From Mesodorylaimus sp. YZB2_4 (Eukaryota; Nematoda; Enoplea; Dorylaimida; Dorylaimidae), in assembly GCA_030248295.1 (NCBI GenBank), contig JASANH010001085.1, positions 62,001-126,000 of the forward strand: DNA of 64,000 nt, read 5' to 3'. Made by a program: the position numbers and the translations under genes. The notes beneath the pieces were generated by a model, which saw only the letters and a program-made list of their open reading frames with translations, ran no database searches and had not been told where the DNA came from. This document shows positions 1 to 64,000 of this stretch, one piece after another. Numbering within the stretch: the stretch's first letter is position 1; the number at the start of each line of letters is the position of its first letter.

Positions 1-1
1 C

Positions 2-276
2 GCTGATGATGTCGTCCAGCTGATGACGGCTGCATGATGAAACAGAAACGTGCGTATCCTGTATTTGCTTCGCAAAACCTTTCTCGAAAATTACACACAA
101 GTACAGCCCATTCACGCATTTCTGAGACAATATTTAGAACAATGATGCATAGATCGATCGATGGGCTGGGCGGTATACGCAACTCGTGCACGGAAAATGC
201 TTACGCGAAGCAGATACAGAATACGCAAGTTTCTGTTCCATCATGCAGCCGTCATCAGCAGGACAACATCGTCAGC
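2..276. mobile_element. Foldback/TIR element with ~72-bp terminal inverted repeats
   Basis: The left arm (2-73) and the reverse complement of the right arm (205-276) match along nearly their whole length with only a few mismatches. Both read GCTGAYGATG, then a shared GATGACGGCTGCATGATG core and a TGCTTCGC inner end. The centre (about 74-204) has no convincing coding sequence. The element is non-autonomous, of MITE or foldback type. The left end lies at the window edge, so a target duplication cannot be judged. Confidence 0.8.
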
Positions 277-2168
277 TAACTTCAAGCGACTCTGGCTGAT
301 CAGGTCGTTTTTGGGCAAACGTTAGCCCTCGTCTGGTATCCTTTCCCTGCCCTGGGTGAGGTGCAGTTCAGAGTCATTTCTGAGAATGATAGCTGCGTGA
401 TGCGGCCGAAACATCGATCGATCTATGTATCACTGTTCTAGCATCACAGTGCAAGTGCCCTTACATTGGCTTATGCAGCATATTTTTTTTTTGCCGCACA
501 ATGATATTCGCCAATCTAGCCACCGCAAAAATCTGGCCTTAGCTCAAAAAGACCGCCATCACATTGTTTGGAAAGGTAGGATGGTAGCATACTAAGACAA
601 TTTAGTTCAATATACCTGTTGGTGTTCCCCATCTAGGGATGCCATAAGACACATAGCACCCAATCTTGCATATCCTCTGTCACATTCACACATACGAGAT
701 TGCAAAGAAAATGGACACCAGCAATCTGGACCACTTTCAATGCACATCTCCTTCATATTGACATTTCTACGCGATACTCTCCCCATCCATCCAAGACATC
801 TCCCAAAAGTGTGCCTTTTATGGCGTCTGCTTATTACCAATTCCACTTTACAAAACGCCAATATTTCCAATGGGTGGTCGACGACGAGCAGCTGGCTTAC
901 TCTCGGGTGACTGGCTAGTGTGAATCTTATACCCCACTACGCCCGTGCCGTTTATGGCCAGGCCTCCCACCCACCACAGCCCAACACATCTCGCTGCCTG
1001 CCTACTTCGACGCTAGGTCAATAAATTATTTCGTCAAAACGAATCGTGTGTGCACCGCGTTTGGTTCCCTTCTTTCCTAGCATTCGTCCATATAAAGATC
1101 GTTGTTGCCTCTACCAAACTGCGCAAAACACTTTTCCTAGCCAGATCAAACGAGCATTTGGTGATGCGCGGTGCCAAAGGCGGATGCGAGTCATTGTAAC
1201 TGAAATGTTTCCTGTTCCGTGTCAGTCAGGCGAGAGTGAAATTCGTGCCTCGGACACGAAGAGACGAGTTTTCTACGACAGCTTGTTAGACTCACCACTG
1301 AGAAGCCATGCCATGCACCTTCGCTTCACACGAGACCTAGTAGTGCGGAAGGTAACTAAAGTCCGTGGCTTGGGCTAAATTAGCATGTTATCCAGGCAAA
1401 AATAGAAGCAGATGGTTGCCAAGGGTCTGATCGTGAGTGAGTACATGTCCGTAGGCTCGTCTTGACACCTCTCACTTGAGCAATCCTAAAGTTTTTAGGA
1501 AACGCTAAAAGAATTTCCCCTTCCATAAAAATCCTGTCAGAACCTTTTCATTGTTTAAAATTCTCTTGTGATTTGAAAACTTGGATGAAAATTTCAAGAA
1601 TTTTTAAAAAACCACTCAAAAATGTTTCTAGGGCTTCTTTTAAAGATTTCTCAGAAATAATGAAAAAACTCATTTTTGTTCACTAGCGCAATCAGAAATG
1701 TGTGTTCCGTTACATCGGCATGGTAACCCAGATTACATACCTTGTCATATTTTTCCACCAATTCGACCCGTTCTTGAAATTCTTGCACCACTTGTTCATC
1801 AACAGCGTCCTCGCCCTCGTTACCACTACTGCCACTGTCACCTGAAAAATATACATTGTATTTCAATATACAACATATTGCCAGAAAAAAAATTGCTGAT
1901 TTATAAACTGCAAGAATTTTGCGTTTTGTTGTTGAGTCAGTCGAATTCCTGCCAAAAAACGTTGTCTAAAAAAACGTCTTTAAAAAATCCCTCTGACGGG
2001 ATCTTTTCTCAGCGGGAAGGTTTCTTCAGTGCTCTTGCAGGATGTCACGTGTAAAAAATTGGGATTTTTCAAAAGGGATGCAAAGAAGCGTAAGCACAGC
2101 CTGGGATTAAAATCAGCAGACAGAGATCCATTATCGAGACGAGGAATCTGTGTCTGAGTCAAGAATTG
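277..2168. other. No gene recognised
   Basis: Both strands were read. Open frames here are short, lack recognisable domains and have no convincing splice context. 1500-1680 is A/T-rich low-complexity sequence. A short acidic minus-strand frame at 1651-1866 (Ser/Gly/Glu/Asp-rich) could be an exon but has no independent support. One exact copy of the dispersed 11-mer CTGATCGTGAG lies at 1427-1437. Confidence 0.4.
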
Positions 2169-2828
2169 CTATAGTCTCCTCTTAGGTATGGTTTCGCAGG
2201 TGGGAGAAAAACGTAGGAGTCGATCGATATTGGTCATAAATCGGTTCTTACTGGACGAATGTGATAAAATAGCAGATCGAAACGAAGCAACTCGATTTAC
2301 AACTTTACTAATGGCCAATTTAGTCTGTTGTTGCGTTTGAGAGATGGCGGCTGCTGGATTTGATCGAACTGAGGCTGCTCGTCGATGAGCGGCTGTAACT
2401 GCTTCGCCTAATCTTTCAGCGCTTTTCTCTCGTATCGATCGGCAAACACCGAAGACGCCCGATGCGATATCATCGACCAAATCTTCCACCACATTGACAG
2501 GGCCAATTTTCATGGTCGGCGACGTGCTGTCCGCTTGCGTGGATGGTGATGGCGAGACCGACAAGGATGGTGGTCCCCTAGGGGCCTCCGACATTTGCCT
2601 TTGTGTGTTTCGATGGTGTTGACGAAAGCTTCTGTATTGCAAAGCATTATTTGCCGCTGACAAGTTTGAGGTGGTCGTTAACGGCGATGGCGTACGTGGC
2701 GCACTGGCGGGGATGGTTGACGAGGATGTGGAGGCGTCGGTGGGAAACGATCCATTTACACCAATTCCACCACTCGGCACCTTCAACGATATCTGTCTAC
2801 TTATAAACGAATGCACGTCCTCCAACAT
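2169..2828 (-). CDS. Uncharacterised 219-aa Ser/Thr/Pro-rich protein, single exon
   Basis: I do not recognise this protein. The frame is open for 219 codons, and an in-frame stop (TAG) lies just upstream of the chosen ATG, so that ATG is the first available. Residues about 20-115 are Ser/Thr/Pro-rich and probably disordered. The C-terminal half (about 115-205) is basic, Ala-rich and probably helical (EDLVDDIASGVFGVCRSIRE, then AERLGEAVTAAHRRAAS), ending in KRRL. No signal peptide or membrane segment is visible. A TATAAA on the same strand at 2929-2934, about 100 bases upstream of the ATG, is a plausible core promoter and supports an independent short gene. It could instead be the last exon of a longer gene. 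Confidence 0.6.
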   Translation of the reverse strand: MLEDVHSFISRQISLKVPSGGIGVNGSFPTDASTSSSTIPASAPRTPSPLTTTSNLSAANNALQYRSFRQHHRNTQRQMSEAPRGPPSLSVSPSPSTQADSTSPTMKIGPVNVVEDLVDDIASGVFGVCRSIREKSAERLGEAVTAAHRRAASVRSNPAAAISQTQQQTKLAISKVVNRVASFRSAILSHSSSKNRFMTNIDRLLRFSPTCETIPKRRL

Positions 2829-2928
2829 TGTCCACTACGATATCGAAAATGGCGTGTTTCTAGTAAAAGTCGAACCAGAGATGCACTGCAGGTGATTCCA
2901 AGGGGAGAATTGTACGCCCCGATGGTCG

Positions 2929-2934
2929 TTTATA
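2929..2934 (-). promoter_or_regulatory. TATA box of the 2169-2828 gene
   Basis: TATAAA read on the minus strand, about 100 bases before the ATG at 2828. Position and sequence fit a TATA box; no initiator was identified. Confidence 0.4.
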
Positions 2935-3229
2935 TGCTCAGCTTAATTCCGGATCGTTTTACGCTCAATGAATAGTGCAAGTTCGATTAGGGAATAAGCC
3001 GTGTAGAATGAGCTCGCCTAGAGAAGGTGATCGAAAACGGCAGGTGCCGAGAAAGGACAACGTTCCCACGACGAGATGAGACCAGCATTTGGCACCAATG
3101 ACCATAAGGAGAATACGGGCCACTTTCAGTCTCCTTCCCGCTTGTGTGTACGCGATCACGAGCTGGGGCGAATGTGTGCCAGGGCGAGGCAAATCCGGTC
3201 ACCTCCACCTAGCTTCCTCTCGTTCTAGT

Positions 3230-3485
3230 CCGAAGGGATGGCTAGATGATTGAAGGCGAGATGTGCCAAGTGATATATTATCCTCGTCTTATTAGACGGA
3301 TGGCCACGTTGAGTATTCGTCCATGATCGTCCTCGTCGCGTTACCATACAGATTGAGATACCTAGCGTTGTCGTAGGAGCGAAGTCGGCCAGGCGTCAAT
3401 AGCGGCGGAAGCAACAGATTAGCAATAACATACCGTATAAGCGCGCCTCGATGTGCTCCTCCTCCGAGCCCTCCCAATAACTCAT
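3230..3485 (-). CDS. Candidate small two-exon gene (weak)
   Basis: On the minus strand a TATAAAG (about 3521-3527) precedes an ATG at 3485. The first exon would read MSYWEGSEEEHIEARLY and end at 3434 in a GTATGT donor. An acceptor (CGCTAG) about 70 bases later allows a second exon that stays open to a TAG near 3230. The total is about 60 residues, acidic then basic, with no recognised domain. The spacing of TATA, ATG, donor and acceptor is suggestive, but nothing at the protein level confirms it. It may be the first exon of a different, longer gene. Confidence 0.25.
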
Positions 3486-3499
3486 TTAAAAAGGTGAAC

Positions 3500-5500
3500 G
3501 CAGTCGAGGGATTCTGCTCTTTATAGCCGCGGTCGTTCTTCCTTTTTTTATCTATCCACGAATCGAAACACGACCCTGAAACCCTTTCCCTTCACTCGAC
3601 CCATCCTGCCTTCTAGCCACGGCACACAATATTACTTTTCAATCGCCTCTTCTCCACCCGAGGCGCCCATAGGTTCGTTTTATGAGAGAAAAAGACGTAA
3701 AAGGCTGCAAAAATATGCCGTGTTAAATGTACGTTACCTAGCCAACCGAAGTGATTGCTATCTAAATGGTCAGTGCTACGAGTCAATGGAGGAAGAGGCC
3801 CCTATTGTCCATACCATCGACCGTACCGACCCATTCGCTCTAATCTATTCGGTGCTAATGAGCAAAGAGTGTCCGCGGGCAATCGTTCCCACATTAGCTC
3901 CTAAGTGCACCTTGCGGGGAAAGGAGACGCAACAGATTGCGCTCCATTTTTGATTACCGTCAACCGTTCTGGCGTTGGTTAAATTAATTGACTGACAAGG
4001 ATATTAAAACATGCTGTATCCCAGTTCCCGACTCGGTTAAATTATAGGAATGGTGAGTAAAACGAAAAAACGTGGTGAATCCAAGACCTACCCGGGAAAA
4101 CTAAAAAATTTAGGTCGATATTGCTTTATTTGAGACTGTCTCTTTTTTGATAAGTACGAGCAGTTTAGGAAAATGAGATAAGGTTTCAGTATTTTAAAAT
4201 CTGAATGTGCAGCAAAATTAACGGGCTAATTAAAAGCGAAGTACAGTCTAAAATCGATTTCGGAATTTTGAAAAACGAGTGTCATATTCAGATTCAGTAC
4301 CCATGTGTTATAGAGGGTAGCCGAAATTCTGGGCCTCCAGTACCTACTCAAAAAAGTCGAAATTCTTGCATGCAAAGAGCAACCTTTGGGAACCGAAGAT
4401 TTCGACTTCTTTAAAATAATTAAGACAGCGGTCCACAAATTCGGCTATCCTGTTAAACGTGGGTGCTGATTCTGAATATCATACTCTTTCTTTTAATATT
4501 CTGACATTGATTCTGGAGTGTAATTTGTCGTTAAGGGTTACGGTATGTACCTATTTCGGCTCTCTACATTACCTAAACAACTACATTTAGACTTGTACGA
4601 GCCATTTGATAGGCCTAGTGTGTGCAAAAGCCGAAAAACTAATTTTTGTATAGGTACCTATATGAATTTATTTTTATATCAGTATTTATTCGTTACAAAC
4701 AAGTCTTACTCATTTTGGGGACTGTATTTTCGACGTCCAAAATTGGCTTGCGTAAAATATTGCTTCAAAAAATTACGATATCGTCATTCGAAAAATCAAA
4801 ACTTATCCAGAAATTTACAGATCATCATAATTAAATCGCTCATAAGGAACACATTCGTTCGAGATTTTCGTTTGCCCAAAATTTTTTTTTGTTATTTTGC
4901 ACGATATGATTAACACTTTGGCCTTCGATATTTGACCAAAAATCTGTTGAAGGGCGGCGCACAACAAATGTCACAGATCTGCGTGTCATTTGATGTTTAT
5001 AGCAAGACGGGCGGGAGTTTGAAATGTCTCAATTCACTAAGGAAGTTTCAAAGTGCCAGAAAGTGAGTGATCAGAAAAAATTAAAAAGCGAGGGAAAAGC
5101 TTGAAAGATGGACTATAAATAAGATGGAGGGTAGCAAAGTGACATGTGCGTGTTCTCTTTTGTCATTTGTGATTGTCCGCTTCGCGTAAAATATTTTTTG
5201 TAGAGGATATTTCTCCTGAAAAAATATTAATCAGGGAAAGTAAATCATTAAAACGGCTTGATTTAGATTTTACGCCGAGTGATCCTCCCACTTTTGTAAC
5301 CTTGCAGGCCGCTGCGCGTTCTCTGGACCAGCATCAGATCGTCGGAGCTCCAAGGATGCTTTGTTGTGCGTAGACCAGTCGTGAAAGTGTCTCTGCATAG
5401 CACAGAGAGCTGTGGGCAAAGTCCTGGGACTCGGTGGTGTAATGGGCTGAATAGGCTAACATTGGAGAAGATACCGCGTGCTCTCAAAAGCACTTTCGGC
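3500..5500. other. No gene recognised
   Basis: Mixed sequence, A/T-rich from about 4100 to 5250. Short open frames (for example 4545-4913 plus) have composition typical of A/T-rich noise rather than coding sequence. No tRNA or structured RNA was identified. Confidence 0.4.
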
Positions 5501-5515
5501 AGGCCACCTAGTCGT

Positions 5516-6640
5516 GGGACCCAGATACTCACGGCCAATCCGGATCCCATCCGTTCGGATCGGATATCCGACCTGATCCGATCCGAAAAATCACCATCCG
5601 AAAATTCGGATCGGATCATCCGATCTGAACCATCCGTAGGCAAACAAAGAACAATCGCGCAATTTTTCTCCACTCTTTCTATAGTTAAATAAATGAGATG
5701 AGATCAATATTCTGCATTGATGCTTCCTCTTTTGCTCATGAATAGATTTACAAGTCATCTTCTCATTATTATTTGAGACCAGAGAAAAACATGGATGACA
5801 CACAAGGGAACATCGCCAACCGTCAAGTCGAACTTCACAAAACCAAGAATGTAATGTGTAGCCAGGCGCAAAGGAAAACTTTCTGCAAAATATCAGAGAC
5901 GTCTGGCCAACTGATCAGCGATGGCTCAAGTCTTGAGAATGTTTGAATTCTTGATATGGGACCCGTCCGTCAAGAAGAACGCGCAGGGTTTTTTCCAAAC
6001 TCGCTTTTTAGGTTTTGGACTTCGATTTTGAGCTTCGAACGCTCAAGTTTCGGTTTTCTCTCTCAGAGAGAATACCCAAATACCTCAAATACCCAAAAAC
6101 TCTAGATAAATTTAAAATTACCCTGAAATTAGGCACTGATCACTGCTGACCACTCGTCCAGATGCCCCCAATATTTCTCAGAGAGCTTTCTTTTACACCT
6201 GCAAACAAATTGCAATTTTTAGGTTTGTCAAGTTCGATGCAACGGCTTGCCTTTCCAAGTTTTGCAAATGTTTGGAGTTGTACGACTGAAATATTAGTGC
6301 GGAGTGGAAATCAAGTGAAAATATCAGTTTTTTATTAAAAAAAGTTGAAGTTGTCGTTGCAGTCATGTTCATATAAGCATCATGGATCTTCTTTACATTA
6401 TCAGCTTGTAAAGTACTTAATGTTGGGCAGATCCATGATGAGCTGTGTGGCAAGCTTTGAGAGGGGCGCTGCTTGTGGCATGGCACTGTGATAATAAAAT
6501 ATACTGTGTCTTCATCATGCCGAGCAACCTTTCGAAAAAAGTTCATGCGTCATTGATTGTTGAAAAAATTTCAAGTACCTTTTTCACATGATCCGATCCG
6601 AAATTTTTCCCATCTGATCCGATCCGATGCGGTCGTGACC
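5516..6640. repeat. GATCCGA-rich interspersed repeat fragments
   Basis: Dense ATCCGATCCGA-type strings occur at about 5540-5635 and again at 6588-6632, with unrelated A/T-rich sequence between them. Similar GATCGG/GATCCG strings recur at 25.28-25.67, 29.84-29.87, 45.38-45.59 and 53.65 kb, so they belong to a dispersed family. A 30-base block at about 5802-5838 (AAGGGAACATCGCCAACCGT) recurs at 47.70 kb and inverted at 14.84-14.88 kb. Confidence 0.5.
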
Positions 6641-6674
6641 AGATACATCAGCCCGACGGGTTTCTGACTCGCCC

Positions 6675-6689
6675 GGGGGGGGGGGGGGG
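6675..6689 (+). repeat. Poly-G tract (15)
   Basis: Uninterrupted run of 15 G. It is one of at least seven long G or C homopolymers in the window and could form a G-quadruplex. Confidence 0.9.
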
Positions 6690-6699
6690 TCGAAGGCAA

Positions 6700-9370
6700 C
6701 TGATACGGAGTAAGGAAACCACGTACACTGCCTCTCCACAGGCTAAACACACCCTACAAACACCCAAACTGCATCAGACACTCCAGCTGCCTTTGTAACA
6801 GCTGCACCCATCCAGTGTTGATAAGAACTTAAAAAAGACAACGGTAGACAAGATGTGATTTAGAGATACAGTATCTATATCTCACGATGATATAAATATG
6901 AATATCCAAATCATATCTTCTGAAAAGATATGAATAAATATTTATTTTGAGGTGCAGATTTCTGAAAGCTCAATCTCAAGATTTGATAAAAATCCAAAAA
7001 TTTGAGTGCCTTGACCAAGAAAACTTTGTTACTCTTCTCAGACACGGCTGGCTTACATTGGTTGCGACTATCGATCGAATTGGTCGCATACTTGTTAGCT
7101 TCCTTCAGCTGCAGAAGCTAATAGGTAAGAAGTCGATCAACGTCGATGGCCTGGCCAAGTGTACGGCTCCTAGCTGATGCAGCTTATCAATAGCTACACA
7201 CTCGCATTGCTGATATGTTCATTGAGGTACCTGTCAGACACTGTCTTCGAGAGTTTGGTGAGGGAAGAAACGAGCTTCCCAATGGTAAACATAAATTAGT
7301 AAACTGTTGGATTTTCAAACTATCATAATCAAAAGCTTTTAGACCAGTTAATGCATCTGTTCTCACAGCGGCTATCGACTTTTGAGGATGGTTTGTTCTC
7401 CCGGCCCTCTCGTAGAGTGCGTCTCACACACATATACGATGTCATACGCACAAGCACTCGTGGATGTTAGAATCGAAAGCACGATGAACAGCATGCAGGT
7501 GCTACAGCTGACGATGAGCCAACCGCACGAGCTCTTGCAGGTCAATAGGCGTCAATAGGCGTCTTACAATTAGCGACACTGGCAGCATCAGCCGCAAATT
7601 CAGTGTGAACAAAATGTGGAATTCTCGGCTGTGGTCAGCTAGCTCTCTCAGGTAGGTGCTGTAGCTCGGTTGGGCCTGCCAATGTGAACCCGCCTTTGGC
7701 AACGCGTCAACGTGCGCTTCTACACAAAATAATCTTCTTGAAAACATTGGAAAGTTTATGCCAAGCTTAGGCAAGTGATGCTCACATCCGTGCATTTTAG
7801 ATTTTTGCATGATTTTTAAATTTATATCTCAAGTGCATATCTTAGCTCCCAAAAGATAAGATGTAGACATAGATTTCAATATATCAACACTTAAGCCATG
7901 GCACACTGGCCTCAGGCTCACCTTAGGACGTACCAGATGAGGTCGTGTGGCACCTCTTACTAGGTCCAAGAAGACCATGTGCGCTGTCTTGCACTTCTCA
8001 ATTATTGCATTAGCAGGCGAGGCGCTTACAACATCTGTGGCTCCCATTGTTTGGCACTGATGCCCTATGACGGCACATGAACACTGTGATATTTTGAATG
8101 TAGAAGAGGGCAATGGAGGCAAGAAACCCGCAGGGCGACTTCAAAATAACCGATCAAATAGAGAATGCGCGGAGTTTTGGGAAAATTGGATCCGTGTGGG
8201 CCCGTGCTCATTTTTGGTCGTCCAGAATTATGATGGATGTTTATCGCCAACGCATTTCACCTGGCTAGATCGCGAGGAAGGCGCCCGCGAAGGATGTGGG
8301 GTTCACTGGGGAGGATTCACCTCGAGCGCGGCAAAGGTCAGATCTACTCGGACAACAGCCACGCGCGCGCCACACACCAACAGCTCGTGACCGTCCCCTC
8401 ATCAATGTGCCGAAGTAGTGCATTGTGGAAATGAAAGACATCCAACAAGTCTCCTGGACGTGCAGGAATGAGAGCATAGGCGTACACTGATATCCAATTT
8501 TTCTAAAACCTCAGCGCATTTTGGGTGTCCAGCATACGATTTTGGACACACATTGCACATCCAACTGCATCCATTTGGATGGGTTATGTTGAAGTCATAG
8601 TCAGTCAGTGATACATAAAATTACATGACACGCGGCAATGATTTTATCGCGAGCGGACTCGAAAATTTTTTTGGGTTCGAGCTGAGCGGAATCGACGACA
8701 TCGAGGACTCGCCAGTATCCCGCTATCGACGTATGGTTCAATAATGACCAGTTTTCCAACTCGGATTTTTCCACGAAATTTTAAAATCTGAGCCTCAGTC
8801 AGCCCATTCTCAAAATGCTTTTCGATTAAGTTTCGATAAACTTTAATAATCGGTTAAAAATCAGCCAGGAATCTCAAGATACAACTTCACATTTGACTCA
8901 CATATATTTTATTGAATAATATGTATATGCACTGATTTTTGATCACTTTTACTTTACCCTGCCATATCCATGCTGGGACAGAATATAGACAAGCACAGGC
9001 AATGTCTAAGCCAAAATTGAATTCCCCGCTGTAAAGCGCTTGTGGCAGTCTCACATATGAAACCTGTGTGCTAGTGACAGGCTTCCTAATTTATGGCCTC
9101 GGTTTTCTTTCAAAACTTGGCCAGAATTTGCTGCCTATTCTGTTCAAAGAAGCTTTCAAGAGCGGCACGCGCACAAGCTTTGAAGTGACGAGCTTTTCAT
9201 CTACTTTATGTAATGTATATTGGTTCAGATGTGAGCAGGATATCGTGTCGACAAACCATTCATATGCAGGATTGGACCTATTCATGTTGCCCCGTAGTCT
9301 CGTAACGGCCCCTAAGTTTGCCGAATACGCGCAGCTGCGTTTGCCGACATATTCTGTCGATAATTGTCCT
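6700..9370. other. No gene recognised
   Basis: Open frames are short on both strands and carry no recognisable domain or paired splice sites. A short direct duplication of GTCAATAGGC occurs at about 7540-7562. I see no RNA gene. Confidence 0.35.
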
Positions 9371-9377
9371 AGTTTGG

Positions 9378-9385
9378 TATAAAAG
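9378..9385 (+). promoter_or_regulatory. TATA box of the astacin gene
   Basis: TATAAAAG lies about 43 bases upstream of the proposed ATG at 9428, so transcription would begin about 20 bases before the start codon. The same octamer precedes the astacin pseudogene at 14453. Confidence 0.65.
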
Positions 9386-9427
9386 ACTGAAAGTGGCCTA
9401 CAAGCCATCATCGATACGAGTAGCAGA

Positions 9428-12400
9428 ATGACTCACGAAAGCGTCCTTGCTTTATTCCTAACTGTTGGATCCAAATATTTTCTAACGGTAAGGCCATGAT
9501 TTTATATAGTTTTTCAACTACTACTGAAACTGAGCGGGCCATCTGGTTGGTGAGAATGAGTGTGAAAGGCTTGGGTCTGAAGGTATCAGTCCTGATACAC
9601 TCAGCCAGAAAACATTCTCGAAGCGATGCCAGTGCCAAAAGAGCTTGACGTAGCCAATGGTCGACGTGAGTAGCGTGCGAGCAGAGAAGAATAGAAACCC
9701 GATTGACAGAAAGAAGGAATATTGCTGAGCTTGAATAGCCCCAACGTTGCCTCCTAGATGCCAGGCCGCACAACAGAGTCTCGAGCATTGGGGAGATCGA
9801 CGCTGGGACTCACGATCGGGGCATGCCGGGTGTGCAACAGTTCGAGAAATCGGTGGGGCACTGCTGGCGTAATGCTCTGCAGGGACGCGGGGCTACGGGT
9901 CCCATGTCGTGCCATACCTCATCCATAGCCAAGCACTATGCATTCACTCGAGGGCAAAGGAACACATGGGCTGACAATCATAATTTACCTAGGCGGCATC
10001 GAACCCTCCCCCATTAGTGTGCTCCCAGCGGAGAGACAGACGTCTACCCGTGAGGTCCTATACAGGCCGTGGCCTAGCGGGTCCATGTTAAAAGGATGTG
10101 TTGGCAAACAAGCAAGTCAGATGTTGACTGGTGTGAGCGCGAGGCCCCTGCAATATACATAATGTGCATCACAGGGCGCGAGACGCTGAAGACAACATGC
10201 TGGCATTCCAGTAGAGAAAAGGCGAGTAGGTCCTCTGAGCAACTACCACGCACTAAACAGGGCGTGGTGTAGCAGACGGGGGACATGATTCAATGCATTG
10301 CAGCAGCTACAGTAACTATTTGTTTCTTAGGCGCAGTCAGCAAAAGGTCCTTTGATTAATTTGGGGCAGCAAGCTGGTTATTTTCAAGGCGATATCCAAT
10401 TGCCATCGAAGGTAAGCAGCTTGCCCTCTCACAGTCCATCTGACCATGTGCAGTATGTCATTACTGTAGAATCGCAATGCTATTTTGCGAGCGAAAAGAT
10501 GGACGGATGGCATTGTCTATTATGACTTAGGGAACCAGTGGGGTAAGTGTAATTTATCAAATCTTGCGTCAGGTCTTTAAAGGTCACAAAAATTGTGTCT
10601 TAGAAAGGGTGAAAAGTGTGAAGGACTGTGAGCTTATTACTGCTCAGGCTGGTCGTGCATCATCAGCACAACTATTCGATTGTTCTGTAGGCCTGGTGAA
10701 ATGAGCCTTGCTAATTTCAGACAAAGATCAGTTAGCCATGATCAATGAGGCTATGGAAGCCATTGAGAAAAGTACCTGCATCCGCTTCAAACCTTGGACT
10801 AATGAAGCTAATTATGTCACCATTCGTAATACACGTGGTGGGTAAGTACAACTTTTGGGTTGTTAGGAAAAAAACAAAACAAAAAATGCCCAGATTGGAA
10901 TCAAGGTAAAACTGTCGGAAAGGAAAAACTTAAGATCCGAGCGGGAGTCGCACCCGTACCCTTGACTTTGAGCCCTTCCTAGCGGAATTAATCAACCCTA
11001 GTGGTATACACATGCTACCGTACTCTGCCTCATATGCACATGACAGTATTCATCCTATTTTCATGTCTTGCCGAATCATGAGCTCAGGTCTGTGTGCTCG
11101 AGGGTGAAGGAAAACTGTGAAGTAGCACTCCTAACGCAAGTCACAGGTATAACCACAGATCTCATTGCAGCTGTTTCTCGACGGGCGCTGGTATGCAAGG
11201 CGGGGTGCAGCAAATTTCGCTACAAGATGACGAAAGCAGTTCTTGCTTTTCGCATGGCATAATTGTGCACGAATTACTGCATTGCATTGGCCTGTGGCAT
11301 GAACAATCACGCCACGATCGAGACGACCATATCACCATCCATTGGGAGAACCTCTTCAACAGTAAGTATAGCTATGATTAGTGTAATGTAAAACGTGAGT
11401 TTCTTCCATCGACGCAGCAAAAACTGTGCTCTCCCCCTTTTCTGTGAGACAGCCTCTGATAAAGCAACTAACGCGTACCAACAGCCAAACCCCAGTGGTC
11501 TCACGTTCAGCACAAGCAACACAGCCCAGGTCTCCTTCCACTCAAATTGGGCCCGGCCCCCCCCCCGCCCCCCCCCCCCCACAAAAACCCCCCCCCACGC
11601 AACTTAAGCCACAAAAAGGTCTATAAGTCATTACAGAAAACCAAAGTTAGCTGCAAAATTCAATTTTTCGTAATGGATGAAAGCGGACATATTCGCTCCT
11701 TTGCTCAAAATTTATCACAAAAGACCCAAAAAGACCCTCAAAACAAATATTCTCAAATAAATAAAAGGACTCTCTCAAACTAGAGTATGGGAGCTGACAC
11801 AGATTGATACAGTACTGCAGTGCATTGAATATGGTTTAGGGGAGATGGAAAACAGGGCTCAATGAGCGATGACTAAATGGTAAGTGGCAATTAATCGATT
11901 GGCATGGTCAGCACAAGCAAGCAGAAATATCGTGCATGACACATGACAGCAGAAGACACAGCAGGTGAGAGGACAACCAAGTTCTTGGACCTCGCCATGG
12001 CTCTTCATTCCAGTGATCCTTAAACGAGGCTCATGTAATCTCACAGCAAAGTAGCAAAAACAGCCCGCAGGCAGATTGCCTATGACTGACCCCGGCACGG
12101 CCTCAGGCTGGCCTGTTCTCCCTGTGGGAATGACCTCGATTGCATGACTTGCACCACACATTCAGGCCATGTTATACTACACTCTCCGAGCCAGGCTTCT
12201 TCACATGTTTCAGAACATTTAAACCCCGATTTTTAGGTAGCACTATTCGTTGGCAGTTTCGTAAGATACCAGAAACAGAGAGCAGCACGTACGGCATCCC
12301 GTATAATTACCTGAGCATCATGCACTACGACGCCTTCACTGCCGCCATCAACGCAGGGGTCACCATGGAACCCAAGGACAAGGCGTATTTGTACGAGATC

Positions 12401-12899
12401 GGAAATCAAGCTTACGGGCATGAACTGGACTGGGAGAAAGTCAGACGTATTTATGAATGCAAAGGAACATACACACCAGCACCCACAACTCCAGGTAACC
12501 ATCCAGGTGGGGTACCAGCAGACTACCACTTACCTTGTTTTCCAGTGCCTTGTGAGGACAGCATCGGCTACTGCGCCACATACCTGGATCAATGTGGGAA
12601 AGCACTGTGGACCATATCGTCATGTCGCAAAACATGCGGTTTCTGTCGTGGTTCAACATCACAGGGCCCTGAGCCGACGGAAAAACCAACTTGAACATCG
12701 CCACCGACAACAACTCAGTCACTAGCACCGACTTCTCCTCGTATGTCCGCCCAGTCGCTCCCCAACTTCCTAGATTTAACATTTCCGCTTTGTAGAAAAA
12801 TGCGAAGATCTGATCAGCTACTGTCGCGACTACACGCACGCGTGCGGCAAAGAAGGATGGACGGAGAGGGCTTGCAGGAAGACGTGCAGATTGTGCTGA
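9428..12899 (+). CDS. Astacin-family zinc metalloprotease with two C-terminal ShKT domains; in-frame TGA between them
   Basis: Secreted M12A peptidase. Exons: 9428-9487, 10331-10411, 10470-10542, 10721-10841, 11171-11361, 12237-12494, 12546-12740, 12796-12899. All joins keep frame and use GT/AG. Exon 1 encodes a hydrophobic leader (MTHESVLALFLTVGSKYFLT). Exon 2 carries propeptide sequence ending FQGDIQLPSK. NRNAILRAKRW marks the start of the mature domain. The zinc site is HELLHCIGLWHEQSRHDRD (His145, Glu146, His149, His155), and the Met-turn is SIMHY (Met204, Tyr206). Two six-Cys ShKT domains follow (exons 6 and 7) around a Thr/Pro linker. A TGA at 12692-12694, codon 311, sits in that linker, while frame, donor and second ShKT remain intact downstream. 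Either the protein ends after one ShKT (310 aa) or the TGA is a recent nonsense change. The catalytic domain looks functional. Substrate is unknown. Confidence 0.85.
10944..10954 (-). repeat. tRNA-like B box (SINE relic) in an astacin intron
   Basis: GGTGCGACTCC on the minus strand resembles a tRNA B box (GGTTCGANTCC) and lies in the intron 10842-11170. No well-formed tRNA can be folded around it, so it is most likely a degraded tRNA-derived SINE. Confidence 0.35.
11557..11596 (+). repeat. Poly-C cluster
   Basis: C10-G-C13, then an A-rich spacer and C9, inside the large intron between the zinc-site and Met-turn exons of the astacin gene. A similar C/A block occurs at 47875-47905. Confidence 0.85.
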
Positions 12900-13315
12900 T
12901 CGTGAGTGATGCGCGATTGATCGAAACAACGCCCCACTTTTACAGCGTTCCGACGGGAAAATGCTATGATTAGTGGACTGACTGGTTTCTAGTCAGTAAA
13001 CAACTGATCTGATATGATTTATTCCCTTAGCCAAACGAGCTTGCGCTAAAATGCGGGACACATGAACGCGTGACACTAAACGGAGAGTTCTTTGCCTATG
13101 TTTAAAATAGGCAAAGAGCCGCAGGATTGAGCCATTTGCGGGTTCTGCCAGCTTCCTGCAGCGAAGAGGTCTAACCTAGAGAACAATTTGTGAAGAAAGA
13201 TAGAGCACGTATGCTATATTTGCGATTGCATTCCTACGATGACAGGAAGTCATATGACACCTTACTGCAAATACCGAAATAGAATCCTGTGTAACCAGCA
13301 TTTTTGGCAGTCGGA

Positions 13316-13420
13316 AGATCGCCCTACCCCTGGCTGGGAGCCGTCAACAACTTCGGTTAATGTTTCAGCCTCAGGTAGTCGCGAGACTTGTCCATCTCCC
13401 GCCTGTGTACACGAAACAAT
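13316..13420 (+). repeat. Interspersed repeat family A, fragment
   Basis: Contains the family core CCCTGGCTGGGAG, a GTCAAC segment, and then GGTTAATGTTTCAGCC. Other copies are at 16715-16915 (+), 24795-24995 (-), 29400-29620 (+), 43795-43925 (foldback) and 52080-52235 (-). Confidence 0.6.
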
Positions 13421-14452
13421 GGATTTTGAGCAAACGAATTTTCGAGTTTGCATTTTCTGGATTCTGTTTCAGCCTTCGAAGCAACTCCAGCATGTTACGG
13501 GGTACACATGCATGTTTCCACATGCATCAGCCATTCATGCGTGAATGGTATCATGCTGTGCGCAACGATACTATGCAACCACCCTGGAGCCTATGACGTG
13601 TTGCGACATTTGCTGCTTGAAATTCTTGGAGGGCGTAGCTAGGGCGGTTAGCTTTAATGCCAGGAAGTAAAAGAGCCAGGAAGTAAAAGAACGGTTACTT
13701 ACTGTAGGTTGGATGGGCGGTCTCTCTCGCTTTATTCGACTCACGCAGTTGTTTCCTGAATTCTTTGTAAGCCCCTCTGAACTACCGCTCACGTATTTCG
13801 CTTGGTAATGTTGCAAATTAACATTACTTGTCATGCTGACCAAGCATCAGGGACGGTCGGTAGCCCCTCTGGTTAATGCCGCAAGCGTCCACGAGTTGAC
13901 TCTAAGGTAGGCGTGCAGTGCTTGGTTTGTCCGCGAGTGTCTATGGGCGAGTTTAGCGCTGTTGAGACATCGTTGCATAAAATGCTTTGGTCCTCACTGC
14001 ATCTACAGGGCTGGGCGTATTTGATCAGCAGCCAAATCTGCAACAAAGCAGTTTCATCGACCGTGGAGGGGGTGCTCACGATCAGCATAAACGCCTGTGA
14101 GGTTCTCAACAGGCATCTTATTGTCAGCAATCGATACCCTGCAGGGTAAGCCTTCCTGTCAGACCCGCTCGCTTTTTAGCAGCCCAAGCCCGCTACCTCG
14201 ATCATCGTACGCCACAACACTCGGTAGAAACTGCATTGAGGCACCCGCTTGGGCACTCAGTGACCCCTTCGAGGCATGGGCGCATTACGATGACTGTGAC
14301 GTTCTCCACACATGTTGACCGCATCTGTGGACTGTGTGCCAGTTGAAACAGTGCACGAACATGGCGCCACTCGTGCAGTACCCCATTTAGTTTAATATTC
14401 ATTCATTTTGAGAGCGGTGAGGAAATTCCTACATTGCACAGCCTTTCTTGCC

Positions 14453-14460
14453 TATAAAAG
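14453..14460 (+). promoter_or_regulatory. TATA box upstream of the astacin pseudogene
   Basis: TATAAAAG, identical to the octamer before the intact astacin gene, about 208 bases before the ATG at 14668. Confidence 0.45.
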
Positions 14461-14989
14461 CATGCACTGTGTTGCACCTATGTCTGGGCGACAGTAACTG
14501 AACACAATTCTTGCGTGTGCAACTGAATCAACAACACGTTTCACAAAGACACGAGGAGTTTTAGAGTGTGATCAGTCAACGAAACTAGCGAAATCGGTAC
14601 TGCCTGCACTTCACTGTACTATACTATACATTCGTAAGAAAGCTTCTCGTAAGGGTAGTCAAGTGCAATGTCCAATTGCTACATTTGTTCCCTATTGCGT
14701 ATCGCTGCGTTGTCATTGTCAACAGTGAGTACACGAAATGGAATTAAAAAATTCCAAGTTATTCTCCAAAAAGACGTCTCAAATATTTCGCACAGAGGTT
14801 TCTTTTGGCCCTAAGAGCATAATAAAATTTTTTGTTTTCCAAAATTCGACTTAACGGTTGGCGATGTTCTTTTGTGAGACAAGAAATACGGATTAAGAAG
14901 AGGACATTAGCCCAATCTATCGTCGCCATCGTTAGAAAAGAGTGCGCGGACAAATTTTTTAGTTTAGCTCGAGCTGCTTGTATCGGCGC

Positions 14990-15145
14990 ACGCAGTGTAT
15001 GATTGCGTACAAGCCAGTTTGCGTATGCGTACATGCGAACACTGGTTAGAATGCGTGTGCGTATACGCATCCAAATTTCAATTCGTAATACGCAAACTTT
15101 GCGTATGCGTATTTTGTACGCAACCAACTGTAGTGCGCATACGCG
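14990..15145. repeat. Degenerate GCGTATGCGTA repeat
   Basis: Alternating GCGTATGCGTAC-like blocks on both strands (TGCGTAC, GCGTATGCG, ATACGCA, GTATACGC) make the region a cluster of short palindromes. It sits between the leader exon and later exons of the astacin pseudogene. Confidence 0.6.
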
Positions 15146-16185
15146 AGACGCACGGCAGAAGAACTCCGGCCGACACGGAAACAGCCTTGCACTCGTCAAA
15201 CCTGTTGCATTCGAATCTTTAGCAAAAGATCAAGTGAATCCGATCAAAGAAGCCATGAAAGCCATCGAGACGAGCACTTGAATTCGTTTTAAACCTAGAA
15301 AGAATGGCCCCAATCATGTGGTCATTCGAAACACACCAGGAGGGTAAGAAACATCATCCAAACTGGCCCAGAGTAATCGATAATCAGAAAATGCATGCAG
15401 ATGTTTTTTGACTGGAGTCGGAATGCAAGGTGGTCAGCAGAAGATTTCGCTTCAGGATAACAAAAATGGAACTTGCATGGTTCACAGAATTATTGTCCAC
15501 GAATTGCTACATGCTGTCAGGCTCTGGCACGGCATGCCAGTCATGCCATGATCGCGATGATTTCATCACTATTCGATAGGAAAATTTGCCAAAAAGAAAA
15601 ATAGTTTGAAGTACTGTTCTGTGACTTTAAATAGGTGCACACGCTTCCAGAAAAAAGATTAGATTCAAGATGGGTCTGGAGTGAAAATATATTTGAGGGG
15701 GCACACGGGGAGGGGCGAGACAAGCAATCTATCCGTGTGCCCATTCGGCTATCACGGCTGGATATGGATGCCCTCACGCGACTCTCCTTCACCCACTCGA
15801 GGTACAGTAACTGTTGTATTCTAAGGAGACACGACCAGTGCCCCATTCCGTAAAGTGGCCGCAGCCGATAGCAATACATACGGTATCCCCTACAACTACC
15901 TCAGCGTCATGCACTACAATGTATTCAGTTCTGGTGTCAATGGAAAGGTCACGATGGAACCATAGGATAAGGCATACCTGTATGAAATCGGATACCAGCC
16001 ACACGCCCATGAATAGGACTGGGAAAAAGTGCGAAGAGTCTACGAGTGTAAAGGAAAGTACACTCCTGTACCGACTACCAGGGGTATGCTCTGCAGACTT
16101 GGGATTTGGGATTTGTAAACATGATGCCCCGCTCCAGAGAAAGAGTCCTTCTCAGCTCGGTCACCCACTGAACACAGGAGACATA

Positions 16186-16525
16186 CGCGGCCGTGGTGCA
16201 GTGGATCGGCATTTGCCTACCAGCATTACTTAGAAGAGCGTGGATGCGGGTTCGATCCCCGTTGATGGAGGTTGGTTTGCGAACCATGACCTCTCGCTGC
16301 ACTCTCGCCTTGTACTTGCATGCCAGGCCAGGTGACTTAGCCAGTACAATCGGGGTGCTCCGAGTGGAACGGGGGCAGCCAAACGAGGGGACAGTCTCGG
16401 CTGTCGAACACTGCCAGGTTTCACAGCCCGCCCGCCATTGTCTGAGGAAGTCGGTGTCCAGTCCAGGATGCCCTCGCCTGGAGTCGCATAGACGGAAGCT
16501 GCTGTTTGCGCTGGTCCCCGATTAG
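16186..16525 (+). repeat. tRNA-derived SINE, copy 1
   Basis: A box TGGTGCAGTGG at 16194-16204 and B box GGTTCGATCCC at 16249-16259 have tRNA-like order and spacing. The unrelated body that follows is shared with the minus-strand copies at about 17885-18285 and 45889-46117. Not a functional tRNA, because no acceptor stem closes. Confidence 0.75.
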
Positions 16526-16714
16526 ACTCACTCTACGTACTGTGGTGGCAGAACACACGGCGCGCTCTGGACTGGAATACGGTGGCTCAGGAACTGAGAA
16601 GATAGTGTCGAGTAATAAGGGCACGCAGCAGTTGTGATAGGAGCGCGTGACAGGCATTCCGTTAGCAGGATATTAGTGCCCTTGAGCGTGTGCAGGGTAC
16701 AGGTTCTTACCCTT

Positions 16715-16915
16715 TGCCGGCAAGCCATGGCGAGTGGGAGAGAATCATCGATTCTCTCCCTGGCTGGGAAACGTCAACGTCTCGGGTTGATGTTTCAGCC
16801 ATGAGTATAGTCGCAAGATTTGCCTGCCTGCTCCAGTCGGAGTTGTTGTCCCGCCGACTTCAGGCGGTCGCACTCTCTCGTACGCCAACCCGGCATGGTT
16901 TCAAGGGTTGTACTG
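16715..16915 (+). repeat. Interspersed repeat family A
   Basis: Best full-length single-orientation copy. It starts GGCGAGTGGGAGAGAATC, has the CTCCCTGGCTGGGAAACGTC core and GGGTTGATGTTTCAGCC, and ends in a Cys/Pro-codon-like GTTGTCCCGCCGAC stretch. The 5' part contains a short GAGAGAATC/GATTCTCTC palindrome. Confidence 0.65.
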
Positions 16916-17210
16916 TACGTTAACATACAGTATATAAGCCTCTGAGACCGCTAACTTTAAGTCGATGTAAGCGCGACCATGCAATCATCCATTTCTTATC
17001 TACGTAGTCATCAGTCTCACACTTTTCAGCACCATGCAAAGACACGCTGGCGTCATGAAAGGACCACTTGAATCAGTGCGGGAAGCAACCATGGACCGTG
17101 TCATCCTGTCGGAAGTCGTGCGGGTTCTGCAAAACCGCTGGCAGTTCAAAACCAAGTAATATCAAACCAGCACAGACCTCTTTTCTCGGGTATTGCCTAA
17201 AGCGGCGCGC

Positions 17211-17487
17211 AACATTGCACCTCGGTTGATCGGCTGCTGAAGCGTCAGCCGGCTGGCTCAGCTCGACAAATTAAATGCCGAGCTGGCCCCGAGCCCCTAA
17301 CTCGCAAACCTAGATCAATGTGAACAGTTCAGGCAAGTCAGCCAAGCTGAGCTAACCCCAAACCTAGCCCGGCAACTAGCTGAGTTGGCTGAGTCGCAAT
17401 GTGAACGACACCTCAGCTAATAAGCTCGGCTGACTCCACTCGCGGCTGGCTCAGCCGGGCAGGCATGACAGCCGAGATGCAACATGC
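17211..17487. mobile_element. TIR element, CGGCTGA-rich family
   Basis: The ends ATTGCACCTCGG and CCGAGATGCAACAT are inverted repeats. The interior is rich in GCCGAGCTGGCTCAG. Related copies are at 44826-44958 (17-bp perfect TIRs) and a fragment at about 38740-38826. Confidence 0.6.
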
Positions 17488-17884
17488 ATGAAGTTGGACA
17501 TAATTCTTTGATTCACAGATGGTACAGAGTAGTTTATGTTTCAGAAAAGTCTGCGAATGGAATTTTGTTTTTCATTCAGTATGTTCATGAATTCCTTAAC
17601 AAGTCACGAAGAAACACGCAAGAGTGACAGAGAATTTTATTTTTATGATAGCTTGATGTGACTTCCTGAGATTAGGCACAGGGAATAAAGTTTAGGTCTG
17701 AGGTTCTGACTCGACGAGAGTCTGGTTCTGGTTTGACTAGAGGTGTCTTCAGGGTCAAGGGAACTTGTGAATGACGTCTCCAGGGAGTTTACTGTAATTT
17801 CTCGCGGTCCACGATAAAGTTAGAGTAAATAACATTTCTGAGAGCATCAAGCGCAGCAAAATATTTTTTTTATAAATTTTTTGG

Positions 17885-18285
17885 GGCCCACGCCCGTTTT
17901 GCCTGTAGCTGGCTAGCAGTCGAACCTTATAAGCAGGGCTGAGCTGGGACCGGCACACACACAGCAGGGTCCCTCTGCGTGTCTGCACTAGGAGCACCTG
18001 CACAGGAGGGCATCCTGGAATGAACACCGACTTCCTCGGGCGATGGCCGGTCGGCTGTGAACTCTGCTGGTGTTTGACAGCTGAGACTGTCTCTCCACTC
18101 GGAGCACCTCTAGGGTACCGGGCGAGTCACCCACTGCCTGGCGTGCAAGGTCTGAGAGGGTTTATGGTTCGCAGACCGACCTCCATCTCCGGGGATCGAA
18201 CCCGGGACGAGTCCAGCCACTCGCTCCCAAGCAATACGGAGAAACGAATTCCAAAGCGCTCCACCATCGCGACCGCAGCGCAGCG
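17885..18285 (-). repeat. tRNA-derived SINE, copy 2
   Basis: Read on the minus strand: A box TGGTGGAGCGC at 18256-18266, B box GGTTCGATCCC-type at 18192-18202, followed by the same body as copy 1 and a longer 3' tail. This is the most complete copy, about 400 bases. Confidence 0.75.
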
Positions 18286-18289
18286 GAAT

Positions 18290-21200
18290 GAGCTGAACCA
18301 GGCCAAGGTGGGTGTTCATGTAATAAGATCCTTGGCTCTGAAGCAACCGGCTAGATTCCTGTCTAGCAAGAGCATATATGTCCTGTCATTATAGCCCCGC
18401 AGTGCTGCGGTCAATGTGACTGAAGTTAACGGCAGTTCTTTCAATTCATGAAATATCAAAGATTCAGCTTCATTCTTTGCTGGAAGGTCTTGCATCGAAT
18501 GCTATCCAACGTTAAATGACGCTTCGGGCTTGTTGATTATAACTAGCTGAATCTGAGTAAGCAGTGCTGCTGCTCTGTTCAGATGCTGCATTCTTCGATG
18601 AAGGAAAACACATTATGTGGCTCTTTGACAAAATTTTGGCTTTGTCAGACGTACCTAGAAAGTGTCAAATACGTTGAAGCTGGAACTGCGGCACAGTCAG
18701 CACACTGCACAAGTGTTGCTTGTGTAGCCAGCGTGTTCGAACTTTTTGTCAGGTTTATTTATTAGAATCATAAACATTGAGGGGATATCCGAAGCATGAT
18801 AGAAGTACATTTGAGACTGGCCATCCTACTTCCTTCTAAAATCGACCTGTTTTGTGTGAGGTCATTCACGAAAGGAGAACATGACCACAGCTATTTCCCA
18901 ACTCGACCACCATGGGCCCTAATCATTCAATGGGATTTCAAATTTGACAGTCGGATTATGACAGCATTGCGCAGAATTTTCTCACGCTCCGCTCGACAGC
19001 AGGAGCACCTATTACGGCGTTCATGTTTTTTCATTCTCATCGCCAATCAGCCATATGTCGTTTCAGTCATTGACTCCGTGTACCTATCCGCCAATGCATA
19101 ACTTTCCCACGAGCATCGTCCATGCGCATCCTAATTTCATTTTTCGCTACCCCCTAACATCGCTCGTTTTCAAGGCAAGAATTGAAACGCACACATTTTA
19201 TGCAATCGAACTTGGCTATTGTGCGAATCAATGTCGAAATGGAATGAAAAGAAACCAGTTTCTAGAAGGCCCCCTCCGTGTAACTATCGAATCAGTTCAT
19301 GGTCGGTCAAATTCAAATTTGATGTCTTGTATATTGAAAAGGAGGAAAAGTAATTCAAACTTTAGACGGCGCACACAATGCACGAAATGGTGTGGTTATT
19401 TGTATTTTCTTGTTAGCCGTGCCGTTCATAGAGAAGAGGGCTATTTTTCTGCTGCGTGCGTGTGTGCATTTTTCTGTAAGCCGTGTTGTTCGTTAAGAGC
19501 GAGTACCCTGTTAGCCGTGTTTGGCAAAGACAATTGTCAAATTTAGCAACTTTTTGGCGCCTTATTGCAAAATAAATGATGTTGGCGCGAGTAAAATGTA
19601 CGGCTAACAGGAAAAACACAAAATCATAGGCTTTGTAGAGAATTGTGGGATGACAGGGCGATCTAAAGGTCGTATTTGGGTTCAAGTACCATCTGTACGG
19701 TATGCAAATTGTATCCTATCTTTACAATGAGGCACTCGTGCATATGAAAGGATGTTTTCTCTCGGTCTACGTACACTAATTTCTGAGCTCATTGTTCCGC
19801 CTGGGCAGCAGATCCGGCGCCCCGCTGCCACCATGAACACAAGAGAGCAGTTGGCGCGCGGTCGGGTTATAAACAGGGCCTGCTTGCCTAAGCACAAGTG
19901 TACATTATTAAAGGTGCGCCTATAAATGGGAGAAAAGATTGAGCCGTACGCGCGCTTATCCCGCGGCGATAAAACAGAATGACGAGCATAATGGCCAGTT
20001 TACCATGTGAGAAAATTGAATGGACAAACGAAGCAATCGAGTGGCCATTAAGACCACAATTGGCTTATTGTCTCTGGCTCATCTAACATCCAGGTCTGGA
20101 GAGCAGGTGCTCGTGTACGCGCCCACGGGTCGAGTGTTTAGCAACGTGCTCACGCGCAATCGACCTGCCCACCAGACCAACAGGGTACTGTAGACCGGGC
20201 ATGTACCGAGTCGTATTTGGAAAGAATGCGAGCAGTTCTCTTTTTCCTCATGAATCAAACGCATTGAAAAAAGCCATTTCTAAAATAGATACGATCTCGT
20301 CCCTTTTCTAATCCAACTAACATCCTGCATGGCAGGTGTTCGATACGGGGATGACTCGCGCTCGAAACACCGTGGGAACGTTCGAAATCCAGTTCTGTCA
20401 ACTCGACAATCGTCCTTCTGCTGGCGGACGCCAGATGACTTGCCCGCCTTGCACAAACCAAAAAAGGTGAAAGGTGCCGCCCAAGCGCGGAGTACTTCGG
20501 TCAGCGTCAAGCGAATCTATTCTTGTATTACCTCTTGTACATGGCCCGATTCGAAGAATTAGCGAACTACAAAAGGTACCGCTCTTTGAGCCAGGGCGCC
20601 AGGCGCACGGGCGCGTCGTCACGGCGTCACTTTCCATGTTTAGCGTGACTCCGAGGCGGGCGGCATCAAAGGCGGCCAGTCGTGGCGGCAGCAGGTGAAT
20701 AACAAATAAGGATATGGACTCGATCGAGCCGTTCTCCCACGCCCATTCACCCGCATAGCATTCTTGTAAACGCGTCGAGTCGCCGCCTAACGCCCGTCCT
20801 TTTATGTCTAGGTAAATAATAATCGCCACCATAAAAGGCTCGCCTTTCGCCAGATTGCCAATTTAGTACGAGACCGTGAGACACACATGAGCACTAATTA
20901 TCCAATGGCGACCAGTGAAACAGCTGTTAGTCTTTGGCGGCGCCAGTAAGGAGCGGATCGTCAACGCATGTGAACATAGCGAGGCATTGAAGATCGCTGT
21001 GATAATGTAACGCTGTTGACAAGAACTTTACAGTGCCAAGTGTAAAGTCACGACTGGCTCGCACTGTTTGAAATGTCCCATTCTAGAGCGTACTGTGGAT
21101 CAATGCGCTGCTAAGGCGTGACGAGGAGTACTGTAGCGCAGTATGTGGCAGGTGCGATTTCCTGGAGAAGCACTAAACGCACGCAAGTCTTCCAGTGTCG

Positions 21201-22843
21201 CCTTGTACCGTTCTAGCCAAACCGATGTCCTTCGTTCAGGCTTGGCATTTTCGGGCACGCCAAAACGAACAATCCCGATGGTAACTAAGAAGCTCTTTGC
21301 AAAGAAATCCGCGTGGTCCGCTACTACTTTATTCAACTTATAAAAAAGACACACTGTTTTGCTTTTTTCCAGCTCCAGTGCATTTTTCACTCCACTTTAC
21401 ACTGAAACCTACCGCATTTGCTGACTCTTTCATGAAATCTGATCGCTCCACCACGACCCAGTGGCATAAATCCAAAAATCCACGCGGTATTATTACGAAA
21501 CCGAGGTAATAATGGACTGTTAGGTCTTTGGTGCCACGCTGGATCGAATTGTGCCACGGCGAGAACAACGGAAACGCATGTAACCACCCGTGGTGACTCC
21601 ACGGAGGAAATTCGACACGTTTCCCGTCGACAAATGGACAACGAACGATGCGTGAAATTTCTAGCCTCTGGCTCATTGTCTTGCGCATACACCCGCCACG
21701 GTACCCGCTAAGTTAATTCTCGCTTCAACAGGTGCCATGCGAGTCATTTACCTGTCGCTAGTAATCTGACACCCAAACTGGGAGAAAGGTGTTTGTGATA
21801 AAGCGTGAAGGAAAAACCAGTCACACCATTCGTGTCTGCTGGCTGCGGGGTGTCTACGCGCGAGTGTAAAAACACATCGTAAACCACCTAGGTTGACACT
21901 CGAACTTGGATGGCATATGATAGATGGCAAAGTATTCCTAATTACCACCTTACTATTTCTAAAATCTGTTTCGCTCAGTCAAAAGTGCCACCAACGTCGT
22001 CGCCACCAGATGGCGAATTGGTGGGAAAAACACCCGCTTAAAATCCTCATTTCATTACTGGCAGCTGCCAGGATTAGAAAAACTTCTTTATCCCTTCAGG
22101 CGGTTGCAGCTGTTTAGGGGAAACGGGAGTGAGAAAAGGATCAAATGTTGAAAAAGTTTCATCGACATTTGGCCTGTTCTATGCTTCAAACAGTTGCTAG
22201 CCATAATCTCGTTTTCGTGGTCAGTTGTTCGACGTGAACGAGTTAAATTGAAATTCGAGAATGTGGCCGTATGTCCGAGTGCATTGTGCCACCCGACTCC
22301 CCGCAGTCGCCATACAAATGGCAGTAAATTTTTACGATACGCTCTATTTACTTGACCCTATTCACTTCCAGTGCCCCCCGCATTGCAAACAGGCAGTTGG
22401 ATTTTTGTCAACAAGAATGTACAGTTTGGGTACTCGAATTGTATCCATTGTACACATGCCTAGTTTCAGTACGACCATTTCCCACGATCGTTGATTTCCT
22501 TCCCACCAACCAAGGAAATTGAGAATTCTTGGCAAAAACAGCTGCGCTCGTGAGTCCTGGGAGAACACGGCCACAAAAGGAATAAGGTGGGCTTGGGCTA
22601 CGTCTGGCGGACGTGTGCCGACCATAGCAGATGTTTTCGCACGAGAATGGCGTGGGAACATGCGTCGACCAATCGCCGGCCGCCGAGGGAGCGAGTGGGC
22701 GGAGCTACGAGGATCGCCGCCGCGCCGAGAAAGACTCGAGTCAAATCGAGATCGTTGATCGTCGAAAGTGGTCGCTTTTCAACTTCGCTCTTCGTAAACG
22801 TTTATTTCACTGACTTTCATCCTTATTCTTCGTCCTCTCGAAA
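18290..22843. other. No gene recognised
   Basis: About 4.5 kb without a supported gene. Frames such as 19055-19546 (+) and 20398-20832 (-) lack domains, biased composition or splice partners and overlap other frames of equal length. The last 300 bases (about 22540-22843) are GC-richer and directly precede the HLH gene, so they probably contain its promoter and 5' UTR, but no TATA box is seen. Confidence 0.35.
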
Positions 22844-24243
22844 ATGGTTTGCTCATCGGCGAGTACCAGCGGTGCGGCCAGTGGCCATGTGTCCGTCAAA
22901 TTTGGAATTCGTTTAATTTCGAAACCGAGCCGTTTCTCGAAACCAGTCTTGTCGCCAGCTGTGACCGCTCGTCGCTCGGTCCTGCGTCGTATTCGTCGAC
23001 AGGAATTGAGAAAATTAAAGGCATTATTGCCTAATGTGAGGCAACAACAACGAGAAGATGAGGTAAGGCGGGCTTAAAATTTGATGACTTTGCCTCTGTG
23101 AAATAACCAAATTTGTTTAGTTGGCCGTAGTGGAAGAAGCCGTTCGTTACATTGATCAGTTGCATACCACGATTATGGCTCGATTGTATTCTGGATCTTT
23201 ATCTTTCGGTGAGTGAAGTGTTTTTGACTCGAATAGGGGGCATCTGATTGAGATGTTAGGGATGGAATAGAACTGCGAATTGACGGCAGAAAGGGAATTA
23301 ACTCATTGTAACACTGGATCCGATTCAGATTTGCGTTAGCCTTATGAAAATAATCTACTGTAACTTGATTCGAATCTGTCTGATTTCAGTCACTATCAAT
23401 CAGAGAACTCTCGCCTGATCATATGGTCTAAAATTACCAGCTCTGTCAAAGCAATCCTGGTTTAAAAAATGATAAAAACAACTCCCTGATCGTGTTTTAA
23501 AAAAATTCTGAATCCTAGTCTGTCATCTGGCCAGCCAATCGTTCTCTCGTTCCTTATCCAAGTGCAAATAAGCAAACTTCTTGAACGGGCCCATTTCGCT
23601 AATCCTTGCTCTCGACCTGCCTTTTCCTGGCGCGGTGGTCAACGAAGCCCATATGCCGTCGCCTTCTGTTTTCGGCCACTCGTCTCATTGTGAGGGCCGG
23701 TGTTCGTGGGATTGTACGGCGCACATGTTGCTCCCTCGGTCGAGTACAATAAGAGGCGGCGGATGGTCCTTTGCTGTTCGCCCAATTAAGTTACCTAACG
23801 GCCAAATGCCGTCGAAAATTACTGGCCCGTTTCTGAGCAAGGCCAGGGTAGAATGAGCGGTTTGGCAGAGTCTTTAATTATGCGATTAAATAGCAGATGA
23901 TCGGAGTTTAGGCTCGCGCCCGCTTCTGTTCCTGTTTTGGTGACTGGAGGGCGTTGACCGTGGGACGAATGGGAGGGTGTTTAGTCGCCTAATTGAGCAG
24001 TCGAGCGGATGCTAATTGCTCGGACTATCTTGTCTAAACGAATGCCTTTTGATTTTAGAATCTGTGGCCGAACGTTTACATCCGTTTACGCTACAACAAA
24101 TCCAACGTCGAGCGGTGCCTGTGGACGAGAATCGTGGCAACACTCGTCTTCAAGACGTCAATCGCAATGCGCAAGGAGAAATGAGGTCGGTGGAAGGCGA
24201 GCAACAACGCATACGACTCCTCAATAAAATGGCCTATTATTGA
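22844..24243 (+). CDS. Helix-loop-helix transcriptional regulator, Id/Emc-like
   Basis: Three exons, 22844-23062, 23121-23208 and 24059-24243, join in frame (GTAAGG and GTGAGT donors, TTTAG acceptors) to give 163 residues. The HLH domain spans the first intron: helix 1 is about residues 54-65 (RKLKALLPNV), the loop is QQQREDE, and helix 2 is LAVVEEAVRYIDQLHTTIM. The segment before helix 1 (RRSVLRRIRRQELRK) is basic but does not match a canonical E-box-binding basic region, and there is no WRPW or Orange domain. Id/Emc proteins share this layout and act by titrating bHLH partners. The assignment to that class is inference; a divergent DNA-binding bHLH remains possible. The C-terminal exon is Gln/Arg/Asn-rich without a known motif. 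Confidence 0.7.
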
Positions 24244-24794
24244 AGTGTTCACTAGCATCTTTCCCTGGCTGTGATAACTCAGTGTAAACCGCTTGCAAGT
24301 GTTGTAGAAAGTGCTTGTGGTGCCTTGCATGGCTGCTTTGAAGTTTTAAGTGGACTGGAAAGCTTTTTACAAAAGCTGTGTAAGTTATGGAAAACAAGAA
24401 TCGAAAGAAAGTTGTTTCGATGTTTAAGAAGGCAGTGAGAAACAGTTGTGCAGGCCAGTGGCCAGCAACAGGTCACCTCGGACAGGTTGAGAAGAACGAC
24501 TGCAAGCGAGTAAAATAATCGTTTGAGGTGTTCACATCGCTCCACTATACTTGGCAGTTTTTCAAGAGTACTGTGCCAAATTATGAACAGGAAGGACTAT
24601 TGACCTCCCAGCTTGCGAGTTCCCGCAGTGACTGCTTGGTTGTGCGGTTTACTGAATGTGTGTCGATTCCCCCATCGTAATTTTTCGCCTGACGAAAACA
24701 TGACATTGGTTGCAACAGGCTTGTAGAATTTGGGCAGTGTAAAGAAAAATTTAAGAGCTGCAGCTCATGTGCAAGGTACTCGAGCTACGAACTT

Positions 24795-24995
24795 TTTGAA
24801 CTCCTTCTGTAGCCCAGCCTGGCAGGCGCAGGGGGAGGTGGCCGACCGAAGTCAGCGGGACAATCACTTCGACTGGAGCAGGTAAATCCTGCGACCATAC
24901 CTACGGCTGAAACATCAACCTGAGGGGTTGACTTCTCCCAGCCAGGGCAGAGTATTGATCTCTCTCCGACTCGCCATGGCCTACCATGCGGGGGG
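24795..24995 (-). repeat. Interspersed repeat family A
   Basis: Reverse-orientation copy: GGCTGAAACATCAACC, then TTCTCCCAGCCAGGG and GACTCGCCATGGCCTACC. The poly-G tract adjoins its end. Confidence 0.65.
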
Positions 24996-25004
24996 GGGGG
25001 GGGG
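24990..25004 (+). repeat. Poly-G tract (15)
   Basis: Fifteen consecutive G immediately after a family A repeat. Confidence 0.9.
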
Positions 25005-25280
25005 TTACACTTCGAGTATTTCAGGAAGGATATTTGACACGCTGCCAATATGAGTGAATGAAAGATTGGGCCAGTTTTTTCTGTTAATCAAGGCAAGGTT
25101 CAAACTGCAAATCCAAAACTGCCTAGCTCTGGAAATCAATGAAAAAAAAGATATATATTTAGGCATTGGGACTTAAGTGAATTCACCAGCATGACAACTG
25201 CAGATTTTGGCGAAGCAGTTTTCTCACTTACAAAATATTAGCCTCATCTTCTTTGTCCTCGGACTAGTATTATCTTGGAC

Positions 25281-25665
25281 CCAGCATCGACCGATCCACC
25301 GATATGAGGGGTGGATCGGTGCCCGATCCGATCCGACTGCTGGATCGGTAGGATCGCGCATGAAATTTTTTGCTCCGCAGCTGCTGAAGAATGATAAGGT
25401 GTGGCATACTAAGATGAGAAAATCCCGTTTTTCTCTCAAATCAGCATTCAATCCCACTTTAAGCTCTGCGGAGCTCTCCGGTGTCCTTTTGACTAGACTG
25501 ACAGGGAGTGACAGCGAGGAAGCAGAGCAGGTTGATGAGGTTGATGAGGACGCAATGCCAACTACGTCATCCCAATCAACCTAAATTTTTTTGAAGCGGA
25601 TCGGGATGATGCAGACCCTGCATCAGATCAGGATCCAGGTCTAGGATTGGATCAGTCGATGCTGG
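25281..25665. mobile_element. GATCGG-rich TIR element (MITE-like), copy 1
   Basis: Begins CCAGCATCGACCGATCC and ends GGATCAGTCGATGCTGG, a 17-bp terminal inverted repeat with one mismatch. It shares TIRs and the inner GATCCGACTGCTGGATCGG and TTTTTTGAAGCGGATCGG blocks with the copy at 45380-45594, but carries an extra central insertion. Confidence 0.6.
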
Positions 25666-27937
25666 CCTTGGACCAGGCGAGAGTGGCCGAAGGAGCGAAC
25701 GTAAGGCCGCTATTACAACATGGCATTAGCATGGGCAAACCAAATGATAAAACATTAAAATCGTGGACTATTTGAGGCATGCTTCATATCTTCTAGGATC
25801 AACGATATTGTTTTGTGCATGAGTGCTTTATTCTCAGACAAAGGCTCATGATTTGAATAGCCGCAGTTTCTCAGAAGTGGCGGCGGGGTAATCGACCGAG
25901 TGGGGGAATCGTCTCGAAATCTCCAGTACAGTACTGTGCTATCCCTACTATTGTGGCGATATACAGCCCTATATGCGGTGGGCACTGCGAGTACAGCACC
26001 CCTGAGCTAACTTCCCTCTTTAAACCTGATAATCCACTCTCGACATATCGTATGGCGGCCACCTGCGCACGAATGCATCCGTTGTCCGATTCCCCATTTA
26101 CCACAAAAAGGCATTTTTGGGTATCGTACTCGAGAAAATCCAAAAAACAAAAGCCATCCGCTCCGTCGCTTCGCACATGTGCACTGGAACAAACGAAATG
26201 TAGGTAAAATTTCACGCACCACTTCATATTGGCCTAATCTCTTTCTTTCTTCCAGCACGTATGGCCTATTTGTGCAAGAATTTACCAACGTTTTCAGCCG
26301 TCCGCGATGACACAATCGGATAAGATGACCATTGGTCGACGGGATTAGTGGCGACGTGTCGAAGCGAGTCCCCGCGCGCAACATGCCGCCAATTTTCATT
26401 TCACAGCGGATGACCGTGTTTGTTCATAGACTAAAGGGATAATAGGACCGCCTGTTCCGCTTCTTTGCTCAACCGCGAACCAACATCTGTTTTCGCATGG
26501 TGGCAGCGACGAACCAGGACGGGCCAAGAAGATTCGAAATGGCAATGACAAGAAATTGAAACATTTAGAGCAGCAAACCCGTGTCTCTAAGAGCTTATTT
26601 TAGAAACTGGAACAAGTCAGAAGCGAGTATTTTGCACTTTGCTGTCGAAAATCCCGATCACATCATCATCTGGAGTCGCTCAGCTGCTGGTTCACACTGG
26701 TGGTTACTGTAGCCTACGGACACATAGAATGCGATTCCACAGCTTAGGTCAACCATGACCTGCTGTACACTCGCAACTCTTTGATTCACGATTAGCAGAT
26801 TCCCTGATCCGTAAAAAATGCAGAGAGCCAGAATTTCATCATCGACTTTTGTGAATTTCACAATCAAATATTGTGAATTATGTACAGGTTCCGAGTATTC
26901 GCCCTAAACTGGAGTATACTTGCATTTTATGAAAATCTTCAGAATCGTCATGCCCTGCTGCAAGAATATTGAGTGCGGATCATCGTGTCATCACGCATGC
27001 TACGATACAAAGTGCCGCGGACATTGTAAACCTGTGGTTTCCAAATTTGTCAGACGCACATGAGAAAAGACTTGACTTAAATGAAGGCGCGAAATTCAAA
27101 TTTAAAAATTCACGCAGCAAAATATCTGAGCTTTGGGTTTTAGATCTTCAGTGGCCAGAGAAAAGTTTCTTGCTGATGTTACCGAGTATATGGTACGAAC
27201 TCCAGTGCCTAAAGTAAACTGCTAACCGCTGGCACCGCCGCACGTCTCCCACCACTTGGTGGCTCCCGTTTTTCAAGGGTTTTCGCTCGCCCAAAAAATG
27301 ACTTACATTATGCAACTTTTTTAAACTTTTGCCGCCTATCACTGATTTGTCCAAGGTGATCTAAGATTTAATTGTATTTCCCATTCTTTTTGTGTGTTCT
27401 ATCCAACTTAATGCGCAAAAAACCCTGGCTTCGCCCAAGTAGCAGCTCAAGAACGTATGGGAAAAACGTCTAACGTGTCTTACTTTTGTCCACTGTCCTG
27501 TACTGTAGCTGCATCAGCAAGATCTACCCTCTCAAAACTTCAAAACTTTTTTGCCGCTTTGTAATGGGAAAAATATAGAAAAAGTAGCACTTCCTATAAC
27601 CTGTCTTCTTTGAGAATATACACGCCCTTCACGTGCCGCATAGTGCCGTGAGTACATTCCCAAAGAAAACACATAGCACTCTGCTCATCTCATATTGACA
27701 AACCAACTGCAGGAATCTTTTCTAACAAATTGCTGGATTTTTGTAAAATAAGTCAGGAAGGCACTAGATGTGTATACTTGCAAGATAGGATGGCATGGCG
27801 TGTATGAGCAAGAAAACAGCAAGTAATTGGGTACACATGCACCAAAATTTGTCTGAATATGAAAAGCAAATATGCCCATAAAAAGTTATTTGAAATGCCA
27901 AAAAATGCCGATTTGACGTCCTTTATTAGCGTACTTT

Positions 27938-28299
27938 TTAGAAGGGGTCACCCTCGCCATTCTCCGATGCAGTACCTCCTTCTTCATTGTCAGCAATCGG
28001 CTCCTGTGGTTCTACTGGTTCAACGACGGGTTTGCCTCGGTGCCTAGCGTGGAACAGTCCACCTGCTTTACCATCGTCCTCCTCCTCATCTGGTTCCTCG
28101 CCATCGTAGCGACTATCACCGCCTTTTTCCTCAGCCTCGAAGTCAGTTGCGCGTCGTCGACGATTTTCTTCTTCCACGACGGAATTGGATTCGAATCCAA
28201 AACGTTCGAGCCGACTGGCGATGTCTTCGTTCACCACAGCAGTCTCGATCACATCCTCGCTACGTCTGGCTGGTTTGGCAAGACTGTACGCGATAAGAG
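27938..28299 (-). CDS. Terminal exon encoding an acidic C-terminal tail
   Basis: A TTTTTAG acceptor on the minus strand is followed by an open frame of about 120 codons ending at a TAA (27938-27940). It starts LIAYSLAKPARRSEDV, continues with charged sequence including ENRRRRATDFEAEEKG and a Glu/Asp run (EEPDEEEDD), and ends ENGEGDPF. It looks like the last exon of a protein with a disordered acidic tail. The opening LIAYSLA could be the end of a membrane segment. Upstream exons were not identified. The candidate exon at about 30600-30830 (minus) ends in phase 0, whereas this one needs phase 1, so at least one exon is missing if they belong together. Confidence 0.45.
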
Positions 28300-28589
28300 C
28301 TAAAAATGAGATGTGGAAGTCAAGGACAAATGAAAACTTGCAGTATTATGTCTTGCAATAGAGAAAGGAAAGCGCTTTTCTACTTCAGCACCTGGCAGTA
28401 TGCAGACTAAACAAAAATGTATAAAAAAGTTGCTCGCGATATGCCAATCCCCTCGCCTGCTTCGAAGGTGTCCAACCAGGGGATATAGAGAAGCGGGATG
28501 TTGCAGGTTTGACAGGATCTTTGTACAAAGATTGCCCATTGAATTTGTAACCTTGCAATGCTAAAGCAGTATTCGTGTACAAATGCTCG

Positions 28590-28940
28590 CCCCACCTGGA
28601 TCCACGTGGTTCTGTGAAAGTTTTCATTAAAATTTTCACGACGTAATACGCATCAGTGGAGTCCACGTAGTCCCACATAGAATCCACACAGCCCCACCCA
28701 GATCCATGTGGTTCCACAAAAGTTTTTATCAAGAATTACACAATGGAATCTACCAGTGGAATCCTTGTTGTTCCACCTGTAATCCATGCTACTCCATGCT
28801 GGTTCCATGCGGATGACGTAAAACACACGAGTAAAACATGTGAAATGGAATGAGTCCACGTAGGGCATGGAAATTGGCACTTCCAAGTGGATACGCGTGG
28901 ATCCATCATGGAATTGAGTGGGACATGGAATCTAACGATA
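28590..28940. repeat. CCACGTGG-rich repeat with a ~100-bp tandem dimer
   Basis: Two diverged units of about 100 bases follow each other. Each starts CCACCYRGATCCAYGTGGTTC, then has AAAGTTTT and ATCARTGGAGTCCACG-like segments. Related TGGATCCACG/CCATGTGG strings occur at about 49460-49555 and 39890-40010, so it is an interspersed family. Confidence 0.55.
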
Positions 28941-29399
28941 AGTAGGCGTGATAACTGGGCCTCCCTGAATCCTATGCTGAGGCCTACAGCGCTCACTATC
29001 GGACTCCTCTCACAATACGTGTCTGAGTAACTGTGTAGGTGTAAATGAGGTGGGGTGGCACAAATCTTACATGCACGATGTAATATCATGAGAATGTCAC
29101 GAGATGTTCCTGAAGATTCACATCAGTAGACTGTGTTGGCATGCACATGAAGAAGATCTGATAACAGGCTACCAAAGAAGAAATTAAGCTTTGTGCAGCC
29201 AGCCGTGCATCCTAATTCTGCTATACATATGGGGTAAGCATACCTAAATCACAAAATACATTTGAGCAAGTATACGTTTTGTTTTATTTTTCACAGTTCC
29301 ACTAGCGGCTGGCGATATTTCCTTGTGAGCGCTTTTTTTCAGGCCCTACTATAACCAGGCCAGGCGCTGGAGGGAGTGTGGCCAGCCATCTCATGATAC

Positions 29400-29620
29400 T
29401 TGTATGACGGTGGGTAGTGTAAGCCTCATGCTCGGTTGGCCATGGCGTGTGAGATAGAGATCGACCTCTCCTGGCTGGGAGACGTCAACCCCTCGGGTTG
29501 ATGTTTCAAGCTCTGTAGTCACAAGACTTGCCTTGCTCGAACCTGAGTTTTTATCCTGCCGACTCGGTTGCTTCACTCCCTCCTGCGTCTGCCAGTCTTG
29601 GTTGCAGCGGCCTGGCAATA
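29400..29620 (+). repeat. Interspersed repeat family A
   Basis: Contains TGGCCATGGCGTGTGAGA, CTCTCCTGGCTGGGAGACGTC, GGGTTGATGTTTCAAG and the Cys/Pro-rich end. It matches 16715-16915 in the same orientation. Confidence 0.6.
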
Positions 29621-30599
29621 AGCTCTTATCGTTAGCGGAACTGTGAAAAAGAAATCAAAGAATACTTTATTGTACCTGCTCATGCATTTTATGATTCATG
29701 CCTTAGTATGGCGCGATGAGGATTTAGGGTTGGCTGCACAAAGCTTAATTTATATGGTGGCCTGTCATCAAATTCACTCCACGTGACATGCCAGCACAGT
29801 CTACTGTTACGAATCTTCAGAAACGGCTAACGGCCGGATCAGATGCTGGTTTTTTGGATAGGATCGGATCGGAAGGGCCGTAAGAAACAGCGATTGCCAT
29901 TCTCACGATATGACATTTTCGCGTATAAGATTTGTGCCAATACTGTGCGCTGCAGATCCAAGTGCCAGTTGCAGCTCGGGCATATATTCATCTTCGACTT
30001 TCAACAGATCTTAACCCTTCCCTGGTCCAATTTGTGGATCTCAAAAATCACTAGATTTTATTCAGCTGAAAATTCCATTTAAAACCTGATGCTCCACCAG
30101 TTTTCATTTAGGAAATAAGATTGTCGAAAATTTTGAGAAAGGAGACAGGCATTTTACATCAGAGTACGTTAAATCTACAGTCCAGCAGGGCCGAAGTATC
30201 TCACACTCGTCTCGCACAGGAGAGTGACCTTCACAATCTTCTGGTTTCATTTTTTAAGAATTAATATATTTTAATCTGCGCCCGCTCGAGATTTTAAACA
30301 AAATCGTAACTCTTTACGAAAAGTCGATCTGCTAGTCGACCAATTTTGTGATTCAAAGTCAATATGCCGCAAGAATATTCATATTTAGCCATACAACTTG
30401 CGCCAACCGCAACCCCCACAATAAAGGTTTTTAAAGAAAATTTTAGGTTCGTTTCCAAGCACCTGGTATTTTTAAACTTAAAAACTTACTTACCAACGAA
30501 AATGATCGAAATAATTTTTTGTACCATTTCGTCGAGTTGAGCCTGAAATTGTGGAACTTTCAAACATATAAAGACAAGAAGAAAATTACTTTTCAAGAC

Positions 30600-30830
30600 T
30601 CACGATCAGTTTAAGGCTAGTGTTTTTGAAAACTTGTAAGACTTGGCGGAGGGAGGATTGAAAATTCCTTAGCGCCAGGACGACAAAAATGCGTGGGGGA
30701 TCCAGTTTGTAAAACGGGAGATTTACGACAAACAGAAACTCGTCATTTTCTTTGCGCGAACGCCTTCTTTGGCGGATATACGAGGGCAACTGTTGGCAAA
30801 ATGAATCTTCAGTGGGTGTACTTGACATAT
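30600..30830 (-). CDS. Candidate exon of an unrecognised minus-strand gene
   Basis: An open stretch beginning MSSTPTEDSFCQQLPSYI and continuing through a basic RQRRRSRKEND segment to FLFVVNLPFYKLDPPRIFVV. It ends at ACTGATC followed by GTGAGT, a good donor. That donor coincides with one of the nine copies of the dispersed 11-mer. No domain is recognised and no downstream exon could be joined confidently. Confidence 0.3.
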
Positions 30831-31026
30831 TTCTGTGCTGTTGCTGCTGTCGTCGATGGTTGACCAATGACAGAATTCGGTTCATGAAGTACACTTTTTG
30901 AAGGTATGAAAATACTGTTTGTGCAAGCGCACAGTATCGTAAACGTGAAATAACGTAAAAAATACGTGCGTAAAAAAATTTTTCGTTGCCTGTAATCATT
31001 TTTTACAACTTAATCATGACCATATT

Positions 31027-32031
31027 TCACATTAAAGCGTGTACTGTGGCCTCATCACAACACACTATTTTGGACACCTTTCTCCTAAAATTCCTATAAA
31101 CTAAGAGCATTGCAAATATCTCAGCAATTCCTGCTAATAAAATGGCCAGATTGGTGATTGGAGATAACAACTTGCTTGCACAAGTCAAAGTGGCCGATCC
31201 GCTGTAGACGAATGTATAGTACACACTGTTGAATGCCATACTGATCGTTGTGAAGGTCGATTGGCACACAGTCAGCATAACTAATGTTTTTTGGGTACTT
31301 TTCCTTTTCTTGGCCACAATGTCATCAAATTGCTGCCCTACTTGCTTGCGTCCCCGCATCCTATAACAAACGACCATCGCCACATTGGCCGCAGTCAGTG
31401 CCAGATCACCACCGATAAAGATCGAATTGCGAACCCAGGCCAGCACTTTGGCCACAGTAGTGTCTGTATAATTAGCGTCGGTGACTATGATGTAATGATC
31501 TCCGCTCAGTTGCACATTGTCTCTAAATATATCAAAAACACTGATCGAAAATCCCAAAATGGTGCACATTACCAGCGCAACAACTTGGTGCCTGGTGTGA
31601 CTGATTGTGCGGTACTTCAAAGGATCCACAATGGCGAACACTCTATCCATGGCCATACAAACATAGATCAAGAGCGAAGTGGCGATGCAGGCCAATTCCA
31701 AAGGTGAAACAATTTTAGCAGCGATCAGCATCAGGTAATAATTTTGTTCATACCAAATAGCACCACCGATCCGATACCCGGACAAATCGTTCCTGGTCAG
31801 CATGCACAGACTGACAGCAATCACTTCGATCAAATCACTGCCCGATGCTAGCAGTTGATAACCATAAGCTTTCTCGTGCTTGTACTGCCTGCGAAATGAG
31901 GCTATAAAAGTGCTGTGGCCAATGATTCCAATCACGAAGTAAATCGGTGCCAGAATTCGATATGCTGCAAAGGCCAGATTATTTGTTATGCTCTGAGTGG
32001 TGTCGTCCAACACGCAAATATCAGCCCCCAT
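31027..32031 (-). CDS. Divergent rhodopsin-like seven-transmembrane receptor A
   Basis: Single-exon 334-residue membrane protein with seven hydrophobic segments. TM1 includes FVIGIIGHSTFIASF, TM3 ends VCMAMDRVFAIVDPLKY (a DRY-like motif), loop 3 is basic (RGRKQVGQQFDD, then KKRKSTQKT), and TM7 is followed by YRNFRRKVSKIVCC. Several hallmarks are missing: the TM1 Asn (IGHS instead), CWxP in TM6, NPxxY in TM7, and the TM3/ECL2 cysteine pair. Cysteines in the N-terminus (ICVLDD) and ECL3 (TCASK) are also present in the neighbour at 34402-35475. It is probably a G-protein-coupled receptor; ligand unknown. It shares GAxWYxxNYxLM before TM3 with that neighbour, so the two are paralogues. Confidence 0.8.
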   Translation of the reverse strand: MGADICVLDDTTQSITNNLAFAAYRILAPIYFVIGIIGHSTFIASFRRQYKHEKAYGYQLLASGSDLIEVIAVSLCMLTRNDLSGYRIGGAIWYEQNYYLMLIAAKIVSPLELACIATSLLIYVCMAMDRVFAIVDPLKYRTISHTRHQVVALVMCTILGFSISVFDIFRDNVQLSGDHYIIVTDANYTDTTVAKVLAWVRNSIFIGGDLALTAANVAMVVCYRMRGRKQVGQQFDDIVAKKRKSTQKTLVMLTVCQSTFTTISMAFNSVYYTFVYSGSATLTCASKLLSPITNLAILLAGIAEIFAMLLVYRNFRRKVSKIVCCDEATVHALM

Positions 32032-34401
32032 CGTGGCATCAAATCAAATAATGGGCCTCTTATTTATTCACACCGGCAACCAACGGAAAAATCCTTGCAT
32101 CGACAGTATCTTTTATGAAGCAAGTAAAAGGAAGGGAAAAGTAAAAAATTCCGAATTTATAGCTGGACATTCTTTCATCGTTTGTGAATGCATCTGTCGA
32201 TGCTCACAACAACCACATCCTCTGACGCAGATAGACGGGAACAAGTGATAAGATAAGAGGGTTAGCAATGTCATAAGCATGTTGTAGTCTTGCACATTGG
32301 GCGGACAAACATAGTGGGACACCAGGTTTGGTTTTTCACTTTTTGAATGTATGATGGCTTTTTGTGGCTCACAAAACAATATTTTACAGAAATAAATTGC
32401 GCAAGGGAAGTTTATTGTCTGAAGGTGGAAACGGTATGGCCTGTATCGTATTTTATGATAATTCTACAAGAGCAGCCAAAAAACCACCCACGGTTAGCGG
32501 ATGGTTTTTATGCTGGCGACTGTTGGATGGTGTGACCACGCGATTATTCAAGTCATAAAAAGCCACGAAACTGGTAGCTTTTACCATGCTGCACTTGTCA
32601 GGATTTTCTGAATCGGACTTTTTGAAGATTATTGCGAAATGAATTGCTTTATTTCAGATTCCCGACCGGATAAAAAATGAGACTGAGTCGACACGCCTGC
32701 AATTAAGTTTGTGACATACAGTAGTTAAAAGTTTGTGCATTTTTTGCGACCCAGGTTCCTACTTTTCTGCAACTCTCAAGATATTTAGAGCAAATTTTTT
32801 CAGCTTCATGTGAGAGGCCCCGTTTCGCTATAGGTTCAATTACATGCATCTGGATTTAGGGGCGCAGAAATACCTGATTTGATGCAATAGTTCCCCGTTA
32901 TGTAAGTTTTTAAAGGAAAGCTGATTCTTGCGTGTCCTGTAGCAATAAACCAATTATAAGGTTTTTGTCCATTGACTTCTTAAATTTCCCGCGGCGCTTT
33001 ACATCAGCCCTTGTAAACCCGTCTCATTGCATTTTGCGAAAACGAGCACAGACAGACGAAATGCACATTTATGTGAGGGCAACGAGGACATTTACGTTCG
33101 AGTAGGCGGCGGCCGAATGCCAGTAGAATATGCGGTTGGTGAGGGAGTAGGAGGGCTGGTTAGAAATTTGTTAGAAGTATTGTGGCATAGATCTTTTAAA
33201 TAGCCACTATACCCAGTGCATGTAGCTAATCCTGAGGTGTACTATCTCACCTACTCACACTAAATTAACAAGCAACCACCTTTCATCGTTTATTCACGTA
33301 GCAGTAACTAAGAGCCGAATCCTAGCGATAGAAGAGCGAAGCGTAAACTACTGTAAAGCATGATCAATCACTGAAAAGTTTCTCACGGCAGTCAAAAGGT
33401 CAATGGTGGTCAATCGTGGTTTCCGCGGCAATAGCGGCTAACAACAAACTTTACCTGGTGCCAAATTCCTACCCCACTCGATGGCCTCCTACCATTTTAG
33501 CGCATTTTCTGACTGCTTCTACAGCCCTGCCTTTCCCCTCATTATCAGTCCTTGCAAAGATCTAGTGTTCCCTTGTTCATCCATTTACGCCCTACCTTAA
33601 ATGGTAGGATCTATGACTTTGTGCCAGTTGGTTGTCACCAGCGCTTGCGGGCCAGTGGATGTCTCTGAAAAGAGTGGTCTGCGTCTGACTGTGTCTGGCC
33701 ACCCTGGTACTCAGCACCATATTCCTTTGTTCGTACTCCAGCCCAACTGCACTCGAACTCATCCAGGCTGCTTTCTCGGTTGCCTCCTCTGACTCCGCTC
33801 AGACCAAACGGTCGTTATGCCCGCAAACCTCACTTCGTTCGTGGCAGTACGTATAAACTGTGGAAGCCTCGCGCAAGCGAAAGCTTTGCTGATTGAGTGA
33901 ATTCCACATGTTGCGAGGCTGGCAGGTAAAGAGAGAAAAAACACTAGCTCCTTTGTGTGAAAAAGCCAAATCATGTTCACAAAAATAGCACTTCTCCAGG
34001 AGGCCATTATTCAAAAATTCTAATGGCCCCAAGAATTTATAGCGATTGGCAGTATTTCCCTCTAGTATTTTTGATTTACAGGTCCATATATTACATGCTT
34101 AGAAACAGTCTGCGAGATTAAGCATAAAGCTGTCCAAATTCACAATCAGTATAATAAATGAATGTAGCCAGTCAAATCTCACAAAATCTTTGGGGGTGTA
34201 TCACACACACACACATGTCATGCACATACGTGCGTTACATACTCCCACATCAAACACATATGGGCCTTGATATCATCACCTAATGTTCATGGTAATTTTC
34301 TTATTATTCTCAAAACCAAGCACGGGCTCGCACATTCGAGAATAAAAAGACCTTTATTGCAGTGAACTCATTACATACATCAGTGCCACATACTTGGGAT
34401 A

Positions 34402-35475
34402 TCATGCACCAGCACGGCCGCTAGAACTCACTTGCACTGTGCTTAAAGTGTTTTCACCGCCTCCAAAAATCTGAGCGATCATTTTTCGGAAGGGAGCACT
34501 CGCAAACAACATTATATAAAAATCAGATGCATTTACAAAAGCAATTTCTAAATCCCTAACAGCCGCAAAAAGTTTTCCTTCGCATGTAAAAAATGTTGGA
34601 ATGAACGCCATCATTGTATGTGTGATAAGAATGGCTGTCTGATTAGTGACCTGTACTGAATCATATATGGTCAAAATAACCAAAGTTTTTTCAGATTTTT
34701 GTTTTTGTTTTTCACTACTACTCAAATTTTCTGACTTGGTCGTGCTGTTTTTCAAGGCTGCATTTTTTCTAGCCCTACGATGATAATAATACAAAAGACA
34801 GACCCCGCTCGTTAGCACGGCCAAAGTGCCGAAAAGCCACACTACATTTCTGACATAAACGGAAATGACTGCTGCCAGGCTGCCTTCAAATACGGGATCA
34901 GGAACAAGGACATAAAAATCGTCTGTTGGACTTTTCTGAACGTTAAAATAAAAACCGATGAAAACACTGATCGAGACGCTTGTCAATAGGGAAAAGCCAA
35001 TGGCACCTATTTCCCAAAGTTTTCTATTCAGCTGCTTGTACTTGATCGGCCGTGCAATGGCGTAGGCCCGATCGAGGGACATGGCCAGCGATATGAACAG
35101 GGTGATGGTGTTGGTCATGTCTGGCAACGGGAAGACCACCCGGGCTGCGAACCACATCAACCAATAATTCCGCTGGTACCACAACGCGCCATCGTAGTGC
35201 AGACCGCACCACCACAGGATCACCAATAAGAATAGCATTGTGATCAGAGTGTCCAAAGTCTTAGCTACGACTTCGTACACTTGGAATGTGTACAAATTCC
35301 CTTGCGTTTTCAACTGCTTATAAAAAGCTACAAAACACAAACTGTGACCAATCAGATCTAAGATCAAACAGGAGGGTTTTATCCAAAAGTAGACGGCATA
35401 TGCGAAGTTGTTGATGGCCACTCGAGTAGACTCTGATGCCAGAAGTGGGCAATAGGTTTGGTTCGAGGTGTTCAT
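34402..35475 (-). CDS. Divergent rhodopsin-like seven-transmembrane receptor B
   Basis: Single-exon 7TM protein, 357 residues from the chosen start. I start at MNTSNQTYCPLL (35475) rather than the ATG at 35535, because a TATA box at 35541-35550 places the expected transcription start downstream of the first ATG, and the shorter N-terminus carries glycosylation sites as expected outside the cell. TM3 ends SLAMSLDRAYAIARPIKYK. Loop 3 is long and Ser/Lys-rich. TM7 has NASDFYIMLF instead of NPxxY. The same INN-A-A-Y N-terminal pattern, IGHS in TM1, GALWYQRNYWLM before TM3, and N-terminal and ECL3 (TCEGK) cysteines link it to receptor A. G-protein coupling is inferred from the DR motif and basic loops. 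Confidence 0.8.
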   Translation of the reverse strand: MNTSNQTYCPLLASESTRVAINNFAYAVYFWIKPSCLILDLIGHSLCFVAFYKQLKTQGNLYTFQVYEVVAKTLDTLITMLFLLVILWWCGLHYDGALWYQRNYWLMWFAARVVFPLPDMTNTITLFISLAMSLDRAYAIARPIKYKQLNRKLWEIGAIGFSLLTSVSISVFIGFYFNVQKSPTDDFYVLVPDPVFEGSLAAVISVYVRNVVWLFGTLAVLTSGVCLLYYYHRRARKNAALKNSTTKSENLSSSEKQKQKSEKTLVILTIYDSVQVTNQTAILITHTMMAFIPTFFTCEGKLFAAVRDLEIAFVNASDFYIMLFASAPFRKMIAQIFGGGENTLSTVQVSSSGRAGA

Positions 35476-35540
35476 GATATTAGGATGGGAAGGGAGCGAA
35501 AATGAGAGGCTAATCAGAGAGGGAGGGTCTGGCAACTGGC

Positions 35541-35550
35541 GTTATATAAA
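35541..35550 (-). promoter_or_regulatory. TATA box of receptor B
   Basis: TTTATATAAC on the minus strand, about 65 bases upstream of the ATG at 35475. The upstream in-frame ATG at 35535 is only a few bases from it. Confidence 0.6.
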
Positions 35551-35559
35551 CTGGGTCCA

Positions 35560-37560
35560 TTGGAACCATTTTTCCCAACAGGATGGGCCATGCAGCTTTT
35601 CAAAATGTAGGGTAAAAAGGCCTCCAGAGTGCCTATTTTGCTAATGATGCTTACTGGGCAGTGATGGTGTCCTTGCGGGCGTGACGGTCGCTGCACCGAC
35701 AGGCAGTGGACAAATATTAGAAACAAAAGACTTGAGGGCAGAACAGAGAATGGGCGGTAGGTGCACTACGTGAATAGAGCTTACAAGTTGGATAGCTGGC
35801 CGAGAAGTATGAGGATACCCGCCGTCCACCCCAGGGTTTCACGAGGGTGGTAGGCAACAGCCAGCGCCAGTGCTTTGTACTGTTGAACAAGTAATACGAG
35901 TACAATGAAGGTGTCGTGTTTGTTGCGTCTTATCTTAGTTGCACTGTCCTTCATCATGTAAAAATAACTTATTGCACCTTCGAGCTGCACTGAAAATAGA
36001 AACACAGGGAAATTGCCGTGAAACGTCAAAAAATCCTAGGACGGTTTGGCCTGCCACATAAACCTGTGGGACGTGTTGCACACCCATGAGCCCAGAATCC
36101 TGGGCTCATGGGTGTGCAACACGCCCACTCTGGATAATCCATAAGATAAGACCATAATCCGCAGCCAACACGATCCCAAACGCTGCTTTACTTTGAATTC
36201 ATAGTCTTCGTTGGTACCGCGATTTTCCACAGAGCTGTGTACATTTCCGCAACACGTACCGTACATCGGGCTTCTTTTACTACAGATTCCTGTGGAGACT
36301 GGCATGCCGCCTACCAGCTGACGGAGCACGGGGCAGCAGGAAAGAATATCAAACAGGCGATACTTAAAGCATTGCGCTTGGCACGACCACCTGCGCCTTG
36401 AGCTGAGAGCCACCAGTAACCTTGGCATGCTACCGTATGTTTTTATAAGTGTTCTATACGGTTCCAGTTTGCGCAAAGGAGAATTCCGGTAGTTCTCGCA
36501 TCCTAACCATCCAACATTTGGCATGTATACAGTACAGTATTCTACTCATCAGTAAAGCACTTCGTGAAAGAGGTGCGTTTGGGAGCGGCTAAAAATTTGC
36601 AAAAGGAATCTCCCACGGTACCAAGGTATCGACTTTCCTTGCAGTCTGTCTGGTCATACTTGAAAAAGAGCCCTGTCGCACGTTCAGTTCAAACCGTTAG
36701 AGCATAGATTCCGAGAATAACTGAAGATACACAGTATATGAATATATACAGTACAACTTAATGTATAAAGAAACGGCTTTTTCAGAGCTTATACTGTCCT
36801 CTCGCTCAGCGAAAGTGGAAGAGGCTTGTGAACTAGAGGCAGGAAAAGCTTTATCTCTTACTGTCATGCTACCACAAGCGCTTGGTGTGTGATAAAACAT
36901 GAACATGAACATATGACATGAGTCATCTGATGATTATGCATGCCTGCCACACCTGCCTGCTGCACACTGCCAGTGTGACCCGCATCAACAGCAATAATGA
37001 GCGTTGTTCCCTGTCGGGTTCGCACAACACACGCTAGCTCAATGCAGTTCACATCCAAAAAAGGTTTTAAACACTAGAACCCCATGATAGTCAATTTTCT
37101 GATGACAGGTAGGCACACACGAGCAAATATCTACATAAAAAACTTTTTTTTTCGCGAGTGCGAAATCGAATTGCGAATTTTCCTCGTAATAAGTTATTTG
37201 CACTTGGCGACACATGTCATCATTTGAGCACACAATCCATCCTAATACCACATCACCAAACGATTGCACATGGCTTTCACGCGCGAAAAGTCTCGACAAA
37301 TTACTCCTTCCTCTCCTAGTTTTTGCAACATTGAAAACACTTTAGTTTTCTGATAACGCTTTCTCCTCTCGCCGATGAGCTGAAGTTGTCATTTTGCGCC
37401 AGACAAACAGGATTTACTAAATTTGTACTGGCGCCGTCAAAAGTATACACCTCTACGTACTTTTCAGAGACAGGTACACCATGTTACCTGGCAATACTCG
37501 CCCAGGTTACCTTTACTTATTGGCACAGGCAGCGTCGAAAACGCGCTGTCGGCGCACAGT
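35560..37560. other. Intergenic, apart from the hairpin
   Basis: No gene recognised between receptor B and the hydrolase array. Frames are short and overlapping. The 36066-36128 hairpin is the only notable structure. Confidence 0.4.
36066..36128. repeat. Perfect 24-bp inverted repeat hairpin with a 4-base loop
   Basis: Arms 36072-36095 and 36100-36123 are exact reverse complements (starting CGTGTTGCACACCCATGAGC) around AATC. After a single unpaired base the stem extends by five more pairs (GTGGG with CCCAC). Confidence 0.95.
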
Positions 37561-37568
37561 CTCCGCTG

Positions 37569-37574
37569 TATAAG
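37569..37574 (+). promoter_or_regulatory. Likely TATA box of hydrolase copy 1
   Basis: TATAAG in CTGTATAAGTGG. It aligns with CTATATGACTGG before copy 2 (about 42530), CCATATGAGTGG before copy 4 (about 58090) and CTATATAACTGG in the fifth remnant (61861). A second candidate, TATAAATA at 37947-37954, is closer to the ATG but not conserved in the other copies. Confidence 0.4.
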
Positions 37575-38028
37575 TGGCCGAGATGGTGAACAGGCAGTTG
37601 CGAGAATCTTATTTGCCTTGAATAACTAATCCGCTGATAACTTTCTCGACTTATCTTTTGCACTTTTGAATTTGGGTTATCATTGCTTTCGGTTTTAGGG
37701 TACTAGTATCAATGTTTAGACCTAGGTATTGAGCAGGTACTACGTTCCTGCCTGTTGCTGTTCTCAAATAGAAATAGGGCGAAAGGGCGGTGAGCAATGC
37801 CCGCGCAGAGATAACGTTTTCGTGCATTTTTTTGCTTGGCTCATCTTGAGTAATGGCAGTTTTTTGAAAATCACGCTTTTTGACATTTTCGCGATGATTA
37901 CAATGCTAATTGATTGATGTTCGCGACAACCCTGTTTTCACATTTGTATAAATAGAATTGCAGGGTTTGCTCCCATAATTTTTTGTGAATTATTTGTTTT
38001 CTAGATAGATTTCATTCCAATTAGACCC

Positions 38029-41000
38029 ATGGCCTCTTATTTGGCATTATTCGCCGTAACATTCCTTCTGCTCGGCACGAAATGCACTGCCTTAGACAAC
38101 GGCTTGGCCCTGACTCCGGTCATGGGCTGGCTCAGCTGGACGGTATTCATGTGCGAGACTGATTGCGGCAAACATCCTGATGCCTGTATTAATGAGAAGC
38201 TTTATACGGACATGGCCGATAGGCTGGTTGCCGATGGATACAAGGAGGCGGGGTACACCTTTGTTAATATCGATGACTGCTGGATGTCCATGGAACGTGA
38301 CAGTAATGGGAAGCTGCAAGCAAACCAGACCAGGTTTCCGCATGGTATGTATGTGAATTTTGATGCAAAATTTGTTACAGAAAAGGTTTGTGTTTAAGGA
38401 ATTCCATATTTGGCCGATTATGTAAGGGAACTTTTCCATGATGCTGCAAATACCAGTTTTGATGAGGATACTGATTTCAGATGCACCAGCGTGGGTTAAA
38501 ACTGGGAATTTATGAGGACTATGGGAACAAGACGTGTGGCGGGTACCCAGGCAGTTTGCAATACTTGCAGTTGGATGCCATCACCTTCGCCGAATGGAAA
38601 GTGGATATGTTGAAGTTGGATGGATGCTATTCAGATGTGCGCACGATGCCAGATGGTAAGTGTGCATGCACAAACTGGGGTGCGCAAGGCCTCTGCAGGA
38701 ATGGTAGGGCTATCTGAACTGAAGTGCGATCCGTGATGAAAGCCGAGCCAGCGAAGTTCTGCAGCATGGCTGGCTTACAATTAGTCAGCTCGGCAGATCA
38801 GCCGATGTGCAATTTGGACGCCGCTTAAGGCAATGAGGCAGCCATATCAAGGTGTCAGTGGTAGATCTGAGTGTGTATAACTATTCTCTGTCCAAGCATC
38901 GTGTAACGATGCCCGTGAGTACGAAGGGACGGGTCGATACTTCACACCACCCTAAAGGACCTGCAGTAGATTTGTGCTGTACGGTATGCACATACTGTAC
39001 GGACAAACCCGTGCATACAAACTCTGGGTATGAATACCTTGTTGGTAAATTATTATTAGTACCAAATTAGTCCATAGAACTACTAAACGAGCATCCACAG
39101 AATGCATGCATATATCTATTTGTATCTTTTCTCTTTGCTTATCTGTTTCGGTGTCTGATACCTGCTTGACTGGGCCCAGACTGGCCTGTATTTCTCTATT
39201 CCTTATTCTGATTTGGAAACCACAATCTTTCAAATATTTCAGGCTATCCACTGATGGGCTATTATCTCAATCAAACTGGTCGCTCAGTTATTTATTCATG
39301 TAGCTGGCCAGCTTATGAAGTATGATCAGTCCATCAGCTGCTCTTCCCACCTGTCGGAACATATTGATTTTTAGGTTGATGAAGGAATAGAACCAGATTA
39401 TGAGAAGATCGGCAAGTATTGCAATTTGTGGCGAAACTACGATGATATTTGGCTAGGCTGGCCGTCCGTGCAGGGCATCATTACCTGGTACGATCACAAT
39501 CAAGATGCCATGTCCGCTGTGCAAGGGCCTGGTAAATGGAATGATCCAGATATGGTAGGTGCGAATCTGACATTCTGATATGGCTGCAACATACTGTAGT
39601 GCACAGCTGCTATGCACCATATATGAGTATTCCAGCATAGAATACTATCTCATACATAAATTATTATAATTTGTGTATGAGATAGTATATACGAGATAGC
39701 ATTATATATATAAAATATATGTATGCGATAGTATGCACATGAAAGGTATGAAATAGTATGTATAAATACGTATGTATATTTCTATACATATAGCGCATAT
39801 ATACATCTTTTATACTACCGCATAGTAATATATATATAACCTGTATGTGCACCATATATACACGCACATATCCAGGCATTCCATAATGGGCCCACGCATT
39901 ACATGGAAGTGCTGATTTACACGCGTCCAAACGCACGTGGGTTTCATGCCATCCACGTGGAACCAGTTAATGGAATAGCGTGCATTCCACTGGTTTATGG
40001 AGTCACGTTGACCCAGGCGTTGCAAACATTTTCACGCCTTTTTTACCTAACTAGGACAGAATTGTGGTGTTGGTATGAAGGCATGAGCAAACACCTGGTG
40101 GTTTTTGTCATCATTAGAAGATATGTATGCTTAATAGTGTTCGTGAAGAGTGATTTTACAGGGTGCCAAACAGAGGAAATTCCATTTTAGATCATTGTCG
40201 GCACTGACAAACTGACAGTGGATCAATCGCAGGCTCAGATGGCCATTTGGTCAATTTGGTCAGCCCCGCTGTTAATGTCCAACGATCTTCGCAATATCAG
40301 CGATGCCTACAAGCAAATTCTGCTGAACCGCAAAGTGATCGCGGTCGACCAGGACCCACTGGGCATCATGGGACGACTGGTCGTCAATGTGAGCTATGAT
40401 GTTCGAAAAGGAGCCGTTGCCTGATCAATGTTCCCAGTTTTAGTCGACCAGTGTGGGGATCTATTTGAAACCCATGACTCCAATTGACCCCCAAACTGGC
40501 GATCACTCGTATGCCGTAGTATTCTTCAATCGAAACTTGAAAGAGCAGGTATGAGTGTTCAATGCAATGGCAAACTTGACATGATATGGTGTCCATTTTG
40601 CATGCATGTATCAAAATTTTTTACTCTGAACCATTTCTTGGTCATTAGGCGAATTAATCTCGATGTTAGAAATCCGAACAAAAATAGCTGAATTTTTTTT
40701 AAAAAGGATAGACGGCTAGTGCAATTGATCAATTATCCCACAGTCACGGGTTCGATTCCTTCTGGGGTAAACTTTTTGATAAGGCTTCTTCTTTTCTTTT
40801 GGTGTTTTCATAACTCCATTGCCTTTTAAGAATTCAGCACAACTAGACGTAGAGATGATTTTTTGCATGGTTTGCTAGTACCTATTATCTTTTGAAAGAG
40901 TTCTGGCGGCACCCAAAAAATGTGGTCTTAGTATATAGAGTTCCAGTTTACCCAAGCATTGATCTCCTTTTCAGGCTGATGTGACGATTCAGGCTTGGAG

Positions 41001-41172
41001 TAAACTCGGTTTGACGTATAAAAAGGGTTATTTCGTTGAAAATCTGTTCACCGATGAGAAATTGGGAGTGATGTACCCTCAAGATCAGTTCAAAACTAAG
41101 GTCAATCCAACTGGAGTCGTCATGCTGAAACTAACCATTGTGACGAAAGCTGAGTCATTTGTCCGAGAATAA
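38029..41172 (+). CDS. Alpha-N-acetylgalactosaminidase-like glycoside hydrolase (GH27), array copy 1
   Basis: Eight exons: 38029-38344, 38399-38421 (23 nt), 38481-38655, 39243-39319, 39375-39554, 40191-40388, 40444-40548, 40975-41172. They join to 423 residues with no stop. A signal peptide ([12 protein letters not shown]) targets it for secretion or the lysosome. Galactose-binding Asp82-Asp83 lie in DDCW. The nucleophile is Asp160 in LKLDGC, and the acid/base is Asp221 in RNYDDI. The specificity loop reads SCSWPAYE: Ser192 and Ala195 match the NAGAL type (human GLA has Glu and Leu there), so it should accept alpha-GalNAc. GKWNDPDM closes the barrel, and the last two exons form the beta domain. 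Exon 2 uses an AAG acceptor. This is the only copy with all expected catalytic residues unchanged. Confidence 0.9.
38740..38826. repeat. Fragment of the CGGCTGA TIR element in intron 3 of copy 1
   Basis: GTCAGCTCGGCAGATCAGCC followed by GATGTGCAATTTGGACGCCGC matches, inverted, the left end of the elements at 17.2 and 44.8 kb. Confidence 0.5.
39630..39860. repeat. TA-rich low-complexity block in intron 5 of copy 1
   Basis: TATATA/TATGTA-rich sequence with ATGAGATAGTAT repeats. It is present only in copy 1 and explains the longer intron. Confidence 0.7.
40710..40770 (+). repeat. tRNA-like SINE relic in intron 7 of copy 1
   Basis: B box GGTTCGATTCC at 40749-40759 follows a GGATAGACGG start. 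The same intron of copy 2 has GGTACGAGTCC at 47368-47378. Copies 3 and 4 keep degenerate versions (GCCGAGTCTC, GTCGAGTCTC). The insertion therefore predates the duplications. No functional tRNA fold is seen. Confidence 0.6.
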
Positions 41173-42179
41173 GATTTTGATTTTACGGGCTTGGGTTTTT
41201 ATAGTTATAATCTATTATTTTATTTGTCCTTTTCAATCTGCAATTCGATATTGTTTGGCAATATGGACTAGCAATTTTGCGTGATAAAAAAATGGCCAAC
41301 ATCGCGTGCTGAAAAATCATCAATTCCAAAAATAAAAAATTGAGAAAGTAAATGAGCTGCCCTGCGGAGGGCAGCTTTTTTGCGCAAGGGCCCCATAAGG
41401 CGATAAGCAAAAAGTACCGCGTCGACCAGGACAGCGAGAACAGAGCGAAGGACTCGCAATCAGCCATTGCACTGGCTAGCTATTTCTGCGCAAATGCGTT
41501 TGCACAAGAATGAAATATGATGATTGAAACAGTTCTGATGTTTGCTATTTTGAGGCTAGTTGCGACTTCTGTTTATATGGATCTCGATATCGATATCTAA
41601 TTTCTAATCGATATCTGATTTCGATCAACACTGGTATCGATATCGAAATCGGTGTTATGGAAACTACAGTTCACACTCACCCCCTCCCCCAAAGCTCGAG
41701 GTTTTTGTCAAGAAAATGGCTCGCTGGAAAATGAGGCCAGGTCCTGCATGGGTATGTGCATCGGCACGGGTTATGAAAGAGAACAGTGGGGGTCGATACG
41801 TGCAGAGACATAAAAAATAATAGTAACGCAGCAAAAACCTGGGCTGACCCATCTTACGAAAAAACCAAAGCGAGAATCCTAAATCCGATGGTTACTTAAG
41901 CGAGTCTAATGTGTCTCGAGCCAGGTACGACCTCGTGTAAGGTAAGTGTACCCGACCTAACCCGTCCCGACCAACAAACTTTTAGCCAAACCTCACCCAG
42001 CCGACCCGACCTTTTTCCGACTCCTTTCCTTGATTTTTTGACCAAGATGTCGATTCCGTATAGCAGATATACTGTATCTCCTGTATGTACAGTAGGGTAG
42101 GGTATATCTCCTGTACGTGTGTAGAGGTACTACTGCATAAGAGTTGATTGCGACCTCACCCGCGGTAGGCCAACTTTAT

Positions 42180-42840
42180 GATATTTCTCGTATCAAAAAA
42201 ATATTTGCAATAACATGCACTGTTTCCATGATTATCGGGGAAAAATAATTTAGAATACAGGGCGTCAACGTTGGCTGCTTGGAACGCTTGAGCTGTTCAG
42301 TGGATGCGCAGCGAAATAGAATGAAAACGACAGAATAATTGACTGCATTCTTATCCTACTTTTTTCCATAACATTTTAGGTTCTTTTCGAGATAACGCAG
42401 CTAATCAACAACAAGCAGCACACTTGCAACAGGCAACCTTGCTTCACACCCAGGCGCTAGGGATTCGAAAAAAAACGCCGCCTTTGGCATTCAAAGATCA
42501 TGTGCCAGGCGACTGAAGACCAGTATCTCTATATGACTGGGATAAGAACTCACGATCAGTGCGAGTAAGCATACAGTGCGAACCTCCCACTGATCGTGAG
42601 CTCTTTCGACTTACCGCTGTCTTTCGCGCTTTTGGATTTGGCTGTCATCGCTTACGGTTTGAGAGCGCTAGTTTAATCTTCAGGCGTTCAAGTGCCAAAA
42701 CCGATTTCAGCGGAGGGGGCGAGCTCTGCTGCTTGCTTACATTTTCATAGGGCATGGGGCAGAGAAGTTACAAAATGGTTTAAAAGCTTGCTGAGCACAA
42801 AAATTTTAGCGAACTTGTCTTTTTAGGTGCACTCAGATCC
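42180..42840 (+). promoter_or_regulatory. Conserved upstream block of hydrolase copy 2
   Basis: A block with GACTGCATTCTTA, ACATTTTAGG and GATAACGCAGCTAAT is shared by copies 2, 3 (about 50845-50990), 4 (about 57885-58010) and the fifth remnant (about 61600-62095). It includes the TATA-like CTATATGACTGG and a pyrimidine-rich TTTTTAG 14 bases before the ATG. Copy 2 alone has a 13-bp inverted repeat here (42549-42561 and 42588-42600) built from the dispersed 11-mer. Confidence 0.55.
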
Positions 42841-45800
42841 ATGAACTCTCACTTGGCATTATTCTACATCGCCTTCCTTCTGCTCGTCATGAAATGCAGC
42901 GCCTTAGAGAATGGTCTGGCCAAAACTCCACCAATGGGCTGGGTCAGTTGGGCGGCCTTCCTGTGCGAGACTGACTGTGTCGATCATCCGAAAACCTGCA
43001 TTAGTGAAAAGCTTTATATGGAGATGGCCGACAAGATGGCTGCCGATGGATACAAGGAGGCGGGGTACACCTTTGTTAATATGGATGACTGTTGGATGGC
43101 CAAGGAACGTGATAAGGATGGAATTGTGCAAGTAGACCAGACCAGGTTTCCGCATGGTATGCTGTGGTGAGTTTCGGAAAAATGAGCTATCGAATCCTAT
43201 TGTTTCAGGAATGAAATATTTGGCGGATTATGTGAGGTTTCAGGAATAATGCAAGTATGAGTATTTGGCGAGGATGTTCATTTCAGGTAAACCAGAAAGG
43301 GTTGAAACTAGGACTTTACCAGAATTTGGGGGATAAGACGTGTGGCGGATACCCGGGCATGACGGACTGGAAGAAAGATGTCAAAGCGTTCACCGATTGG
43401 ACAGTAGATTTTATCAGGGCGGATTCATGCCATCCGGATGTGTGGCCACTTTCAAGTGGTACGAGCGCATAGGCAATGACATTAGGCTGATTGAGCTTTG
43501 CAATTATATATAGACGCATACGAAGAAAAGTTATTGGGGGCTCGGGGAGGATGTACTGGCGTACCTTCAAGCTACACCCAGGCTGACTCACAAGTCAGTA
43601 TTGACCTACAGCGCATATATATTTCTACAGAGTAGGCTCCGCATGCCATAGAGAATAGCACCCTTAATATGCAAGTTGTCGCGGTGAATTAAATGCCCTT
43701 GTGTTCAGCATTCAATTCTGAGTCAGTTTGACCTATCTTACTTGCCAATATATTCTCCATTTGTTTCCAAAACGCGATATAGTCGCGAGTATAAGCCTGG
43801 TAGGCCACGGCGAGTGGGAGAGAGTAATCGATACGCTCCCCTGGCTGGAAAACATTAACCCGAGAGGTTGACGTCTCCCAGCCAGGGGAGAGTATCGATT
43901 ACACTCTCCCACTCGCTGTGGGCACAAGGATTGCACATAGCCAATTTTCACAACCTTTTTCACAACATCAAATCGAATTCGTTTCACGGCAAGCTTCCAT
44001 TCAGCTTTTAGAGTTGCTTTGGACTTTACTCGGTCCCAATTCATTGCATGAGCTAATTCTTCACAAACTGAGCAATCTGAGGGGTTCAAATCGGGACTAT
44101 TCAGAGGCCAACGCTTAGCTTCGATAAAAGCATGAAAATGATCCCTGCCTAATCTTTGGACTTTGCATCTTCTTGCTGAAAGATCCAATTATTCCCAGAT
44201 ACCTTGCTTCCATATTGGAAGTAATGATGAATGATCGACTGTACCTTTGTCGAAAATGACAAGCGATGCAATTACCACGGTGCATGTGCCCAACTGGACC
44301 ACGATTTTTTGAGGAAACTTCTGCTTTGGCTCGATTCTGCCCGTCTTATTGGCTGCTGCACGGTTTGGAGCCCATATTCGATCATTTTGGAGTTGTGAAT
44401 TCCGTCCAGATCAAACATCTCCTCATCAGAAAACAGGATGCGCGCAAGGAATCGGATTTTCTGTACCGACTTCGGGCACACCTTGGAAACTTCTTTCGTT
44501 TCATCTTATGGTTGTCAGGAAGAAATAGATGCACACTCTTTCGATGAAGGGTCAATCCGAGATCACTTTCCAATATTCGGCGCGTCTTTGCTCTCGATGA
44601 TTTGCGCTCGCCCGCCAATATTGCGGTGGTCACTGCTTTTTCTCTCCGCAGACGACCCTTGACTCCCGTCAGATGGGGATAATTTCCTTCGTGCGAAGAC
44701 TGCGCGGACGACCAGGCGATTTACGCAGCTCGATAGTGCCAGTTTCGGCGATCATTTTGCACCATGGCTTTATTGTTTTCGCCTTGGCGTGCAACTTGGC
44801 GTTCACGCCTGCGTCAAGCGGCGTCCACATTGCACCTCGGCTGATCGGCTGCCGATCTAGCCGAGCCAGCCGAGCTGTCAGCTGAGCTGACGTGCGTTCA
44901 CATTGCATACCTCGGTTGGCTCAGCTTGCGGCTGGCTCGACAGCCGAGGTGCAATGTGTACGGCCCTTCAGCAGTAGTATAAACCCGGCTGAAGTGGACT
45001 GCCTGATGCAGGATCGAATGCTCTATCTGCGCATGTTAGGGTAAAATTTACAACGCGACTGCTTCCGAAGAAAACTAGCCATTTCTGTGAGGCTCATTCT
45101 TCATGGCGCACGCCATAGCTAGATACGCTACTATCCTCACCGCTGCGAATCAGGCGAATCGAGTTGAGGCATACAGAGAAAGGGCGATTCCACACGAGGT
45201 GCAAGCAGTCCACCCTGGAAAAACAACAGAAATTTCTTGGGAAAACAAGACACATCGTGTAAACGACTAATAAATTCAGCGGTGACCAGATTTGGCATTT
45301 TCCAGCGAGCCATTTTCTGCAGTAGCTAGACGAAAACTGCGAAATGGGGGGGGGGGGAGGGAAAATTTGAGACCTATACCCAGCATCGACCGATCCACCG
45401 ATCTGGCCCAACCGATACGCCGATCCGACTGCTGGATCGGCCGGACGGGCATCTAATATTTTACGCGCTCCATCTGCTGCATCTGCATCTTTTTTGAAGC
45501 GGATCGGCCTGATCGGATTGAGATCGGGCCGATCCAGGCCCTGGATTTGATCGGGATCAAGATCCTGACCCATGGTGGGATCGGTCGATGCTGGCCGATA
45601 CCCAAGTTAAATTAACGCAGGATGCGCGAAAGAACGCAGCGTGAAACTAGCTTCTACCATACAGTCCAGTGTAGAATTTTCCGCAATTTTTATTTTACGA
45701 TCGACAGGGGTCATCAGTAGAAATTTAGGAAAAAAATTGATGCCAGGTTACGTTTACGTTTTATTGCTGCTCGCTGTGTTTTAAACAGTAATCACGCTTG

Positions 45801-47648
45801 GCTTTTACACGTTTGCAGATATCATACATATAAAAACAAACAAAAAACAGCTGATCAAAGCTAAAGCTAATTTAGTGGCTAGCTAGTATTTTTTCCTGGG
45901 CTCGCACCTGTTTCGCTAATAGCTGGCTGGCAAGCTGCAGTCAAACCTTAAAAGCGGAGTGGTGTGGGAGAGGGTAGCGAACACAGGAGCGTGTAGCGCC
46001 CTCCCACCAGTGCGTCTTCGCTGGGTGCACCTCCACATGAGGGCATCTTGAACCAGACACCGACTGCCTCGACAATGGCGGGTAGGGTGAACCCTGTCAT
46101 TGTTTGAGAGCCGCGACTGGCAGCTCGTTTGGCCAGTCTTCACTGATCGTGAGATAACCTCAGTGGTACTCACTATCAGTGGAGGTTATGGGCTCGCACC
46201 GATCACCGTCCATACGCTGAACCCAAGCCACAGTGCTACTTATCAAGTCGGAAACAAATACACGAATGCTAAACCACTGCACAACCGCGGCCACGACTTG
46301 CTAGCGTTTTTATGAAGCCAGTCTTATTCCAGCGCATAATATACGTGTTAGAAACCTCTTCTAACTATAAAAGTGCAATTTTTTCGCCTTTCAGCCTATG
46401 AGAAATTCGGCCAATATCTTATCGAACATGGGCGTCCAATGGTTCTTTCCTGTGGTTTGCCAAAATATGAAGTAAGACCAGCCCCTACGTTTTTCGAAAG
46501 TCTTTCGCAACATCTTCATTTTTAGATTGACTTTGGTAGAAAACCAGATTATTCTAAAGTCAGCGCGTTATGCAATATGTGGCGAAACACTGATGACGTT
46601 TGGTTGGGTTGGTCGTCTGTGCAGGGCATCATTAATTGGTACGATCACAACCATGACACCGTAGCTTCTGTGCATGGACCTGGAAAATGGAATGATCCAG
46701 ATTCGGTATGTGTGGAGTTGAAATTTGGATAACAGTGCTGCATTACTATTCTGCAACTCAAAAAAACTGTGCAATATGGAGAAACAGAGAGTTTCGAGAA
46801 GCCAAAAAATAAAACGAAATTTTTTTCTAGATCATCGTGGGCAGTTACAGACTGACGGTGGATCAATCGCAGGCTCAGATGGCCATTTGGTCGATCTGGT
46901 CAGCCCCGCTGATCATGTCCAACGATCTTCGCAATATCGGCGATGAGTACAAGGAAATTCTGCTAAACCGCAAAGTGATCGCGGTCGACCAGGACCCGCT
47001 GGGAATAATGGGACGACTAGTCTACAATGTGAGTTGAATTGAGTGAAAAAGGGTCGTGGCCTGACAATCGTTTGAATTGCAGACGACTAACTATGGATTC
47101 TATGTGAAACCAATGACACCTGTCGACACTCAAACTGGTGATCACTCGTTTGCCATAGTACTCTTCAATAGAAACTCAGTAGAGCGGGTACGATGGTCAG
47201 AACTTGACACGATATTGTGCATGCCGCGCAAGGATTTTTAAGATTCCACCTGTTTCACGGCATTTCTAACATCTCATAGGAAAAAAAATAACATTTGCAT
47301 ACACAATAGAAACAGGAAAGGATAGGAAAGGATAGGCAGTGCATATTACCAGCAACTCTATGTAGTAGGTACGAGTCCCTCTCAGAGCAAGAGTTTTTTT
47401 AAACTTTTTATCCACTACCTTTTGACTTCTTCAATATTTTCATCCACCTAAGCTAATATTGTTTTCAGGTCAATGCTTCTGCTTTCTGTAGAATCCAACT
47501 GAACCTATTTCACGAGAAGGGTTACATCATGGAGAACCTATTCACAGGTGAGAATCACGGAAAGATGTTACCAAACCCTGAATGTGTGATACACTCTCTG
47601 GTCAATCCAACTGGAGTCGTCATGCTCAAACTGACCGTTGTGACATAG
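42841..47648 (+). CDS. GH27 alpha-galactosidase/NAGAL-like hydrolase, array copy 2
   Basis: Same eight-exon plan: 42841-43156, 43209-43231, 43287-43458, 46395-46471, 46526-46705, 46831-47028, 47083-47187, 47469-47648, giving 416 residues. Signal peptide and DDCW are present. The nucleophile motif is IRADSC (Asp159) instead of LKLDGC: the substrate-contacting Lys is Arg and Gly is Ser. The acid/base Asp220 in RNTDDV is kept. The specificity loop reads SCGLPKYE, with Gly191 and Lys194, matching neither NAGAL (Ser/Ala) nor GLA (Glu/Leu). Intron 3 is 2.9 kb and contains a mariner remnant, two TIR/foldback elements and a SINE. All joins are in frame, so it is probably expressed, but substrate preference is likely altered. 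Confidence 0.87.
43795..43925. mobile_element. Family A repeat in foldback form
   Basis: Two family A 5' ends meet head to head. GGCGAGTGGGAGAGAGTAAT, then CTCCCCTGGCTGG, is mirrored by CCAGCCAGGGGAG and ATTACACTCTCCCACTCGC, a near-perfect inverted repeat of about 60 bases around a short centre. It lies at the 3' end of the mariner remnant. Confidence 0.75.
43926..44815 (-). pseudogene. Mariner/Tc1-type transposase remnant
   Basis: Minus-strand frames broken by stops and frameshifts retain order typical of a mariner/Tc1 transposase. The N-terminal HTH linker region contains SPGRPRS. A FSDEEMFDLDG-type first catalytic Asp segment lies at about 44420. PLNSPDLNPSD, with the last catalytic Asp, lies at about 44090. 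The chain is split into at least four frames, so it is inactive. A TIR element adjoins its 5' end and a family A foldback its 3' end, so its own termini are not identified. Confidence 0.75.
44826..44958. mobile_element. TIR element (MITE-like), CGGCTGA-rich family
   Basis: Perfect 17-bp terminal inverted repeats: CACATTGCACCTCGGCT at 44826-44842 and its reverse complement at 44942-44958. The interior is made of CAGCCGAGC/GCTCGGCTG palindromes. No coding capacity. Confidence 0.8.
45346..45357 (+). repeat. Poly-G tract (12)
   Basis: Twelve G, then AGGG, in intron 3 of hydrolase copy 2. Confidence 0.85.
45380..45594. mobile_element. GATCGG-rich TIR element, copy 2
   Basis: Perfect 17-bp TIRs: CCAGCATCGACCGATCC at the left and GGATCGGTCGATGCTGG at the right. 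The interior is saturated with GATCGG/GATCCG. About 215 bases, non-coding. Confidence 0.75.
45889..46117 (-). repeat. tRNA-derived SINE, truncated copy 3
   Basis: Matches the body and tail of the SINE at 17885-18285 in the same orientation (CGACTGCCTCGACAATGGC, GAGGGCATCTTGAACCAG, TAATAGCTGGCTGGCAAGCT). The tRNA head is missing. Confidence 0.65.
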
Positions 47649-50560
47649 ATCGGGGCATCCGCCCCAGAACAAGATTTTGATTTTATAGGCTGACAAGGGA
47701 ACATCGCTAACCGTTAAGTCGAATTTTGGAAAACCAAAAATTGTGACATGTACAAAAGTACAAAAGAAAGCTCACAAAAAAGGCGTCTGCCAACGTCAGC
47801 GTCAGCGAAGAGACAAAATCAAATATCCAGCAAAAAACCCCAACCCAAAACAACCCCACCCAAAAAAAAACTTTCCCCCCCCCCAAAAAAAACCCCCCCC
47901 CCCCCACGCCTCTAATATTTTGCACATAGCTTTCTTTGCACACAGGAACAAACAAGTCTCAAAGTTCCGGTGGCAGTCCTGAGTTCTTATGGAATAACCT
48001 TTGATTATTCTACGCGTCCTTTGCTGATAGGAAATTTTTCACTTTGACATTGTCTGGCAGTTGGGCTGGCGAGTTTGCTAATTAATTTCAAGGCAAAACA
48101 AGTTGCGCTGGAAAAAATCATTTTAAATAAATCAGTCATCAGACAACAAAAAGGTTTACCTAGGAACCGAACTCCAACCAAATTCAAGGCTTGGCTAATT
48201 TGGCAGGGCTTCCTCGGCGAACACAGGGTTCTCAGCAGCTTGATGTGATGGATTCAAAGGAGGTTTTAAAGGATTTAGAGCAGAATGCTGCAAGATTTAA
48301 AGGAGATTTTGAACACATTTTTTTGGCCTAACTGTACACATAAGTAATTTTTTAAATCCTGAAGTTTCTCTTTTACTCTACCCAGCATGCTACATTTAAT
48401 CCAACCCAATAAGTATGAGAATGGGTTGCACATAAGTAAATCCTACTCATCCCTTAAAGCCCAGCACCTTACGATCTGCCCCTAGGTGTGGATTCCGAGT
48501 CAGACCGGATCGGAATCGGGGCGGAATCAGCAGGATAATGCTGATCTGACAGAAGAAATATAATTTTCCGACTATAGTTTGCTCATGTGGACTCATGTTG
48601 GCACTACTATTCGTCGTTCCCAAACTGCTTCGCCTTGTCGCAGTCACTCTCTGTCAGACATTAGAAAGGACACAGGAGAGCTAAACAGCGCCTGAATCGG
48701 ATGATGCTGATCTGACAGAAGAAATTGAATTTTCCGACAATAGTTTGCCAACTGATGTAACGCCGAAAATTTTATTGGCTGATCTGGTCGTTTCAGCAAC
48801 AGGGTAAGATCGAGAACCGATCCACCCCCCTTCCAGATCGGTAGATCAGCCAACGATTCATGCCCGCTTAGTGAGGGTCCAAACAAGCTCGTTTCTTTGC
48901 TGCTCCTTAAGAATGGGTCGTGATATGGATCCACTTCAGCTTAAGAACCCTCCTGATCCCGACCTTTAGGCATCGGGACTGTGCATAAATAATAAGGCAA
49001 AAGCACGCTAGCCTGGAAGCTATATTGTCTGTTTGTCATTGTCTATAGCAGCTCTTTGCCCCATCCTGGGGTGGGAGCAAAGCCGAATGGCTAATCTATG
49101 CTTACCTTTGTTTAGGCCAACATGCTCGAGAAGGCTATATTTTTTCGTGGTATACCTTACGTACGTTCCGGTTGCGTGCACTGTATGTGCAAAAAAATAC
49201 ACCTCATCATTCTACTCCTGCACTCGCCGTGAATGGAGTTTTCGAACCTAAAGCTCGTAGGCACACACCCTTTGTTCCTGAACATGGCTGCTGCTTCTAA
49301 CCAGTTCTCACCAATCTTTTTAAGACGTATATACCTTCTCTCCTTTAGAGAAATCACAAAAATTCGCTTTCGTTTGCTTTGAGTATTCTTTCGCCTTACC
49401 TGCTCTTGTTCCTTCCATGCCAGTCCATTGCGTATTGGTGAGGACAGGAGGTGGAAATCAGATCTCCGCGTGGTCCATGTGGAATCGTAGTGGATCCACG
49501 TCAACATGGAACGCACATGGAGTGGTTCTAGGTCAAAAGCCACGATGGATCCTTTTATTAGACACAAGATCAGGTCGGGTTGAACCCGACGGGTACCCAG
49601 CCCGACCCGAAATCCCTGACCTGAAATTTCGGGTCAGGTTGACCCGAATTCGCTACAGCAGCTGAAGTTCCTTGAGATAAAAACCTTGCACAAATCGTCC
49701 TTGCCATCCTCCGTCGGAATAGAACCTCGGCCTCCCAGTCAGGCTTGCGCGCCAGAAAGACGGATCAACGCCTAAATCAGCTGAGCCATCGCCTCCCAAC
49801 TTTTCCCTTTCGGATCAGATGCCATTCCAGTTGGGAATAAGAGTCCTGATGAACCCGAAATTGCGTTATCGAGAATGAACGACCGAGGAGAAGAGAAGAC
49901 AAAAAGTTTTGAAGGTTTGAACGCGCACTACTAGTGAAGATAAAAGGTGTTTTTTTGTCATCAAAAGTCTAAAAATTTGCTGTGGTCGACCATTGGCCGC
50001 TACCCCTCCTCCGACCGCAGCTGACCACTTTTTGCCAACCCCCTCCCCCCTTAGGCTGCGGTCGACCTTTATGGATGGCCCCATAACTATGTAAGCTAAC
50101 TGTGCGCGCCAAGTCCAAAGTGCTCATTCAAGTGCGTAAACTGTTAACACGAATTTTGTTGCATCCGCATCAAAACAGGGGGGGGGGGGGGAATAAAACT
50201 CGAACATTTTCCAGAAGCCATTATAAAAAGATAGACAGCCTGAAGCTTACCAACAAGTACCGCTAACTTCGTTTATTTCAATACTTCTCTTCCTGTATTC
50301 ATTCCACTCATAGCCAAAGTCAATCAAAATGCACTATATCTTCCTCTTCAACCTCGTCTTCATCATCTGACTCTTCAAGGAAGACATTTTCTATCACGCT
50401 AACACTCATATCCTTCACATTTTCCACACCTGATGATTTTGTGCGGTAATTTAAATTCGTCCCCGGGGAAGTATTCCCAGAGGGGGAGAATAAAGTTCAA
50501 TCGGAGTCTAGACGGGGGAGAATGACCAGAGGGGGAGAATTTAGAGGAAGTACGCCAACC
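47649..50560. other. Intergenic region between copies 2 and 3
   Basis: The 3' flank of copy 2 (about 48000-48160) matches flanks of the other copies. A poly-C/A block lies at 47875-47905, GATC-rich strings at 48480-48860, a tRNA-like SINE head at 49716-49788 (minus; B box GGTTCTATTCC, A box TGGCTCAGCTGA), and a poly-G tract at 50178-50191. Near 50323-50430 (minus) a short acidic tail (EESDDEDEVEEEDIVHFD) resembles the end of a transposon protein. GGGGGAGAAT occurs three times at about 50475-50541. Confidence 0.45.
50178..50191 (+). repeat. Poly-G tract (14)
   Basis: Fourteen consecutive G in the intergenic region. Confidence 0.9.
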
Positions 50561-52079
50561 AAAAGACGTTATATAAATGACACTTTCGTCTATTCTTGGC
50601 CGGAAACTTCATCGAACTCACTACAGTTTCAGTCCTTTTTGTGGTCTGAAAAAGTGAGTACCATACATCTGGCATCCTTCCATAACTTTATTCATAATCG
50701 TGAGGCTCGACTTTACAGGCTCATACTAACGAGAAAGTTGCAATAAAATGCATACATGCCATGAGTTTCGTGATTCTATAAATTGAAATAATACAGTCGC
50801 AGACGTTAGCTGTGTGGGAGGCCTGAGATGTTTGGCGAACGCGCAGCTAAATGGAATAAAAACAACAGAGTATAATTGACTGCATTCTTATTCAAGTTTT
50901 TTGATAAAATTTTTAGGCTTCTTTTTTCGAGATAACGCAGCTAATCAACAGCAGCTCAAACAGGTATGACACCCAAGCTAAGAACTCGAAAAAACGCCGT
51001 CTCCAGCGAATAAAGATCCTGTCTTCAGGCGGCCCACACAACAGTATCTGTAGTGCAACGAAAAATGGTGAGCAGGCAGTGCGAGTGCCTATGCGTATTG
51101 AGCGACTGATCCGCCAATAGCTCTTTTTCTACTTACCGCTGTCTTTCGCGCTTTTGGATTAGGCTGTCATTGCTTGTGGTTTGAGAATGCTAGTCAAATG
51201 TTTCGGGCATTCAAGTGCCACCTTGACCGTTTCTGGGAGCAAGCTGCTCCCTGTTGCTTGGCTGCATTTGTACGCGTATAGAACTGAAAAATTAAAAAAT
51301 ATAGTTTAGGACAGTAAAAAATAGTATAGGACAAAAAATGTTGCAAAGGCTAAATAATCACAAAAGTTTCTGCAAGACTGTTTTTCTAGGTTAATTTTGT
51401 TTTACTCAGACTCATGGCCTGTTATTCGGCATTATTCGCCATCCCATTTCTTTACTTCGCCACGAAATGCATCGCCTTAAACAACAACCTGGCCTTGACT
51501 CCGCCCATGGGCTGGGTCAGTTGGGCGGCCTTCCTGTGCGAGACTGACTGTGTCAATCATCCGAATACCTGCATTAGTGAAAAGCTTTATATGGAGATGG
51601 CCGACAGGATGGCTGCCGATGGTTATTTGGAGGAGGGGTACACCTTTGTTAATATGGATGATTGCTGGATGGCCAAAACACGTGATAAAAATGATAACCC
51701 GCAAGCAAACCAGACCAGGTTCCCGCATGGTACTGAATGGTGCTTTCAGTTTCAGTGGAACGCTTCAGAAAGGTTTTCCGTTTCAGGAATTCTATCTTTG
51801 GCGGATTATGTGAGGTTTTAGGGTGATATTGCGAATATCACATTTGGGGAGGATACCTGTTTCAGATGCACCAGAAAGGGTTGAACATAGGAATTTATCA
51901 GAATTTGGCGTGGTCGACGTGCAGCGGAAATACGGGCACTGGGACCTCCTTATTGGATAAGGATGCGAACACGTTCGCGGGATGGAGAGTGGATTTTTTG
52001 AGGGCGGATGCATGCGATTATGACTTATGGTGGTGGTCACTTGCAAAAAGTACGTGAGCATATCACATCAAGATATTGT

Positions 52080-52235
52080 AACCAAGCCTGGCAAGCGTAG
52101 GAGGGAGGCGGCCGACCGAAGTCGGCAGGCAAGTCTTGCGACTATAACTAGGGCTGAAACATCAACCCGATCTCCCAGCCAGGGGAGAGTATCGATTACT
52201 CTCTCCCACACGCCATAGCCTACCAGGCACGAGGG
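52080..52235 (-). repeat. Interspersed repeat family A
   Basis: Reverse copy: GACCGAAGTCGGCAGG, GGCTGAAACATCAACCCG, TCTCCCAGCCAGGGGAG and ATTACTCTCTCCCACACGCC. Located in intron 3 of copy 3, just upstream of the LTR element. Confidence 0.65.
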
Positions 52236-52348
52236 TTACAATATTGCCTGATCGATTGGACTTACCAAAAATCTTTGGTGAGCCTTGGTGAATAGCGTGC
52301 CAAACGGAAGTTTCGGTTTTTCCAAGCTCGCTACTAGACCGCGTCAGT

Positions 52349-53920
52349 TGTCGGAAAGAGTGCCCATTTCCGATGTTTGTGGAGCGCAGTGGATGTTAGG
52401 CGCAACCGCTCGATCTTACAGTTTTACTTGGCACTAACGATACGAGTATTACAAGTACACGCGAGAAGTAAAGGGAAGGGGGTTCAGAGAGAGCCGATGT
52501 GAATCATAGTCAGCAGTGTTGTGTCTCGCGATCGTCGCGACACTCTCCAAGCAACAAAATTAATGGTAACATTAAGCTGAAACGAGTTCATTGCTTTTGT
52601 TAAATTGTAATCAAACTATGCAGGATTGGTCACAGTTAGTTGTAACATCGGCTTTTCTTGGTTGGCGTTGTTGGCAGCGGCAAAAATGAGTAATATGCCG
52701 TGGAGTTTATAGCTCACAGTTGAAGTGAATAAACACTGACTACTACTACAAGTTTCTCTTTTGAAGCTGATACTTGAGAAACGTAGATGAAGGCGGTTGA
52801 CTAACCCAAAAATCTAGACGTGACCTTCTAGTTCTAGACATAACAAATTCCATGATTTGATATTTCAGAACCGTGGTGGCACATTAGCTGTGTAACATAA
52901 TAATGCAGGAAACGTAGGAACGTAGGAGGTAACATAATGAAGACTGACCAAAAATCCGTTTAAAAGGAGTAATGGCATCAGCATAATTTTTGGTTGCAGT
53001 GAGTCTGGAATGACCTAACGTCCAGTCTGAAAAGTGGATTGAGACAGTTGTTTCAGGTGAAACTTCAGTTGACTAGATCAAGAAAATGATAGCAATATCT
53101 GCAGGCGTTGCTTACGTATGGTACATTGACGGCTCACACTTTTTCTGACCACGAAGTTGATAAATTTCTGATAGCGTCGTCCCAGTCAATGTGATATTCT
53201 TTGATATTAGCATCGATAGCGGCGCCACCGATGAAATGACTCATAATCGAACCAAAGGCTTTCGGTTTGCCTCCTGGCAGGCTTGAAATCCAGGTTTGAT
53301 GTCCTTCAACGGACTAGTTTGATGCCCCATAGTGGGCTTGAAATCTGGGATGTGAAAGACCAAACGGGTCGCGATTTTGTGCCCCTAACGGGCTTTGTAA
53401 CTGCGTTTAATGTCCCCAAGCGGACACAAATCAGTAGAGACCAGGAACTCGACGCAACGGTTTTAGTCTGATGGTGTACCAACTTGTTGACCCAATCAAT
53501 GTTGTGATAGATGGCTGGTATGTCCAAATCTGCCCTTCCAAAGTCTTGCCGTCAGAATTTCGATTTCCCAGCCTGCAGTTTGCAAATCATGAGGAGCTGT
53601 AGGCTTGGCAGATCGTAAATGAAATACTCAGGTGTAAAGTTTTCCATCGATCCGATCCGATCCGACCCTCCCCAATGACAAAATGGGTTATCGTAGAAAC
53701 CGTTGACCGTTACTGTTCTGCTACCATGTCGGAAAGAGTGCCCATTTCCGATGTTTGTGGAGCGCAGTGGATGTTAGGCTCAACCGCTCGATCTCACAGT
53801 TTTACTTGGCACTAACGATACGAGTATTACAAGTACACGCGAGAAGTAAAGGGAAGGGGGTTCAGAGAAAGGCGATGTGAATCATAGTCAGCAGTGTTGT
53901 GTCTCGCGATCGTCGCGACA
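52349..53920. mobile_element. Short LTR retroelement (TRIM-like) with 5-bp target duplication
   Basis: Two direct repeats of 194 bases (52349-52542 and 53727-53920) start TGTCGGAAAGAGTG and end CGTCGCGACA, the TG...CA ends of an LTR. I count four mismatches between them, about 98% identity. TCAGT immediately flanks both outer ends (52344-52348 and 53921-53925), a 5-bp target site duplication. The 1184-base interior has no reverse transcriptase or other recognisable protein. No convincing primer-binding site or polypurine tract is seen. A non-autonomous terminal-repeat element inserted in intron 3 of hydrolase copy 3. Confidence 0.9.
53269..53425. repeat. Array of six short hairpins inside the LTR element
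   Basis: Stems GCCT/AGGC, GTCC/GGAC, GCCC/GGGC, GACC/GGTC, GCCC/GGGC and GTCC/GGAC start at 53269, 53301, 53324, 53358, 53381 and 53412, with loops of 5-6 bases. Spacings alternate 32, 23, 34, 23, 31, so the unit is a dimer of about 56 bases. Read as protein (plus) the segment gives imperfect 19-residue repeats around FDV/FNV. Confidence 0.65.
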
Positions 53921-53925
53921 TCAGT

Positions 53926-55151
53926 ACGAGCCTCTCCACCGCTTGGTAGAAACGCTAGAGCATTTCCCACTTGACTTACGGGTAGTATCAGGCTTGATCA
54001 ATATGACAATATCAGTGATCAGTATCAGTGGAGACATGCCCATCCAGACGATCAGCGATACCGTAGATCAGACAGCAAATTCTTCGACAGCGAACTCTGG
54101 CAGGAAAATACGCTGTAGAGAGCGAACTGTCTTGGACAAATGAGCTACTCTTCAGTACTGTTCCTTACCTGAAGTGTAATAAAGACAAACCCATCCAAAG
54201 TACTGTTGCGAGACCTAGGGACCGCTCCTAAAGACGTGCACCCTGCGCTACTGTAGGGGGGATGGTTAAGGGGGAAGGATGGTGTGGAGGCTGGCGCCCA
54301 GAGTACGAGTAGGTCCACATTTGAAAATTGCTGCGAGATCTGTACGTTCAAAAAATAGCGAAATTATCACGACGAGGTTCTTGAAAGGTCGACCCATACG
54401 AATCTTGACTTGCCGAGTAAAAATTTTGGCCGATGATTTTTTGCGCTCACGATCAGTATTGAGTACTCCATGAGTAAATGATGATGCAAAAGTCAAGAAT
54501 GTTTTTCATCCAACTCTCTCTTTCCCTTGACCTTGGAATGATCTCGAATATATCGTAATGACCACAAAATGATAAGCTATCGAATGGTTTTTTGAAAATT
54601 TTCTTTGCATGTGTTTCCGTTTGTGAAGTATTCCTGCAAAACTACAGTCAAAATTCAATATTTTTAGCACGTGCAAATAACTGAAAATAAAAACCGAAAC
54701 CCCTTCATCTCAACATTCCGCCACATGTATTTCTGGGCATCCTGCTTTCAGAAAATATATGTATGTTATATGGTATACATTGCCTTTAACTCTTGGGGTC
54801 AAAGTCGCAAAAATCCAGAAAAATTACCTTGTAATATATTAATTAAGACGCTATACCTCGTATAAAGCATTTCTCAAGTGAACTATTGCTGCAGCTCTTG
54901 GACTGCAAGGACCATTCGCGTCTGCCACAAAAGCGTGTGCGCGGTCGCAGACCCTCAAAAACACTCGTTATCTGTCACTCACTACCCCGAAGAGCACAGG
55001 GACCATCAGTACCTAGCGCAGGATTTGATAACAATGTGAGATATGCCTCAAAGCTGAGAGACATTGTGGGGGGGGGGGGGACATTAGACTTTCGCAAGAA
55101 ATCACAACGCTCTAACTATGAGAACACTACTGTACATTTTCACCTTTTAAG
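53926..55151. other. Rest of intron 3 of copy 3
   Basis: Contains one exact 11-mer CTCACGATCAG (54446-54456) and a poly-G tract (55068-55080). No gene recognised; short frames are not supported. Confidence 0.5.
55068..55080 (+). repeat. Poly-G tract (13)
   Basis: Thirteen consecutive G, about 70 bases before exon 4 of copy 3. Confidence 0.9.
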
Positions 55152-56413
55152 CCTACTCCCATCTGGCCTTATACATTATTGAAACCAAGCGTCCAATTAT
55201 TATATCGTGCGGCTGGGCAGCCTATGAAGTATGACCAGTCTGGGCAGTCGTTTTTCTGTGCGCTGTCATCTCAATTTTAGGTGAGCAAAGGAATAAAACC
55301 AGATTATGAAGAAGTCAGCGGGCAATGCAATATGTGGCGAATCTTTGATGATATTTGGCTGGGCTGGGCGTCCGTGCAAGGAATCATTAATTAGGTCGAT
55401 CATAATCAGGACGCATTAAATTTAGCTGCTGCGCAAAGGCCTGGAAAATGGAATGATCCAGACTCGGTATGTGGATCTGACAATTGGGTAACATTGCTGC
55501 ATTATTCTTCTGCAACTTGAAAAACTGTGCAATATGGAGAAACAGGGAGTTTCGAGAGGCCGCATTCGTTAAGAGTTCGTTAGAATAAAACGGAATTTCG
55601 TTCTAGATCATTGTAGGCATTTATAGACTGACAGTGGATCAATCGCAGGCTCAGATGGCCATTTGGTCGATCTGGTCAGCCCCGCTGATCATGTCCAATG
55701 ATCTTCGCAATATCGACGAAGAATACAAGAAAATCCTTCTGAACCGCAAAGTGATCGCGGTCGACCAGGACCCGCTGGGAATAATGGGGCGACTGATCTA
55801 TAATGTGAGTTACAATTTTTTGAGAAATAGGTGTTGCTTGACGGTTTTTCTATTTCAGACGACCCATTTTGGATTTTATGTGAAACCGATGAACCCTGCT
55901 GACCCGCAAACTCATGATCTGTCCTATGCCGTAGTAATCTTCAATCGAAACCCGGTACTGCAGGTACTGTACGATGGTCACCACATACATATGGTCAGAG
56001 CTTGTCAAGAAACTTCATGAGAACACTTTTCATTCATCTGTTTTGAATCTTTCTCCGCATCAAACTGATGTGAATCTTCGTCCAGAGAAACTATACACAC
56101 TACAAACTCGAATTGTTGGGAAAGGATAGATAGCACAAAGCACGAGTACTTCTATTTATTGGTGCCGAGTCTCTTTGACAGCAACTTTCCACTTTCCAGA
56201 ATTTTAATTCACCTAAGCTGATATTCTTTTCAGGTCAATGCTTCGGCTTATTGTAGAAATCAACTAAGGTTAACGCACGAGAAGGGTTATATCATGGAAA
56301 ACCTGTTCACAGATGAGAATTACGGAAAGATAGTACCCAATTCGGAATGTGTAATACACTCTTTGGTTAATCCAACTGCAGTCGTCATGCTCAAACTGAC
56401 CGTTGTGACATAG

Positions 56414-57565
56414 ATCGCGACATTCGTCCGACAAGATTCTGATTCCATGGACTGGGCTTTAATAATTTTTATAACCTCCGATCATTTTATGGCGGAAAAA
56501 GGCTTTACAAGTTGCCATTGTCTTGCAACGTGGATAAGTGATTATGCTCGATTAAAAACAAAGGAAAACTTTTTGAGCGGATGAATCATTTCTAAAAAGT
56601 CTCTTATCACAAGGAAAAGGTCGGCCCAGCCACCGAAGAAAAGAAGAAACTCAAAACTCAAATATTGCAGAAAACTCAAATTCGGCAAGAGGCTGCTGTA
56701 CGAGCCTTTTTAAATTCCCCGCTCGCGCGCCGTTTGTGACATAATAGCGGTTTGGGCTGCTTACTCTTGGAATCGCTTGTAAATTTATAATTTATCTTAT
56801 ATTTCACGAAGAACAACGTATAGTAGAGTGCAAAGAAAACGTACAGTAGATAGGCACCGACCTAGACAGTCACAGACTCAGCACGCCATTTTATTCTCGC
56901 ATCGTCAGGCTAGGCCACAAAACTCTTTAATTGTAAACTGCTGGAAAAGAGCAATGCAAACCCACCAGACTCCCCCTTAAATGATCACACCCCCTTGCGG
57001 TCAATTCTCTTTCATCGATTATGTATGCGATCTGATTAAAAATTGGAAATCGGAAATCAAAAATCGGATCAAAAATCGATTATGCGATCCGATCAAAAAT
57101 CGAACATAAGATTTATACCCGTTTTGTAGAGCTCGAAATTCTCTACAATTTTCATATCGGGTTTGAGGGCGGTCGTCGCTGAAAATTTCGAGAACATAGG
57201 CGAAAACCGTTTTCCCACGTTAAAGAAATTATCCATTATCTAAGGATCGGATGAGAAATAAAAAATTATTATAGAGCATTCTTATCGAGGAAAAGTTCTT
57301 ATATAATGCATTCTTATAGAGCTCGAAATTCTCTACAATTTTCGTATCGGGCTCGAGGATGGTCATCGCTAAAAATTTCGAGAAAATCGACGAAAACCGG
57401 TCTTCCTGTGTCAAAAAGAAGTCACGGACGGACGGATGGACTTTTGGCTTCTATAGTATTATAGATTGAACGTTACTAATTCACTCGGCTCCTGTCACTT
57501 TCCACTTCATCGAGTTCCCCATTCAGCTCAAATGATAGAAACGCTATTTTGTGAGCAAAAGACAT
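56414..57565. other. Intergenic region between copies 3 and 4
   Basis: The copy 3 3' flank is followed by A/T-rich sequence with a GATC/AAAATCG cluster (about 57020-57110) and a duplicated block (GAGCTCGAAATTCTCTACAA at about 57127 and 57318). No gene. Confidence 0.5.
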
Positions 57566-58575
57566 TGTGTAAATGACACTTTCGTCTACCCATGGCCAGA
57601 AATTCAATTCAATTCACCATAATTTCTGTCCTTATTGTCTTCTAAAAAAGTGAGTGCCGTACATCTGGCATTCTTGCTTGACTTTATTCGTACTCGTGTC
57701 CACATCGGTGCTGGAATCTGGTTCCATTGGAGGTTGGCTTTATCGACTTTACAAGCTGCCACTGACGAAACAGTTGTATTACGTAACATACACTTTTTCA
57801 AGGATTTTCGTGATTCTAGTAATTAATAAAGAGCGTGAACCAGTGCTGTGTGGAAGGCCTGAGCCGTTCGACGGATGCGCAACGAAATGGAATAAAAACA
57901 ACACAATATAATTGACTACATTCTTATCCTGGGTTTTTTAAACATTTTTAGGCTTCCTTCTCGAGACAACGCAGCTAATCAACAACCAGCAGTTGAAGCA
58001 GGTCACAGCTCGGCGGTAGGAACTCGAAAAAACGCCGCCCTATGGCATTAAAAGACCCTGTCTTCAGGCGGTCCACACAACAGTATCTCCATATGAGTGG
58101 TTCAGAAAAAGGTGAGGAGGCAGTGCGAGTGGCTCTTCAACTCTTTCGTAATAGCTGGTTCGACTTACTGGTGTCTTTCGCTCTTTTCGATTTGGTTGTC
58201 ATCGCTTCCTGCTCGAGAGCGCTATTTGAAAGTCCAGGCATTTTTAGACGCGGTTTCTGTTAGGGTCGACCAATACCGCGGTATGTTATGTATTTTAAAA
58301 GGGAGTGGGTGAGGAATATTTTTGATTTTTGTGTCACCATAAACTCAGGGGTACTTACTACTGCGCACAAAGCATACTTGGCAAGTTAAATTGGTCGGTT
58401 CCTGAGAAAATTTTTCCACCTAGCGCTTCTGCGCAAGGAGGAAGCTGCTTCCTCTTGCTTGTTACATTTTCATGGAGTATGGTAAAAAAAATCAAAAAAT
58501 GATTTCAGGTTTGCTGACAACAAAAATTTTAACAAGCTCGTTTTTCTAGGTGCATTCCAACTCACGATCAGACAC

Positions 58576-60671
58576 ATGACCCCTTACATGGCATTATTCT
58601 ACATCGCCTTCGTTCTGTTCGCTACGAAATGCACCGCCTTAAACAACAACCTGGCCTTGACTCCGCCCATGGGCTGGGTCAGTTGGGCGGCCTTCCTGTG
58701 CGAGACTGACTGTGTTAATCATCCGAATACCTGCATTAGTGAAAAGCTTTTTATGGAGATGGCCGACAGGATGGTTGCCGATGGATACAAGGAGGCGGGG
58801 TACACTTTTGTCAATCTGGACGACTGTTGGATGGCCAAGGAACGTGGCAGTGATTTACAACTGCAAGCGAACCAAACCAGGTTTCCGCATGGTATGCCTC
58901 GGGGCAGGTTTAGAAAAAATCAGCTGCCTAATCCCTGTTTCAGGAATTAAAAATTTGGCGCATTACGTGAGGCTTTAGGATAATGATGCAAATACCAGTA
59001 TTTGGCAAGGAATAATTATTTTAGATGCACGAGAAAGGGTTAAAGCTGGGAATTTACCAGAATTTGGCGCCAACAACGTGCGGTGGGTACCCAGGCATGG
59101 GACCATTCTTGCAATTCGATGTCTTAAGATTTGCCGATTGGACAGTGGATTTGTTAAGGTTGGATGCATGCTATCCGAAATCAGTCTCACCAATTCCAGA
59201 CAGTAGGTGCAGCAAAATTTCTGGGTGAAAGAGTTTCCTGCCAAAACTTAGCTACCAAGCTGCCTTATTCGATGTTCTAGCTATCGACAACAAACAAAAT
59301 CTAAAAGTTACGCGAAGGCATAGAAAACAGGTCCCTCAATCAAATATGCACAGCTAAAGTGACACCCCAGCATTTTGACTGGGAGAGTAGGCGCAATATT
59401 TTATCTTTTAGCTATCGAGTTAACATACTATTATTTCATGGTAGAGAACTACCGTGTGGTTTATTCCTGCGGCTGGCCGTCTAATGAAGTAAACGTTGAT
59501 CAGCTCGTCCATTCTTCCAAACAGGAGCAGCAGCTTGACTTTTAGATTGAGAGTGGAAGAAAACCAGATTATGCTAAAGTCAGCAAGTTTTGCAACATGT
59601 GGCGGAACTTTGATAATATTTGGCTGGGCTGGTCGTCTGTGCAGGGTATCATTAACTGGGTCGATCATAACCAAGACACCTTGGCTGCTGTACAAGGACC
59701 TGGAAAATGGAATGATCCAGATTCGGTATGTACAAATCTGATATTTTAATAACATTGCTCATTACGCCCTGGCAAAATACATAAAAAAGTGTGCAATATG
59801 GAAATACAGTACATAGCGTTTCGAAAGGCTGCAAAAAACAAACAAAATTTCGTTCTAGATCATTGTGGGCACTTATAGACTGACAGTGGATCAATCGCAG
59901 GCTCAGATGGCCATTTGGTCGATCTGGTCAGCCCCACTGATCATGTCCAATGATCTTCGCAATATCGACGAAGAATACAAGAAAATTCTTCTGAACCGCA
60001 AAGTGATCGCGGTCGACCAGGACCCGCTGGGAATCATGGGACGACTGATCTATAATGTGAGTTACAATTTTTTGAGAAAAAGGTGTTGCTTGACGTTTTT
60101 TCTATTTCAGACGACCCATTTTGGATTTTATGTGAAGCCGATGAACCCTGCTGACCCGCAAACTCATGATCTGTCGTATGCCGTAGTAATCTTCAATCGA
60201 AACCCAGTGCTGCAGGTACTGTACGATGGTCACCACATACACATGGTCAGAGCTTGTCACGAACCTTCATGCAAGCACTTTTCATTCATCTGTTTTGAAT
60301 CTTTCTTCGCATCAAACTGATGTGAATCTTCGTCCAGAGAAACTATACACACTACAAACTCGAATTGTTGGGGAAGGATAGATACGAGTGGCACAAAGCA
60401 CGAGTAGTTCTATTTATTGGTGTCGAGTCTCTTCCACAGCAACTTTCCACTTTCCAGAATTTTAATTCACCTAAGCTGATATCCTTTTCAGGTCAATGCT
60501 TCGGCTTATTGTAGAAATCAACTAAGGTTAACGCACGAGAAGGGTTATATCATGGAAAACCTGTTCACGGATGAGAATTACGGGAAGATTGTACCCAATT
60601 CGGAATGTGTAATACATTCTTTGGTTAATCCAACTGCAGTCGTCATGCTTAAACTGACCGTTGTGACATGA
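58576..60671 (+). CDS. GH27 NAGAL-like hydrolase, array copy 4, acid/base Asp replaced by Asn
   Basis: Compact copy. Exons: 58576-58891, 58944-58966, 59025-59202, 59412-59488, 59546-59725, 59859-60056, 60111-60215, 60492-60671; 418 residues, no internal stop. Signal peptide (MALFYIAFVLFATKCTA) and DDCW are present. The nucleophile is Asp160 in LRLDAC. The acid/base position reads RNFDNI (codon AAT, Asn222) where copies 1-3 have Asp. In human GLA this is Asp231, which is essential, so normal hydrolysis should be lost or strongly reduced. The specificity loop is SCGWPSNE. The frame is fully preserved, so it could be a maintained non-catalytic sugar-binding protein rather than a pseudogene. The ATG is preceded by an insertion carrying CTCACGATCAG. 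Confidence 0.87.
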
Positions 60672-61599
60672 ACCAGGGCATTCGTCCCGGGACAAGATTT
60701 TGATTTTATAGGCTTGGTTTCTATAGAAATAAGCTTTGATTATTTTATTGCGTTCTTTGCTGGTAAGGAATTTATCATTTTGACATTGTCTGGCGATGTG
60801 GGCTAGCGATTTGCTCGATAAAAAAATTGGAGTGAGACCACGTTGCGCTGATAAATCATTTAAAAAAATTCAGCCATCACACAACGAAAGTGTTAGCCCA
60901 GCTAACATACCCTTACCAAATGCAAGACAACTAGTTTGACTTCAGGCTATTTCTTGCTTCTGTGATCGCGATATTATAATATGCGGAAAGCCAGAGTCAA
61001 TCAAATACAGGAGAAAAGGTGGTCAAATTGTATGCCTCGCGCGATGATTTAGGCCAAGACTCGCTGGCCTAGGAATGATAATTACACTCAGTCACGAAGC
61101 TAATGTATGTACTCTTTATTTAGCCCTAGGAGTGATAATTGCGGTCACTCAGGAAGCTAATGTATGTATATTTAGCATCCTCGCAAATATGCCAACTTGT
61201 TCGTAGCGGCTAACCAGGTGTCTTCACGATCAATTGGTGACACTGACGAAGGTCTTTCCGCTTTTTTAAATGCGTCTCGAGTGACTTCGCAAATAAATCT
61301 TTTCCCGCCTGTTGCTCTCCCGCGTTTTTGACTAAGGTATGTAGGCATGTATTTTTAGGAATAAGATTATTTACTAGCGTATTTCGGACATTATATAACA
61401 CAATGAGAGGGCTGCATCATTTTAGATTAAAGTTTAGTCGATGATATTGACATTTTGCAGAACCCAAATGGCTGTTGACCGTTTGTACAGCTTTTGTGTA
61501 ACGCCGTTGAGAATTTTATTTGTTTTTTAGTAAAAACAACATAAGAATAGTGCACATCGGTCCGCTGCCTTCAAACTGCACATATATTACCTCGGTATA

Positions 61600-62200
61600 T
61601 ATTGTCCCTCGAATCAAAAAAATATCTGCAATGACATGCACTGTTTCCATGATTATCGGGACAAGATAAATTGAAATACAGGGCGTGAATTTTGGCGGCT
61701 TGGAACGCTTGCGCTGTTTAGCGGATGTGCAGCGAAATAGAATGAATAGTTAATCGACTGCATTCTTACGCTGGCTCTTTAATAACATTTTTGGGCTTCC
61801 TTCTCGGGATAACGCAGCTAATTAACAACAAGCAGCTCGTCCTTCAACAGAACAGTACGCTATATAACTGGGTAATGAATCATGGCCAGCCAGATCGATG
61901 AATGCCTCACAAGTCTTAAAAGTGACTTATTCACTGAAATCTTTCGACTTATTGCTGTTTTCCGTGCTTTCGGATCTGGTTGTCACCCCTCTCTGTTCGA
62001 GAGCGCTAGTCTAACGTTCAGGCATTCAAGTTCTCCGCACTGTTTGCTTACATTTTGTGCAGGGCATCAAAAGAAAAAAAATGGGTGTAAAGGCCTGGTG
62101 GGGAATTTTGCACTTTGACATATTCTGACAATGTGGACTGGCGATTTTGCTCGATTAAAAGCAGGGGAAAATATGCTGCGCTGATAAATGATAAAGCACG
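61600..62200 (+). pseudogene. Fifth hydrolase locus reduced to its flanks
   Basis: 61600-62095 matches the upstream block of copy 2 in order: AATGACATGCACTGTTTCCA, GGCTTGGAACGCTTG, GACTGCATTCTTA, GATAACGCAGCTAATTAACA, a TATATAA at 61861-61867 and TTGCTTACATTTT. From about 62105 it matches the 3' flank of copies 2 and 4 (TTTGACAT, GATTTTGCTCGAT, GCTGCGCTGATAAAT). None of the eight exons is present between them. A deletion of the whole gene body between the promoter and the region past the stop is the simplest explanation. Confidence 0.7.
61861..61867 (+). promoter_or_regulatory. TATA box retained in the fifth-locus remnant
   Basis: TATATAA aligned to degraded TATA-like sequences of copies 2 and 4. 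It is the best match of the family although no gene follows. Confidence 0.4.
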
Positions 62201-62552
62201 TGCCATGGTAAAAATCTGGTAGTTATCAAAAACGTAAATGATGGAAGTGAAAGACCGAGTCCGAAAACGGTAAGTATTGGTTGAAAAAACGGTAAATCGA
62301 GCAAATTCTAATTCAGGACGATTTGAACGTGAATTTGAACATTCACGATTTGAACGATTTCCCCTGGTCAACTCATTGCTGGCGCTTCTCCCAAACTCAG
62401 ACGGAGGATTTCTCGAATGTAATGGAAGCAATCTGAATGACCGTGTTACTGCAATTCTTGGCCACGAGCGGGAATAAGACTTCCATTGTCATTCGCATCG
62501 GCATCCGCTTTGACTAGCACCAAACCAGCAGCAAGATCGTGGAAATTGGCAG

Positions 62553-62890
62553 CTACGAATTTGGTCGACCAGCTTTATTGATGGAAGCGAACCGCGTCCT
62601 GTTTCCTGGACTGCCAACAACTTGATTTTCTCCGCGCTGCGACCTCTTCTTCTTGCAACCACTGTAGCGATAAATCGCCCGCATCTTTCCTCTGTCCATA
62701 ACTTCTGTTTGGTAAAGCTCGCCATCGCAATTCTCCGTGATCGTGCATGGAGATCGATTGCCGGGTTGACTTGGCAAAAGCTTCTTCTCTTCATCGAATT
62801 GAATGACCGATTGTTCAGTGCAGCAAGATTGAACAATTCGAACAGATCGTAAGTTGGGATCAACTCGAGTGGGCACATGCACTGCAGGCA
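62553..62890 (-). CDS. Candidate exon of a small cysteine-containing protein
   Basis: A CCTGCAG acceptor on the minus strand is followed by an open frame of about 110 codons: HVPTRVDPNLRSVRIVQSCC, then EQSVIQFDEEKKLLPSQPGN, then CTITENCDGELYQTEVMDRG, then RYSGCKKKRSQRGEN. It has five cysteines, a charged and well-mixed composition typical of coding sequence, and a basic C-terminus. It resembles a secreted cysteine-bridged domain, but I cannot assign a family. No signal-peptide exon was found. Confidence 0.35.
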
Positions 62891-63019
62891 TGGCGAATGA
62901 GCAAAATTTCAGATGGTCCAAATAGGACAAAGATAAGGTAACAAGAACACAACGGGGCCGAAGCACATTCGGTTGGCATTGGAGCCGCCCGAAAAATGCA
63001 TTGCTCATATAGCCTTTCT

Positions 63020-63130
63020 GTACTTTGGTCTTTGTGTCGAAGGTCAAGTCAAGGTGCCGTCATACCATACCCATGGTGTCGACGGTCAGGTCGAGGTGTC
63101 GTCGTACTTCACCAATGTCAAGCCTGAGAC
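63020..63130 (+). repeat. Two-unit ~42-bp tandem repeat
   Basis: GTCGAAGGTCAAGTCAAGGT and GTCGACGGTCAGGTCGAGGT begin adjacent units that continue with TGYCGTC. The plus frame reads VEGQVKVPSY then VDGQVEVSSY. It may be an exon fragment or a simple duplication. Confidence 0.4.
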
Positions 63131-64000
63131 CACAAAAAGTAAAGCTGACAAGTGCGAGTAAGAAAACAAGGCATTCCAGGCCAGTATACAAGTGCAGAGC
63201 TAAAAAATGAGTATGCTTCTCCCCACTCCTGCCACTCCACACACCTTCCTCATCCTGCAGGCTGATACAAGGATTCACTTCTTTGATCAGACTTTACACC
63301 TGGTTCTAAAACTCTAACAATCTATGGCCTCCTCTGCATTGTCATCACTGCTGAAACTCATTTCGCCTGGATAAGTTTCAGAGTGTTCATCGAATTGTTC
63401 CGTGCTTTCATTTGTCTCCGAGTTTTGCCGCAAATAACTAAAAGCGGCTGAATGAAAGCCATGCTAAAACGATCGTGTGATCGTGCGACGGGTGGCAAAG
63501 AATAACCAGTAGGTGGCGCCATGGATGTTTTACAAGGCCGTGAAGCATTTTTTTGCCAGTGACCGACTTCGAGACGTAGTTCACGAAATCACGTGTATTC
63601 GACTCTTTGGGTTTCAAACAATGGTTTGAATCAGCCGGTGAGGTGCATGCGGATTATGCTGTCCTTCTCAACAGGCAAATGGCCCTGACACCCCTTCTGA
63701 TAATGCAGCCATCTACTGCCTCGACAACTTTGGCATCAGAACAGTTACTGTACTGTAGGTGTTCCTCCGAACTTCAAGTGGAAATGCCGACGGTGCATAT
63801 GAGCTAAGAGATGAGGTAAAGTATTAGAACAAAGAACTTAGCTTAAAAACAAGGCACAGTCGATAATAATCATTTCAAAAATGCTTTCGATTCGACGAAA
63901 ATCGCAAAAGTTCAAAAGGTACCAAAAACACTGACATTTTTAGATTTTCAAAAACAGTTCTCGGAAAAAGTAAAAAGCGGTTGCGTTCGACCTGCAGATG
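63131..64000. other. No gene recognised
   Basis: Short frames only. No repeat, RNA gene or splice-supported exon was identified up to the window end. Confidence 0.35.

Follow-up and report, generated by a model that had tools for sequence, protein, structure and literature searches.

The window, by which we mean the whole 64-kb stretch analysed here, carries an alpha-galactosidase-like array, degraded and partial MITEs and, on either strand, nine exact copies of an 11-mer in which TCG stands between two copies of TGA, all of them where a first-pass annotation had placed them. With up to one mismatch allowed, matches in the window number 13, whereas shuffled sequence gives 0.83 on average and none of 100 shuffles reached 13, and by frequency the word ranks second among the window's 11-mers, poly-C being first. 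The one-mismatch copies (Table 1) include both near copies given by that annotation, although the one it put at 46172 in fact lies at 46169. The two inverted pairs it described are likewise present, exact at 42549/42590 and with one mismatch at 46143/46169, and are best read as independent scars that happen to be neighbours. Searches of the window with Rfam at gathering thresholds and with ARAGORN found no match and no tRNA, respectively.

Table 1. Footprints and MITEs in the window
Feature	Coordinates	Strand	Remark
Footprint, X=G (TGA-TCG-TGA class)	1427..1437	+	exact
Footprint CTCATCGTCAG, X=C	7508..7518	-	
Footprint CTAATTGTAAG, TTG type	7563..7573	-	as expected of CAA-ended elements
Possible decayed footprint CCGATCGTGAG	9809..9819	-	one mismatch
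Possible decayed footprint CTGAACGTGAG	11500..11510	-	one mismatch
Footprint, X=G	12896..12906	+	exact
Footprint, X=G	14075..14085	-	exact
Footprint CTTATCGTTAG, X=T	28932..28942	-	
Footprint CTTATCGTTAG, X=T	29625..29635	+	
Footprint, X=G	30599..30609	-	exact
Footprint CTAATTGTAAG, TTG type	38774..38784	-	
Possible decayed footprint CTGATCTTGAG	41078..41088	-	one mismatch
Footprint, X=G	42549..42559	-	exact; alpha-galactosidase-like array
Footprint, X=G	42590..42600	+	exact; inverted relative to the 42549 copy, 41 bp away
Footprint, X=G	46143..46153	+	exact
Possible decayed footprint CTGATAGTGAG	46169..46179	-	one mismatch
Footprint, X=G	54446..54456	-	exact
Footprint, X=G	58561..58571	-	exact; just upstream of ATG, alpha-galactosidase-like frame
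Degraded CAAGGG-ended MITE	5803..6236	.	related to MITE at L021 8115-8525
Partial CAAGGG-ended MITE	14772..14878	.	right end, then TGA-G
Degraded CAAGGG-ended MITE	47690..47950	.	C-TGA precedes left end

Across the 145-Mb assembly the word occurs 3,478 times exactly, against 46 for the reversed word, a count far from expectation that upholds the annotation's view of it as unusual; the genome average being ~1.5 copies per 64 kb, the nine in the window are a local excess as well. The word is one form of the pattern C[TXA]TCG[TXA]G, where X may be any base but is identical on both sides: with X=C (1,980), X=T (1,661) and X=A (1,790) added to X=G, the four matched forms sum to 8,909, versus 263 in controls and out of 11,183 CTNATCGTNAG assembly-wide (mean per form 2,227 matched, 190 unmatched and 62 in the reversed control), pattern counts that detect the canonical product alone and let messy excisions escape. 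A 282-kb sample, partly selected around the motif, gives 174 matched and 94 unmatched occurrences at spacing 3 (each site counted on both strands), with a matched share of 0.65 there and of at most about 0.42 at spacings 0–2 and 4–12, so that the matching is specific to an insert of 3 bp; its spacing-3 sites comprise 45 of the TCG/CGA and 9 of the TTG/CAA form. Because X is identical on both sides, the word can be understood as two copies of TXA flanking TCG, placed in the palindromic target CTNAG; it is TNA that is duplicated here, inside CTNAG, and not the TA of Tc1/mariner. All 35 exact copies examined have unrelated flanks and sharp 11-bp edges, and their neighbouring bases are symmetric (-1: A15 G10 T9 C1; +1: T17 C9 A8 G1), as for a palindromic target; point-mutated scars also occur. 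In the literature text available to search, six papers contain the literal 11-mer and one its reverse complement, judging by titles and abstract openings in lists of primer sequences.

The assembly contains a matching transposon of 3.16 kb (L041), with ends CGAGGGAGG...CCTCCCTCG and TNA duplications in CTNAG, its termini lying in the target as C[TTA]CGAGGGAGGTCT...AGACCTCCCTCG[TTA]G. Its terminal inverted repeats are identical over the first 12 bp and 77.5% identical over 169 aligned columns. The transposase matches Transp_Tc5_C (PF04236; 2.5e-11) and DDE_1 (PF03184; 2.2e-8), both above the cut-off, with HTH_Tnp_Tc5 (PF03221) scoring below its own (E 0.0062, 16.9 bits against 22.2), and its frame itself contains the +6 product, read as Ser-Arg-Ser. 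Matching TNA copies flank four of five end pairs (C271, C126, C156 and C779), while in the fifth (C748) the two copies differ, being TGA and TTA. The bases left in the scars are the terminal bases of the elements, TCG corresponding to ends in ...CCCTCG and TTG to ends in ...CCCTTG. Of the 19 matches to CTNACGAGGGAGG (control 9), only 11 come from the element family, which makes intact ends very rare in comparison with the 8,909 scars. An earlier candidate for the parent, CTTACGAGGTTGGATCAGG (L010, L013), was rejected because homology continues through its supposed end.

The TTG form constitutes a second class, with 5,652 CTNATTGTNAG in the assembly versus 719 in the control and with X matching in 70 of 100 among the matches listed. 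A CAAGGG-ended MITE sits in CTAAG, and CAAGGG-ended elements most likely left the TTG scars. CpG decay (for which CTNATCATNAG would be the control form) was rejected as the source of the class, as it should produce TCA equally often, and the sample has 9 matched TTG and 0 matched TCA; with that TCA figure coming from the 282-kb sample, some TTG scars may be decayed TCG scars.

Relatives of scarred sites include candidates for the unoccupied state. Among the matches listed for the L017 3820 copy, 27 of 30 relatives are scarred (18 exactly, 9 with point mutations), one has a larger deletion, and two (L084, L093) have a bare CTGAG and are exactly 6 bp shorter; these two may instead have lost the 6 bp later, by slippage between the TGA repeats. 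In the window, two of the three paralogues of the 58561 copy, those near 51.5 and 42.9 kb, show CTGAG in the corresponding position and the third, near 38 kb, has no clean CTNAG there, in alignments that contain additional indels. The shorter ACTCAGA context noticed by the annotation in two paralogues contains CTGAG on the other strand, which is the uninserted target; its idea of a very short insertion fits, as a 6-bp gain in CTGAG, while end joining explains that gain better than the templated conversion it also proposed. Array paralogues aligned to the 42549/42590 pair lack a clean CTNAG, and three relatives of the L030 scar are 6 bp shorter but carry GTAAG instead of CTAAG. Of 11 fetched relatives of the repeat around the L002 copy, 8 have CTGATCGGGAG and one has the exact word, with two further variants also present; this copy may therefore have arisen by chance through point mutation, or be an old scar in decay. 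Nowhere in this single assembly did we see the same site in both the occupied and the excised state.

We are nearly certain that almost all copies are excision footprints of Tc4/Tc5-like cut-and-paste transposons, joined end to end. An element would insert in CTNAG and duplicate TNA, as the elements of the assembly have done; at exit, the transposase would nick within the element, on one strand and three bases from its end, leaving each flank with a 3-nt overhang, CGA, a cut position and overhang that we infer from the product and from descriptions of mariner-like elements. End joining would then retain one overhang and both TNA copies, so that the site becomes C-TNA-TCG-TNA-G and is 6 bp longer than before; the product and the length change are seen directly in the assembly, and the repair pathway is inferred. 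CGAGGG... ends would thus have given the TCG scars, and a site could be CTNAG, CTNATCGTNAG/CTNACGATNAG or occupied by an element. The word is therefore not itself mobile, as in the "mobile micro-sequence" that was one option of the annotation, but the remnant of a larger transposon. Our analysis lends no support to a splice-donor role for the GTGAG core that the annotation likened to a donor: GTGAG is part of the second target copy, which in the other classes reads GTAAG, GTTAG or GTCAG. As the product is +6, reading frames are preserved. Some scars are copies amplified along with repeats; at least 2 of 26 sites were matched elsewhere (26 of the 32 in those loci, with 40 of 642 candidates scored).

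The sharp edges and unrelated flanks of the 35 copies would also suit the site of a DNA-binding protein, whether a promoter, insulator or pairing motif, selected at thousands of places, as the annotation had considered. Positions 3 and 9, however, match each other yet accept any base, as a duplication would and a recognition sequence would not; the assembly contains elements that have precisely these ends and duplications; and in the 3.1-kb locus of the one strong U6 gene there is neither an exact nor a one-mismatch copy. We regard such a binding site as exceedingly improbable. At that one gene (L029, alone strong among four U6 matches, at 100.7 bits, with three two-mismatch words on its downstream side), the same absence led us to reject a promoter-type motif (PSE or piRNA Ruby-like). 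Odd G-runs in two fetched element stretches (L049, L061) might raise the suspicion of an assembly or consensus artefact, which the annotation had also left in play, but given the unrelated flanks, the point-mutated scars and one scar common to diverged repeat copies, its probability is very small.

The scars might also be footprints of PIF/Harbinger-type elements: NuwaII, of that superfamily, has the C/TNA/G target in common with the scars (PMC4482050). It differs in belonging to another transposase group, precise excision is the general rule for PIF/Tourist elements (PMC4561436), and the domains of the element whose ends match are the Tc5 C-terminal one and DDE_1; we think this origin very unlikely. 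The Tc4/Tc5-type transposase might, too, have made abortive or very short insertions at places where no full element ever stood. This would fit with intact ends being far fewer than scars and with the absence of any match to the CGA-ended element at E up to 1e-4 in the window, L001, L002 and L009-L032; yet divergence of ~8% per site leaves room for scars to have built up, and elements to have been lost, over a long time, and every cut-and-paste move can leave a scar, so we think such insertions a very improbable source. Among the observations that count against the excision reading, X=G exceeds X=C, 3,478 versus 1,980, though CTGAG and CTCAG are one site on opposite strands. Repeat amplification was rejected as a source of the excess, since the 35 exact sample copies all differ in their 6-base flanks, which speaks against a few large families.

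Tc5 duplicates TNA within CTNAG. Tc4, of C. elegans and tardigrades, is described as having a C/TNA/G target and a TNA duplication (PMC11071193). The L041 element resembles both in its TNA duplication in CTNAG, its DDE_1 and Tc5 C-terminal domains and its terminal inverted repeats, and differs from them in that its family has ends CGAGGGAGG. Literature titles and abstract openings, among the matches listed, contained no treatment of a Tc4/Tc5 footprint. The kind of scar is already known: mariner/Stowaway excision keeps both target copies and a few terminal element bases (PMC4561436), and the scars here are like Tc1/mariner footprints in retaining the same. Unlike Tc1, which in C. elegans soma typically leaves +4 (PMC13148408), and Passer, which leaves 0 to 4 bp (PMC9976928), the product here is +6, made up of a 3-bp duplication and three terminal bases, and it recurs thousands of times within a single assembly. 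A genome-wide survey in rice, which like ours inferred excision products from genome sequence, reports that nothing but the two target copies remained after 8 of 94 excisions, the others showing deletions or filler (PMC4423477), whereas here one canonical product recurs thousands of times in a pattern search blind to messy ones. What is notable is the abundance of the scars and the scarcity of intact parent elements.

What resembles a regulatory motif in k-mer counts is most likely the debris of transposon departure, a trap for motif discovery, and the scars, which survive the elements, allow past transposition to be counted. In C. elegans, the break that a departing transposon leaves is reportedly mended by end joining in the soma but by homologous recombination in the germline, where the element is thereby restored (PMC13148408); the heritable end-joining scars found here in their thousands suggest that this germline repairs such breaks in another way. 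We would entertain, as a doubtful extension, that end-to-end joining is the rule for transposon breaks in this germline, with a transposase coupled to the end-joining machinery and excision usually yielding the same 3-nt retained product; some twenty thousand or more fixed events would then amount to a genome-wide, frame-preserving 6-bp insertion mutagen, the element persisting at very low copy number. Through the scars, the question of germline repair becomes testable from sequence.

The repeated word is a trinucleotide, TXA, duplicated around TCG. All nine exact copies of its X=G form, CTGATCGTGAG, that the first-pass annotation had placed in the window were found where it had put them, and 13 matches with at most one mismatch occur there against a shuffle mean of 0.83. 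The excess it had noted holds genome-wide: the 145-Mb assembly (1,067 contigs) has 3,478 exact copies, as against a control of 46 given by the reversed word, and 11,150 copies with at most one mismatch, exact ones included (control 1,857). In a 282-kb sample (the window plus L001, L002 and L009-L032, loci fetched from the assembly), where 26 of the 35 exact copies had been picked as listed matches, it is the top-ranked 11-mer among those seen at least eight times (35 against 0.21 expected). The flanks of these 35 copies share no homology. Bias is confined to the adjoining bases, where it is symmetric: C is depleted just before the word and G just after it. Two-mismatch variants have positions 3 and 9 altered jointly, and the other forms in which these two X positions match are likewise abundant: CTCATCGTCAG (1,980; control 58), CTTATCGTTAG (1,661; control 57) and CTAATCGTAAG (1,790; control 102). 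Only 2,274 of the 11,183 copies of all sixteen CTNATCGTNAG forms (control 988) belong to the twelve unmatched ones; matched forms thus dominate, giving the word as C-TXA-TCG-TXA-G. The matched share in the sample is 0.65 at spacing 3, against about 0.42 or less at other spacings from 0 to 12. X=G scars outnumber X=C scars 1.76-fold in the genome counts, with X=A and X=T nearly equal, and as the target is palindromic the excess of G over C needs explaining.

Searching the assembly for DDE_1 gave 16 matches, and 12 loci were fetched and scanned. One of them, L041, holds an element whose 576-aa frame has two domains above cut-off, DDE_1 and the C-terminal domain of Tc5, with the DNA-binding domain of Tc5 scoring below it; about 2.3 kb of the element aligns to L042, L043 and L044 at 96-98.6%, and other pieces at 92-95%. 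CTNACGAGGGAGG occurs 19 times (control 9), and 11 of these matches run on as the L041 family, making up five pairs plus a lone end. Intact elements are few in number. The TNA copies are alike in four of the five pairs, including a 234-bp MITE at contig C126, and unlike (TGA and TTA) in the pair at C748. Target, duplication, element ends and 6-bp gain are all observed. The CTNAG target and TNA duplication are the same as those published for Tc4 (PMC11071193). The transposase frame of the parent transposon itself contains one such scar, and since L042, L043 and L044 have it at matching places, coding sequence can carry the 6-bp gain.

Features and their coordinates (window, contig C66 positions 62001-126000; L, other loci of the assembly)
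Sequence	Position	Feature
Window	about 38000-62000	Melibiase_2 (alpha-galactosidase-like) frames within an array of paralogous stretches
Window	42549-42600	Two scars, opposite orientation, within about 50 bp
Window	46143-46179	Scar and one-mismatch copy, opposite orientation, within about 40 bp
L019	4783-4793	Scar immediately before GTAAG, at possible exon end; splicing might be affected
L021	8115-8525	MITE, C-TAA-CAAGGGAGCATC...GATGTTCCCTTG-TAA-G
L041	141-3300	Element, 3,160 bp; C, TTA, CGAGGGAGGTCT ... AGACCTCCCTCG, TTA, G
L041	2724-2734	Scar in transposase frame, in frame, read Ser-Arg-Ser

The MITE in L021, of which the window has three degraded relatives, is a second kind of element; judging by its ends, it would leave TTG scars. 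The genome count of CTNATTGTNAG is 5,652 (control 719), with matching X in 70 of the 100 matches listed. By extrapolation there would be about 4,000 matched copies, some of which could be TCG scars that have decayed. Mariner-like elements are known to leave footprints, and a Tc1/mariner element with CAG ends would be expected to leave TAC(A/T)GTA. As CTACAGTA, GTACTGTA and similar 8-mers are over-represented in the 282-kb sample, their flanks mostly different, the genome may contain a second footprint system.

In the alpha-galactosidase-like array of the window, CTGATCGTGAG at 58561 faces CTGAG in two paralogues, one near 51.5 kb and one near 42.9 kb, amid other small indels. CTGAG was not seen in the paralogue near 38 kb aligned to the same copy, and no clean empty site for the 42549/42590 pair was found. 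Scars are locally clustered in the 42-59 kb part of this gene array; the window also encodes a 7TM receptor with Srx similarity and an astacin with ShK, genes of ecdysozoan appearance. Among the 30 relatives of the repeat at L017 3820 in the matches listed, all fetched, 18 have the exact scar, nine a point-mutated one, two bare CTGAG and one a larger deletion; a scar can therefore be amplified along with the repeat that holds it, and not all of the 3,478 genomic copies are separate events. The L002 copy, also in a repeat, may not be a true scar, because eight of its 11 fetched relatives read CTGATCGGGAG, the others being two further variants and, once, the exact word. Three fetched relatives of the L030 scar are 6 bp shorter, but with GTAAG instead of CTAAG. 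This scar shares bases with the end of a U6-like match; among the best 48 of 9,806 candidates the assembly shows one strong U6 gene in four matches, apparently a small number for an animal.

Divergence per site is about 8% from unmatched versus matched forms and about 13% from one-mismatch counts, the latter possibly inflated by CpG decay and TTG forms. As a rough figure, about 22,000 to 42,000 scars are implied before decay.

The scars are most likely excision footprints of such Tc4/Tc5-like elements. On excision the element would be cut three bases in from its end, and one 3-nt overhang would survive end joining; this accords with mariner-like elements, for which a staggered internal cut has been described (PMC4561436). 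In rice, just the two target copies were left by only 8 of 94 reported excisions (PMC4423477); the pattern counts made here cover canonical scars, not messy excisions. Among the titles and abstract openings listed, from a collection with few subscription journals, we found none on Tc4/Tc5 footprints or on such scars as the leading k-mer of a genome. In Caenorhabditis elegans, such excision breaks are reportedly repaired by non-homologous end joining in somatic cells, whereas germline cells rely primarily on homologous recombination (PMC13148408). Heritable scars in the numbers found here may reflect much germline end joining in this nematode.
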